DNA of 64,000 nt from Phlebopus portentosus. Taxonomy: Eukaryota > Basidiomycota > Agaricomycetes > Boletales > Boletinellaceae. Positions within the stretch are counted from its first letter, which is position 1, and the number at the start of each line of letters is the position of its first letter. A model generated the notes under the pieces. That model worked only from the letters and a program-made list of their open reading frames with translations, was not told the origin of the DNA and did not search any database. Both the position numbers and the translations under genes were made by a program. Where the stretch lies: NCBI GenBank assembly GCA_037892935.1, contig JAYXKI010000007.1, positions 1,612,001-1,676,000 of the forward strand, read 5' to 3'. Of this stretch, positions 1 through 64,000 are shown one piece after another.

Positions 1-1223
1 ATTTCTGCACCTTTCCATCACATCCTGGTTTATCACAATGCTTCTCCACCACAGCCAGATAGCATCTCTAGCATGCATGAGCAGGATGAGAGGCAGTGAA
101 TGCTATACTGCCACAAGTAACAGTACAGGATCGATGCAGTCCAGAGATGCAGTCAGACAACAAATCCGGCAGACCCACTATCAACTCCGCTCATGATCAC
201 AGACACCCAGCTGCACCTTGACCTACTTCTCTTTCCTTCCCCATTGCCACCACAGTGGGTCATCCTATACATCTGACCTTAGTGCAGCTGCGCCACCATA
301 AACTAAGAGGTGAGAAGCAGCAAGTCAGGTAAGTAGCATGTATCTTAGCATTTGCGACCGTATCATATCCACCCACCATTCGATGGTTAAGCAAGTGACG
401 GTGCCAACAGTACCACTATGTCCTGTGTGAATGCCATAGTCATTGCAATCGAACTTTCTCTAATAGAGCCTCCAAGTCAAATTGTTGCACATTCTATCAG
501 CCGTAAATTGATCTTCTATTTTCACAGGCCTCTCAGGCCCTTGCGCATGCTCTTCTCAGAATAGAATCCACAGCTAGTGAACTATTGCCGTTATGGTTGT
601 CCGCTTTCTCCATTCAATTCACCAAGTAGGCCTTTGTCTGACAGAGATGCTCTTCTATGCTCCTAGAAAAGTCAGATGTGTTGAGGATAGAGATAGCTTA
701 CTAGGCTCTACACATCTTTGTGCGATTGCATATACAGGGACAGGGAGTCTGCATCAGCATCTATAGCAGAGAGATGAGATAGGAGAAGAGACATACCGAC
801 ACCAATGAAGCAATAGGAGGCTACAGGGACCATGGAACAGCAACAAATATGGTGCAAGTAAAGCATTTAGATTGAGCCACACAGGAGCTAGCTCATAGTT
901 GTCGTAGACACACTCAGCTGCTCCCGTCTGCAATGAATGAAAAGGTATATCTGGACCAGTCAAAGCCGCCTGAGCATATGCATCATTGTAACTTCATCCA
1001 GGCTCCCACTAGCTAGAGATCATTTTATTTTGTTTCTATTGCCACCGGAAATCTGTTCAGACTTACAGGAATAATCCATTTGAACTACCTCCAGAGTCAT
1101 CCACAGCATATGCAGGAGCCAAAAGACATGACAGACATGGATGTAAACCAAAGAGATGTAGTTACAGCATGTGTATCATACTATGTGAATTTGTGATGCC
1201 CTTCTGCTTTTGGCACAACCACC
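1..1223. other. Left flank, no gene recognised
   Basis: I see no convincing coding region here. Reading frames are short and interrupted on both strands and none has a family motif. The stretch lies upstream of the mariner-like transposase remnant, so it may be the 5' part of that old element or unrelated host DNA. Confidence 0.5.
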
Positions 1224-1837
1224 ATGACCTGTGGAAGGGCTCTCTCAAATGATGCCCGACAGATTATACAGAATCTGTTTGAGACCAAGGAGTTCAGCAC
1301 AAATCATCTTTCCGCTCTGATGGACATTAACCGCTGGACAATCTTCTGCATCAACCAGCAGGTTTAGGAGACTGGCAGCGTTGAGAGAGATGTTCTGCGA
1401 ACAGGAAGGCTAAGGAGACTAGAATATCCAGATGTCCATGTGAGCCTCTGAGTGTATTGTTGCCTGCTGAGCTGCCCATTGTGCTGTCAGTATCTACTCA
1501 GTGCTGTCAACTTTCATAAAGATCTGTTTCTTGATGAACTCAAGAACATGTTAGGCAGAATGTCTGGTAAATTCGTCTCAGATTCGACAGTATGGTGGAC
1601 ACTAGAGTGCGCGGGCTTCACAATGAAGAAGGTGCAGCCTTCTTTGGTATGCAAAGATGTTCATATCCACCTGACCAAGTTCAGATCATGAAGAAAGCAT
1701 GGGAATGAAGTGAAACTGCACGAATAGAATACCGCCTCAAGATAGGCTCGCAATACACCTCTGAGCAACTCGTATTTGTCGACGAGAGCACCTGTGATTG
1801 TTGAACCTTCTTATAAAATAAGGTGTGGGCCTTGCGT
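1224..1837 (+). pseudogene. Tc1/mariner-like (DDE_3) transposase, N-terminal half
   Basis: This is the first half of a cut-and-paste transposase gene. From the ATG at 1224 the frame gives a helix-turn-helix region (SNDARQIIQNLFETKEFS, then TNHLSALMDINRWTIF). A likely intron lies at 1440-1490, followed by the second helix-turn-helix block (KDLFLDELKNMLGRMSGK, STVWWTLECAGFTMKKV). Close to 1837 the frame reads QLVFVDESTCD, the usual first catalytic Asp block (VDES) of DDE_3 transposases. There is an in-frame TAG in the first block and further stops after 1690. The gene stops at the 5' LTR of element 1 and resumes at 59631, where WALR continues into GHHATWKQFFARGK. It is decayed and split; family assignment rests on motif order. 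Confidence 0.75.
1834..1837. repeat. Left target-site duplication of element 1 (GCGT)
   Basis: GCGT precedes the TGTAG start of the LTR and is repeated at 59631-59634 just after the LTR end ...TCTACA. Joining the flanks through one copy restores the transposase reading frame, which supports this as the insertion point. Confidence 0.85.
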
Positions 1838-3663
1838 TGTAGTGCGCCGCACTAACCTGTACCGGTCCAGCGGCACAGGCCTGTAAGGGCTGTACTCCCC
1901 TATGCTATACCCAGGACACCCTGCGTACTATTGTCAGCAAACCAGCCTTCACCGCTGTTACCCATAATACAGCCTGCTCAGCGGCCGCCGGACCTTTGGC
2001 GGCCTAGGAACAGCACCCACGCCGCCGCCGCCGCCGACCATACAAACCGGCGGCGACGCCTCCACTCCTATCTTATGATCACCTTGTCCCCCCTTCGACC
2101 AAATCCTAGTTCCCCTTCTCCAGCCTCTCTCAAGAATGGTTCCGCCGAATCTGGTAACTCCGGGCTTCGGAAATGCTCACACGGCGGCTGGACATGCTGC
2201 GGCGGATGTATATTGCGCCATCGCGGAGGTGTATGCCCGCCGCCGCGCCGGCTGGGTGAACAATAGCCAATCTCAGGTCCATTTCGTTGATTGTTTCATA
2301 TTCTTATCATCCCACATTGTACGCCAAGCGTGGTAGCGCGCCCGGCGGCCGTCCGTATATTTCCCCTTTTAGTTTTATTCGACCCCTTGGCATTTCAGAT
2401 CTATATAGAGCACGCCCTGACCGATCCGAACGGCCCTGAGGTTCGACACAACGTACCAGCACTCTGCCATTCCGATTGGGGTGCCCCTAGGTCTTGGTGG
2501 CTTGGCGGCACATCTCGGCGGCAGCCCCCGCCGTCGTGGCGTGCCTGTCACACCTCGCCGCCCGCCGCTTTAAGTGATATTTCTTATCAAGGACTCATAG
2601 TATATATAGAGAGCATGTATCTATCCTAAAAAGCAGCAGATATACACTCTAGAACGCAGCTACCAGAGACCAACCACAAGTAAAGAAGCCTCCTTCAAGA
2701 AACCAGTATATACAGAGAACCAGACAGCCGGATCAGGCGAACTCCCGGTCACGTGCCCTCACCGATCCCGTCCTGACGGCATGGCCCCCGATCTCACAGG
2801 ATAGAAGCCGCTGAGCTCATTCACTGCCCTGGTCATCTCCCTTCTGCGCAGCTGTCACTCATCTAGTAATCGCTCCAGGGACTTCCCACTTATATCTGCA
2901 TCGCCGTCCCTCTCTCTCTAGCTCCGCCGCCGCTCGGTCCTGAGCATTGGGGATTGCTCCTCCACGTCCCGACGCAGCCGTCACTCCTCTAGTAATCAAT
3001 CCCACGATCTTTGATTTCTCCCTGCGCCTGAGGCCCCTTTCGTGTTTCCTCGCCGCCATTCGGTTCAGATCGTTTGTGATTCTTCCTCAACGCCTCGACA
3101 CAGCCGTCACTCTTCTAGGCATCTGTTATACTTCCTCGACGTCTCGACGCAGCTGCCACTCTTCTTGTGTTCGCCGCTACTGTCGGCGCCGGCGCCCCTT
3201 TTTGACTGAATCTAGTCTCCCGCTTCTCGCCGCCTCCGCATCGTTCTACCGCCGACACTACTACCCTTTCAAGTGGTGTCGACGCTCTCTCTCCCACATC
3301 TTCTCTGTGTCGTTCCGACGTCATCTCCCCGACTACCAGGCAGAATTGCACTGGTGTGAACCTCCACCGGCGCCGCACCTAGTCCGCCGCTGCGACCCCT
3401 TCGCCGGTTCAGTCGGACTCGGCGACCCCTATACAGCCGTCGAGGCCCGGATCGCCACGGCGAGTTATTCGAAGATGCGGTGGATCTGCCTAACGGCCAG
3501 ATCCTTGTGCATCTGAGCTGAGTGTTGCTTCTGAAAGCCTGTAGGTAGTCTGTAGATCTGGTAGGACCTCCCCTTTTTCCTCTCGACACCCTTGACATCG
3601 CCTCCCTGTGGTCGAACGCCGCCGCCGCCTTTGTCCCTATCTAGGAGAGTCTGATAGTCTACA
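1838..3663 (+). repeat. 5' LTR of element 1
   Basis: A 1826-bp LTR that starts TGTAGTGCGCCGC and ends GATAGTCTACA. The downstream half matches 58425-59630 and the upstream part matches 27359-27970. About twenty differences from the 3' copy occur in the first 420 bp, all transitions and most at CpG. A possible TATA box (TATATATA) lies at 2601-2608. Short frames inside the LTR, such as 2947-3516, are not conserved as proteins. Confidence 0.92.
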
Positions 3664-3666
3664 TTT

Positions 3667-3682
3667 TGGAGCCCACCGCGAG
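3667..3682 (+). other. Primer binding site of element 1
   Basis: TGGAGCCCACCGCGAG follows the LTR end by 3 nt and starts with the TGG expected to pair with a tRNA CCA end. Element 2 has the same site with one change (TGGAGCCCACGGCGAG, 16929-16944). I cannot identify the primer tRNA. Confidence 0.7.
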
Positions 3683-3689
3683 AGAGGTA

Positions 3690-6600
3690 AAAAGGTGTCA
3701 TTCCAACCGATCTCAGGCCCTTCAAAGGGCACGCGATACTCACTAAGGCTGCAAAGAAGGGCGGAAAACAGTCAAACAGCCTCAGCCACAACTGCCGGCC
3801 AACCATACCATTATTCCACACTCTTTACAAGAGGCCGAACAGAAGAACCCCGTCCCACCGCACCCAGATCTCCGTCCGCGCCGAACCGTCGACGCGCGTC
3901 CATCGCCGCAGATGACCCACCCACCCGGCGTCCCAGAAGAGCATCTATCACTCCTTTTACACGCAACCCACTGCCTGGCGAAGGCGCAAGCACTGCTGCC
4001 GCACGCCCTATATCGCCTATAATTCCCCCTCATTTCATCCACGTTCCTAAAGACCTCCGCGAATCCAAAATTCACCCCAGTACTCACGTTCGTGTCCCCG
4101 GCGGCATCGAGGACCTGTCAATATCCCTCCAGGAACCTCCAGCCACCGGCCCCATCGAAACAGACCTCTTCTCCGACATAGACAACCCCCCAGATCTTCA
4201 CTGCCGTACTGGCCTACAGTTATACTCCGCCGCAGAAGAACAGGAGGACGACGACCTTTACGTCCCCGACTCCCTCGTACACGGCCACGCAATCACCCCC
4301 GACTCTCCACTATCCCCCATCGAAGAAGAGCGATCAGCGAGGCTCTCCCCACCCCCCCCTCTTACGCCACCGACCCCAGCTCAGAGGCCGCGGCTCTCCC
4401 TAATTGACAACGCCCAACCACCCACCCCCAGTACACCTCCTAAGATGGCCTCGATACCAACAATGACCAGCACCCATACCGGCATTCCCGCCGTGCCCCC
4501 TGCAGCCTCAGGATCGACCCCGCTGCCCCCCCAACAGCCGTCCCCCGCCGCACCAGCCTATGCCGCACCAGCACCACCCCCTGCGGGCACCTTTCCCCCT
4601 CTTCCAGACCTCAGTGACCCAGATACCCATCCATTAAGTGGTCCCAACCCACCAGTGCCAGGAACTACAATGCCCTACCTGGGAGACCGCCGCGCGCTGA
4701 AGTTCAATGCCTCCGGCAACCCCACAGAAATCCCCATCTTCTTTAACAGAGTCCGGCTATTTGGACGAAGTGCCGGCCTAACAGATGCACAAATGATCGC
4801 TTGGGCAAGATGCTACGCCGACGCTAAAGACGATCAGCTATGGTGCAAAAGGCCCGAAACAAGAGGAAATGACTTTATGGCATTCAAAGACGCTATCCTA
4901 AAGTACTACCCAAACGCTACGACCCAGTACACACTCGGCGACCTCCACAACCTTATTAACATAAGCCGCAACCAAATTATGCTGAACACCGCCGCCCTTG
5001 GCGAATACCATAGGAACTTTATCACCGTCTCCTTGTATCTTATCGACGCCGGCATGCTATCAGAGTTCGAACAGAAGCATATGTTCAGAGAAGGCCTCCA
5101 CCCGATGCTAAACAGAGAGCTGGATCTTAATTTGCGGTTTGTCAAGCACGATCACCCTACCGGCGTGCCCTGGGACATCGACACAGTCATAAGAGAACTA
5201 GAACGCATCCTAACCGGCGGCCACCTCACAACCGCCGACCAACCCCTGATGTACTGTATGCGGCGACAGCGGCCATGCCCACCTATACACAAGTTACGAT
5301 GTACACGCCGCTGCCGCAACCCGGTGCACCGGCCTACGGAGTCATCAACCAACCCCAGGTCAAGCAAGAAGAACTGTGGGTGTCCCTCCTAATCCAGGAG
5401 ATGCACGCCCTCCGTGAAGCCACCGAGAAGTCAAACCGCCGCGCTCCACCGCCAACCACAGGAGCCCCGCCGCAGCCCCGACAAGCCAGATTCAACGGAA
5501 AATGTGCCGTATGTGCCAGTGTAATGCACTCTACCCGCGACTATCCTACCAAGATCTCCCTGATCCAGAGGGGAATCATGCTCGCCGACGCCAAAGGGTA
5601 CTTATACCCCTCCAACGGCCGACTTCCTCAGGGAGAACCGGGGATGTCAGTACTGGACAGGATTAATAAGCTCTTCATGGAGAATCCAAACTACGCACCA
5701 GTCGGCGTCCAGCTCCCCATTCAGCCCGTATCCGACACGCCGCCAAGGATTACTCCGCCGAGGCAGGATCCTACATATCAGGGACAACCACCGACTCAAC
5801 AATCCATGTATCAGTCACACCCTCCATCACAGGAATCTATGTACCAGGGCCTCAACCAGGCACCACCTCCCTTAGCCTACAATACCAATCTGCCAAACGG
5901 CCTGCCACCGCGAATCCAGGAATCGAACTACTTCGAGGCTATCACCCCAGAAGACCCCCCAGATGACGATGCCTGCGACGGAGTCGTGCTCCTTTTTGAA
6001 CAAGAAGAATCCACCGAACAACTGCAGAATGCCTTTGCCGCCGCTGGAAGACGGCCAGGCCCCAGAGAAGTTTTCGACGGAATCGAAATCCCCACCAGAA
6101 AGCCGCCTCGAGACCCCAATCCGAAATGGGGAGATAACAGCAAGAAAGGGAAACCACCCGGACAATGCCCGGCCCCGCCGCTGATGCCCTCGGCGCTACA
6201 CAGGGACGACACGGTGGATCCGAAGCCACAATACCAAACCACCATACCAGCATACGATGACACCGCGGTATCAAACGTTTTCGACAAGATTCTGGACTCG
6301 GAAGTCACCCTGCCGATCCGAAGCCTGCTCGCCGCCTCTCCCGAAATTAGAAAGAAGTGTAAAGAATTTGTCACGGGGCGCCGAGAACTAATTAGGGAAA
6401 ATCCTGATCACGAGATGGCAATGTACGCCTCAATCCCAAGGCCCACCTCGCCGGTCAACTTCGGCGACGAAGACCCATCCGTCGCCCCGCCGAACATCCC
6501 CCTCTGCGAAATCGAGGTCTGGCTCGATGATAAATTCAAAGTAAAGGCTTTGCTCGACTCAGGGTCGACATTTATCGCCGTGCCAAAAGAGGTATGGAAG

Positions 6601-6927
6601 GACCTCGGCTCCCCGACGATAATGAGCCAAGCAATCACAGTAGAAACCACCGATAGACAAACCTCACGCTCGGCGGGACTCATCCCTCGCGTCAGACTCA
6701 CCATAGGCGCCTTCTCTATTGTTGTCCAAGTCCAGGTCGTCGAAAAGGCCCCCTTTCAGTTACTATTAGGCCGGCCGTTTTTCGTACACACTAGGGCGCA
6801 GGTCATAGACGAGGCCGATGGCGAACAGACGCTATACCTTACTCATCCCGATATGAACAAAACTATGTCGATCCCGACAATTCAGCGCAGCGCCGGGACA
6901 GAAAAACAGCGCCCCCCTAGACAATGA
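3690..6927 (+). pseudogene. Element 1 gag (capsid, zinc knuckle, protease), frameshifted
   Basis: Gag polyprotein of element 1 in two frames. The first frame runs to 5392: a Pro/Ser/Arg-rich N-terminal region, then the capsid core (LGDRRALKFNASGNPTEIP through LGEYHRNFITVSLYLIDAG), which aligns with element 2 gag. The conserved reading then shifts by one base between about 5215 and 5275 into the frame ending at 6927. There a degenerate zinc knuckle (CAVCASVMHSTRDY) has Tyr in place of the final Cys. A retropepsin-like protease follows, with LLDSGSTF as the DSG catalytic motif and LLLGRPFF as the ILG-type motif. The first in-frame ATG is late (4445), so the true start is unclear. Broken by the frameshift. 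Confidence 0.8.
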
Positions 6928-6935
6928 CATCCTAG

Positions 6936-9900
6936 CGGCGTCCGCCGGAATATACGCGGCGTATACCCCCAACCATACCCGACGCATATGTGCTCCATCA
7001 CGGCCCGGCGACTGTAAATATCGCCTTCAATCCCTGCACCATAGATATCTCCACCTCTTTTTCTGATCGATCCGCCGAAAAGGGTTTCACAGCCCAGAAC
7101 AAAGCCCAAAAACATCCAGCCTTCTTCATTAACTCTATTTTCGACGATGAATCACTCCCCGTACGCAACCGAATACCCCGCTCCAACAGCACTCTTAATA
7201 CCAAGGCCGCTCAACTGGCCGAGCATGCCTACAAGTACAAAAAGGTCGCCCAACAAACCAAACCTATATCGGCAACCCTTCCAGAGGACTACTGCATCAT
7301 ACGCAAATCACACCCGCAGCCGCTCACAGATCTACCGAAGCTCCCTATCGATCCACCGGAGTTCATTCCAGGACGCCGCTTTACACAAGAATGCTTCGAC
7401 GTCCTAGACATTGACCCAACAGGCTTCCTCAGTGAGGAAGAAAAGAACCTCACCTACTGGACCCTTCTACAACACGAAGACGGCCTAGCTTGGGACGAAA
7501 CAGAAAAGGGCTCCCTCGACTATCAATACTTCGTGCCAGTTCTAATTCCTACTGTCGACTATACGCCGTGGGTAATGAAAAACATCCCTATTCTGCCGGG
7601 CATCTTCAACGAAGTGGTCCACATAATCAAAGACAAAATTAACTCCGGCGTCTACGAGCCGTCCAATTCCTCTTACCGCTCCCGATGGTTCTGCGTCGTT
7701 AAAAAGGATGGAAAATCCCTTTGGCTTGTATACGATCTCCAGCCACTCAACAAAGTCTCCATACGTGACCCCTCTGTCCCTTACCCCACAGAACACATCG
7801 CTGAGACCTTCGGCGGCCATGCCTGCTACACCACACTCAATCTATTCGTCGCCTTCGACCAGAGAAAGCTCGACGTACGATCCCGCGACCTCACAACATT
7901 CCAAACACCTCTCGGCGCATTTCGCCTCACCTCGATTCCTATGAGATACACCAACTCGCAACAAATTATGCACGCCGACGTCACGTTCGTCCTCAAAGAT
8001 GAGATACCCCACGTCTGTATCCCATACATCGACGATATTCCTGTAAAAGGCCCTAAATCCTGATACGAGCTCACTGCCGGAAAATACGAAAGCATTCCGG
8101 GGAACCCGAACATCCGCCGCTTCATCTGGGAACACCTCAACAACGTCAACCGCGTCCTCCAACGCCTTAAAGTAGTCGGCGCCACTGTCTCAGGTAAGAA
8201 ACTCATCATCGCTGCACCAGAAGCAGTCATTGTAGGACACACCTGTAATTACGCTGGCCGAGTCCCAGACGCATCCAGGGTCAAGGCGATAATGGATTGG
8301 CCGCCGCCGCAGGATGTCCACGATGTTCGGGCATTCTTAGGTATGGCCGGTGTCCTTAGACACTTCGTTAAGAACTATGCCAGACTATCCGCCGGTCTCA
8401 ATAAACTACTCTGCAAAGACCAGCCCTTCCTATTCGACGACGATGCCTGCCGATCTATGGATCTACTAAAACATGCCGTAGCATCCTCTGGCGCCATTCG
8501 TTCTATTGACTACGAGTCAGGACAACCTGTTCATTTCTGTGTAGACTCCTCCGTTCATGGCTACGGCGCCATCCTGTTACAGCTCGGTGAAAATGGCGAA
8601 AGGGTCCCATCTCGTTTCATGTCCGGAACCTGGAACAACAGAGAATGAAACTACTCCCAGGCGAAGCTAGAACTCTTCGGCCTCTTCAGAGCTCTATATG
8701 AGGCGCGCATATACCTCGTTGGCATCGATCACTTTTTCGTCGAAGTCGACGCCAGCTATATTAAAGGTATGATTAACAACCCAGACCTCCAACCCAACGC
8801 CACTATCAATAGATGGATCGCCGGCATCTTACTTTTCAATTTCACGATCATGCATACACCGGCGCCCAAACACCTCGGCCCAGACGGCCTATCACGCCGT
8901 GGCACCACACAAACTGATCCGCCGCAAGACGAAGGCTTCGAAGAATGGATCGACCATCAATACTTCTTCCTAAACCAAGACCTTTCCGACATGGCCTATA
9001 CCCCAAACAGTGAACCCGTACAACTCCCCGATCACAAAGCCTCCCAAAAAGGATTCAAAGACCTCGATTGTATCAAGAAATTTCTCGCCACCCCATCCCA
9101 CCCTGCTGATCTTTCAGATGCCCAATTCAAACAGTTCATACGCCGAGCCACTCGTTTCTTCCTACAGTACGGCGAACTCTACAGAAAGAACGACAAAGGT
9201 CACGCCGCACTCGTTATTCCGCTGGAACGCCGAATTTCCATTATCAGAACTGCCCACGATGAACTCGGCCACAAAGGCTTCTTCTCTGTCAGAACAACAA
9301 TTCAAGACCGATTCTGGTGGCCAGGAATGCATCAGGACATCAAATGGTATATCAGAACCTGCCACCGATGCCAAACGAGGCAGTTTACGAAAATATATAC
9401 TACACCGCAAAGCCCGACGCCCGCGCCGCTATTCACCAGGGTGCATATAGACGTGATGTTAATGCTGCCCTCCGGCGGATTCAAGTATATCGTTCAGGCC
9501 CGAGACTCGCTCACCGGATACCCTGAATTCTGAATGCTGTGCAAAGATAACGCCGCCTCAATAGCACGCTTCGTTTTTAAAGATATTTTGTCAAGATGGG
9601 GACAAGTTGAGGAGATCGTAACCGACAATGGCGCCTCATTCTCCAAGGACTTACCCCGCCTTCTCGCCAAATACAATGTCCAGCACATTCGAATCTCGCC
9701 ATACAACTCAAGAGCCAACGGAATCATTGAGCGGCGACACCGGGACCTTAGAGAAACCCTAATGAAGCTCGCCGATGCAAGCCCAGACAAGTGGTCCCAG
9801 CATATATACCATGCCATTTGGGCCGAACGGATCACGATCCAATGCTGCACAGGCTATAGCCCATACTTTATGGCCCACGGCGTCGAACCAGTACTCCCCT

Positions 9901-10409
9901 TCGACCTCGCCGAACAGACGTACATCTCGCCGGTGGTCACCTCCAAGATGTCCGATGCACAACTCATCACGGCGAGAGCAAGGGCACTCCAGAAACGACC
10001 CGAGGACCTCCAACGAGTCAAGAAATCCGTCATCCAGGGGCGTTTCAAATCCATACAGGACTTCGAGAAAACCCACGCCGCAACAATTAAGGATTACAAT
10101 TTCGCCCCCGGCTCACTCGTGCTGGTCCGGAACTCCCAGATCAAAAACGAGCTGAACAGGAAGACAAAGCCGAAGTACCTAGGGCCTATGATTGTCGTGC
10201 GGCGAACCAAAGGAGGATCCTACGTTCTCGCCGAAGCAAACGGTGCCATTTCAGCACTTCGTTACGCAGCATTCAGAGTTATCCCCTACCACGCACGCAC
10301 TCGAATCATTGACTCAGTCGAAGACCTCACTCAGAAATCCACGCCGGAACTCGACAACCTAGCACAAGAGACCGCGGCGGATGACCTAGACACCGAATCC
10401 AACTTATGA
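6936..10409 (+). pseudogene. Element 1 pol (reverse transcriptase, RNase H, integrase), three internal stops
   Basis: Pol of element 1, one frame throughout. Order: RT with YIDDIPVKGP catalytic block near 8030, RNase H (FCVDSSVHGYGAIL near 8540), HHCC integrase zinc domain (HDELGHKGFFSVRT to CHRCQTRQ, 9260-9385), the DDE core (HIDVML, VTDNGASF, GIIERRHRD) and a C-terminal GPM module (KTKPKYLGPMIVVRR). Three TGA codons interrupt it at 8061-8063, 8646-8648 and 9531-9533. At the first, element 2 has CGA (Arg) at the same codon; at the third, element 2 has Arg (AGA). CGA to TGA is therefore the likely cause. Element 2 pol aligns over the full length. Confidence 0.88.
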
Positions 10410-10844
10410 AGATCTGCCGAAGCCTCATAATCACCCTCTCCCTTATATACACATTTCCTAAGTCACCTATTCAGACCCGCCGCTATCTTCACACTCTCCA
10501 ATCATCACTCAAACGACTGCGGCGAGACGCCAAGTCACCCCCTTCCACATTTTCACCTTACTCAAGTCATTCTTTCGGCCCCAGCGCTATTTTTAGGGCA
10601 TCTATCCTCCCTATTTCACTCCAGCCCATCTCAATCTTACATTCCCTGATCTCACAAAGAACCATCCTCACAAGAAAAACATTTGGCTTGTTATTACAAG
10701 CCACTATAGTACACAAGAAAAAGAAAAATACAATATTTTTGTACTTTCATATTTTTCCTATTTTTTTATTTTTTTCGGCCCAAGGGCGCTTCATGGTCGC
10801 CGAAGACAGCGAGCCGACGCCGTTTGCGTCGTTTGGCTCGCCGC
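10410..10844. other. Element 1 spacer between pol and antisense gene
   Basis: This holds the tail of the pol transcript and an A/T-rich run (polyT blocks around 10755-10775). It may provide the convergent 3' ends of pol and of the antisense gene. No gene seen. Confidence 0.5.
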
Positions 10845-12504
10845 CTATCCACGGTGTTCACCCTGGGCCTTTTCCTCCACCCCCCCACCCGCACTCTCTC
10901 CCGCCAATGTCGACTCCATCCCCTCCAGCTGCCGGCGGAGAGCGAGGACCTCCTGCTGCGCCAGGAAGGTCACGTCCGACTCCAAGATATCGCACCGGTG
11001 GTGCAATACCTGGCACGCCTGGCACAGGAGCGCCGGCGGGCGCCTCGTGCACATCTCCCCACACCCGATGCACCGCTCGCACCCCGGTGACACAAACTCG
11101 AGGAGGCGGTGGCTCTGACCCCTGGGGAGCCGCCCCACCCTCTCGAACTCCCAACCCCCCTCCTCCCTCTGAATATTATAGTCAGAGAGTGTCGAGAACA
11201 AAATTCAAGACAGCACTCACCGCCCCGTCCCTTCTTCCTGTCGCCTCCTCTTTCGCCCTTCCCCCACCTGAGGCCGCCGCTCCCGGCGCTCTTGCTCGTT
11301 TCACCGGCGGCTCGACCACCGGCTCACGTACGCGCTTCGGAAGAGGAGGCACCTAGAAATGAAACACGTCAGTGAAGAATAAGATCCAGGACATAAAACA
11401 CACATCGACATATACCTCCTTTCCACTCGACCTTTTCGCTCGTGTTGACCCCTCATCAGACTCAACCTCAAGAGTAATGGTCTTTCCCGTGACCGTCCCC
11501 GAGCGTCCCCCTCACGTCACTCGACCACTCTCCCCCTTGAGCGTCTCACTGGACGAACCCGCCACCTCAAGACCAGGGATCGACGACCCAGGAAGAGTAA
11601 TCGTCTTTCCCGTCGCCAGCCTGGCTGCGGGACACGCCTGCACCTTCGCTTTGGTGCTCGTTTTAGGCGCCGCGACCTAAGAAGATATTATCAGAGACAG
11701 TAAAAAACAAAATTCAAGACAACGACTTACCAGGTTCCCCGCCTCATCGCGCCCTGAGGACCTACAGAAGGCCTCGATGACCTCCGGGCCCCCAACTTGC
11801 AGGGTGGCAAGCGTCTTGAGGAAGGAGGCTTTTGCCTCCTCGGCCACCTTCGCTGCGCTCCGCTTCGCCTCCTCACGAGCCTCCTCCTCCCGGCGCTCAG
11901 CCAGCCTCTCCGCGACGCATCGGAGGCAATTCACCTCCGACTGGGCGGCCTTGTCCAATGCCTCGGCGGCGTCTTTAGCCTCCCCGGCGGCCATCCGCAC
12001 CACCGTCGCCCGGTTCACTAACCACCTCCCCGCGCAATAATATTCGGGCTTTTCAGCCCTCGCGTCGTCGGATAGCATGGGGAAGCGCTCCCCAAGCCCC
12101 TTCTGAAAAAGTAAACCAGATCGTCAGCTCACACGGTTATTATCAAGGGAACGCAAATTTACCAAGAGCCCATCGAGCTCATCAGCAGTGGGCCCCTCAT
12201 CATTTCGGGCCCGCTCGATCCACCCCCTCACCGCCGTAATGGCCGCCCACACAGCTGTGTCTAGTTCTTCCCCCCCCTCCCCCCCCTCCCCACCCTCCTC
12301 CTCCGTCTCCCCCTGCGACTCCGGCGGGACCTCTTGCCCGCTGGGGGCCCGCGACATCCCGCCCGTGGCAGGAGCCCCCATCGCCGCCCCGGCGTCCACC
12401 TCCATCTGGTCAGAGGGAGCCTCCGACCCCTCCCTGCTGTTGTTGCTGCTGCTGTCACTGTCGCTGTCGCTGCTGCTGCTGACGCTGAGAATCGTCGGCG
12501 CCAT
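10845..12504 (-). pseudogene. Antisense spliced gene of element 1 with Zn2Cys6-type motif
   Basis: A five-exon gene on the strand opposite to gag-pol. Proposed exons, in transcription order: 12504-12163, 12102-11731, 11676-11416, 11352-11221 and 11168-10845. Each is a multiple of three (phase-0 introns with gt...ag ends), giving about 477 codons. The protein begins MAPTILSVSSSSDSDSDS, then has an acidic stretch, an Ala/Glu-rich coiled-coil-like region in exon 2, a basic segment, and in the last exon six cysteines spaced CX2CX6CX8CX2CX6C (about 11081-10991). This spacing fits fungal Zn2Cys6 clusters, although there is an extra Cys within the first loop. One in-frame TGA at 11514-11512 breaks exon 3. 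Element 2 has an equivalent gene in the same place and orientation. Function unknown; DNA binding is inferred only from the motif. Confidence 0.68.
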
Positions 12505-13101
12505 GGTGGAAAGAGAAAAAGAGAAACGGAGAACTCAGACACGAGTCCCCGTCGTCTATATCCTCGCCGCACCCAATTCAAACTCCGATTTCAGCCCTCC
12601 ACACATGCGACCTCCCCGCCCCCTTTTTACCAATCAATTACCAAATCCTCCCCACTGCTCCGCCGCAATCTCCACTCAAATTCCACAAACCCCTCGGCGA
12701 CTCTCCCCCCTCCAAAACTCGCCGGAACAATCCACCGAACCCCACCACAACACAGCCCCAACCTTCCAGACCCCTGCCAAGCTGGCCGATACAACATTCT
12801 ATGCTGATCCCCCCCGCCGATCATCAAATATCGCCGCACACCCTACCCTAGCCGTACCTACACTCATTAATGAATCCTCAACCTATATGCTACGACCTAC
12901 ACCGCCCTAGTTAACTACCAGGCGTCCCTGACTGGTTCCCAGACCGCCAAAAGCCCGCCGAATTATATTTCCGATGTACCACTACCCCTGACTACAAGGC
13001 CATTGTATCCATATCTGGTACCAGATCAAGATCATGATATGACGACACCTTCCATGATTAACCATTTAAACTTTACTTCCGAACTCCCTTCTAAATCAAA
13101 G
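12505..13101. other. Upstream region of the antisense gene, no gene
   Basis: Non-coding by eye; frames are short and without family motifs. It lies immediately upstream of the antisense gene start at 12504 and so probably holds its promoter. Confidence 0.4.
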
Positions 13102-14033
13102 CTCGTCCCTCCGACGCCCCGCCTATACGAAACTCCTTCACCCAGGCCCCCTTCTATTCGAAGATCGCTTTGCCCCACGCCGCTACAGGCCACCATACCC
13201 GAACTACCGGCGAACCAGCCTCGCCGCGAGCCTCCCATCCCACTCACTCGTCCCGCCGACGACCCGCCTATACGAAACTCCTTCGCCCAGGCCCCCTCCC
13301 ATTTGAAGATCGCTTCGTCCCACACCGCTATAGGCCACCATACCCAAACTACCGGCGAACCAGCCTCGCCGCGAGCCTCCCATCCCACTCACTCGTCCCG
13401 CTGACGACCCGCCTATACGAAACTCCTTCGCCCAGGCCCCCTCCCATTCGAAGATCACTTTGCCCCACGCCGCTACAGGCCACCATACCCGAACTACCGG
13501 CGAACCAGCCTCGCCGCGAGCCTCCCATCCCACTCACTCGTCCCGCCGATGACCCGCCTATATGAAACTCCTTCGCCCAGGCCCCCTCCCATTTGAAGAT
13601 CGCTTCGCCCCACGCCGCTATAGGCCACCATACCCGAACTACTGGCGAACCAGCCTCGCCGCGAGCCTCCCATCCCACTCACTCGTCCCGCCGACGACCC
13701 GCCTATATGAAACTCCTTCGCCCAGGCCCCCTCCCATTCAAAGATCGCTTCGCCCCACGCTGCTATAGGCCACCATACCCGAACTACCGGCGAACCAGCC
13801 TCGCCGCGAGCCTCCCATCCCACTCACTCGTCCCGCTGACGACCCGCCTATACGAAACTCCTTCGCCCAGGCCCCCTCCCATTCGAAGTTCGCTTCGCCC
13901 CACGCCGCTACAGGCCACCATACCCGAACTACCGGTGAACCAGCCTCACCGCTAGCCTCCCATCCCACTTACTCGTCCCGCCGACGATCCGCCTACACGA
14001 AACACCTTCGCCTAGGCCCCCTTCCATTAGAAC
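13102..14033 (+). repeat. 145-bp minisatellite, about 6.4 copies
   Basis: Copies begin with CTCGTCCC at 13102, 13247, 13392, 13537, 13682, 13827 and 13972, exactly 145 bp apart. Copies differ by a few transitions. Because 145 is not a multiple of three, frames through the array change each unit; the long apparent frames here are produced by the repeat and are not genes. Confidence 0.95.
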
Positions 14034-14224
14034 ACTACTTCGGCTTTCACCTATATTGGCCTCTACACTATAATACTGGCAACTTCACCTCGCCAAAAGC
14101 CGTCATACCCTCCGGTCAACCCGGATTACACTCGCCGAAAATATATAAAGCGGTCGGCGACCTACTCGCCGCCCCCAAAACACCTACCCTACAGATTACG
14201 AATACCATCGGCGCTCCTTACAAC

Positions 14225-15160
14225 ATGCCCCAGCTGGTTCCCAGCCTCGCCGAAGCGTTCCCATTCGCACCGGCAACACCACTACTCCAAGTCCCGCACC
14301 CAGTCCACTTCCCCCGCCATGCCCAACACCTCTTAGATTTCAACTTCGCCCAATTAATCACACTTCCCGGACACCCCATGCTCCTTTACCCATGGCACCC
14401 TGATTACACAGCTATACCAAATATTCTCATCGCCGCCCTTTGCAGTTTTCATCACCCCTGCCCCAACACGGCGACTCTAATCTTCCTGCTGTACATTTGG
14501 GCCTCGCCGGACGCCCAGCAACTCCTCTGTCAAGACCCACGCCTCTCCGGCGAAAACTGGGGATCATTTTGCGACCTCCTCGCCGACGCGTTTCCTGCGG
14601 CGATGCCGTTCCCTGCCAGACACGTTCCCGCGATGCTTCAGATCATCCCCGAACTCTTCGCCAGACACCATCTGACACCTGCCAACAAAGCGACACTCGT
14701 TTGCTGCATCCGAGAAATGCTCCACATCAGCAGCGCCCTCACTACTATCCCCATAATTCTTGGCGATGGCGTACTACCCAATGCCCCCTTCGCCATCCTC
14801 AGAGAAGCGCCTATTGCACTCAAAAACGCCGTCATTTACTCCGACGCCGCCTCAGAACTATCCCACAATGCCATAATCCAAGTCTTACGCCTCTTCGACG
14901 AGCGCGGCGATGATGATATACACGACTGCGCCGTCAACGTCATCGCCATTATACTCCAAGCACAACAGTATTCGCTCTCAGCAATCGCAGCCGCCCAGGA
15001 CATCGAAGAGCACCTCGCCGAGCTTCGGGAATCCATTGAACATCACCTATACCTCAACAATGTACCTCAACAAGATGCGGCGGACAGAGCCAACCCTCCA
15101 CCGCACACCGCCGCACCAATCCACGATCCACCGATGATCGATCTCACAACCGAAGACTAA
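14225..15160 (+). CDS. Extra sense-strand ORF of element 1, unknown function
   Basis: An uninterrupted 311-codon frame from the ATG at 14225 to TAA, ending about 125 bp before the 3' LTR. I do not recognise the protein. It has no signal peptide or zinc motif, is largely helical in appearance with several Leu/Ile/Ala-rich segments (for example NAIIQVLRLFDERGDDDIHD), and ends with an acidic tail (PMIDLTTED). It has stayed open although gag, pol and the antisense gene of the same element are broken. No equivalent is seen in element 2. It could be a captured host gene or a lineage-specific accessory ORF. Confidence 0.6.
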   Translation: MPQLVPSLAEAFPFAPATPLLQVPHPVHFPRHAQHLLDFNFAQLITLPGHPMLLYPWHPDYTAIPNILIAALCSFHHPCPNTATLIFLLYIWASPDAQQLLCQDPRLSGENWGSFCDLLADAFPAAMPFPARHVPAMLQIIPELFARHHLTPANKATLVCCIREMLHISSALTTIPIILGDGVLPNAPFAILREAPIALKNAVIYSDAASELSHNAIIQVLRLFDERGDDDIHDCAVNVIAIILQAQQYSLSAIAAAQDIEEHLAELRESIEHHLYLNNVPQQDAADRANPPPHTAAPIHDPPMIDLTTED

Positions 15161-15284
15161 TCCAGGAGCAAGTCACAGACATACCACCCAGTTACATCAC
15201 AACCCCCGCTCAACTTCGCCTAAAAACCTCCCCTACACTACCCAGCATTTTTTTTAATCCTTTTTTTACTTCGTCAGAAGGAGA

Positions 15285-15297
15285 TGTAGTGCGCCGC
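15285..15297 (+). repeat. 3' LTR of element 1, fragment 1
   Basis: The first 13 bp of the 3' LTR (TGTAGTGCGCCGC), preceded by a purine run AGAAGGAGA that is the likely polypurine tract. It is cut at 15297 by element 2 and resumes at 27359. Confidence 0.9.
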
Positions 15298-16926
15298 TGA
15301 AGAGTAAGTCTGAAGCTTGGGAACGTACGGAGTCGTTACGACCAGTTCCGCGGTGTTCCGACTGGTTTCGCTCGGTTTCGACTGGTTTTGCTCGAACGAG
15401 TGAACTTAGCAAGAACGCCATAGTCCAGATGGCACGTGCACCGTTCTTTGATCGGCCATCAAGACGGGAGAATCACGGCATCGAGTTTGCACGCGTCGAT
15501 CACAAGTCTCCGGACCTCGGATCCGCATTCCAGACAAAGAGATTTGACCCTGCAACCTCGTCCTCAGTCCCTCTCCTTTGTTAAACATCGCAGACTTACT
15601 TTGTCAGGCTAGCCAGAGCCCTTCCGAGTCGTTTCCCCGAGTTCCGCTTCGTTCCGCTCAAAGAGACCCGGTTCCGAAGGTTCCGCACATATTCTGACCT
15701 TTCTATATGCGTCCCCTTTAATCCATTATGCTCTCGTTCCAGACATGATTAGTATTGTTTCTTTTGACCTATATGTCCCTTAAACCATTCCTATGCGCTC
15801 CTCTCCTTTGTAGATAGCGATATGCTTTCCCTTTTCTTTATGACGTAGGTTCTCTGACCGCTGGGAGGCTCAGTCTTGGACGTTTAGTATAAATATAGCA
15901 CGACTCTCGTAGTAGAGGGAGAGCTTAGTGGGAGCTGAGTGGGAGCTTAGCTTGCAGTTCTCACATCGTCTCAAAGCCTCTCGACCTCTAGTCTACTTGT
16001 TCGTAGTGGACTCTCTCGTCTCTATAGTCTAATATACGACATTTCGTGTTCTGTACAGTCGATCGGTGATCTCTCTTCGCAGTAGAGCCGTTCGTGCGTT
16101 CGTATAGTTCGCCGTCATCGTATAAAGGCTTCCCTATCTTCTCTCACCCGAAACAAGACCCCCTCACGTGTTTCGATCTGTTTCGCCCGGTTTCGCTCGT
16201 AACCCAGTTACTCTGCGTGCCGCTCGCAATTTGGTCTCGCAACACCTTCTCCTCTCCATTGTCGTCGGGAAAGGACACCATATCATCCCTTTCCTCTTGA
16301 CTTTCCACTCTCCGCTTCCTCAAGACCAGCCCGGTGCTATTCCGCATCGTTTCGATCGGAAACGGTCGGTTCCATCGTCCCACACATATCCTTCGATTCT
16401 CTCAGTCCCCTTCCGTCATCATTTTGCACCTCCATCCCTCGCGTCACATTTCGATACACTCAGCAATTGTCTTTCGTCCATCGTATCGCGTTTCGAATCG
16501 TTACGCCGCGTTCCGACACTTAGACTACGAGTGAGATCGGCTGCAGTCGCTTGCCAGTGTGTTAGCACAGTCGATTAGTCACGTTCGGGTTGGTGGTTCG
16601 ACTAGCGTAGCTTAGTTAGTTCAGTTCTTGTGCCTTGGGTTAGTCGGCTTTAGTCCAGAGCTCGCAGTTGAGCCGGAGAGTCGATTTAGCCTTTGCACCG
16701 CCACCGTCGATCTCGGGAGAAGCCTACCCTCGGGATTCCTCCTCGAGCGCTCACCTCACATCCCCGGTCCTCTCCAAGCCCTTCCATTGTCTATCCCTAT
16801 TTCCCTCCACTCCTTCGTGCCCTTAGCTCGGGTGTAATTCTCTGCTGACTGTTTGAAGGTATTCTTGGGGCAGCCCCTCGAACTATACACTCCCTGTCCG
16901 GCATCAGAACGTCCACAGGAGTTTCA
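15298..16926 (+). repeat. 5' LTR of element 2
   Basis: A 1629-bp LTR from TGAAGAGTAAGTC to GGAGTTTCA, repeated at 25730-27358. It contains a TATA box at 15888-15895 and is followed by a PBS at 16929-16944. Short frames within it recur in both copies because the LTRs are nearly identical. Confidence 0.95.
15888..15895 (+). promoter_or_regulatory. TATA box in LTR of element 2
   Basis: TATAAATA lies within the LTR, upstream of a long leader; the same site is present in the 3' LTR at 26320-26327. Its position fits a retrotransposon promoter at the U3/R boundary. Confidence 0.6.
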
Positions 16927-16928
16927 AG

Positions 16929-16944
16929 TGGAGCCCACGGCGAG
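16929..16944 (+). other. Primer binding site of element 2
   Basis: TGGAGCCCACGGCGAG begins 2 nt after the LTR and matches the element 1 site at 15 of 16 positions. The primer tRNA is not identified. Confidence 0.7.
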
Positions 16945-17045
16945 GGGGATTTCACTGTCCAACCATTACGAATACCCCGCCAAATTCGTCTAGCAGACGA
17001 GTTACACGTAGCCAATCCGCTCGAGTCCCTGTAGAACATCAGGTT

Positions 17046-19439
17046 TTGCCGCCGACTCGAAGGCCGAGGATTGTCAATCGCAACTTACGTTCCGCTGCGG
17101 AAAACGCGGAACACAGCGAAACACCCTTGCGACAATCCGTTAGCGCCATTCCTTCCAACACCGATTCCCTAGATCATTCCCCATCTACCATCGCCGATTC
17201 AGAACTCCCCAACCTCTCATCCGTGCCAGCTTCCACCCCAGGCTCACCGAACAGACCAGCTAGCCCGCCTACCAATTACCAACTACCTACCGGAACTCAA
17301 CAGATCTTAGCCAGCAACACAGCGATAATAGCTCGTCTGTCTGCTAACGCTAACGTATTACAACAACTTACAAATCGACAAACCGCAATGGCGTACCAAC
17401 CGCCCTCGCGTGGGGACAAACGAGCCCCAGCGTTTGACGGCTCAGAACCAAAGGAACTCCCTAGGTTCTTCGAAGACGTTGCAGAAATCGCAAGACAGGC
17501 CGCGTGGAACGATAGAGATCACGTCCGAAAGTTCTTGTACTATGCGAAGACCGACGTCGCGGAACTTTGGGAGACTACCGACGAGATTAATGACCCGAAC
17601 CCTGATGTGGAGACGGTGAAGAGAGAGATTATAGCTCTATACCCGAGTCTCACGGCAGGGAAACGCTACTCCAAGGGAGAACTGGAGCATTTGGTCGTAG
17701 AACGGGCGAAGAAAGGGATCAAGAACCGAGAAGACCTAGGCGAATATCATCGAGAATTCGTCAGGCGCTCTAAGTATCTTATAACGAACGGAAAGATCTT
17801 GGAGTCCCAAGCTGACGAGATGTTCCTGATGGGAATTACAGGAGACCTTAGAGAGGCGCTCATTCGTCGTATCGAGATCAAGCTACCAGACCACGATTCA
17901 TCTACGCCTTACAAGATTAAAGACGTTCTCGAGCATTCGAATTTCGTGCTGGGAGGAAAGATTGTGGGGAGTTTTGGCAGTAACTTTCCACCCCCAGCTA
18001 CTGGAGAAGCTTCGACAAGTATCGTAAAGAAGGAAGAAGTGGATTTGGCCAAGGTAATGGATACGTTGAAGAGTTTTCAGGTTACGCTCGATGCCCTGAG
18101 CAAAGGGAACGTTCCGCATCGACCAGGGACGGAACGCAGCGAAACTCCGCGAAACCCAGTTTGCAACTTCTGCGGCGAAGCAGGACACTATATTCGATCG
18201 TGTACAAAGGTTCTCGAGTACATCCAAGCCGGAAAGTGCGTTAGGAGCCCGGATGGAAGGATTGTGTTGCCGAACGGCGGTCTCATTACAAGGTCGCTAC
18301 CGGGGAACAATCTCAAAGAACGAATCGATAGCTTTCACGCTAAAGCTCCGGCAACACACACAGTAGGGATGGTCGAGTCGGTCACGTCCGCTTATAGCCC
18401 TCAAGCTGGTCCAGCGTACGCATATAGTCACGACGAAGAAGATCAGGACGAGCAGGAAAACTACGACATCGAACGTTTGGAGATTTTGATTAACGAGGCG
18501 AAGAAGAAGGCAGCTGGTGGACGAAGAACGAAGCCCGATGGCGTAGAGATCCCGAGAGTTCAGCCTCATAAGAAGGCGCAGGCGAAACCGCAGCCCGCGC
18601 CACCGAGTGGCGCGCGGCCCTCGACAAGGTCACTCCAGTCACCGCAGCAGGACGACATTACCAGGAAATCACAACCCCAGTATAAATACGTCGTACCAAT
18701 AGAAGACTCGAGCGCAGTCTCCAACGTTCTGACTCGTACCCTCGATACCCCTATCACCATCAGCCAACGTGAACTCCTCTCAATCGCCCCGGACGTTAGG
18801 AAACAGATGAAGGAGCTGACGACGGCGAAGAGATACAACGCGGCTGAAGTCAAATATGGTGAGGTCGTGGATGATTCACTTACGTTACAAGTTGGGCGTT
18901 TCGCATCGGAACAAGTCGAAACAGGCGAAACGCTTTCGACGGAAGAAATACTGGCGCTCAGTGGACAAGGCGTCGCCGCAGAGGCATCCATGCCCCTCAG
19001 GACCGTTAGCGCGTTGATTGAAGACACTCTGGAAGTCGAATGCGTGCTTGACCAGGGAGCCGTAGTGTGTCTGCTCCGCGAAGACGTATGGGAGAAGCTT
19101 CAGATACCCCTATCCCCTGACAAAGGAATGATCCTCGAGACAGCAGACGCAGCTAGGTCATCTACCATTGGCATGATCTCAAACGCGAAGTTCACGATAG
19201 CCGGGATTGACGTTTCGCTCCAAGTGCAAGTCGTTCCGAACGCTCCCTTCCAGGCTTTGTTGGGGAGACCGTTTTTCGCTATTACGGAGTGCGAAACGAA
19301 GGATTACACGTCAGGTGACCAACATATCACCTTAACGGACCCGAACGATCGCAGAAAGCAAAGCAAAGTGGCCACCGGAATTCGAACGATCGCGCGAGGA
19401 CCACTTCCAAAGGGTTTTCCGCAAGCGTCGAGGAACTGA
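17046..19439 (+). CDS. gag: Element 2 Gag polyprotein with protease domain
   Basis: Structural polyprotein forming the virus-like particle. The open frame gives a basic N-terminus (PPTRRPRIVNRNLRS), a Ty3-type capsid region beginning near 17410 (DKRAPAFDGSEPKELPRF), a complete zinc knuckle CX2CX4HX4C (VCNFCGEAGHYIRSCTK, 18160-18210), a linker and a retropepsin-like domain (VECVLDQGAVVCLL near 19035, LLGRPFFA near 19260). The catalytic triplet reads DQG rather than the usual D-S/T-G. The frame has no ATG at its N-terminus: the listed start is TTG and the first ATG is at 17388, so the real start is uncertain. It ends with TGA at 19437-19439, inside the overlap with pol. Confidence 0.88.
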   Translation: MPPTRRPRIVNRNLRSAAENAEHSETPLRQSVSAIPSNTDSLDHSPSTIADSELPNLSSVPASTPGSPNRPASPPTNYQLPTGTQQILASNTAIIARLSANANVLQQLTNRQTAMAYQPPSRGDKRAPAFDGSEPKELPRFFEDVAEIARQAAWNDRDHVRKFLYYAKTDVAELWETTDEINDPNPDVETVKREIIALYPSLTAGKRYSKGELEHLVVERAKKGIKNREDLGEYHREFVRRSKYLITNGKILESQADEMFLMGITGDLREALIRRIEIKLPDHDSSTPYKIKDVLEHSNFVLGGKIVGSFGSNFPPPATGEASTSIVKKEEVDLAKVMDTLKSFQVTLDALSKGNVPHRPGTERSETPRNPVCNFCGEAGHYIRSCTKVLEYIQAGKCVRSPDGRIVLPNGGLITRSLPGNNLKERIDSFHAKAPATHTVGMVESVTSAYSPQAGPAYAYSHDEEDQDEQENYDIERLEILINEAKKKAAGGRRTKPDGVEIPRVQPHKKAQAKPQPAPPSGARPSTRSLQSPQQDDITRKSQPQYKYVVPIEDSSAVSNVLTRTLDTPITISQRELLSIAPDVRKQMKELTTAKRYNAAEVKYGEVVDDSLTLQVGRFASEQVETGETLSTEEILALSGQGVAAEASMPLRTVSALIEDTLEVECVLDQGAVVCLLREDVWEKLQIPLSPDKGMILETADAARSSTIGMISNAKFTIAGIDVSLQVQVVPNAPFQALLGRPFFAITECETKDYTSGDQHITLTDPNDRRKQSKVATGIRTIARGPLPKGFPQASRN
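19412..19418 (+). promoter_or_regulatory. Predicted -1 ribosomal frameshift heptamer (gag-pol), element 2
   Basis: The heptamer GGGTTTT is phased in gag as G|GGT|TTT, the X_XXY_YYZ arrangement of -1 slippery sites. The pol frame is -1 relative to gag and is open across this point, so slippage would join gag to pol 21 nt before the gag stop. Confidence 0.65.
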
Positions 19440-22400
19440 TTGAGAGAAATCGGCGAGACGAGAATGGTAGTAACCAATTGCCGGTTCAGGTATTTTCTTA
19501 TGATTTCGAATTTATCTCACACATGATCCCATCTCTTTTCAACCAACGATTGCCTTATTTATTAAACAAAAATTGCTATACTACTGACAAAGAAGAACGG
19601 TCATATCGTTCATGTGTTTTAGAAACCCCAGAAGAAGAAGACGCGGCAGTAATGGCTTACAAACGAGTAGCGCAGAAAGTCAGGCCGATCCCGGGAGTCC
19701 TTCCAGAAGAGTACAGGATCGTTCGAAGGCAGCATCCGGATCCGTTGAGAGGGATGCCCGAGATGCCAGTTGTACCGAAGCCGTTCGAACCCACGGGTCG
19801 TGTAACCGCCGAAAGGATGGAAGCGCTGAAGATCGACGAGAATACCTTTCTGTGGCCGGCGGAGAGGTTGTTAGTTAAGAATCTAATTATGTTGCAGGAA
19901 GAAGCATTAGCATGGACCGAATCCGAACGCGGAACACTCGATCCGACGTATTTCGACCCGATACGCATTCCCACGATACCGCATATACCGTGGCAGCACA
20001 AGAGCATTCCAATTCCCCCGGGAATTCATGACAAGGCCCTCGAGCTTATTCGAGAGAAGATTCGCAACGGGGTTATTGAACCGTCGAATTCGTCGTATCG
20101 ATCCAGATGGTTTTGCTTGGTAAAGAAAGACAAGGAAACGTTACGATCCATTATCGACTTGCAGGATCTTAATGCGGTTACGGTCAAGGATTCGGCAGTA
20201 CCACCGAACGTCGAAACGATCGCGGAGAGCAGTGGAGGACGAGCTTGTTACACGGAGTTGGATTTATTCGTTGCATTCGACCAAAGGAAGCTTGACGAAC
20301 ACTCACGAGATCTTACTACGTTCCAGACACCCTTGGGAACATTTCGAATGACGGTTCTACCAATGGGATACACCAATTCATTGCAGATTATGCATAACAA
20401 CGTGGCCTTTATCCTTCAGGACGAGATTCCGCACGTTACGAACCCTTTCGCAGACGATGCGCCCGGTTTAGGTCCGAAATCGCGATATGAGTTACCAGAC
20501 GGTTCGTACGAGACCATACCGGGAAACTCCGAGATTCGTCGTTTCGTGTATGAGCATATATGCGATGTGAACAGGATTTTGCAGCGAATGAAGGCGGTAG
20601 GTGGAACGTTTTCAGGGAAGAAGTTGGTGCCGTGTGTGGAGTCAGCGGTATTCGTTGGACACAAGTTAACGTACCAGGGACGCGAGCCAGACGATTCGAA
20701 AGTGCAGAAGATACGAGATTGGCCGCCATGTAGAACGCTGACCGAAGTCAGAGGATTTCTGGGAACGGTAGGAGTCCTTCGAATTTTCGTCAAGGATTAT
20801 TCGAAACTCGCTCGCCCGTTGTACCGCATGACAAGGAAGAACCAGATTTTCGCGTGGACAGAAGAAGAACAGAACGCAATGGACGAACTAAAGCGAGCCG
20901 TTATTATTTGCCCGGCGCTGTGCGCAATCGACTACGCGTCAGATAACGAAGTAATATTGGCGGTAGACTCGTCTATTATTGGAGTTGGTTGGTATTTAGG
21001 ACAAGAGCACTCGGACGGAAGGCGAAGGATCAATCGTTTCGGTTCTATTAACTGGAATCAGACCCAGGCATCGTATTCACAGCCGAAAATCGAGTTATAC
21101 GGCTTATTTCGAGCATTGCACGCGATGCGACTGTATCTCATCGGAGTCCGGAATCTAGTAGTCGAAATGGACGCAGCATACATCAAGGGGATGATCAACA
21201 ATCCCGACCTGCAGCCCAATGCGACCATTAACAGATGGATCGCAGGTATCCTTCTCTTCAGTTTCAAGCTCAGACACATCCCAGCAGCCGATTTCCGATG
21301 TACCGATGGATTATCCAGACGAAGAGCAGCCGAAGAAGACCCTCCTCCTGATGAAACGTACGAAGACTGGGTAGACGAAACGTACGGTTTTGCGATAGAA
21401 GAGCCGGTTTCGACATACCAAGTAGCGCAACAGGGCGGAACACCTAGCGAAACAGCGACCGAGGACCTATTTCCTTCTACGGAATCCGCGAGAAGGAAGG
21501 ATAGCCGCTTAGATGACGTCACGAAGCTAATCACGCATCTCACACGCCCAGACAATCTTAGCGATAGTGGCTATGCGAAGCTAATCAGGTACGCTGCTGA
21601 CTTCTTCGTGAAAGGAGGCCGTCTGTGGAGAAAGGCGCGGAACGGCCGGCACCAAGTCGTAATAGAAGCGAAACGCAGGTGGGACCTAGTCAAGCAAGCT
21701 CACGACGATCTAGGACACAAAGGAATTTTCTGCACTCGAATGCGACTGCTGGAGAGATTTTGGTGGCCGTCCTTAGGACAGGACGTGAAGTATTTCGTGC
21801 GCACCTGTCATGAGTGCCAGATACGCCAGACGAAGAATATTCTTATCCCACCGAACGTACCGGAGGTAGCCCCTCTGTTTCAACGCATCCATATTGACTC
21901 GAAGGTCATGCCGAAATCGAGTGGATTCCGGTATATCGTGCATGCGCGTTGTTCGTTAACCGCGTATCCCGAATTTAGACTTCTTCGAGAAGAAACTGGT
22001 AAGACCGTAGGCCAGTTTATCTTCCAGAACCTTTTGTGTCGATATGGAGCATGCCCCGAACTCGTTACCGATAACGGCACACCATTCGTTGCCGCGCTAG
22101 ATTACTTGAAGACGCGGTATCACATCAACCACATTCGGATTTCGTCATACAACTCACGCGCAAATGGATTAGTCGAACGCAGACATTTCGACGTACAGGA
22201 AGCCTTGATTAAAGCTGCAGACAGTAATGACAAGCGTTGGAGTGATCACGCTGACTCGGTATTTTGGGCAGAAAGAATCACGATCAACAGAGCAACAGGA
22301 ATGTCCCCGTATTACATGGCCCATGGAGTCGAAGCAGTTTTGCCTTTCGACCTCGCAGAAGCAACATACCTGGCACCACCGCTCGATTCGCCAGTTACGA

Positions 22401-22861
22401 CGTCGGAACTCATCGTAATACGTGCGAAACAACTCCAGAAACGTCCAGAAGAGTTGGATCGCGTTGCGAAACTCGTCATGAATGCAAGGCATGCATACGC
22501 GAAGCAGTTCGCCGAGGTGGAGAAGCATAGAATCAAGGACTACGACTTTCAGCCAGGAAGCCTCGTACTCTTGCGAAACACGCGTATCAAGATGGAACTC
22601 AATCGTAAAACGAAACCCCGCTATTTAGGCCCCTACGTGGTAGTTCGACGCACTCAAGGCGGTTCGTATATCGTCGCCGAACTTGATGGAGCGGTTTCGA
22701 AACTCCGAATAGCAGCGTTTCGCCTGGTTCCGTACTTCCCGCGATCGCATTTGACCGTTCCGGTGACCAAGCTCATTGGATCGGACGAAGATGACGACAT
22801 ACCCGAAATAGAAGATTCGCCAGAGAAATTCCCTGACGATGAGTCCCAAAATTCCGATTAA
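19412..22861 (+). CDS. pol: Element 2 Pol (reverse transcriptase, RNase H, integrase)
   Basis: Replication and integration enzymes of element 2. Entered by -1 frameshifting at 19412; the first ATGs in this frame are further down. RT lies around 20040-20500 with the catalytic block NPFADDAPGLGP (FADD where YIDD is found in element 1). RNase H follows (LAVDSSIIGVGWYLG), then the HHCC zinc domain (HDDLGHKGIF...CHECQIRQ), the DDE core (RIHIDSKVM, VTDNGTPF, GLVERRHFD) and the C-terminal GPY module (KTKPRYLGPYVVVRR). No chromodomain is seen. The frame is uninterrupted to TAA at 22861. Closely related to element 1 pol over the whole length. Confidence 0.93.
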   Translation, partial: GFSASVEELIERNRRDENGSNQLPVQVFSYDFEFISHMIPSLFNQRLPYLLNKNCYTTDKEERSYRSCVLETPEEEDAAVMAYKRVAQKVRPIPGVLPEEYRIVRRQHPDPLRGMPEMPVVPKPFEPTGRVTAERMEALKIDENTFLWPAERLLVKNLIMLQEEALAWTESERGTLDPTYFDPIRIPTIPHIPWQHKSIPIPPGIHDKALELIREKIRNGVIEPSNSSYRSRWFCLVKKDKETLRSIIDLQDLNAVTVKDSAVPPNVETIAESSGGRACYTELDLFVAFDQRKLDEHSRDLTTFQTPLGTFRMTVLPMGYTNSLQIMHNNVAFILQDEIPHVTNPFADDAPGLGPKSRYELPDGSYETIPGNSEIRRFVYEHICDVNRILQRMKAVGGTFSGKKLVPCVESAVFVGHKLTYQGREPDDSKVQKIRDWPPCRTLTEVRGFLGTVGVLRIFVKDYSKLARPLYRMTRKNQIFAWTEEEQNAMDELKRAVIICPALCAIDYASDNEVILAVDSSIIGVGWYLGQEHSDGRRRINRFGSINWNQTQASYSQPKIELYGLFRALHAMRLYLIGVRNLVVEMDAAYIKGMINNPDLQPNATINRWIAGILLFSFKLRHIPAADFRCTDGLSRRRAAEEDPPPDETYEDWVDETYGFAIEEPVSTYQVAQQGGTPSETATEDLFPSTESARRKDSRLDDVTKLITHLTRPDNLSDSGYAKLIRYAADFFVKGGRLWRKARNGRHQVVIEAKRRWDLVKQAHDDLGHKGIFCTRMRLLERFWWPSLGQDVKYFVRTCHECQIRQTKNILIPPNVPEVAPLFQRIHIDSKVMPKSSGFRYIVHARCSLTAYPEFRLLREETGKTVGQFIFQNLLCRYGACPELVTDNGTPFVAALDYLKTRYHINHIRISSYNSRANGLVERRHFDVQEALIKAADSNDKRWSDHADSVFWAERITINRATGMSPYYMAHGVEAVLPFDLAEATYLAPPLDSPVTTSELIVIRAKQLQKRPEELDRVAKLVMNARHAYAKQFAEVEKHRIKDYDFQPGSLVLLRNTRIKMELNRKTKPRYLGPYVVVRRTQGGSYIVAELDGAVSKLRIAAFRLVPYFPRSHLTVPVTKLIGSDEDDDIPEIEDSPEKFPDDESQNSD

Positions 22862-23306
22862 ATCATTCATTCCCTTCATATATGCTCCTGACTTAATTCC
22901 GATTCTCTCTCTCTCCTCTGATCAATTCTAATCTTCCAATTCTCCTTCTATAGTTTCGTCTCTGCTAGCGTGATCCACAATAGGATCTAACGCGTGTACT
23001 TTTACTTAATACGAAGTTCCGCACGGTTTCGCCGTTCAAAACAGCGGAACGACGGCGAAACGCCTCAATTCACTTCGTATCAGTTTCCTTTCATCCTATT
23101 CCTTGAATTCTTTGATCTATTCTTCTAGTCTTCACTCAGTCTCGCTCGATCGCACGTAAATTCACAAAAACCGAAACAAAATCGTATAAATTAACTATAA
23201 AAACAACTATGTACAGTACAAGTTATTTTTCTTTTTCTTTTGTCCTTTTCTTTTTCTATTTTACAAAAGTCCGACCAGGACATAGAGCATACGCGATGAT
23301 TATACT
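22862..23306. other. Element 2 intergenic region between pol and antisense gene
   Basis: Non-coding. Pol and the antisense gene converge here. It contains A/T-rich and pyrimidine-rich stretches (23175-23265) that could act as 3'-end signals for both transcripts. Confidence 0.5.
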
Positions 23307-25601
23307 CTATTCCCGAGCCCTACCTTTCCCCTTCGACTGACGAACCCTCTCCACTTCCCCTCTATCTTCCTCTTCCTCGTCTTCACCTTCCCCCGTCTTC
23401 ACCCCAGCCAACTCGAGCAGCAGACGACGATCCGCGTGCGCCTGCGCTACGAGGACGCTGAATTCGTTCAGCATCCAGGACAGGACCTTGTCCCGGTGAT
23501 CCATCCGCGCCAGCACGAACTGCAGCTCGGATTCCCCGACCTCCCGCTGCAGAGCTTCATGCTCGACGCGACCACCCACCGATCTGGCCGCCAGAGCCGT
23601 GACTTTCCGGCGTTTTGCTTCCCGATCGCGCGCCTCCCGAGCTGCCTTACGCTTCGCGGCTACAGCCCTGCCCTTCGTGGCTAGACTACAGCCCTTCGCC
23701 TGCTTCAAGCACGGAGCGCAGGTCCTCTGCGGAAGACCCACGCAATCACGGCCACGCTTCTGGCACTGGTCGCACGGAACCCGATGACGAACGCGCCCAT
23801 CGCTCAATCGTTCGTCGTCGTCGTCGTCGTCATCGTCGTCGTCGTCATTATCGTTGTCGTCACCACCAGAACCACCACCATTAGCCGGAATCCTAGAAGG
23901 ACCAGCCTCAGGTTGAGAAGACGCTCGCCGTGCCGGAGAAACGCGTCTCGCTTGCGTTTCGACAGTTTCGCGCGGAACAGCAGCAGTACCGCTATTGTTG
24001 TTGTTGTTGTTGCTGTTGTTGTTGTTGCTCGCGGTATTGAGAGCCTGAATCTCTTCAAGGCTTGCGTCCGCCTCAAACGGCTCATTCGCCTCCATTCCCA
24101 CATCACCGATATCCATTCCGCTGTCGCCTGGACTCATGACAACGGAGTCTTCTCCCCGATGACCAGGAGGAGGACTCTCAGGACTTTCCTGAATCGCAGG
24201 AGTCTCCTCGTCCGAGTCCACCACTTGCCGAACACCACGAACGCGGCGAGTCCCTGCATCCAGTCGTCGTCGCATGTTGGCCTCGATTTCGGCAGCCATC
24301 CGGGAGATTTCGGCGCGTTGAGCAGCGCGTTCTTCTTCTTCTCGTCTTTCACTCTCGCGAAGCTCAATCTCGAGCATTGTAGGTTCGAGTGAGGTTAAGG
24401 GTGTAGAACGGCTAGCCCCCTCCAAACGTTCCGCTCCGGTTTCGAGCGTTTCGACCGGTTCCGCGACCTCTCCGTCCTCAATCATTTCGCCAGTTTCGAC
24501 CTGAAGAGGAGCGGAATCAACCTCCATTGGACTATCGACGTCCTGAGGCAGCATTTGATGTTGCTGCTGTTGTTGCTGTTGCGGAGGAAATTGTTCAGGC
24601 AACATTGGTTGTTGCTGCTGTTGTTGTTGCGGTTGAGAGAAAGGTTCAGACAGCACTTGTTGGGATCGTTGTTGTTGCTGTTGTTGTTGTTGTTGCGATT
24701 CGGATTCCTGAGCACGAACGAGTTGATAGAGCCGACGACGAAGGATGGAATAGCCGTAGTATTCCCAGAGGAGCCGGACCGTTCTCAATTTCACCCTGTC
24801 GATGCGAAGGATGTGCCCTGCACGAAGGTGTCGTTGCTCGATATCCTCCCAATATTCGAACGCTTGCTGTAGGAAGGATTAGATGGAGATGATAGACAAG
24901 AAGGAGTACCTACGTGACTCCGGACAGCTTCGTCTCGCGTGAAGTCCGTGCTGCCGGTGAACCTCGCCGTTTGTTGGAACTTGGAGCTCTCCATTCTCAC
25001 GTTCTCGAGAGCCTTTTCGATGTCAGGGCACGGTTTCGGGAACATTGGAGGGAACGATTCGCCCAAGAAGAACCCACGAGTCGAATCGAACGAGGCAGGA
25101 TGGAATGGAACCCTGCGTCTGCGGAAGAAAGCTCGTTGTTTGGTCTCCATCCTGGCGTAAAATTCCCGTCGATCGTAGTACAGCGTCCGTAGGAGAGCGT
25201 CCGTGTCGCAGTAGTTGGAGTACGCCGTCTCCGACCAGACTTCTTTCGTTCCTTTGGGACGGACTTGCTCCAACGCTTCCTTCCGTGCCTGTCGAATTTC
25301 GTTAACAAAAATTCTTGATTAGAGTGCGCGGTTTACGCACCGTGGTTGCCTTCCACCCATCCATCAAAGATTCCATCACCGGATTCGTCAACCACCGAAC
25401 CGTCATCGAACCTGTAGGCGCGATCCATTCGACCGGTTTTGTCTTATCCGGCAGAATTACCGTCGTGACGCCATGGTCTAGTTCATCCATTGCCGACCTG
25501 GCCAAGGCGACGTCTGCCTCGAATTTCGCGACCGCTGCCTTCCAGTCGTCATCGGAGTTGATGGGTCCCAAGAGCGCGACGATTTCTTCGGAAGTGAACA
25601 T
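23307..25601 (-). CDS. Antisense spliced gene of element 2 with Zn2Cys6-type motif
   Basis: A three-exon gene on the strand opposite to gag-pol, starting about 130 bp from the 3' LTR. Proposed exons in transcription order: 25601-25341, 25288-24914 and 24866-23307. All are multiples of three with gt...ag introns of about 50 nt, giving about 731 residues without a stop. The N-terminal two exons form an unrecognised, probably globular region (starts MFTSEEIVALLGPINSDD). Exon 3 holds long Gln, Asn and Asp runs, then six cysteines spaced CX2CX6CX7CX2CX6C (CDQCQKRGRDC...CAPCLKQAKGC, about 23775-23686). This fits the fungal Zn2Cys6 cluster spacing. A basic, Ala/Arg-rich segment follows. Position and motif match the antisense gene of element 1. 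Function is unknown; it may be a captured regulator. Confidence 0.72.
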
Positions 25602-25729
25602 GTTGAAGAATGAAGAAGAGATGACAGCGGAAGAAAATTTGGGCGCGACGCGTTATGCTTCGAAACTCCCACGCGTCGGATTGAGATGGGAGTGACCGCG
25701 GACGGTCACTATTTTATGAACCCGGGAGA

Positions 25730-27358
25730 TGAAGAGTAAGTCTGAAGCTTGGGAACGTACGGAGTCGTTACGACCAGTTCCGCGGTGTTCCGACTGGTTT
25801 CGCTCGGTTTCGACTGGTTTCGCTCGAACGAGTGAACTTAGCAAGAACGCCATAGTCCAGATGGCACGTGCACCGTTCTTTGATCGGCCATCAAGACGGG
25901 AGAATCACGGCATTGAGTTTGCACGCGTCGATCACAAGTCTCCGGACCTCGGATCCGCATTCCAGACAAAGAGATTTGACCCTGCAACCTCGTCCTCAGT
26001 CCCTCTCCTTTGTTAAACATCGCAGACTTACTTTGTCAGGCTAGCCAGAGCCCTTCCGAGTCGTTTCCCCGAGTTCCGCTTCGTTCCGCTCAAAGAGACC
26101 CGGTTCCGAAGGTTCCGCACATATTCTGACCTTTCTATATGCGTCCCCTTTAATCCATTATGCTCTCGTTCCAGACATGATTAGTATTGTTTCTTTTGAC
26201 CTATATGTCCCTTAAACCATTCCTATGCGCTCCTCTCCTTTGTAGATAGCGATATGCTTTCCCTTTTCTTTATGACGTAGGTTCTCTGACCGCTGGGAGG
26301 CTCAGTCTTGGACGTTTAGTATAAATATAGCACGACTCTCGTAGTAGAGGGAGAGCTTAGTGGGAGCTGAGTGGGAGCTTAGCTTGCAGTTCTCACATCG
26401 TCTCAAAGCCTCTCGACCTCTAGTCTACTTGTTCGTAGTGGACTCTCTCGTCTCTATAGTCTAATATACGACATTTCGTGTTCTGTACAGTCGATCGGTG
26501 ATCTCTCTTCGCAGTAGAGCCGTTCGTGCGTTCGTATAGTTCGCCGTCATCGTATAAAGGCTTCCCTATCTTCTCTCACCCGAAACAAGACCCCCTCACG
26601 TGTTTCGATCTGTTTCGCCCGGTTTCGCTCGTAACCCAGTTACTCTGCGTGCCGCTCGCAATTTGGTCTCGCAACACCTTCTCCTCTCCATTGTCGTCGG
26701 GAAAGGACACCATATCATCCCTTTCCTCTTGACTTTCCACTCTCCGCTTCCTCAAGACCAGCCCGGTGCTATTCCGCATCGTTTCGATCGGAAACGGTCG
26801 GTTCCATCGTCCCACACATATCCTTCGATTCTCTCAGTCCCCTTCCGTCATCATTTTGCACCTCCATCCCTCGCGTCACATTTCGATACACTCAGCAATT
26901 GTCTTTCGTCCATCGTATCGCGTTTCGAATCGTTACGCCGCGTTCCGACACTTAGACTACGAGTGAGATCGGCTGCAGTCGCTTGCCAGTGTGTTAGCAC
27001 AGTCGATTAGTCACGTTCGGGTTGGTGGTTCGACTAGCGTAGCTTAGTTAGTTCAGTTCTTGTGCCTTGGGTTAGTCGGCTTTAGTCCAGAGCTCGCAGT
27101 TGAGCCGGAGAGTCGATTTAGCCTTTGCACCGCCACCGTCGATCTCGGGAGAAGCCTACCCTCGGGATTCCTCCTCGAGCGCTCACCTCACATCCCCGGT
27201 CCTCTCCAAGCCCTTCCATTGTCTATCCCTATTTCCCTCCACTCCTTCGTGCCCTTAGCTCGGGTGTAATTCTCTGCTGACTGTTTGAAGGTATTCTTGG
27301 GGCAGCCCCTCGAACTATACACTCCCTGTCCGGCATCAGAACGTCCACAGGAGTTTCA
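25730..27358 (+). repeat. 3' LTR of element 2
   Basis: A 1629-bp LTR preceded by CCCGGGAGA, the likely polypurine tract. Two differences from the 5' copy were seen (near 15388 and 15483 in the 5' LTR coordinates), both CpG versus TpG. It ends at 27358 and is followed by the duplicated CCGC and the rest of the element 1 LTR. Confidence 0.95.
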
Positions 27359-27970
27359 CCGCACTAACCTGTACCGGTCCAGCGGCACAGGCCTGTAAGG
27401 GCTGTACTCCCCTATGCCATACCCAGGACACCCCGCATACTATTGTCAGCAAACCAGCCTTCGCCGCTGTTACCCATAATACAGCCTGCTCAGTGGCCGC
27501 CAGACCTTCGGCGGCCTAGGAACAGCACCCACGCCGCCGCCGCCGCCGACCATACGAACCGGCGGCAATGCCTCCACTCCTATCTTATGATCACCTTGTC
27601 CCCCCTTTGACCAAATCCTAGTTCCCCTTCTCCAGCCTCTCTCAAGAATGGTTCCGCCGAATCCAGTGACTCCGGGCTTCAGAAATGCTCGCACGGCGGC
27701 CGGACATGCTGCGGCGGATGTATATCGCGCCATCGCGGAGGTGTATGCCCGCCGCCACGCCGGCTGGGTGAACGATAGCCAATCTCAGGTCTATTTCGTT
27801 GATTGTTTCATATTCTTATCATCCCACATTGTACGCCGAGTGCGGTAGCGCGCCCGGTGGCCATCCGTATATTCCCCCTTTTAGTTTTATTTGACCCCTT
27901 GGTGTTTCAGATCCATATAGAGCGCGCCCTGACTGATCCGAACGGCCCCGACGTTCGACACGACGTACCA
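27359..27970 (+). repeat. 3' LTR of element 1, fragment 2
   Basis: Matches 1847-2456 of the 5' LTR with only transitions in the part compared by eye. It begins with the duplicated CCGC left by element 2 and ends with CA, the duplication made by the giant transposon. Confidence 0.93.
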
Positions 27971-27987
27971 CATCAGGAAATCAGTCC
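27971..27987 (+). repeat. Left terminal inverted repeat of the giant transposon
   Basis: CATCAGGAAATCAGTCC, complementary to 58406-58422 at 16 of 17 positions, and directly after the CA duplication at 27969-27970. Confidence 0.88.
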
Positions 27988-28069
27988 ATTTGGGTTATTA
28001 ATGGATAGTGAGTTATAACACCATAGTAGTTTATAGTAGTACATAGTGTACTATAATAATGTATAGTAA

Positions 28070-28735
28070 TATATAGATACATATAGATGGTATCCTATAG
28101 TAACGTATAATGCATAGGTATGAATAGCAAATGATAGTATCATATAGTTTGATATCTCTGTATAAATTCTGATAAATAGTTATAGTCTATAGTTCAAAGA
28201 AGTGTATAGTTGTTCATAGCAGTGAGCTATCTATATTAGTATCTAGATAGTAATAGAGGTTAGTTATACATAGTCAATATATGGCTAATAATATATAGAA
28301 ATATATAGATGCATATAGATAGTATCTTACAGTAACATATAGTATATAAACATGAATAATAATCAATAGTATAATATAGCTTGATATCTCTATATAAATT
28401 CTGATAAATAGTTATAGTCTATAGTTCAAAGAAGTGTATAGTTGTTCATAGCAGTGAGCTATCTATATTAGTATCTAGATAGTAATAGAGGTTAGTTATA
28501 CATAGTTAATATATGGCTAGTAATATATAGAAATATATAGATGCATATAGATAGTATCTTACAGTAACATATAGTACATAAACATGAATAATAATCAATG
28601 ATGTAATATAGCTTGATATCTCTATATAAATTCTGATAAATAGTTATAGTCCATAGTTCAAAAAAAGATATAGCTGTTCATAGTAGTAAGTTATTTATAT
28701 TAGTATCCAGATAGTAATAGAGATTAGTTATATAA
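28070..28735. repeat. 232-bp A/T-rich tandem repeat, about three copies
   Basis: The marker GATATCTCT recurs at 28151, 28383 and 28615, a period of 232 bp, within strongly A/T-rich DNA full of ATAG motifs. It forms the left subterminal region of the giant transposon and could hold transposase binding sites. No coding potential. Confidence 0.85.
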
Positions 28736-29160
28736 AAGGTAGGGAAAGTATAAACTCGACCAACAGTGATGTGCCACACCTTATACCTTTTGGTCAATAA
28801 CCCTCCCACACAACATCTACAGAAATAAAGAAAATACAACATTTCAAATACAAATTCTGGGTGCAAAGATGTGTAAAGGGCACCTATAACTACAATTTGA
28901 TCATTATAATTTCTAAAAATAAAGTAAAATGAGCTTCCTATTTTAGGAAAAAGTCAAACTTAGCAAACTTACTCCCGTGAATTCTAGAGCAAGCTGAAAA
29001 TTTTCAACAAGATTTTTGCTGCTTACAAATACAAAAATATTATGCAAATGAGCTTATTTGTAATACAATGACATAATTTACTAAGTATTTGTCATACCTT
29101 CATATAGTAAATCTGTCTGGGGGTGGAAGAGCTATCTACTGGCCTTACTGCCTTTTTCAT

Positions 29161-29894
29161 ATGTATTGTCATTCGCGACTTCTGTGATTTTTGTCACACA
29201 GAACACCTCATAATATAAAAATCACCATATCTCACTCAATTTCTGACCTTTCTGCGTGATCTAAGTTGCTAAATCCATAGTTTTAAGATCCTCTTCAAAC
29301 TCCAACACGGATGAAGAGAAATGAGCAAATAATGAGTGAGATATGTCGTAAAAGGCCGATTTTAGACACTTCCTTCATGTGCATTTTTTCCTGCCCTCAG
29401 ACTGGGTGCTACAACAACCTAGACTGCACCAGAGTGGTGCTATTGGCATAATATGAATTTACAGACGTTAGATTGCCTAAGAATGAATTTATTTTGAGGT
29501 CTGGAGGCCCTTGAGAAAAGGTAGGTTTGAGCTCAGCTCAGACATGTATCAAACCAGCAGATACAACACAGAATAGAGCTCAGAGTCAGTCTGTAAATTT
29601 ACAATAAAATAATTATATCATTTTGGACTTGCCTGTAGGACTGTAGAAGCAGGGATGAGGGCAGGAAAAACTGCACATGAAAGATGTGTCTAAAATCGGC
29701 CTTTTGCGACATATCCCACTCATTATTTGCTCATTTCTATTTATAATTGTTGAGGTTTGAAACCAATCTTAAAACTATGAATTAAGCAACTTAGATCATG
29801 CAAAACGGTCAAGAATTGAGTGAGATATGGTGATTTTTATATTATGAGGTGCTCTGTGTGACAAAAATCACAGAAGTCGCGAGTGACAATACAT
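29161..29894. repeat. Foldback element with arms of about 240 bp
   Basis: The left arm (about 29161-29402) is the reverse complement of the right arm (about 29652-29894), with scattered mismatches, around a spacer of about 250 bp. Both arms contain the segment around TCACACAGAACACCTC or its complement. No reading frame. Confidence 0.8.
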
Positions 29895-29983
29895 ACAAGC
29901 TTCTAATATCTAAGGAGAGCCTGTACAAGTCAACTCAACCTCTTTGTGAGAGGAGAAATGTAAAACTTCCTGGGTCAGTCATG

Positions 29984-30464
29984 CACAGTGGGCAAACTGT
30001 TATTTAGACCTGGAATAAATTAATAACTAAATGACAAATGAAATTTGAAATAACAAAAGGGATTAAATTATAAGTAAAGTCATGTGAGAAATGCATAAAG
30101 AAATTTGAAATCTCATAAAGGAAAGATGCTTGCATTTCTTCATGTGCGACATTTTATATTATCCCAAGGAAGACATTTGAAGTTTCTTTTGTAATCTTGT
30201 CAAGGAAGAAATAACTTTTGTGGTCAATGTGAGTTATTTCTTCCTTGACAAGATTACAAAAGCAACTTCAAATGTCTTCCTTGGGATAATATAAAATGTC
30301 GCACATGAAGAAATGCAAGCATCTTTCCTTTATGAGATTTCAAATTTCTTTATGCATTTCTCACATGACTTTACTTATAATTTAATCCCTTTTGTTATTT
30401 CAAATTTCATTTGTCATTTAGTTATGAATTTATTCCAGGCCTAAATAACAGTTTGCCCGCTGTG
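29984..30464. repeat. Near-perfect 481-bp hairpin (two 232-bp arms, 17-nt loop)
   Basis: The arms 29984-30215 and 30233-30464 are reverse complements with very few mismatches. The short loop implies a stable hairpin if transcribed. Structure is that of a foldback MITE or recent inverted duplication. No gene. Confidence 0.88.
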
Positions 30465-31339
30465 ATGTCTCCTCGAAGATTTTTGCCACAGGGTCCTTCC
30501 AAATAAAGTTAGCTCAGGGTTCATCAGAGCCATCAGTCATGTGGCGGGCCGGTCGAGTTTATACTTTCCCTACGTTATTACAGCCGTTTGCGTTAGCAAT
30601 GGCACTCCCAGGTGTTTTTTTTTTTTTTTGAATGAAGTAAAGACAAAATATAACACGTGATGACTGGACTCAGTGGAAAATTTGGTTGGATTTGAGGGTC
30701 AATAGCATCACAAAATCATCAGTTACGACTCTTCTTTACTGAAACTTGGTTTACATGTGTTACTCATAGATTGAGAAAACCACAGTTTTTCTCAATGGCG
30801 ATATCCAATGCAGGTCCCCTTAGGTGCCTTCCTACCCACTACTACCTCAAGATTAGAAGGTATTCAATTTTATTCTACAAATCAAATCTTTTCTTTCAAA
30901 TTTTGACAGGCAGTAGGCAGTCAATGATTAATTTACAAGCTTGTTCTGAGCAATTTGGTTGAAAATTGAGCTCAAGACAAAATGGGTAGTGCCGGAGGAA
31001 AGGTGGAAGGCATGTCAGATGTGGATTGTAACAGCGAAGTCCATTTTCCCATCCACTTCTGAAAACAAATTCTCCTCATTCAAAAAAAAATCCAGAGCAC
31101 CATTACTAATGCAAACGGGTGTAATAGGGATATTTTGGATGTCTATACATATTCGATTATATATGCAGACCAAGAAAATTATAAATATAAGCACGTGAAA
31201 TACACAGAAAAGATATTTAAAATGTCCAAAAGGGTATCCGAGGCTCGGGAATTTATTGCAGATATAATACATCATAAAATTTATGCGGTTTGATGTGTTA
31301 TAGGAGTGCAGCTGCATCCCGGAAGCCATCTCAGGCCAA

Positions 31340-31353
31340 GATGCGTACGCATC
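31340..31353. promoter_or_regulatory. Palindrome GATGCGTACGCATC, copy 1
   Basis: A 14-bp perfect palindrome, 18 bp before a TCACGTGA site at 31371-31378. One of five related sites in the giant transposon, all between genes. Confidence 0.6.
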
Positions 31354-31390
31354 GCAACAACTGAGTCAAGTCACGTGACAAAAAGCTGCG

Positions 31391-31404
31391 GATGCGTACG
31401 CATC
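31391..31404. promoter_or_regulatory. Palindrome GATGCGTACGCATC, copy 2
   Basis: Second copy 38 bp after the first, with TCACGTGA between them. Lies about 420 bp upstream of the kinase start. Confidence 0.6.
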
Positions 31405-31824
31405 TGGCCAAAGCTATACAAGGTGGTGATGTGCATCACGTTCTTTGATCATCTGTGAAGAATTTTTGCTTAACGCCCATGTATATCTGTACAGCCGTTT
31501 AATGGGTACGTACACATTCCCATAAAATTATAAATCTGGGTTTGGGGAGGACTCCTGCCAGTTGCAAGTGCCTTGTTTCTGTATAGTGAGGGCTCTAGCA
31601 CCCCTTAAAATTGAATTTTTTCGTCAGAGATAGCCTCCTACATCCATGTATCTAAGCGTCTATTTCTTTTGTGAGTGGTGAACATCAAAATGTGATGGTG
31701 CAAAGGCATATTTGCACTTCACCCCCTATCTGCCCTCTGTTTTAATCACACGCCCTTCACTCCCATCCCCACTATCTTCGACACTCCCTTCTATACCATC
31801 TGTGATCACTTCCAGCACGAATAA

Positions 31825-32895
31825 ATGGCAGGCCCTGCATCTGAGTGTAAGTAATGAATGGTGAATTGCCTTCGTAATGTAATGGCCCGCCCATAGCCAA
31901 TATCGACTATCTGTTGTGCAAGTGCATTGGTAAAGGGTCGTTTGGGGCCATATACCGCGCATTGAACCGCTCGACTGGCGATTTAATCGCAGTAAAGCAA
32001 GTTATTGACCAGGACGATAAGATACGAGGCAAGGCGGCCTCCGATGTGTTAAGGAATGAAAGTGAGATTCTAGGGAGCCTCAGCCACCCCAATATTGTGC
32101 AGTACTTGGGATTTGAAGGCGGGGATGGCTCTGAAATGATGTGAGTGCCTCTTGCATGCCTTTACCAGGCACTTAAGGGGTGTTTTCCAGGTTCATGGAA
32201 TATGTCTCGAATGGATCTATCAGGGCCTGCTTAAGGGAGCATGGCAGGTTCGAAGACCAAGTTTGTCGGTCGTTCACGGGTCAAGTTCTTGAAGGAATTG
32301 GCTACTGTCACTCCAAAGGCATAATCCACAGAGTAAGCTGGTTTATTGTTTTGTAACACCACATTTACTGAGCATATATGCAGGACTTGAAGAGCGACAA
32401 CATACTTGTCGGTCCTTATGGGGTCTGTAAAATTGCAGATTTCGGCACTTCAAAGTGCACTGACGACGTTTACATGAACAAAATGCACTCTCCCCTCCGA
32501 GGCACATTAATCTACATGGCGCCGGAGGTGCTACGAGCAATGTTTGGATACAGTGCGAAAGTAGACATCTGGAGCTTGGGTTGTGTGGTGTCTGAGATGT
32601 GGACTGGCCATCGACCCTGGGAGGGCAGAGAGGTGGCTAATATTATTCTCGTGGTAAGCAGTGCTGAAATGGCATTGTTTCATGCTAACTAACTTGCTGC
32701 GGTTGTCTCTAGTTAGGAGGAAAAAAGCCAGAGCCCCCCTGCGTCCCACTGGATGCAGTTCCTGGGCCTGATGGGGATGACTTTAGAAGGCGCTGCCTTT
32801 CCATCAGCCCAGATGGGCGACCAACTGCATCTGAGCTACGCCAGCATCCTTATCTAGCCGTGAAACCAGGCTGGTCCTTTACGTGTTTCAAATAA
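31825..32895 (+). CDS. Protein kinase, MAPKKK (STE11/Bck1)-like catalytic domain
   Basis: A Ser/Thr protein kinase of 286 residues, essentially only a catalytic domain. Five exons: 31825-31846, 31897-32140, 32191-32332, 32384-32653 and 32713-32895, with gt...ag introns of about 50 nt that keep the frame. All core motifs are present: glycine loop GKGSFGAIYRA, ATP-binding Lys in LIAVKQV, catalytic loop IIHRDLKSDN, DFG in IADFGTSKC, APE in YMAPEV, and KVDIWSLGCVVSEMWTG. These fit the MAPKKK branch. No regulatory domain is visible, so it could be constitutively active or act on one host pathway. It lies inside the giant transposon, bracketed by palindromes at 31391 and 33056, and has no stop or frameshift. 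Confidence 0.9.
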
Positions 32896-34434
32896 GCTGC
32901 CTGCTTGCTTGCTCATTGTTAGCAAAAGCTCTGTAGCAGTTACTGTTGCTGCTGCTGCTGCTGTTGTTGTTGTTATAGCTTCTCTATATTTTCCCTAATT
33001 TTTATCCACCCCCGCGCGGCAGCGGCAGGGCAAATTTCACGTGATCAGTCGAGGGGATGCGTACGCATCCATCCGTTAGGGTACTGTTGTACAGTCCCCT
33101 GACAAAAGTTGTGTTGCCCCCTTTTTTACATGTTTTTTGCAAATTTCTCTGTCAATTTTTACTAATTCCTTCTGATAAAAAATCAGCATTATTCTGTCAT
33201 AAGAAGTAACATTCCTGTGAAGTTTCATGAGAAAATACCAGAAATTGAGCTCAAAACACAATTTGGGTGTTGTCAATTTATATAGGGAAAATGATTGACT
33301 CTTAGAGACTCTTCTCTTCATAAAAATATTCCTACACAAGCTACTAGCATGAGACTTTGTAAACATGCTGTTCTGATAGTATTGCATATCATATGAATTT
33401 ACTAGATTTTTCTTACAGGTGCAGAAGAGTCTGGAGGGCAATGAAGCTCAAGTGAGGTCAAAAATAGGCAAAATAAAAGGGAAAATTGGCAAAACTGTCA
33501 CTTTCTGACCCCACCAAGTGCAGCCCAGGCCCTCTCACTTGACACAAAAATCTGAAAAAATCATATTTTATTCCTACATATGAGAAATGTAAATGTGCAA
33601 AATTTCATATTGTTTCAACAAGTTGTTGAGCCTCTGGAGGTCAAACAGTACTGAAAATTTGGGCCAATTTGGTGCATATAGTCACTTGGGCCTGTTTCCA
33701 GTTCCAACTCAATTTTCAAGTTTTTGCTATCAAATTTTGCATGTATGTTGGTTCATATTATAGAATGATTGTAATTTTTTTTTTCAGAAACAACAGGGCT
33801 GAATTGAGTGCAAAAAATGAAGATTACGCCAAAAATAGCCTAAAAACATGGGTGACAAAACTTTTATCATGGGACTATACAGGTAACCGTGGAGTTATTC
33901 GAAGGATGGAAGCCAAGAGTAAAGTGTATGTGTCAGTCGAGATTGTTGAGGTTCGGTCGGGACGTCAAGAAGGCCATCTCTTGGGACCTCGTATAGCTGC
34001 ACCTGGCTTCATATCTGGGCAGCATACGGCATTTGTCTTAGCAGGTGATCACTATCTTTCTATCACAGCCTAGGAAAGGTGCTCTTTCTGGATGCAAATG
34101 GTTGTCTATGACTCTTGGGCAAATATCCAGAAGAAGAGCCAGTGATACCTTCACAAATGAATTATTCGATACAGCACTTCACTTATACAGCACTTCATTT
34201 ACTTTAATCGGCAAGGTCAACAGTACCGCCCTGTACGTTCTTTACTTTCGGAATCTGTTCAGAAAAAAAAGGATAGGCAGTTTGCACCTGTAAAAATATA
34301 CAAGAGAACTCACCTTCTTCCCTTTCAACCTTTCTTTCCTCTTTATGCTCTGCTTCTTTCTTTCCTCGCGCTTTCGTAATCCTACCCCGAACTTCAGGTC
34401 GGGGTTTTGCTCTTCGAACTACCTCCTCATCAGA
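32896..34434. other. Intergenic region in the giant transposon
   Basis: No supported gene. A palindrome and CACGTGA lie just after the kinase. A short triplet run (GCTGCTGCTG, then GTTGTTGTTG) lies at 32948-32975. The 134-codon frame at 33669-34073 has no motif and is probably chance. Confidence 0.5.
33056..33069. promoter_or_regulatory. Palindrome GATGCGTACGCATC, copy 3
   Basis: Third copy, 11 bp after TCACGTGA (33037-33044) and 160 bp after the kinase stop. Confidence 0.6.
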
Positions 34435-34894
34435 TCAACCAGCCTTCTCTGAAAGTTTGAATCCAAAGACCAATCGCAGATCCTCCCCAAGCACCAATGA
34501 AATACTTTGCCTGCTGCCAGAAGATCTGGCTACCGCACCACCGATGATACCCTTGATAGGGCAAGCAAGGGCAAAGTGCTGCGAAAAAGAAAGATGAAAA
34601 GGACAAAGGGGGCGTTCTCGTGAAGGGACTAGGTGAGGTGAATTGAAATACGGGATGATGAGACTGAGGACAAGCCGGTCGTACTCGATAATGCAGACGA
34701 ACACATAAATTCTGACCAGAGAAGTGAGGATGACATGGATATGAAAGTAGATATGTACAAATAAAAAAAAGAATGTAACGCACTTCTCCTGCTCCCAACT
34801 CGTCCACCGGCACTCCAGCCGCGATTGCGGCTTGCGCACCATCCTTCTGTGCATTTTTACGCTGGCGCGCGGTCTTCGACAACTTCACACCCAT
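34435..34894 (-). CDS. Small two-exon gene, unknown function
   Basis: Transcribed leftwards. Exon 1 (34894-34784) starts MGVKLSKTARQRKNAQKD and exon 2 (34578-34435) ends in FGFKLSEKAG. Both are multiples of three with a gt...ag intron of about 205 nt, giving 84 residues. The N-terminal half is Lys/Arg/Ala-rich; the second half has CPIKGIIGG followed by a Ser/Arg segment. I do not recognise the family. Intron length is larger than usual here, so the model is tentative. Confidence 0.45.
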
Positions 34895-35499
34895 TTGCGG
34901 AGAGTATCATTTGCGATCTGCGTAGGTTTAATCGAATTCGAGGCGACCAAATAGACGTGACGTATTGGGTGTGCCATTGAGCAAAGATCGTAAGTCCATG
35001 GATATCAGAGGACAGGAGATGTTTACCCACTTCTATAGTGTCCACGAGCTGACCTGTGTAGATTGTGATCAGCGTAGGCAGCGAGCTAGAGGCGGGTGGG
35101 CACGACGATAGGCAAGTCGCGTTGACTTAAGCACACAGCTACCGGATTCGGCCAGTGCCTCTCACCCCACTATGCAATGGTCTTCTTCAGTCCTATTCCA
35201 CTGGCTATACACATACGAAGAGGTATCAAGCTGTTCACAAAGATAGCAATATTGCACTTATTTCTCTTAATCGGTTCTGAACTTTTTGGGTCTGTGTAGA
35301 AAAGCCACGCATATGAATTCAAACCGATAATCAATGACCAACAAACCGCATATCCTCAATCTAATGGCCCAAAATACGCAGTTTGAAAGAAATGCCAAGG
35401 CTGTTTCAATTTTGGTTGAAAAAAATTTACATGAAATCCAATAAAAAATTTATGGACTACTTTACATGGCTTGTAAGCAACTCAGAATATCATTCCTGT

Positions 35500-35627
35500 C
35501 ACACCGGGCAAAAACTCATTCCGAGCCCTTAGAAATTTTGGTCGGAACGGGCGAGCTCTCATCTGACTGGCTCTTTCCATTTTGGGTAGCATTTTCATAG
35601 CTTGGAAATGAGTTTTTGCCCGGTGTG
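35500..35627. mobile_element. Short MITE with 21-bp inverted repeats
   Basis: CACACCGGGCAAAAACTCAT at 35500 is exactly complemented near 35607-35627. The 128-bp unit has no coding capacity. Target duplication not resolved. Confidence 0.65.
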
Positions 35628-35917
35628 TCTACATATCCAAGCCTCCCATACCTTTCTGGATATTGCAAGTATTTGTTACCGTTTTAGCTGCGAGTATCTA
35701 TGCCACCGATACTCTTTTGGATATTTAAAATATTCTTTTGGGAGTCTTTCATGGTGATGCTCGAAATATCTCCTCTTGGAATACCCAAATGGAAATCTTA
35801 ACAGTGCTTTCAATATCCATGTAGATATAAGCCATTATATATCTCCCGCGGTGATTCCACAGCTGCCTGCTGTGTGGATGCATCCGTCGGGTGCCATGTC
35901 ACGTGATAGTTTGGGCG

Positions 35918-35931
35918 GGTGCGTACGCATC
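35918..35931. promoter_or_regulatory. Palindrome GGTGCGTACGCATC, copy 4
   Basis: One base differs from the other copies. It is flanked on both sides by CACGTGA (35899-35906 and 35951-35957), so the whole 60-bp block is roughly symmetrical. Confidence 0.6.
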
Positions 35932-36656
35932 CTGTCGAGATACATCTGACCACGTGACAGCTCTTCAAAGTTGGCCAGTAGGGGGTTTTGATAGTGCAAG
36001 GGTAACTCAACAAACGTGCATTGATACCTGAATTTTTGTCATGTATTTTACTGTATAAAAACTTTTAATTACATTCTGGCAAAATTCTAGAATCTCTTGG
36101 CCACAGGGATTTTATGCAGTGCTAAATTTCAGCTCACAGCAGTCCTAAAAATAGTCTGGCATTGTCAGAAAGGCCCAAGCTTTGGTGGTGGCACAGGCCT
36201 CTAAGTATGTCAATATGGGCAGGCTTGGGAATCATATCTTATTGCCATGTTTTGTGAGTGCTGCAATATGTAAGCTGATATCTAAGACTCAGCGCCCCTA
36301 CTAGTACAGCTGGGATCCCATGTTTGAGTAGTACAGCTCAGCTCATAATGTGCTGTGCAAAGGAATGACCTTACATATACGTGCGTATCAAGGCTATGTC
36401 TGATTTTGATTTTTCTTGTAAGCCCATACCGCCTGCGCTGTAAGGGTATGGGCTGCTGACACAGCAGTCTAATAGCAGCACCTGGTCAGTTCTCTCAGAT
36501 CCAGAAGTAACAGCTGTCCCCGACTATAAATACCCTCCCCCAGCCACAGCCACCATCGTAGATGGGCAAACTTTGTGAGCTGCTGACCTCTACACTAGCC
36601 GAGGGTAGTGACGTGGCAATTTTCAGCACAAGGTGCTCTCTGCTCCTACCAACAAC

Positions 36657-39600
36657 ATGCCCATCTCTAGCAACTGGTGTCCATCATGCTTCAAGACTTT
36701 CAACAATTCAGCTGATGTCACCAGGCATATCAAAGTTAGCAGATGCAGAGAGAATGTCAGGGATGGGCGCCATTCAACACCTCAGCCAAGCTTTCTCAGA
36801 TCCCCCTCCCATCATGACGCAGGCGATTTGCACAAAAACCTTGAACAAACTGACAGCAATGAAGTCACGGGCTTGCTTGACTATGTCATGGAGGTAGACA
36901 ATGATCTGGGATGGGCATACTTGAACAACAGCGAAGCTGCCAGTAATGGCAACCATCCTACACCAACTTCTCACCAACCAGCGAATCTGGAATCTTGTGG
37001 ACAGGCAGAAGTGGAGAGTAGAGCTGCAGTCGACTACTTTGAAGGAGCTGGGAAGGTCTATGGCAAGGGGGAGGACACCTTTAGCAGACTCTGGACCTCT
37101 GGTGAATGTGCTAGCTATAGAAGGGCCAACCCGTACTATCCCTTCTCCTGCTTTACGGACTTTGAAGTTGGAAAATGGCTTGTGGAGTTGGGCATATCAC
37201 AGTCCAAGATTGATGAGTTTTTCAAGCTTAAATATGTATGGTACACCTTAATTCCTCCATGAAATCTAAGTACTGACTAAAAAATTTAGGTGCAGGATAG
37301 ACCACTTTCATTTGATAGCAGCAATGCCCTGCGAAAGAAAGTGGAGCAGCTTCCGAGCCCTCCATGTTGGAAGGAAGCAGAAGTAGAAGTCCCTGGAGCC
37401 AAGACTCAGCACCCTTTGAAGCTGTTTTATCGAGATGCTTTGGAGTGCTTCGAATACCTCTTTGGAAACCCAGTTTTTAATGGAAAGATGGAGTTTGTGC
37501 CCCAAAAAGTCTGGCAGGGGGATAGGGCAGAGTGGCTGTACTCAGAGATGATGACTGGTGACCTAGTCTGGGATGTGCAGGTCTGTTATTACAACCTCTT
37601 CTTAAGTGCTCGCATACTGAAGCATTGCAAAGTCAAAGGTTTCGCCTGGTGAAACACTGGGACTTGTTATCCTAGCCTCTAACAAGACTCACCTCACGAA
37701 CTTCCAAGGTGATAAGGAGTGCCATGCCGTGTATCTTACCTGTGGAAATATCCACAAGGATCTACGTAGGAAAGCCACTTCACGAAGTTGGATGTTGATA
37801 GGCCAAATTCCCATTGCAAAGTTTATGGAGGATAAGGAAGTGGCAGAAATGCTTGCAGCTCGGCTGTACCACCGATGCATGGATATCATCCTGGAGAACA
37901 TGAAGAGATGCTCGCATACCCCCAAGCTTATTGTCAACCCAGCTGGTGATAGACGATTAGTCAGGATAATAGCTGCTGCACTGCAAGCTGATCTACCTGA
38001 AATGCACACAATCGCCTGCACTTCACAGAGGGTGTCACCTGTTTCAACTGCTGAGCAAGCTGACTTTGGAGATGGAAAGCAACATAAGCTACGAAAGGGC
38101 CAGAGCACGCTCAAGGAGATCGACTCACTCCTCAGCCACACCAGTCCACAGAACTTCATTCACTTTCAGAAGATTGCGAAGGAGAAGGGCCTTAATGGAG
38201 TTCAGGAGCCTTTCTGGAGAGACTGGAAGTTTGCAGACCCCTCTGTTGTCCTGGCTCCTGATGCTCTGCATCAATGGCACAAATTTTTTGCCGACCACCC
38301 TCTCAAGTGGGCAGTCTCTCTTCTAGGGAAGGAGGAGTATGACAAGCGGCTATCAGCCCTTTAGCCACGTATTGGGTATAGAAGCTTCCCCCGAGGTGTC
38401 ACAAAGTTCAAGCAACACTCCTTAAGGGAGACTAGGGATTTAGAGTGCTCTCTGGTTGCAATTTTGCAGGGCCACCCTAGGGTTGAACTGGAAACCTTGA
38501 AGGCATTTTGAGCTCTGAAGGATTTTATTTACACCGCACAATACGAGAGCCAGTCGACAGGTACCTTAAAAGATATGGACAAGTACATCAAGATCTTCCA
38601 CAGGCACAAGAAGGCACTTTCGAATGCTGGGGTGAGGGATGGAATGCAGAAGAGGGGGGAATTTCGCATTCCTAAGATGGAGCTGCTGATGCATGTAGTT
38701 CAAGCTATACGAATGTTGGGGTCAGCCCCTCAGTTCTCAACTGAACAGTCGGAGAGAGCACACATCACAGAGTGCAAACAACCCTACAAGCTCACAAACC
38801 ACAGAAGCTACCAAGAGCAGATGTGTCGCAGACTAGACAACCTACTTCGTGTCCATGTGGTCAGCCAGCTTGTGCTTTGGGAGGAGTGTAGGAAGCAAGC
38901 TGGCCTCTCATCCCAGGAGGCAGACCTAGATCCCAAGGAAAACACCTGCCTCACAAAGCAGATGTCAGAGAAGCTGCGCCAGAAGTTCTTGCCACAGCCA
39001 GTGGAGGACATATCAATGAATGAGATGGCAGTGTGGGGCGATAATTCCACCTAGTTGCTAAACTTCCACTTCGACCATATCCATGTCAAGTTTGATTCTG
39101 TGGAGCCTCGTTATGGTGCAGCCCAGTTTCAGGAAGAACTCCTCAAATACCTTAAGGATCAGCACCATCATCAGCCTTTTGAAGGTTTCCGCATGCCATT
39201 CAATGAGCTGTTCATCTGGTGGAGTGTCAGGGTCCAACTTAAAGATCCTCAAGATGAAAGCTCTCCACAACCGCTGCAACGAATTTCTGCACGTCCAAAG
39301 ACTGCCTTAAAACCGGCATGCTTTAATTTTGTTCTTGTAGATGGTGCAAGTAAATTGGGCATCTATGGGATTGTTGGTAAGCCATTCAGAGACCAGGCTG
39401 TCATAGTGCTAACTAGATAATGTCAGGAGATCACTTTGCGGCACAGCTCCGCATGGTGTTTGTAGCCTGCAACAAGCACTCAAAGGAGAGGTCTGAGCCC
39501 CTTGCATATGTGCATGTGCTTATTCCTGGAGACAAGTCGGTTAAGTCCATAGAAGGTGAAAGGCAGTTTTGCCCGGATGCTGGTACAGAGATGTTTCGTG

Positions 39601-39800
39601 TTAGGAGAAGGTGTTTGAGAGGTAGAGAGAGGGTAGGAACGGTGGTTGCTCTGAAAGATATTTGGAGGCCTGTTGAGTTGGTCCCTAGATTTGGGAAGAG
39701 GTGCCCTCCAGAGTGGACATGTGACACCACAGTAGAAGAGGCTGAGGAGTTTCACATTAACCCCTTCTGTGACAAAATTACTTATCAACATGTGTACTGA
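36657..39800 (+). pseudogene. Plavaka-type transposase, degraded
   Basis: Transposase of the giant element. Exons 36657-37235 and 37290-37580, then from 37633, joined by introns of about 50 nt. The N-terminus has a C2HC/C2H2-like finger (CPSCFKTFNNSADVTRHIK...C). Plavaka landmarks follow: WYSEM-like LYSEMMTGDLVWDVQ, VILASNKTHLTNFQGDKE, AVYLTCGNIHKDLRRKATS, ADPSVVLAPDALHQWHKFF, then FKQHSLRETRDLE and PQFSTEQSERAHITECK. The frame continues through TAG at 38362, TGA at 38509 and TAG at 39052, and shifts frame near 39417 before the C-terminal block (LAYVHVLIP, VELVPRFGKRCPPEW). So it is a pseudogene with at least three stops and one frameshift. The TGA may be CGA to TGA. Family assignment comes from motif order, not a search. 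Confidence 0.8.
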
Positions 39801-40494
39801 GAAGAGTCGAAGTAGGGTGTTTGATAATGTAGATGCCATTCAGGAGAAAATAGTCGAGAAATGAATTCAGGAACAGAGAGGTTTGAGTAAAGTAAGTAAG
39901 GGGTGTGTAGTTTTGTCTGATGATGCTTACATCAGGAAAAGCCCCATCACTTACTAAGACTTGCAACTTATATAAGGTAATGTACCCTCATTAACCGTCA
40001 TATATCTGAGTTATGATGTCTCTCCCAGATTATATGGGGTGAATGTGCGTCTGAGGTCCTCCTACAAGACATTTATCAATAATTTTAGCATTACAGAGCC
40101 ATTACTTCTATGCAGTTGCTAATTTATTCTGGATTTATATACTACAGGTGGGTGCGTTAAGTCTTTGACCCCCCTGGTTTAGGAAGGAGGATTTGCATGC
40201 TTTTTATAAATACCTATATATATAAATAGTACCACAGGCGTCAGATAGCACCTTGCCAACCAACTTGCCCATATCGGCAAAGGTGAGGGATCACCTCATT
40301 TCGCAACTGTTTGTTTCCCGAGAAGGCATACAAATCACCTTCCATAAATAGGGGGGCCGAAGACTTAATGTACCTATCTATCGTTTGTTTCGTAGGTAGG
40401 ATAGAGTCACGTGACTGCATGGCGTGTCAACTACATCTCCCTTCTAGACGCTCACCTCCCTTACACCCACGCCCAACTCACCTCCGGAGTGACA
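39801..40494. other. Intergenic region between transposase and JmjC gene
   Basis: No gene seen. A TCACGTGA site at 40407-40414 lies about 80 bp before the proposed JmjC gene start, without the usual palindrome. A TATATATAAATA block near 40217-40228 may be a promoter element. Confidence 0.45.
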
Positions 40495-43400
40495 ATGGCA
40501 GGCCTAAGTGATGGGCCACTACGGCCACCTGACTCACCAACTACGGATTGTAGCTCTCTCTCTCGTCCTCCCGATGAACTGCCAAGCCCAGAGCAGCCTC
40601 AAGACTCTCCGCTCACGCCAGAGCAGCCTCAAGACTCCCCGCCCACGCCAGAGCAGCCTCAAGACTCTCCTCTCATGCCAGATCCGCTCACGCCAGATCT
40701 GCCCACACCCACCTCCTATCCTCCTGCAATGGCAGGTGAAAACCCTGATCCGACCCAGCTGTTGTGTGATGCAACGACAGATGGGGTCTCGTTCTCTCCA
40801 CTGTCGGATGGCGTGCCAACTTCATCAGAGACACCCGAGGCCTCTCCACCACCTCGCGATCATCTCAACAGCCTGATCGAGAGATTCCAGCGTGGCCCGA
40901 GCCCGGTCGATGCAGCCATGCTACTTTCCCCAGTTAGCTCTACAGCGAATTACTACATGCATCCACAGAGTGTGCGGGACCTACTTGCGCAAGTTGACCG
41001 TCGAGAGGACGTTCCTGGGACACCCGAATTCCTCCTCCGCCGCCTGTACGCCGTCACTCACAAGTTTAATGATAAATTCATCAACGGAGCCAAAAATGGT
41101 AATGTATTCGCCAGATCCGCTTTCCTCGAGATCAAGGAGAACGTGGCTTCAGAGTGGATGCATGGCTTTGCCCAGAATCTCGTTTTCGACAAGGTCGCAT
41201 TCGCCCTCTCCAAGTGCCCTGCCGAGGATGACAGGCCACTGCAATCTCCAAGTATGGGAAGTCTCGGCATTCACAAGAGTCTGAAGAAGGTGTTTGACCG
41301 ATATGAAGACTGGAGGACGACACTTAAGGAGTTCAAAGAGGTGATGGAACACACCTGGAGGTACAACGATAACCAATACATTTTCCCCTGGAGCAAGGGC
41401 AACGCAATCTCTGATTGGGTAAGGGTGGGGTTCATCGAGGGCGCTGATTCCATGGATGTTGTAAAGCCTCTGGTAGAATCCGACTACAGCTCCCAGCTGA
41501 TGCCGTCCCTCTTGAAAGATGTTCCCGCGCAAACCCCACCTCAGCCTGACTCTGGTAATGATGAGATGGACGTTGATGCGGATTCACAAGCTCATGCGGC
41601 TTCTGGTAACAACGATGGCACCCCTAGCCCTGCTAGGCCGGAATGTGACGGCCCTGGACAGATAGACGAGGTTTCGCGATCTCTGATTCAGGCTCTGAAC
41701 AAGACCTGGGGTAGCGCCAGAGCCAGCATGGTCTTTACTAACTTCTGCTATGCCGCACTTGGCTTGCGTGGTTTGATGCTAGTGAGTTAATTCCACGTAT
41801 GTACGGAGCTTAGACTGATGCTACTGGCAGAGAGGTGAACAGATCCGTTCAGAGAAGGGCTCAATGAAAAAGCTATATGATCTACTCAAGTGCGTTTTCC
41901 CCTTCTAAGACAGACCGAATAGAGCGTAACGCATACAACAGCCCAAATTCGAAGGACACTGGGGATATCGTGAAAAAGAAGACTGCGGGGGACTTTCAAC
42001 TGCTTCGCCCACTGTACGTCATGTCAATGATATCACCGATTACCCTTCTGGGCGGCTCTGTCATTAGCAGTTCCCATGAGCGGATTCCTTTATTCGCCCT
42101 CGCCCAGGTACGCCTGCGCATATTCCGTCGGTTCTGCACTTACGTTGAAGCATAGACTGCTACTGCTCGGGGACTTAAGAGAGACAGGACGAGAATGCGT
42201 ATCGAGTATATGCTGTCATGGCTAGTGATCGGCATGACTCTTTACGGTGCAAAGGTGTATGAAGCTGGTATTTCTGCCATTTTAGGAGAATGTGACTCTC
42301 TCTGGAACGAGGAAAGCACGAGTGCTCCAGGCGCTCAAGCCTACATCCAAGAACAAAGCCCTCCTCCTAGCAGAGCTTCCTCCCACCCTGCGCCTGGCAT
42401 TTCTCCGGTGGTCCCAGAGCACCCTCCTGCAAGCGATGATGGCTTAAGTGATGGCGGTTCAAATGAGGACGCAGAGTTTGAGAACTCAAGAGCGCTAGTC
42501 AGAGACACCAAGGTGACACCCAAGGAATGGGAAAGGATGCTGAAAGAAACCACTGATGAGACGACGTACCTGCATCGACGCTTGCTTTCTGCGATCCGTC
42601 AAACCCTTGTCGATGATATGAAAGGCGTGAACTTGCTAGGTGATGGCTCGGCCATGGTTGATGGAGTCCTACGCGACGCATATTTACAGGTGCAAAATAA
42701 CAGTGGAAAGCCTTACCGGCTAAAGCCCATAAAGCTAGCATCATGGTCACAGATCCCAGTCGGGGCTCCCTTGGAGCTGTCGAGCAAACGCATGGCAGAC
42801 AACGATGGGGATGACAACTCCCGCCCTTCCAAGCGCATCAGGACTGGAGAAGAGAGTTCAAAAGCCACCAGCCGACAAAGGAAGGCGGGGCATAAGAAAC
42901 ACGAGAGCGCGAAGATGGTCATCGATGATGACGCCAGTAGCAATGGGGAGGAAGAAGGCGGGGGTGAGGAGGTCGTAGATGAAGAGAGAAGGGCGGATGT
43001 GGAGAGACCTGCAGAATCGCAAGGTGATGCCGATGTCCATGAAGAGGAGATCATAGCCAACGTTGGTGGGTTGACTGGTAACGGCCAGCACACCCTAGCA
43101 TCGGCGGTGCTCGTTGAATCAAATGAAACTGGCTCTCAAGCATCGGCAAGCCTGCCAGTCCCCGATGTATACGGACAAGCTACAGATCTAGAGTGGCGAA
43201 GCTGGGCCATTCCCAAGGTCAGTGCAGTCTCGAGTTGCATCATCGCCTCGTTGGGCTAACTTTCCAAAAGAAAAAACCAGAATTCATATCTATTCACAAT
43301 GTCCCAGTCATCAAATTCAAGCAAACGGAAAAGACATCCAAGAAGGGAGCAAAGTTGAAAACCTATAGACTCGAATGGGAGAAAGAAAGCTTCACTGTTT

Positions 43401-45145
43401 ATTCGTGGGACAAGAGGGCACGTCAGATGCACAGTTGCTCTCCACTTCTCACCTCTGACGCTGATCTTTCTCTTTTAGCGAGTTCTTGCCCGACGCATCA
43501 AGGCTCTTATGAGGGACACGAGCTATCAGACTGCACCGTACGCGATGGTACAAGTCTACTCGATAGACCAATGGGAAAATTTGAAGATTCTTGAGCAGTG
43601 CAGCGCGTTTAGAAGTGGACATATACTTATTAAATGGCATGGAAGGGACCTAGAGGCGTTTGACGGTCGTGTGAGGTGCGGTATGAGGGAGGCCTTCGAT
43701 ACCGAGGCGCCAATCTCTGCAAACGGTGCGCCTACGTCCTTTACTGTACTTATGGGCCACCTACTGACACAAATCAAGACTGCACAGAGACAGAGGTGGG
43801 GGAGAATTTATTCAAGCAAGTGAGGGGAAACTACCGAGACTTTGCCCGCGCTACTGAAGTTGATGAAAAGAGCTGGAATGAGGCATTAAAGAAATACAGG
43901 GAAGACATGAAGAAATGGGAGAAGGACAGGGCGGAGTATGAAGACAAGCTAGTGGCATATAACGCAAGTATGAAGGAAGGGAGAACGAGTGCTAAGCCTT
44001 GGAAGAGACCTTCGAAGCCTGCTAAGCTTAGGGCAGAGCCAAAGATAGACGAGCTTAGCCACCTTCGCCCCTTGAACTTCTTAGATATGCCTCTAAGTGG
44101 AGACGTTTTTGAAAGGTGGGCCCTACAACTACCCGCCTCCATACGATGTTTGCTTTGACCTCGCCCCTTTCAGACCTCTCGATGATTCGTCAAAGTTCTT
44201 TGCATGACAGTCGTTCGTGCGCGACAGCAAGCTATACGTATTCTCCACCCCCTGCCCTCCTGAGCAATTTGGCAAGTCCTGGCTGCTGGCCAGCATAAGA
44301 TCAGCCTGGTCGGATTGGCATATCGACACCGCAGGGATGGCGACGGCACTCCACGTGATTGACGGCAGAAAACTAATCTTTATCCCTCGTGACTTTCGAC
44401 TGTTTCCGGCGGGCTGGCAAGAAGAGCGCGACGGACGTCTAGCATACGACGCCGTACTGCTGGAAAGGGGAGATACCTTGTAAGTAACCCCCTCTAACCC
44501 GCCTCGACACGGCTCACGCTTTGCTGCAGCTTAATGAAGCCTGGAACTAGTCACTTCGTTGTTACGCTGGTCCATTCGACGGTAATTGGAGCTCACTTCT
44601 ATTCTCTCTCGTCCATGAAGGAAACACTCGTGGGGCTGCTACGAGTGCACTATCTCGGCAGGACAAGCACAAACGTCCTGCACAATACATCGCCCATTAT
44701 GCTCACAAAATGCCTTGCTTCTTTGGCAGAACGCTGCGGTTCAGGTACACCGCCAGATGCAGAGGGGAGGGTTGGGCTGGGTAAGCCGAAAGTCGCGCTC
44801 AAGGGCGTGACGAACGAGGACCTCGCATATCTACTCATCATAAATGCACACATCGATCAGCTGCAACCCGAGTGCTGCCCGGACGACACAGATGCATGGC
44901 AAAAAACTCGGGAGTTTGCATTGGACTATCCACTAATCAGGGGTGCGCTAAGATGCGTCGTGGATTGCATAGAGGAGGCCGCCTCTGACACTCTCATGAG
45001 CGCAGAGGATGAATTCTTCAGAATAGTGAAGGACTTTGAAGTGAGGTTGGCAAAAGAAGTTGGAAATAGCTGGGCCAATGACGGTAGAAGCATTAAAGTA
45101 ACTTGTGTAGACCATCGCCATAATGGCAGGCATAGCTGGCAATAG
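40495..45145 (+). pseudogene. JmjC-domain protein gene, multi-exon, one stop and a likely frameshift
   Basis: Large gene with a C-terminal JmjC (cupin-fold, Fe(II)/2-oxoglutarate) domain. Exon 1 (40495-41781) begins MAGLSDGPLRPPDSP and contains three 10-residue PEQPQDSPLT-type repeats (40588-40677). Later exons include about 41910-42107, 42156-43217 (acidic and basic regions, KRIRTG), 43271 onward, 43485-43730, about 43790-44115 and 44118-44479, then 44530-45145. The JmjC core reads SDWHIDTAGMATALHVIDG (His 44317, Asp 44323), RKLIFIPRD, LLERGDTL|FLMKPGTSHFVV and IGAHFYSLSSM (His 44594), so the metal ligands are kept. A TGA at 44205-44207 interrupts the frame and one base seems lost near 44115. 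One exon junction near 41830-41925 is unresolved. Histone demethylase activity cannot be claimed. Confidence 0.75.
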
Positions 45146-45209
45146 ATGTGTATAGTAATTAGCACGTGATACTGCTGTATAGCATCCAACTGCGGACACG
45201 TCGACTGCG

Positions 45210-45223
45210 GATGCGTACGCATC
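45210..45223. promoter_or_regulatory. Palindrome GATGCGTACGCATC, copy 5
   Basis: Lies 65 bp after the JmjC gene stop and upstream of the TET/JBP gene; CACGTGA is at 45163-45169. Confidence 0.6.
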
Positions 45224-45419
45224 CCTCCCCCCCCCCGCAATCAGCACCCAAGCCCCCACCCCCGGTCCCCTGCTTTTCTAGGCCACAGCTGCTCCCTGGG
45301 CCCCGGTTTGGATTCAGCTACACTTGCTTTTGGCAGGTAAGTGATCCCCAAACAGCCTCATCTCACCATAGCTGGCAGCCTGCTCAAGCAGAGGTGCTGA
45401 AAAGGCCGAGTGCTGCTGA

Positions 45420-45855
45420 GCCCGTGCTGCGTAGCCAGGGCAGTGCCAGCCATCTGGGAGGTGTGCTATGCGCTGCTGAACCCATGCCACTTAGCTGGGG
45501 CGGCGCTGGCACACTTCGGCCCTCTGCCAGCCATCTGGGAGGTGCGCTATGCGCTGCTGAACCCATGTCACTTAGCTGGGGCAGCGCTGGCACACCTCGG
45601 CCCTCTGCAATCCAACCGGGAGGTGTGCTGCGCACTGCTGAACCCATGCCACTTAGCTGGGGTGGTGCCGACACACCTCGGTCCTCTGCCAGACACCTGG
45701 GAGGTGTGCTGCACACTGCTGAACCTATGTCGCTTAGCTGGGGCAGCACTGGCGCACCTCGGCCCTATGCAAGCCAGCTGGAAGGCATGCTGTGCACTGC
45801 TGAACCTGTGCCACTTAGCCAGGGCAGTGTTGCCGCACCTTGGCCCTCTGTGAGC
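45420..45855. repeat. 81-bp minisatellite, about five copies
   Basis: The marker TTAGCT (or TTAGCC) recurs at 45491, 45572, 45653, 45734 and 45815, each 81 bp apart; a shorter first copy begins near 45420. As 81 is a multiple of three, frames stay open on both strands, which explains the long apparent ORFs. Located upstream of the TET/JBP gene. Confidence 0.92.
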
Positions 45856-45976
45856 CAGCTTGGGAGGTTGGGGGTTGTGCTGGGCATGCCATAGCACTCC
45901 GCCAGCCATCCACAGCCCTGAATCTCACCAGTCCTCTGTAGTCAGGCCAGCACTGAGCGCTATTTTACAGGTAGAG

Positions 45977-47652
45977 ATGGCAGCAGGTACTTCTATTAAG
46001 TCTAAGGCAGCTGGTGCTGGCCAGCGAAATGAGAGCAGCACATCGCCGCAAGCATCAGTTATAAAGCCTGCTTGCCAATCTGAGGGTGCATTGAGACTGG
46101 GTTTGCAGGCGAGCTTAAGGGCTCCAGGCCTACCTGGTGAGCAGCTAATCCCTCAAGGACTAGAAGAGTTGGCAGAAGTGCCCTCACCATCCATCGCTTC
46201 AAAACAAAAAAATCATCCGAGAGGCAGGGCATCTCGTGAGAAGCATGTCAAGCGACACAGGCAACATATGGAGCAGGTTAAGGAGTGAGTGGCCAGCTAT
46301 TCTCCTACAAGTCTTGCTCAGCACAGCCCATCACCTGGTAGTCAACCGACATTCAACACCCCAGCTTCTCCAAAGCCAGAAGGCCATTACAGAGGTTCTA
46401 TTGGAGCTCCGCTAGGTGATCCAGTCTTAAGTGCACAGGAGTATGTGGTAGACCTAGATGTCCACCATCTTCAAGGGACAGGGCCAGGTTGGATAGGCCT
46501 AGGCGACAGTAGGTGCATTGCTACATTTGCTAAAAAAATTGCTGAGCAGTAGATGCAGGTACAGGGCCAGAAGTTACATCCTTGGATGGCAGCGAGATAA
46601 AACGGCTTGTAGAGCATGAGGGGTGGCGCTATATTCCAAATGACCCCAGGTAAGTCGCTGTTGGATTCCTAACTTCTATTCTAACATGGGCCATCAAGGA
46701 GGGCGCAGGTCTTGTTAGACAGGGGGAGGCGAGTTTTTGCTGTTAAAGCCAGAACACCCAACAACTGGGACCGCACTGTGACTGGGGTTGAGAAAGCCAT
46801 GGATGAATTTAGCTCGGCAATTAACCTTGGGAACAAGGATCTCTTTAATCACAGACGAGGGGAGTTCCCAAGTTTTGTATTTGGTGATGCTGCACATGGA
46901 GGGGGACGATCAGTAAGCAGAGAGCCTCTCTCTATCTGAATGAGACTCACTTAGCATATATCTATAGCAACCTGCGACTGTAAAGGTCAAGGATAGCAGG
47001 GTAGAAGCTCTGCAAAAATTCCAAAATGATGCCAGCGTAGAGCATTATTTGGGATTTGTTTCTAGTAAGTTGACCTGTCCTGGCAATTGCTACTAGCCAG
47101 TTCTCATTGCTGCCAGGCACCTTCAAGACCTGGTTTCCACTCATATCTGAGCTCTATGAGAGAGAAAAGCGATGCACCGCGAGTCACAACAGCATAACAG
47201 CAAGTGCGCTTCTTAAATCGCAGTTCTCCTCTATGGCTCTTAACTTAGGTGGGGAGGTTGCAACATGCTGGCACAGGGATGCAAAGAATTTATTTTTTGG
47301 CCTCTGCTGTGTCGGTGTCTTTAGGTGCTTTGACTGGAGAAATTCTGGACAGCTGATGTTCAAGGAGGCGAAGGTCATCATTGAACTTAGGCCTGGAGAT
47401 GTCGTACTGTTCCCATCAGCAGCCCTAACACATAGGAATGCTCCAATTGCCAATGACTCAAGCAGGAGATCAGTAGTTCTTTTTACAGCTGGGGCAAACT
47501 TTCAGCATATTGCTCAGGGGCATAAGACGGCAGGGTGCAGAAGTTATAAAGAGAGAAAGGAGGAGGCAGAGGCTGGATATAGACGTTCATGTGAGGGGTG
47601 GTGCCTTTACTCCACCCTGGAGGATCTCCAGAGCATAAGAACCTGTACATAG
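45977..47652 (+). pseudogene. Fungal TET/JBP-like 2OG-Fe(II) dioxygenase gene, one in-frame TGA
   Basis: Cargo gene resembling fungal TET/JBP enzymes, which oxidise methyl groups on DNA bases. Exons: 45977-46508, 46565-46649, 46699-46912, 46968-47064 and 47117-47652; the splices keep frame and total 488 codons. The N-terminal third is low-complexity and basic. The catalytic core has LNLGGEVATCWHRDAKNLFF (HxD, about residues 362-364), SGQLMFKE, RPGDVVLFPSAALTHRNAPI (second His, about 415) and SRRSVVLFTAG (Arg for 2-oxoglutarate, about 426). A C-terminal Tyr/Ser/Glu segment ends it. All metal and cosubstrate residues are kept. The only defect is TGA at 46286-46288, outside the domain and possibly CGA to TGA; a 27-nt intron there is too short to be likely. 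Substrate is inferred from the family. Confidence 0.8.
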
Positions 47653-47781
47653 CTGATCTAGTAGCGTAGAATTGAAGGCTGCCACTGCCACCGGAAAATT
47701 GCTGTGGATAGCTTAGTCAGCAGAATTTTCCACGTCAGCAGGCATGCCTCGGCAACAACTTAGCTCTTAGCAACAAACATC

Positions 47782-48090
47782 ATGCCAACTAGGTGCCCCC
47801 ACTCACAAGGCAGGCGTGCCCTCTCCCAGCTCAGCCTAGAGCCATTCGTCGAGGATGCCCAGCTAGCTCTACAGCACGAACCCCTGTCAAGGCATCATAT
47901 TACATACGAGGAGTTTAGCCTTTGGACGACTTTCATGTGGCTGGAATTTAGACTCGGAACGTTTCAACCTGCAAGTCTAGCAGCATTCAGCATCTACACT
48001 GCGCTCAGAACCACAGCCATCCAGGAGGCACCTCCAGTAATTAGGGACTACCTTGTGCATGCTCTTGCTGTAAGACTTTTTCTCAACTGA
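47782..48090 (+). CDS. Small hypothetical protein
   Basis: A 102-codon ORF from the ATG at 47782, about 130 bp after the TET/JBP gene. It begins MPTRCPHSQGRRALSQL and has a helical central part with HHITYEEFSLWTTFMW. I do not recognise it. It could be a first exon of a longer gene, since usable splice sites follow. Confidence 0.4.
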   Translation: MPTRCPHSQGRRALSQLSLEPFVEDAQLALQHEPLSRHHITYEEFSLWTTFMWLEFRLGTFQPASLAAFSIYTALRTTAIQEAPPVIRDYLVHALAVRLFLN

Positions 48091-48569
48091 TCTGCGCCAG
48101 TCCTAATGTATGAAAACAGATAGAGTTGGCAAGGCTCTGGTATCAGGCCTGATAAGGGCTAGCACTTTACCAGCAATGTAAGCTACTTTACTCAGAACTA
48201 CCTGTCTAAACAGCCGTTCTGATTAACAAAATAACATAACACTCAAATTCCCTAGGATAAGATTGTCGCTTAGGTTATAGCAAAAAATAATTTACAGTTT
48301 CCTGTTTGCTTTGTTTTTTTGCTTTGTCGTTTACAATATAGACTTGATTGTCACTGCTGCCATATTCCATGTCTACTTGCAGCTCAGGTTTGCATCTGCG
48401 TATTACAAGGGCCTGCTCTTAGTAAGCCAAAGTGAGCGGCCGAACCACAGTAGCTTAGCCAATCTCGGCTATTGCTTGGCCTCTTTTTCGCCCGCCCACT
48501 ACAACTGCCACGTAGCATACGTACTGCTACTGCCCCCACCCACCTTCCTCCCCTCCCTAGCCTGTTAAG
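48091..48569. other. Intergenic region, no gene recognised
   Basis: Short frames only. The stretch separates the small ORF from the DUF6532-like gene and probably includes the promoter of the latter. Confidence 0.4.
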
Positions 48570-49256
48570 ATGCCTCCTAGAGCTGGCAAGTTCCTCAATC
48601 TTTACAGCACTTGCAAGCTTATCTCATCCTTATCATAGCAAAGCCCAGAAAACTCAGGCAATTGGCAGAAGCAGCTGCGGTAAGGAGATTTACACCATTA
48701 AGAGTCGCTGGCATTTTAACCCTGCAGTAGCAGCAGCCAGAATCAAGGATTGGCAATCAAGAGAAGCTGCACTCTGCACCTCTAGCCTATCAGGTAAGCC
48801 TTAGCACCTCATTCTTGCAGGAACCCAGTGATAACGCACTGCACCTTTTTACTTAAAGAGAACAACTCGCTCAAGGGGACAGCTTTCCTCTCCAGAGTAT
48901 CTGGAGGAGCATGCCACTGCCTTAGAAGGCAGCAGGGCTACTGCTATAGAAGAAGTAGTGTTGCAGCAGGGAGAGGGTTTCCAGACTAATTTACAGGGAT
49001 GTAGCGGTGAGCCTATAGCCCATCTATCTAAGATGTATCTGATATTGGTGGTTAGAGCCCCAGCCCTCCTTATGCGATCATAGTGATAGCCAGATAGAGG
49101 ATTTCAGGCAGGACAGTGCTACTTTTTATGATGATGGTGGAGGGCAGAGAGATGACGAGAGGACTAGCGAGGACGAGGTTAAAGATCAAGATGAAGCTGA
49201 GAAGGACAGCAGTGAAAACTCCAGTAAAGATAGTAGCAGCAGTAAGGATGGGTGTG

Positions 49257-49715
49257 TGTAAGGACTCGAACATTTTCCTTTTCTTTTCTGATGTCATCAT
49301 TTATTATAATATTCTTTTTCTTTTCTTTTATTTTTCTTATGTGCTTACTCATCCTTTTTGCTGGAACTTTCCACAATGTTCTATCACGCTCACTAATCAT
49401 CCCATTCCTTGTCATGTGACTTCCTATTAGAGTAGACCTTTCCCGCGCTCAAAGTCTATATAAGTAGATAGTTTGACTCTTTCGTTCCTTGTCTTTCTAT
49501 TCTACTTACCTTCACTTTGACATAGGTATCTACTCTTGTATTAATAGTTTATTGAATTCTACTTACCTTCACTTTGACATAGCGTTCGACGGTCTGGACT
49601 TAAGCCTCGTCTTAGCTGTCTTGACCTGAGCGACGTGTTTGGGATTATCTCATTCATGCTTGTTTGTTGTTGTGTTGGCCTGCCTCGACTCAGTCCTTGA
49701 GCCGTCCGCCTAACA
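49257..49715 (+). repeat. 5' LTR of the chromovirus
   Basis: 459 bp, TGTAAGGACTCG...CCGCCTAACA. It contains a TATA box (TATATAA, 49457-49463) and two direct copies of a 27-bp motif containing CTTACCTTCACTTTGACATA (near 49501 and 49558). The 416-bp leader 49716-50131 that follows has no gene; a primer site is not obvious. Confidence 0.95.
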
Positions 49716-50131
49716 TAATAGAAAGACCTACCTCTGGCTCACGCCCGATTCCGTTGTCGTCGAGCGCTCGCCTGTGACGTGTCCCCTGAAGTATATCTTC
49801 GAAGGACGACATCGAACGAAACCCGGTTCCTACCGTGCAGACAACAAACCCCTATCTTGCCCGTCGAAGTCTGATTGACTCCGACGTGACCCGATAGTAC
49901 CCGAAGTATCAACCAATCACATCACCGTGGCGCTCCGAATCACCCTTCTCTGGAACTCCCATCAAACCTTCTCGTGGGTAACGCATAGAGTCCAGTCGTC
50001 GACAAGTATCTCCTTCATTATCTACCTCGGAGCCTTTCGTTTAGTCGTCAATTTCAAAGACGAGCCGGTTATCCGAAGTCGGTCCCGCCCAAACAGCATC
50101 CCGATCCCCGTTCCACCCCCAGCCTATCAAG

Positions 50132-51577
50132 GTGGAGCTAACTGACGAGCAACGAGCGGCCCTCCCTGCGAACTCTAGGTGGAGCGCCTCGCGAGGACAT
50201 TATATCGTCAAAGCAGGAAACCAAGTCTTCGGCGCCTGGTGGGACGAGACTGCCAAGAGGTGGTACTCCCAGAGGGAAGGAAGGTCCATCCACTGGAGAG
50301 TGAAACAAGAAGGCGACGTAGACGAACCCTCACCTCCTACTCCGACGCAACCAACGGCACCCTTACCAGAACCCTCGGGTTCGACCACTCAAGCGTTGGC
50401 CCCCACTGACAAGCCTTCTCCGGCGTTTGGAAGGTTCCGAGAACCAGCGCCACTCATACCGAGTGAAGAAGACGAAGAAGAAGAAGAGGAACACGAGATG
50501 TCATTGTCAAAGGAAGCGATGACTGATCTCGCAACGGCGGTCGCACTAGCGCTCCAAGCGGCAGGCGAAGGTGCAAACCAAGGATCAAAGGTGTCGAAGA
50601 AGGTCCACGTCGCCAAACCAAGAGACTTTGATGGCGAACACGATTATGTGGACTTCAAGCGAGAACTGCGCCTCTACATCTACGCATCTGAGTCAGAGTT
50701 CAGGACGAACAAGAGTAAGATTATGTTCGCCCTGTCGTACATGAAGAGTGGTGCCGCGGCTCGCTGGGCGGAGAGTTACACCAGTGGAGCAGTCGATGCA
50801 GATGGCAACTTGACATTCACGGACGCCTGGGACGCCTTCTTAAAGAAGCTGGACACTTCGTTCGACGACCCCGCCAGGTCTCAGAAAGCTTTCGAACGAC
50901 TTGATGCAATGTACCAAGGAGACCTCAACGCCGATGAGTTCTTCAACAAGTTCGACATCTGTCGAGTGGACGCTGGTCTAGCGATGGAAGCGCATGACGA
51001 ATGGTTGATGAGTCGCCTGAAGAGGGCACTAAACCCCAAGGTTGTCGAAGGCGTCATGAGATTGCCTAATGAACCAACGTCGTACGAAGAGTTCAAGAAG
51101 GCTGCCATCAAAGTCGACAGGGTCGAACGCCAAATCAGGGATCTGATGGCCGAACGACGGCGGAAGGCGACAAACTCGACTATGGCGAAGCCGGCTCCAG
51201 TACCACCACTGCGACGACCGGTGCCGCCTCAACAAGCGACTCGCCCCTTTGTGCCCCCCGCCCAAGATCGTCGTGACGCAACGGGAGTGACGTATGGAGG
51301 CTTAGGACAGCCAATGGACGTGATGATGAACCAGGCACGTCGTACACGTGCTTGTTACAAGTGTGGTCAGGTGGGCCACTACATCAGGGAATGCCCGCGA
51401 GGCCGGGAAGCGATACGTGCCATCATCGCAGCCTTTGTTCCAGAAGACAGAGAAGCGCTCCTCGAAGAACTCGGTCAAGCGAAGGAATCCTCCTTCGAAG
51501 AGATCGAGGTCCGAGCGGTGCCCACTGAGCTGGAAGAGTTAGTGGATGGTGAGGGTTTTCTAGAAGACCAGGCGTAG
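50132..51577 (+). CDS. gag: Chromovirus Gag
   Basis: Capsid-nucleocapsid polyprotein, 481 residues. Order: Pro-rich and acidic N-terminus, capsid region (KVHVAKPRDFDGEHDYVDF, FALSYMKSGAAARWAESY), Arg-rich linker and one zinc knuckle CX2CX4HX4C (CYKCGQVGHYIRECPRG, near 51350). The listed start codon is ATG-like by frame (MELTDEQRAALP); the frame begins shortly after a 416-bp leader. It ends with TAG at 51575-51577, overlapping the pol frame by 25 nt. Confidence 0.92.
   Translation: MELTDEQRAALPANSRWSASRGHYIVKAGNQVFGAWWDETAKRWYSQREGRSIHWRVKQEGDVDEPSPPTPTQPTAPLPEPSGSTTQALAPTDKPSPAFGRFREPAPLIPSEEDEEEEEEHEMSLSKEAMTDLATAVALALQAAGEGANQGSKVSKKVHVAKPRDFDGEHDYVDFKRELRLYIYASESEFRTNKSKIMFALSYMKSGAAARWAESYTSGAVDADGNLTFTDAWDAFLKKLDTSFDDPARSQKAFERLDAMYQGDLNADEFFNKFDICRVDAGLAMEAHDEWLMSRLKRALNPKVVEGVMRLPNEPTSYEEFKKAAIKVDRVERQIRDLMAERRRKATNSTMAKPAPVPPLRRPVPPQQATRPFVPPAQDRRDATGVTYGGLGQPMDVMMNQARRTRACYKCGQVGHYIRECPRGREAIRAIIAAFVPEDREALLEELGQAKESSFEEIEVRAVPTELEELVDGEGFLEDQA
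51553..51559 (+). promoter_or_regulatory. Predicted -1 frameshift heptamer of the chromovirus
   Basis: GGGTTTT, phased in gag as G|GGT|TTT. The pol frame has a TGA at 51550-51552 and opens exactly at this heptamer, so a -1 slip here is the natural route into pol. Confidence 0.7.
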
Positions 51578-54500
51578 ACGTCGGAACGACTGGTCGGTCT
51601 CCTAAAGGTCGCTTTTCATTGGACTCGTTAAAATATAATCGTCCTGCTGTACAATATCAAGATGCGAATACCAGTGACGGTTTCATCCTTCGAAAGATCC
51701 TTACCGATGTACTGCCAGATGAATCTGAAGATGACAACGATGACTTCGAAGTCTATGAGGATTTATTTGTCAGAAGAACAGATGCGCCAGCAGGCGAGTT
51801 GAGAGAGGAAGAGCGGAATCAAACCGCTATAAAAAATGAGGTTGTGGCGGAAGCACCTTACCGCGAGAACGTTGTTGCTCAGGCGAACGTCACTGAAGCA
51901 GTGTGGGATGTAGTAGGCAGACGCGCGGCTGAGGTATGGCGCGAGGGCATTGTGAACGCAGATCAGTTCGTGCGACGGGTGGGAGGAAAGGAGTTAGACG
52001 CCTTCGTTAGCATCGTACACCCAAAGGTAGCAGGTGATGACGAAGTAGACTTGTCGAACCCCCTACTCGAAGAGGAAAACTTCATTGATGCTTATGCACT
52101 GATCGACTCAGGGTGCACAGGCTCATGCATCGACGAAGGTTTTGTCAAACGATATGGTTTCCCCACCCAAAGGTACATTCGGCCTAGACCAGTCTTCAAT
52201 GCTGACGGAACAAGCAACGAGGCTGGATTGATCAAGGAATATGTAGTCGTACGAATGTTCTTTGGAAAACATGAGGAAGAGATTCGACTGGCCGTGACAT
52301 CCTTAGCATCAAGCAACATCTTCCTTGGACATGACTGGTTGACGAAGCATAATCCTGAAATCGATTGGAGGTTAGGAACAGTCAAGTTCACCCGTTGCCC
52401 TGATGAATGTGAGTCGCCACTGTCGAGCGAAGAGATAGATGAAGAGTTTGTGAGGAATGTGCGGATGAAGGAAGCGGCAAAATGGCCACCTTACCTGGAG
52501 GAATACGCCGACGTCTTTAGTGAGGAATCGTTCGAACGCTTACCAAACCACCGAACGTGGGACCACGCTATTGACCTGAAACCGGATTTCAAACCCAGTG
52601 ACTGCAAGGTTTACCCGTTATCGCCAAAAGAACAAGAAGCAATGAGAGAGTTCATTGAGGAAAACCTAGCGTCAGGACGTATCCGACAGTCGAAGTCTCC
52701 AATGGCGTCACCATTCTTCTTTATCAAGAAAGAGGATGGGAGCTTACGAGCAATCCAAGACTATCGAAAGCTCAATGAAGGAACGGTCAAGAACAAATAC
52801 CCGTTACCACTGATAAATGAGCTCATCGACAAGGTTAAGGATGCAAGGTACATCACGAAGCTCGACGTTCGATGGGGATACTACAACATCCGGATTCGCG
52901 AGGGAGACGAGTGGAAGGCAGCGTTCCGGACAAATCTAGGCTTATTCGAACCTACAGTCATGTTCTTTGGCTTGTGTAATGCGCCAGCGACGTTCCAGGG
53001 CTTTATAAATGACATCTTTCGGGAGCTAATTCATGAGGGTATCGTCATCATTTACCTCGATGACATTCTCATCTTCTCGAATGATCTAGAAGAACATCGC
53101 AGACGCACCAAACGAGTCTTTGAGATCCTTCGCCAGAACGGACTTTTCCTAAAGCCGCAGAAGTGCGAGTTCGAAGTTGATACAGTCAAGTACCTCGGGC
53201 ACATTATTGGCAATGGCGAAGTTCGAATGGATCCCAAGAAGACAGCGGCAGTACAGGACTGGCCAGTTCCAAGAAACGTCCACGAACTGCAACAATTCCT
53301 GGGACTAGTGAATTGGTTGCGACGTTTCGTTAAGGATTACAGTTCAGTTGTCAAACCCTTGACTACACTGACGGGTAAGGTGGAATGGAAGTGGGGCGAA
53401 GATGAACAGGCAGCGTTCGAAGAGTTGAAGCGTCGTTTGAGTAGTCCTCCCGTGTTAGCGATACCCAACAACGAGGACCCTTTCCGTGTAGAAGCAGATG
53501 CGTCGGACTTTGCGACTGGTGGAGTCCTTCTCCAGAAACAAGACGGTAAATGGAAGGTGATCGCTTATCGGTCGTCAACATTCCTAGAGACAGAGCGAAA
53601 CTATGAGATTTACGACAAGGAAATGCTCGCCATTGTTCAAGCCCTAAAGGAATGGCGACAATATCTCCAGGGAGCTAACCAACCTTTTGAGGTATGGACA
53701 GACCATGCAAATCTAACATACTTCCGATCGCCGCAGAAGTTAAATCGTCGACAAGCTCGTTGGCGACTCGATTTGGCTGAGTTCAATTTCACGCTAGTCC
53801 ATAAACCTGGAAAGACGTTGGGAAAAGCTGATCTGTTGTCACGCCGGGCGGATTATGACAAGGGCGAGCGCGATAATAAGAACGTGACTTTCATCAAGAA
53901 GGAATGGCTGGTTAGAGGAATGGTTCAGACGTCAAGAGAAGTACTCATTGAAAAGGTCGTGGAAGCACAGAGACGAGAGGACGAGGGAGTGAGGCCGAAG
54001 GACGTCGAGAAGAGAGGGGACATGTGGAGAAAGGGCCGCCGACTATATGTACCAGCGAGCATCAGAGAGGACGTCATGAAGGAACACCATGACTCGACCC
54101 TGGCAGGACATCCAGGAGCAACAAAGACGATCCAGCTGATAGCACGCAGGTACTGGTGGCCGAGGATGAGTGCAGATGTGCGGGTGTATGTGCGGGGGTG
54201 TGATCGTTGTCAGCGGACGAAGGCTCTAAGGACAACGAGAGCAAAGGTTTTGCACCCTAACGAGGTGCCGGAGGCGCCATGGCAGATTGTCACGGTCGAC
54301 CTAATCGGAGAGTTGCCAGAATCGAATGGGTTCAATGCGATTTGTGTAGTGGTCGATCGCTTTAGCAAACAAATCCATGCAATTCCAACAACAACAAAGT
54401 TAACGGCGGAAGGCATGGCTAGGATCTACCGAGACCACGTCTTCCGATTACACGGACTACCACGGAAGATCATTCATGACCGAGGGGTGCAATTCGATGC

Positions 54501-55443
54501 AAAGATGATGAAGGAGTTGTACAAGCTCCTCCACATCGAAGGCAACCCATCGACAGCGTATCACCCACAAACTGACGGACAGACAGAGCGGGTTAATCAG
54601 GAACTAGAACAATACCTGCGGCTATACGTCAACCATCGGCAGTCGGACTGGGTGGACTGGCTGGCTCTCGCAGAATTCGCATACAACAACCGTGAACATT
54701 CAGCGACGAAGCTATCTCCCTTCTTCGTCAATACGGGAATGCACCCCTTGGACTTCACGGGGGTTGGAACGGCATCATCGAACCTGTCAGCAGAAGAATT
54801 TGCCAAGCATGTCAAGGAGGTGCACGAACTCGCTCAAGGTAACCTAACCCAAGCAAACGAAGACATGAAGCGTTTCTACGACCGCCATGCTGGGAAGTCC
54901 GTTACCTATGAAGCAGGGCAGAAAGTCTTCTTAGATGGACGAAATATCAAGACGATCCGACCGACGAAGAAGATGGATGATAAATGGTTCGGTCCCTTCG
55001 AGGTAGTGGAAAAGGTTGGCGCAAGTGCATACAGACTCAAAATACCGAAGGCCTGGAAGAAGGTCCATCCAGTTTTCAATGAGATCTTGCTCAAACCAGC
55101 CGTCCAACCGTCCTTTGAATCGCAGAAGAAACCACCTCCACCACCGCCGGTGATCATTGATGAGCAGGAAGAGTATGAGGTGGAAGAAATACTCGACTCG
55201 CGTCTGCATCGAGGCAAGCTCCAATTCTTGGTCAAGTGGGTTGGATATGAGGAAGCGACTTGGCAGCCAGAATCCGACGTCAAGGATAATGCGCAGGAGT
55301 CAATTCAAGAATTCTACCGCAAACATCCTGGAGCTCCAAGGAAGTTAATGATACCTCGACAAAGCCTGCGAGCGCTGTACAACTTCACGTCCTCAGAAGG
55401 CTTATGTGGTTGGTCGGGACGCCCAACCTTGAAGGGGGGGTGA
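51553..55443 (+). CDS. pol: Chromovirus Pol (protease, RT, RNase H, integrase, chromodomain)
   Basis: An uninterrupted polyprotein of about 1290 residues reached by frameshifting. Protease active site ALIDSGCTGSCID (near 52100); RT with IIYLDDILIFS (near 53050); RNase H (VEADASDFATGGVLL to VWTDHANL); integrase HHCC zinc domain (HHDSTLAGHPGATKT, CDRCQRTK); DDE core (VTVDLIGELP, IIHDRGVQFD, QTERVNQELEQ); GPF motif (DKWFGPFEVVEKV); chromodomain EYEVEEILDSRLHRGKLQFL then VKWVGYEEATWQPESDV near 55170-55280. The chromodomain marks it as a chromovirus and would guide integration to marked chromatin. All catalytic residues seen are intact. The stop TGA directly abuts the 3' LTR. Confidence 0.95.
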   Translation, partial: GFSRRPGVDVGTTGRSPKGRFSLDSLKYNRPAVQYQDANTSDGFILRKILTDVLPDESEDDNDDFEVYEDLFVRRTDAPAGELREEERNQTAIKNEVVAEAPYRENVVAQANVTEAVWDVVGRRAAEVWREGIVNADQFVRRVGGKELDAFVSIVHPKVAGDDEVDLSNPLLEEENFIDAYALIDSGCTGSCIDEGFVKRYGFPTQRYIRPRPVFNADGTSNEAGLIKEYVVVRMFFGKHEEEIRLAVTSLASSNIFLGHDWLTKHNPEIDWRLGTVKFTRCPDECESPLSSEEIDEEFVRNVRMKEAAKWPPYLEEYADVFSEESFERLPNHRTWDHAIDLKPDFKPSDCKVYPLSPKEQEAMREFIEENLASGRIRQSKSPMASPFFFIKKEDGSLRAIQDYRKLNEGTVKNKYPLPLINELIDKVKDARYITKLDVRWGYYNIRIREGDEWKAAFRTNLGLFEPTVMFFGLCNAPATFQGFINDIFRELIHEGIVIIYLDDILIFSNDLEEHRRRTKRVFEILRQNGLFLKPQKCEFEVDTVKYLGHIIGNGEVRMDPKKTAAVQDWPVPRNVHELQQFLGLVNWLRRFVKDYSSVVKPLTTLTGKVEWKWGEDEQAAFEELKRRLSSPPVLAIPNNEDPFRVEADASDFATGGVLLQKQDGKWKVIAYRSSTFLETERNYEIYDKEMLAIVQALKEWRQYLQGANQPFEVWTDHANLTYFRSPQKLNRRQARWRLDLAEFNFTLVHKPGKTLGKADLLSRRADYDKGERDNKNVTFIKKEWLVRGMVQTSREVLIEKVVEAQRREDEGVRPKDVEKRGDMWRKGRRLYVPASIREDVMKEHHDSTLAGHPGATKTIQLIARRYWWPRMSADVRVYVRGCDRCQRTKALRTTRAKVLHPNEVPEAPWQIVTVDLIGELPESNGFNAICVVVDRFSKQIHAIPTTTKLTAEGMARIYRDHVFRLHGLPRKIIHDRGVQFDAKMMKELYKLLHIEGNPSTAYHPQTDGQTERVNQELEQYLRLYVNHRQSDWVDWLALAEFAYNNREHSATKLSPFFVNTGMHPLDFTGVGTASSNLSAEEFAKHVKEVHELAQGNLTQANEDMKRFYDRHAGKSVTYEAGQKVFLDGRNIKTIRPTKKMDDKWFGPFEVVEKVGASAYRLKIPKAWKKVHPVFNEILLKPAVQPSFESQKKPPPPPPVIIDEQEEYEVEEILDSRLHRGKLQFLVKWVGYEEATWQPESDVKDNAQESIQEFYRKHPGAPRKLMIPRQSLRALYNFTSSEGLCGWSGRPTLKGG

Positions 55444-55902
55444 TGTAAGGACTCGAACATTTTCCTTTTCTTTTCTGACGTCATCATTTATTATAATATT
55501 CTTTTTCTTTTCTTTTATTTTTCTTATGTGCTTACTCATCCTTTTTGCCAGAACTTTCCACAATGTTCTATCACGCTCACTAATCATCCCATTCCTTGTC
55601 ATGTGACTTCCTATTAGAGTAGACCTTTCCCGTGCTCAAAGTCTATATAAGTAGATAGTTTGACTCTTTCGTTCCTTGTCTTTCTATTCTACTTACCTTC
55701 ACTTTGACATAGGTATCTACTCTTGTATTAATAGTTTATTGAATTCTACTTACCTTCACTTTGACATAGCATTCAATGGTCTGGACTTAAGCCTCGTCTT
55801 AGCTGTCTTGACCTGAGCGACGTGTTTGGGATTATCTCATTCACGCTTGTTTGTTGTTGTGTTGGCCTGCCTCGACTCAGTCCTTGAGCCGTCCGCCTAA
55901 CA
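55444..55902 (+). repeat. 3' LTR of the chromovirus
   Basis: 459 bp, preceded by a G run (AAGGGGGGG) that is the likely polypurine tract. Eight transitions separate it from the 5' copy. Confidence 0.95.
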
Positions 55903-57518
55903 GTGTGGGAGTGACAATGGTGGTAGGAGCGATGGTGGTAGTGGAAGCTACCACAAGGGCAAGGGTGTGGAAGAGGCCTACTCTACTGACAATAGCGACT
56001 GGGAGGCAGTTCAAAACAAGGGCCGAAACACAAGTGTTAAGAAACTTCTAAAGTCTAATCAAGAGGTCTTTATGGAGATTGAGGGCAACCTAAGTGACGA
56101 TCCCTCTGGAAAGGATAGCAAGCAGCATAGAAAAGCTCAGAGAAAGTGGAAGTCAAGGCTTGAGCAAGGTAAGTGTCTACCAGCTATTACAAGCTGTTAC
56201 TAACAAAGGACAGAGCCAGGTCGAGCGAAGGATGACCACTTTCTGTCCAAATTCAAGGGTCCAGAGAAGCTACTTATGATTACTGCATCTGGCATGCTCA
56301 GACTATATACGCTTGCCTACCAGTTTTTCCCAGACTACCATACACAGTCATCTACTCAGCGCAGCGTACTGAGTAAAGCAAGGCAGCAATTGGGTAGTAA
56401 TAACCAAAATGGTGAGTAGCTTTTATAGGAGTGGACCTGCGTCCAAAGTGCTTAGCCGAGTTTACTTTCTAAAGTTTTTGGAGGAGCAGATACCAACAAC
56501 TAACTGAATGATAGACTGTGTAAGTACTTCAATATATGGCATCGCTACAATTGACAGCTGGCCTTTAGCTCAGTAGAGAGACGACTACTATAAAAGGGGC
56601 ATTTATAAGAACTGCCAGAGAGATAGTGCTCGAGTACTACTCAATCACTCCAGGCCGAGATGATAAAGATGTCAAAGACATTTACAAAGGTCGTATTGAA
56701 CAGCTTTCTGACAAGATCACTGAGGAGGTTAAGGAAACTGCGATGAGAAAGGCTCTTAAAGCAGCAAAGAAAGGCCGTGTAGCAGCACTGATAGGTGACT
56801 TGCTTGAGGAGCTGAGCAGCAACTACATGTTTGCCACCTTAGATGTACGTCTGCCAACTTTTTCTTAGCAGTGAACTCATATCTCAACGTCTCAGAGTGA
56901 TAAAGGGGATCCTTACTCCCATGAAGCCATTCATGAGCTCATTGCGAGAACAGTCTTTACACATACCAAGGATTTGGTAGCTCTCTCTGAGCGCCAACCA
57001 GGCTGGGTCCGGCCAATACCAATCCATCTCATCGCAGTAGCTACACAAGCTGTAAGTTGCTTTACTGTAAAGAAGCCTATTTGAGAGCTAATATAAGTTA
57101 GATCTGTTGCGCGCTAGAAGAGCATTCTTCTGGAAATGCACAGAGAGCTTCAACTAGCTTTTCAAGTGCCAGGTACAGGTCGCCTGTCAATGTGTTGAAG
57201 GAGAACATAAAGCTCTTCAAGATAAATGAACCCGAGTCATTCGAGAAAGTACGAACAGCGATACTTAATATGGGAAAGTAAGCATTAGTATTATATACTA
57301 TATAGTCTTCTATTAACATCTAAGTAGAGCTCGTCTATCTTCAAGGGGAAAGCGCATCTTAGAGCAGAAGAAGGTGGCAGTAGGCTATAACCCTAATAAG
57401 AGAAGGCGTACTGACAGGTAAGTCAAAGTGAACCTTCTACTGTGATTTCGCCACTCATTACTAATAGTAGTGACTAAATATGACGTACTCTGGCTATAGG
57501 AAGGGCGTCTTCGACTAG

Positions 57519-58405
57519 GCTCATCTAGCTGTTCCAGTAATGTAAGCAGCTTCTATTAGCTTCTAGAAGCAGCTAGCTCACCATTTGATAGCGCCTATAT
57601 ATTTCTTTCATCTTATTTTCCTCTCTTGCTCTTTTAATTCACCGCCATTCCTTACTTAATTGTAACTCTAATCATCCCTACGAGGTTTATATATATCTAG
57701 ATCACTCTCAGAAGTGCTTAATAGGCGTGTGAATAGATTTAAACTGCAGCTATGATAATCTAAGTGCGCTACTATCTACTGTCTGACTATGAACAGAGCA
57801 GTTATCAGCAACTATCTTTTACTAAGAATCTCTATCAGGCATTAGTATGCTATTCAGTAATATCCGCTACTAGTAATTATAAGCTACTCACCACTTTATT
57901 AGCCTTCTATCAGTTTATACTGGCTAACAAATATAGTTTATTATACTTTATAATAAACTACTATTAATAACTATCTTGGTATAACATAATATCCTCTAAT
58001 AGGTACTGGCTACTATCTATGACTACCTACTACTACATAAGACTTTAGTCTAGTATCCGCTATAGATACTACTAATTACACAATACTACTGCAAACTATA
58101 GCCTCATATCTGCTACTATTACCTGCTACCATCTACATACTAACTTACTCTAACCCCACTTATTGACAACTATTCAACAATATTGGTAGTTAGACAATAT
58201 GTACTATCTACTACTTTGTAGCCCTATAAATAAATATCAACTATGTAACTATGGCCTCTATAAAGCTTTACAAGCCTCTATATAGTAGGGGGGTCACGAT
58301 AAATCACTATAGACTACTAACTTATTATAGGCCTCTATATAGCAGCCTATAGCAGTAGGTAGTAGGGAGTAATAGGGAGTAGCAGGGAGTAGCAGTGGAT
58401 ACTTT
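57519..58405. other. Right subterminal region of the giant transposon
   Basis: A/T-rich, with many CTACTA, CTATATAG and, at the very end, repeated AGTAGCAGGGAGT motifs. No gene. It mirrors the A/T-rich left end and may contain transposase binding repeats. Confidence 0.55.
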
Positions 58406-58422
58406 GGACTGTTTTCCTGATG
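58406..58422 (-). repeat. Right terminal inverted repeat of the giant transposon
   Basis: GGACTGTTTTCCTGATG, complement of the left end with one mismatch; followed by the CA duplication at 58423-58424. Confidence 0.88.
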
Positions 58423-59630
58423 CAGCACTCCGCCGTTCCGATTGGGGTGCCCCTAGGTCTTGGTGGCTTGGCGGCGCATCTCGGCGGCAGCCCCCGCCAT
58501 CGCGGCGCACCTGTCACGCCTCGCCGCCTGCCGCTTTAAGTGATATTTCTTATCAAGGACTCATAGTATATATAGAGAGCATGTATCTATCCTAAAAAGC
58601 AGCAGATATACACTCTAGAACGCAGCTACCAGAGACCAACCACAAGTAAAGAAGCCTCCTTCAAGAAACCAGTATATACAGAGAACCAGACAGCCGGATC
58701 AGGCGAACTCCCAGTCACGTGCCCTCGCTGATCCCGTCCTGACGGCGTGGCCCCCGATCTCACAGGATAGAAGCCGCTGAGCTCATTCGCCGCCCTGGTC
58801 ATCTCCCTTCTGCGCAGCTGTCACTCGTCTAGTAATCGCTCCAGGGACTTCCCACTTATATCTGCATCACCGTCCCTCTCTCTCTAGCCTCCGCCGCCGC
58901 TCGATCCTGAGCATTAGGGATTGCTCCTCCACGTCCTGACACAGCCGTCACTCCTCTAGTAATCAATCCCGCGATCTTTGATTTCTCCCTGCGCCTGAGG
59001 CCCCTTTCGTGTTTCCTCGCCGCCGTTCGGTTCAGATCGTTTGTGATTCTTCCTCAATGCCTTGACGCAGCCGTCACTCTTCTAGGCATCTGTTATACTT
59101 CCTCGACGTCTTGACGCAGCTGCCACTCTTCTTGTGTTCACCGCTACCGTCGGCGCCGGCGCCCCTTTTTGACTGAATCCAGTCTCCCGCTTCTCGCCGC
59201 CTCCGTGTTGTTCCACCGCCGACACTACTACCCTTTCAAGTGGTGTCGACGCTCTCTCTCCCGCATCTTCTCTGTGTCATTCCGACGTCATCTCCCCAAC
59301 TACCAGGCGGAATTGCACTGGTGCGAACCTCCACCGGCGCCGCACCCAGTCCGCTGCTGCGACCCCTTCGCCGGTTCAGTCGGACTCGGTGACCCCTATA
59401 CAGCCATCGAGGCCCGGATCGCCACAGCGAGTTATTCGAAGACGCGGCGGATCTGCCTAACGGCCAGATCCTTATGCATCTGAGCTGAGTGTCGCTTCTG
59501 AAAGCCTGTAGGTAGTCTGTAGATCTGGTAGGACCTCCCCTTTTTCCTCTCGACACCCTTGACATCGCCTCCCTGTGGTCGAACGCCACCGCTGCCTTTG
59601 TCCCTATCTAGGAGAGTCTGATAGTCTACA
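58423..59630 (+). repeat. 3' LTR of element 1, fragment 3
   Basis: Matches 2455-3663 of the 5' LTR, with many C/T and G/A differences, and ends TCTACA. The GCGT that follows matches the base of the insertion site at 1834-1837. Confidence 0.93.
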
Positions 59631-60250
59631 GCGTGGCCATCACGCTACTTGGAAACAGTTCTTTGCCAGGGGAAAAAGGTGTGCTGCATTACGTTCTTAA
59701 AATTACATGAGCCGGAACTCAATTCACATAGGTATTTGGTTCTTCCCGCCATCTCTTTAGATAGGATGCTTGAATGCATTATTGTAGAAGGCTCATTCAA
59801 TGCGGACTCCTTTGCAGCATTCATCAATACCCTCCTGGACAGCATGCAGCCCTGGCCAGCGAGGAACTCAGTTGTTATCATGGACAATTGCTCTATTCAC
59901 AAGTCTGATGACATGCGCCAACTCATTGAATCCAGGTGAGACGGTCTTTCTGCTGGATCATTGTGTGCAGGCTAATCATTGTACCACATCTGTCTAGGGG
60001 CATGAGACTTGAGTTCTTGCCGGCATACTCTCCTGACTTCAATCCAATCGAGCTGGTATTTTCATTGCTCAAATCCCAACTTCGGCGCATTCCTCTGCCA
60101 GAGGGTGGAGGTGATGCCGCAGTCTACACCAGGCTTTATGGAGAGGTTATGTCAATTGGTGTGGCTGACTGCTGTGCCTTCTATGAACACTGCAGATATG
60201 GCCAGTGTATGGTCTTCATTCATTGGTTTCTGATTGATTGGGAGGGATAA
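59631..60250 (+). pseudogene. Tc1/mariner-like (DDE_3) transposase, C-terminal half
   Basis: Continuation of the gene split at 1837. Exon to 59678 (GHHATWKQFFARGK), intron 59679-59731, exon 59732-59935 with VLPAISLDRMLECIIVEGSF and the second catalytic Asp in SVVIMDNCSIHKS, intron 59936-59998, then GMRLEFLPAYSPDFNPIELV, which holds the third acidic residue (Glu). This half has no stop up to 60250. With the left half it forms a D-D-E transposase of the Tc1/mariner type, dead because of the 57.8 kb insertion and stops in the left half. Confidence 0.85.
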
Positions 60251-60373
60251 CTGATTTACATTCTATGCTATTACTGCGACTATAGGTGAATGTGGTTTAT
60301 ATAGATAAGCAACTATGTTCATCTATGAGCTAGATTAAATTGCAGTGCAGTCTTGTTCTGCATAGCAAAGAAT

Positions 60374-61638
60374 CTAATTAATGAGCCCGATTGTCACATC
60401 TAAATTGTCCACATTAGCTATCTCCTGCAGCTCTTCTTTAGTGATATGTTGAATATTATCGAGTCGAAGGTAGCCTCTCTTTTTGAATGATTTGCGAAAT
60501 GTATGATACAAAGGACATGGTTCCTTGCCCCTTTCAATATTGTCATGGAGAGACTCAAGCCAGTTGCCAACCAGTGGCCAATCTCTGGGTCTTCTCCTAG
60601 CTGCATTATTATGCACAGCTGGTCCCATGAATGGAAGCTGTATAGGGGTCAGTGGCGGCATCATGAATGGGTAAATGGGTGGCATCATGGATGGAAATTG
60701 CATTGAGGACAGTGCTTGTTGGATTATTGCCGGGTGTATAAAACCCAGGAATTCTATATTTGGCAGGTGCTGTGCTGCAACTGCGGATGGCTCTGCAAGC
60801 ATTATTTGTATACCAAGGGTGGCTAGTTGGGTCAGCAGCTGTCCTGCTTTAGATGGACTAAACGTGAAAGTGGATGATTTTGGGATCCTCTCGATAGCAG
60901 CTCTGGCTGAGTATAAATCCAGAGGCTTCTGATCTAGAAGTTTAAGCATCTCAGGCAGAGCATCGTAAGTTATGCCAGGGGCATTCTGATACTAGATTAA
61001 GAAGCATATGTGTGAAAAGCACACAGCATATTGGCAACCCACTCACAAGCAGTCTTGCATGTTCTTCAATATCCTGATGGGTGTATGGAATATGGTTGCA
61101 TGCACCTGGTAACCTTGCACACAAGCGTTCATGCTCATCACATTTGAAACTTGCTTCCAATTTGGCCACAATTTTGGTCATAGACTCCTTGTAGGTGTCC
61201 TGAGCATCATTGAGCTGTGTGGGCACCAATTTTGTTGTCATTGCCTGTTTTCCTTTCTTCTTCATTGCATTTGTGTCCTGTAAAGATCGGTCAAATGAGA
61301 TAGATAAATGAGATTTCATGTGGACAAACATCAAACCCAGGAAGATTTCTGATGATGATTTTGGGATCAGGCACATTTGTCTTCTTTTTGCTCTGTTTCT
61401 TCCAGTGCTTGTGTACTTCATCAAAAATTTTGTTCAAAGCTGCTTGGGTATCAAGATACTCCGAAAGATACTTGTTTGGGCCTTCTTTTCTACACCATGG
61501 ACCTTCAATGCCTAAGCAGGAAATGGTGCAGGAACCTCGTGTCAGATTCATGATTTCAGATATGACCTTATGCAGGAATATATCAGAACTTAGAAGCAGC
61601 TCCCATCCGCTAACCCTATCGGAAACCAAGACTGTCAC
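60374..61638 (-). CDS. Multi-exon host gene, unknown function
   Basis: Read leftwards. The first segment (61638 to about 61337) starts MTVLVSDRVSGWELLLSS and ends with a Lys-rich stretch. The second (about 61278-61050) contains a Cys/His-containing segment (FKCDEHERLCARLPGACNHI, then PYTHQDIEEHARLL). The third (about 60987-60374) has repeated Met/Pro motifs (FPSMMPPIYPFMMPP) and RRRPRDWPLVGNWLESLHD near the end. The first junction does not keep frame with the obvious gt...ag sites, so its edges are unsure. I do not recognise the family; the Cys/His segment could bind zinc. The last stop is at 60374-60376. Confidence 0.55.
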
Positions 61639-63252
61639 AGTAATAATGTCACATTTGCTCTTCCGTTGAAACTCCTGGGAACTGTCTGATAGCTGAGGAG
61701 TGTCACAGTTCTTGGAGGCTGTTCGGTAAGATTAAAACGAGTAGGAAAGAGAAAGGTGACTTTTGGGAGAAAACTAGAGAAGGGCTGATGCATCGATCTG
61801 GGTTCCGGAGCAGTTCTGGAAGGGATGGAGGAGAAATGGGATTGAAGGCTGCTGAGTGTATGTGAGGGGGGGGATTAGATTAAAGGAGATAGGCGAAGAA
61901 GCAAGGCAGGAGAAGTCAAAGCAAGGGGGATTGGCGGTGGCGATGCGAAGGTAATTGATGTCCTCACAGGTAATCCTTTGATGGATTCAAACTCTGGAGG
62001 CAGAAGACGATGAGACAAAGCTAGAGAAGGACTTCCCCTAAGCGCTGACAATATGAAAGTGATCCTTTCAAGGATCTGACATGATATAACGGGTTTCGAT
62101 GAGTTACGATGGGTTTCGGTGGGTTACAAAATGAAACAAAGTAATACAATGCAGAATGAAGCAATATGCAAGGGACTCAAGTGAGACCTTATGTAGAGGT
62201 GTAAAGAAGAGTGATGAGGGTCTCAGACTTCAACACAGGTCGAACTGATCACACTGGGCTCGAGTACAACTACAGAGCAGTAGACTCCAGGCGTATGAGA
62301 CAGAACTATTATGTATTTGTGGGAGATAGAGAGTCGAGAAGGGTACAGAAAGAGTCGAATTAGTCTCGACTGTAGCTAGAGTGGGTTTCTAGTCTGAACT
62401 GAACTTCAGACTGAGCTGTTCTGAGCTATTCTGTCCTCTGCTCTCCTAAGACTGGGCTCCTACTACGAGTTGCTCACCTATTTATAAAATTGTCCAAACC
62501 TGAGCCTTCGGAGTGTCAGAGAGCATAACAAAAGGAAATTGGAAGTGATAAGCATAAGAGATCGCATGGGAAACAAAAGATCAAGTGAGCACATCTGGAA
62601 AGTGGTGGGATAATAACTATAAAGCATAATACGAAATGTGGATGCATACGGAATGGTGAGCATATGGAATCATAGGGGACAAAACAAAATGTGAATGCAT
62701 ATAGGACTCAAAAGGGGAAAAGCTCAAGCGCATCACGTCAGGTCGAAGCTTGGGGGCGTTGGGGGCTGATTGCAGATTCTTCAATTTACCTCTCATACCT
62801 GAGTTTTAGTAAGATGGGCTAGCTAAGTTGGCCTTTGTAAGTTTTTGACTGGGTGGCTCGAGTGTCCAAAAGTTCTTCCTAGACAGCGGTCGAGTGCGAG
62901 AGGCTACAGTAGTTCGTTCCACTTCAAATCAAATCAATCTGCACTGAGTTCCACTGTTACAATGCAGATTACCGTGGAACACGTGTCACGTGTGCGATCT
63001 TGGACCTAGTGTGTCAATGCTTCTTACACCGTACAGCAGGAGTTGAAGTAACAGGGTCTTTCCTCCTTGTGGGAGTCAGAGTGATGGGGTCAAGGAGACC
63101 CTGAGCCATGGCCATTCTAAACAAAATGCTGTCATTATTTGCTTTGATAGATAGTAAGCCCTTCATCATTGGACAGTGGCTAACAGCCCTCACCTTTGAC
63201 ATTATTTCCTTGCTCACGTTCTAGTATAGAGAAGTCCAGTTCTTCCCTATAC
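61639..63252. other. Host intergenic region, no gene recognised
   Basis: Short frames only. Purine-rich in 61700-62050, with runs of GGGTTTCGATGAGTTACGAT-like repeats near 62090-62130. May hold the promoter of the leftward gene ending at 60374. Confidence 0.45.
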
Positions 63253-63986
63253 TATGTTGTTTCGTCTGGGCCAGTTTTATTTGCGACTTGCACCACGTCA
63301 TTGATAGATAGGTCTTCATCCAGCTGGTAGTTGTCATCGGAGTTATCATCCAAATCACTAGTATCATCAGAATTATGCAACTGAGGAGAGGTGTCAGTAC
63401 AGTACAATTAGAATGCCACCCATACTAGGAATGCACCTTTTTCAATGGGCCTTTCCCCTTTTTCTTGCGAGGGCTCTTCTGTGGCGCTTCTGGAGTTGCC
63501 AGTGCTTCATTGTCTTTGGATGGTTGCCCAGGACCCCTCCTGACCTTTGGCTTCTTCTTAGGGGTCTCGGCATCCTGGGCTGCCTTGGCCTTTTCAGTGA
63601 GCTTTTTACTGCAAGAAGGATGCATTGTTGATGGTACAAAAGAAACCTGAGAAAAACCTGAATCTGGGAAAAAATTATAAAAATATGGTTCTTGCTTAGC
63701 AGTTCGATTCTACTGGTACATATTGAGCTCCTCCATAGTGCATTTAGGACCCATCCTTCTACACAATAGAGTTCTTTTGTTATCAATTGCCGCTTGGTAT
63801 TCAAGCAGCATCTAAAAGAACTCCAATAATGTTCAAGTGCAATATGAGACATCGGAGATAACACTGCTTCTCATGCACTATATATTCGCCGAGCAGGAAG
63901 AGAAGTGCTTTCCTACTTTTCTGCGCATTTCTTACTCCCACTACATAACCCATTATATAGTTCAAGACTGGTGAGTGATGCCACAC
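63253..63986 (-). CDS. Multi-exon host gene, partial, unknown function
   Basis: Read leftwards and probably extending beyond the right edge. Segments include SPVLNYIMGYVVGVRNAQKS (near 63970), MLLEYQAAIDNKRTLL (near 63810), then a Lys-rich stretch EKAKAAQDAETPKKKPKVRR with GPGQPSKDNEALATPEAP, and an acidic tail NSDDTSDLDDNSDDNYQLDE ending at TAG near 63253. The pattern of basic followed by acidic low complexity suggests a nuclear protein, but this is only inference. Exon edges are approximate. Confidence 0.45.
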
Positions 63987-64000
63987 AAAACCCCATCAGT

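Follow-up and report, generated by a model that had tools for sequence, protein, structure and literature searches.

Transposons of the PlavakaB group that carry a TET/JBP-like gene have been described in Agaricus bisporus and Gymnopus confluens, with termini of the form CATCA..TGATG and target site duplications (TSDs) of 2-3 bp, and the function of transposon-borne TET is called not experimentally validated in that work (Kojima 2025, PMC12730594). The element described here lies in a 64,000-nucleotide stretch of the Phlebopus portentosus genome (the window) and has in common with these elements a Plavaka transposase, the CATCA..TGATG termini, the 2-3 bp TSD, and a TET/JBP-like gene; transposase family, termini, and TSD together make it a probable PlavakaB-type element. 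The published Agaricus and Gymnopus elements carry a PE-type TET with an HxE motif, whereas the window element has HxD, and the main text of the paper that describes them does not mention a JmjC, a MAPKKK-like kinase, or a DUF6532 gene for PlavakaB (Kojima 2025, PMC12730594).

Two other systems come close in part. Kyakuja/Zisupton elements with an AG-type TET, together with CcTET of Coprinopsis cinerea, are, in the published descriptions, cases of an HxD TET/JBP gene on a DNA transposon of Agaricomycetes, as in the window, but the Kyakuja/Zisupton transposase group differs from Plavaka. The IS3EU elements of rusts combine TET and a kinase in one transposon, as the window element does, but have another transposase and an alpha-kinase instead of a MAPKKK-like one, and the passages that describe them report no JmjC gene (Kojima 2025, PMC12730594). 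An earlier note on this DNA took the association of fungal TET/JBP genes with Plavaka elements as established and regarded a single element that has a JmjC oxygenase and an intact MAPKKK-like kinase as well as undescribed, as far as its author knew. A TET-carrying Plavaka with CATCA..TGATG ends is already published (Kojima 2025, PMC12730594), which makes the element less new than the note stated; as far as our searches show, what is new is the presence of JmjC, kinase, and DUF6532 genes in one TET-Plavaka element, the divergent HxD-type TET, and a family of Argonaute/Hsp70 satellites with the same ends.

Results

The block at 27971-58422 has exact inverted ends of 17 bp, a T-type left terminal inverted repeat (27971-27987, plus strand, CATCAGGAAATCAGTCC) and an A-type right one (58406-58422, minus strand, CATCAGGAAAACAGTCC), both exact matches that fit CATCA..TGATG, and comparison of the flanks revealed a CA duplication (27969-27970 on the left, 58423-58424 on the right). 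Within the window alone this test of the ends is weak, as 7 of 100 shuffles also gave two matches at ≤3 mismatches. Genome-wide, the exact 17-bp pattern was found 56 times, versus 0 for the reversed control, and these ends formed 22 convergent pairs, each of one A-type and one T-type end, with 12 ends unpaired. Of the 20 insertions that were examined, 15 have a TSD of at least 2 bp (2 bp in 13, 3 bp in one, and 4 bp in one; thus 2-3 bp in 14) and 5 showed none; the chance expectation for a 2-bp match is 1 in 16. At 28054-28749 a subterminal unit of 232 bp occurs three times in tandem, the other two units being 91% and 79% identical to the first.

Empty sites were found for two insertions. A related retroelement stretch without the insertion, at 1959-2957, matches the joined flanks of the window element at 94.8% over 1000 nt with 1 gap, and a second such site, at locus L033, does so at 94.2% over 899 nt. 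For the copy at C14:398341-422436 the empty site is in the window itself (24767-25364; 98.3% over 598 nt, no gap).

A genome search showed that at seven loci the kinase gene is followed by those for the Plavaka transposase, JmjC, TET/JBP-like, and DUF6532 proteins, in that order, so the cargo moves as a single unit. Copy counts were taken from protein queries of the genome because a genome search with 18 kb of DNA scored only 4 of 178 candidates. The claim of the earlier note that the whole block moved as one unit is borne out by the exact ends, the CA duplication, the empty sites at both insertions, and the seven same-order loci; of the further copies with matching ends and gene order that it had proposed to look for along with empty sites, the gene order recurs at six other loci, and two of the copies are complete, with the same ends and no nested retroelement. 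Its size of 30 kb stands for the boundaries of the block but not for the element proper, which is about 23.8 kb; the rest is a nested 6.6-kb LTR retroelement (49257-55902, plus strand; the two LTRs show 8 differences over 459 nt; TSD GTGTG), a later insertion and not cargo, which is missing from the C6 and C14 copies. It had also named, as a finding that would speak against its reading, cargo-free copies with the same ends together with a conserved chromosomal locus for the cargo in related species: same-ended copies of 7.4-9.4 kb without the transposase and the window cargo do exist, but a search of this genome gave no such cargo locus, with TET-like sequence beyond the element copies limited to one relative of 43% identity and the nearest kinase outside the elements 60% identical. 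Taken together, these results support a single mobile Plavaka unit whose cargo consists of a TET/JBP-like gene, a JmjC gene, an intact MAPKKK-like kinase gene, and a DUF6532 gene.

The two complete copies without the retroelement are 23,708 and 24,096 bp long and retain the ends and gene order, with 95.8-99.5% identity to the window element, except that identity drops to about 92% in the segment at 33.1-33.9 kb. In the window segment at 33.08-33.88 kb, 27 of 57 changes were C>T/G>A and 19 were transversions, indicating that not all differences are explained by decay.

Gene models for the kinase and TET were curated by hand with GT-AG checks, the codon scores were trained on the window's own frames, including those of the retroelement, and the Pfam E values for transposase, DUF6532, kinase, and TET were computed on the first spliced models. 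The predicted MAPKKK-like kinase gene (31825-32895, plus strand) has 5 exons and an open frame of 286 aa; an earlier, shorter model matched PF00069 at E 9e-30 and had MAP3K5 as the closest solved chains in the PDB. The closest kinase outside the elements in this genome is 60% identical to it. The Plavaka transposase region (36612-39420, plus strand; PF18759, E 5e-73) is interrupted in the window copy, where the open frame is 247 aa versus 599 aa at C1:2110007, and its 3' part contains a DUF6830-like stretch slightly under the cut-off. The DUF6532 gene (55904-57518, plus strand; PF20149, E 6e-19) may instead be the 3' portion of a TET-DUF6532 gene into which the retroelement inserted; the S. 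sanghuang models P0001 and P0002 extend from TET into an upstream exon of DUF6532.

The JmjC gene (40495-45145, plus strand) is open in the window as a 10-exon model of 1328 aa, with its JmjC core encoded by the exons at 44228-44479 and 44530-45145; its ends are uncertain, as the S. sanghuang model P0003 fuses JmjC with TET. A Pfam search with the element's own JmjC segment alone gave no match. A profile of three rows, the S. sanghuang relative and two paralogues from this genome, to which the element's JmjC is only about one third identical, matched 14 KDM7/PHF8/PHF2/KDM2A sequences in the PDB (E 2.4e-12 to 2.9e-7). The match to the KDM2/KDM7 (PHF8) demethylases covers the JmjC core, and the window protein shares with them the HxD and the distal H, suggesting that it is likely of the KDM2/7 type, a predicted histone demethylase; unlike these, it stands in a transposon.

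The TET/JBP-like core (45977-47652, plus strand; HxD and distal H) is an open 6-exon frame of 473 aa that may continue downstream. Its best Pfam family is Tet_JBP (PF12851), under the curated cut-off (E 2e-4, 20.8 versus 34.9 bits), and its S. sanghuang relatives match the same family at E 4e-4 and 8e-4. Candidate Fe(II)-binding motifs, assigned by reading, are WHRD (HxD) and THRN (distal His), whose order and spacing we take to be those of the ligands. At the positions of Gly331 and Asp337, two residues reported for CcTET and taken here as marks of the AG type, the window TET has Asn and Cys by an ungapped count from the HxD His. Its HRD is not the HxE that is described as the hallmark of the PE type (Kojima 2025, PMC12730594). 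Searches of PDB sequences with a partial TET model and with a TET alignment matched no TET structure. With a shorter TET query, 0 of 845 candidates scored at E 0.5, and structure prediction for the S. sanghuang relative P0001 from a 3-row alignment gave a mean pLDDT of 29. The window TET is thus a divergent, HxD-type, predicted dioxygenase. TET-like sequence in this genome comprises 8 element copies and one relative of 43% identity, which lies about 0.5 kb from a JmjC-like match of 42% (C7:735461, C7:736398).

Pack-type elements are a non-autonomous class that carries pieces of host genes. A transposase-less satellite family with the element's ends (15 TIR-bounded copies of 7.4-9.4 kb) resembles them in lacking a transposase, in sharing its ends with an autonomous element, and in carrying pieces of host genes, here Argonaute and Hsp70, but differs in having Plavaka ends and in having captured the greater part of an Argonaute gene. 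This family shares the element's first 640 bp at about 82% identity. Purifying selection on the satellite Argonaute was not found (88 non-synonymous changes versus 90.3 expected; one of five segments at P 0.04).

Repeat copies in this genome decay almost only by C-to-T changes, at CpG foremost and then at CpA, whereas a host gene pair does not. In three copies, C>T/G>A made up 42/47, 45/48, and 9/14 of the private changes in the left part, and in the C14 copy 195/215 of those in a single segment; among 12 satellites the figure was 440 of 544 changes, and in comparison with a relic copy 645 of 735 differences. Transitions to transversions stood at 81:1, 9:1, 14:1, and 22:2 in retroelement flanks, versus 405:304 in the host Argonaute pair. 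The genome also contains a cytosine methyltransferase-like gene. The near-exclusive C-to-T decay of repeats indicates that silencing or mutation directed at cytosines acts on the element, a setting in which an anti-silencing module of TET and JmjC would make sense. Copies of the TET-bearing family nonetheless still decay at CpG, so any protection is incomplete. The CpA/CpG rate ratio was 0.17 in the window element, 0.09 in the C6 copy, and 0.4-0.9 in several satellites, but a link between TET and milder non-CpG decay was dropped because the ratio was 0.56 in a relic of the TET family. Among recent copies, no purifying selection was found on the kinase, TET, or JmjC gene, and none that was significant appeared in comparison with the relic copy (JmjC gene, P 0.08-0.10 for changes other than C>T, those least affected by decay).

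Discussion

The ends, TSDs, empty sites, seven loci, and cargo frames open in the window show a cut-and-paste DNA transposon family of PlavakaB type, about 24 kb long, that moves its four cargo genes as a unit. We consider it probable, as an overall explanation, that such a family sustains its own expression through its JmjC and TET proteins. A functional transposase, perhaps that of the 599-aa open frame, would act on the 17-bp ends and the subterminal repeats, and the same protein would also mobilize the transposase-less satellites with matching ends. The less certain step is the one for which we infer an anti-silencing role: the TET and JmjC proteins would remove cytosine and histone methylation, against the background of C-to-T decay that strikes the repeats of this genome at CpG and CpA. 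Host signalling or other proteins of the element may be the target of the kinase.

Somewhat doubtful, though a serious alternative, is that the cargo genes are passengers, captured copies of host genes amplified with the transposon and useless to it, as in Pack-type hitch-hiking. This lineage does capture host gene pieces, as the satellites show, change among recent copies is near-neutral, and paralogues of kinase and JmjC exist elsewhere in the genome. However, the four genes stay together, in order, at all seven loci; their long frames are open in the window, from whose copy the models were built; the diverged TET is paired with a JmjC-like match on C7, so the pairing may be old; and published TET-carrying elements are described as having mostly undisrupted frames (Kojima 2025, PMC12730594).

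An unlikely extension is a two-part counter-silencing system, in which the autonomous element would provide histone and DNA erasers while the satellites, amplified by its transposase, would spread truncated host Argonaute as a decoy or small-RNA source against the host RNAi gene. Here the erasers might be on one transcript or fused as JmjC-TET(-DUF6532), as the S. sanghuang P0003 model (1794 aa) reads.

It is quite improbable that the dioxygenases serve another end, such as tagging the element's own DNA with a modified base or histone state, or regulating nearby host genes; the TET diverges from characterised ones, and base hypermodification is discussed for divergent TET types (Kojima 2025, PMC12730594), but the scan of ORFs brought up no recognisable glycosyltransferase-like or other base-modifying gene. 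That unrelated repeats nested by chance between fortuitous ends, for which a repeat-rich region with one nested retroelement might be taken, has next to no probability and is ruled out by the same five-gene order at six other loci besides the window, the ends, order, and identity kept in both retroelement-free copies, the TSDs, and the empty sites.

The family offers a natural case, rich in copies, of a transposase accompanied by two likely erasers of silencing marks that belong to different classes, amid cytosine-directed decay. TET-bearing elements and TET-less relatives share one genome and the same ends, which allows direct comparison of their methylation, expression, and mobility, and the satellites show an RNAi gene carried to many sites by those ends. 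The satellites also contain a stretch of 110-125 bp similar to the tandem repeats of 81 bp between the JmjC and TET genes (45444-45848, plus strand), of which the C6 copy has one unit fewer.

Ends, target sites and copies of the element

The block at 27971-58422, a 23.8-kb Plavaka transposon with a nested retroelement, is bounded by 17-bp inverted ends (T-type, 27971-27987, forward strand; A-type, 58406-58422, reverse strand) that differ from each other by one base. We searched the 38.4-Mb assembly (23 contigs, C1, C2 and so on; the window is C7:1612001-1676000) and found the exact end pattern at 56 sites, compared with none for the reversed control. Manual pairing gave 22 convergent pairs, every one consisting of an A-type and a T-type end, and left 12 ends unpaired. 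Allowing up to two mismatches added 14 sites (three for the control), and all six one-mismatch ends deviated by C-to-T or G-to-A. A target site duplication (TSD) of at least 2 bp was present at 15 of the 20 examined insertions.

The window element has clean empty sites at window 1959-2957 and at one further match, L033. Others exist for the copy C14:398341-422436 (window 24767-25364) and for two members of a transposase-less satellite family with the same ends, L015 and L019 (in the nested retroelement of the window). With L013, the remaining one of the three satellites examined, the match of the joined flanks barely extended beyond one side, giving no clean empty site.

One search per gene showed the transposase, kinase, JmjC, TET and DUF6532 genes in the same order at seven or more loci: the window, C6:138517-162224, C1:2083793-2120558, C2:1726003-1763732, C14:398341-422436, the element surrounding the latter (C14:380126-465042), and C7:1677691-1701558, whose second end has one mismatch. 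At some of the seven the genes are separated by further insertions. The nested retroelement is missing from two complete copies, on C6 (23,708 bp) and C14 (398341-422436, 24,096 bp), which are 95.8-99.5% identical to the window in long aligned blocks, falling to about 92% at 33.1-33.9 kb. C3 has a partial copy at 70-80 kb and relic stretches around 2.73 and 2.76 Mb, and C6 another partial copy near 312-317 kb; only the best candidates were scored, so that full and partial copy counts are lower bounds. The earlier note had claimed that the block moved as a unit or grew by nesting after insertion, and had suggested looking for empty sites and for other copies with the same gene order; the TSDs, the clean empty sites and the at least seven loci, window included, bear out movement as a unit. 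It is nearly certain that the element is mobile as one unit with its cargo.

Genes carried by the element

Five exons with GT-AG introns make up the kinase gene, whose 286-aa product shows the main kinase motifs on reading; MAP3K5 gave the nearest solved chains in a search with a shorter model. The Plavaka domain of the transposase spans two exons. Its open frame is 247 aa in the window, whereas that at C1:2110007 is 599 aa, so the window transposase is interrupted and intact-looking frames exist at other copies. A different Plavaka transposase group gave three matches with long open frames (559-645 aa) at C14:274159, C5:340583 and C16:9565.

The 1328-aa JmjC model is open in the window, with two stops in C6 and eight stops plus gaps in C14, a comparison that favors the window because the model was built on that copy. 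The JmjC segment on its own had no Pfam match. It is 36 and 35% identical to two paralogues in the same genome, in one of which Arg replaces the first Fe-binding His. When the three were used as a profile, 14 of the 19 listed sequences were KDM7/PHF8/PHF2/KDM2A (E 2.4e-12 to 2.9e-7), the other five having E above 1.

The TET-like gene (six exons, 473 aa) is open in the window and C6, with one stop in C14. Tet_JBP was its best family, at a score under the cut-off; DUF6532 matched at E 6e-19. Among the matches scored, which were limited to the candidates with the most words in common with the query, all relatives of TET (two proteins) and JmjC (one) came from Sanghuangporus sanghuang. One S. sanghuang gene model (P0003, 1794 aa) joins JmjC and TET, and two others (P0001, P0002) begin in TET and extend to the exon preceding DUF6532; such joined models can be annotation errors. 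Downstream of the TET core, a short frame at 47764-48090 is open but had no Pfam match; the S. sanghuang models include it with TET. Should TET and DUF6532 form a single gene, the retroelement at 49257-55902 splits the window copy of it; we class this retroelement as LTR-type by its repeats and long frames. Outside the seven elements, C7:735461-736592 holds a diverged second TET-like sequence (43% identity) and, about 0.5 kb from it on the opposite strand, a JmjC-like one (42%).

Cytosine-directed decay of the copies

C>T/G>A changes predominated among the private changes of the copies. In the left part they made up 42/47 in the window and 45/48 in C6, largely at CpG, and 9/14 in C14; in the right part, 16/18, 16/19 and 5/7, respectively. 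At 40.5-46.9 kb the counts were 36/54, 58/71 and 195/215, and the C14 excess, sharply bounded to the matching segment, reflects either a burst limited to that segment or conversion by a decayed copy. The exception was 33.08-33.88 kb of the window copy (27/57, with 19 transversions). Twelve satellites showed 440/544 such private changes.

The window and a hypermutated relic showed 735 differences, of which 645 were C>T/G>A changes in the relic. Taking the window base as ancestral, the rates per site were 0.54 at CpG, 0.30 at CpA, 0.17 at CpC and 0.05 at CpT. Transitions to transversions were 81:1, 9:1, 14:1 and 22:2 in four retroelement flank pairs, compared with 405:304 in a host Argonaute pair. 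CpG observed/expected was 0.49 in the element's left part and 1.10 in window 1-27900. The pattern resembles the outcome of cytosine methylation directed at repeats, followed by deamination, or of a RIP-like process. Such RIP-like repeat decay, almost exclusively by C-to-T changes (CpG > CpA > CpC >> CpT), is seen here in an agaricomycete, a group in which the portion of the literature covered reports hypermutation as not detected.

Relation to known elements and possible role

Iyer 2014 is reportedly the founding paper. The portions of Kojima 2025 (PMC12730594) covered here describe, from two species of Agaricales, TET-bearing PlavakaB elements whose termini and TSDs are of this kind, and the present element shares the three tested features of PlavakaB. 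Kojima's abstract groups Plavaka with TET of the PE type, which is marked by HxE, whereas the present TET is HxD; the element further differs in carrying JmjC, a MAPKKK-like kinase and DUF6532. We found no description of this combination of four in the portions of the literature searched, which included PMC12543289, PMC8889193 and PMC6431247.

Judging by their families, the transposase would act on the element's ends, TET would oxidise 5mC and JmjC would take off histone methylation, so that TET and JmjC jointly would delay silencing of new copies. From sequence, we consider an anti-silencing role of these two about an even chance; the mobile unit and this role, taken jointly, are somewhat favored. 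Against the role, recent copies change near-neutrally, copies keep decaying, and TET is divergent.

Satellites carrying Argonaute and Hsp70 pieces

Twelve satellites of 7.4-9.4 kb (L009-L020) and two larger ones (L021-L026; read whole, these contain insertions) carry the element's ends, as does a further larger one at C1:2302131, recognised from its ends alone. They are 81-83% identical to the window element over the first 640 bp and 83-87% over the last ~184 bp, and contain a 110-125-bp stretch resembling the element's 81-bp repeats. None of the Plavaka matches scored in the genome transposase search fell in the small satellites, and L012, scanned in detail, had no transposase-like ORF. L012 contained two Hsp70 pieces (E 8e-26 and 9e-13), a weak SAC3/GANP-like piece under the cut-off (E 0.002), and Argonaute exons matching ArgoL1, PAZ, ArgoL2 and Piwi, with ArgoN at E 0.08 only. 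The satellites are best read as non-autonomous derivatives with captured host gene pieces.

The closest Argonaute loci, C4:1883711-1884253 and C4:1896442-1896984, are separated by about 12 kb and inverted relative to each other. The satellite Argonaute, which covers most of the host gene but has its Piwi part interrupted and its end missing, shares 79-90% aa identity with both over most exons and 68% in the last. On reading, these two loci have Thr or Ala in place of the second catalytic Asp of Piwi. A manual count among the matches listed placed 24 Piwi loci within or adjoining elements with these ends. Piwi fragments also adjoin JmjC-like sequences at three places (C12:1562600-1566000, C18:89-91 kb and C20:330-332 kb), as though the two gene types belonged together in another repeated unit.
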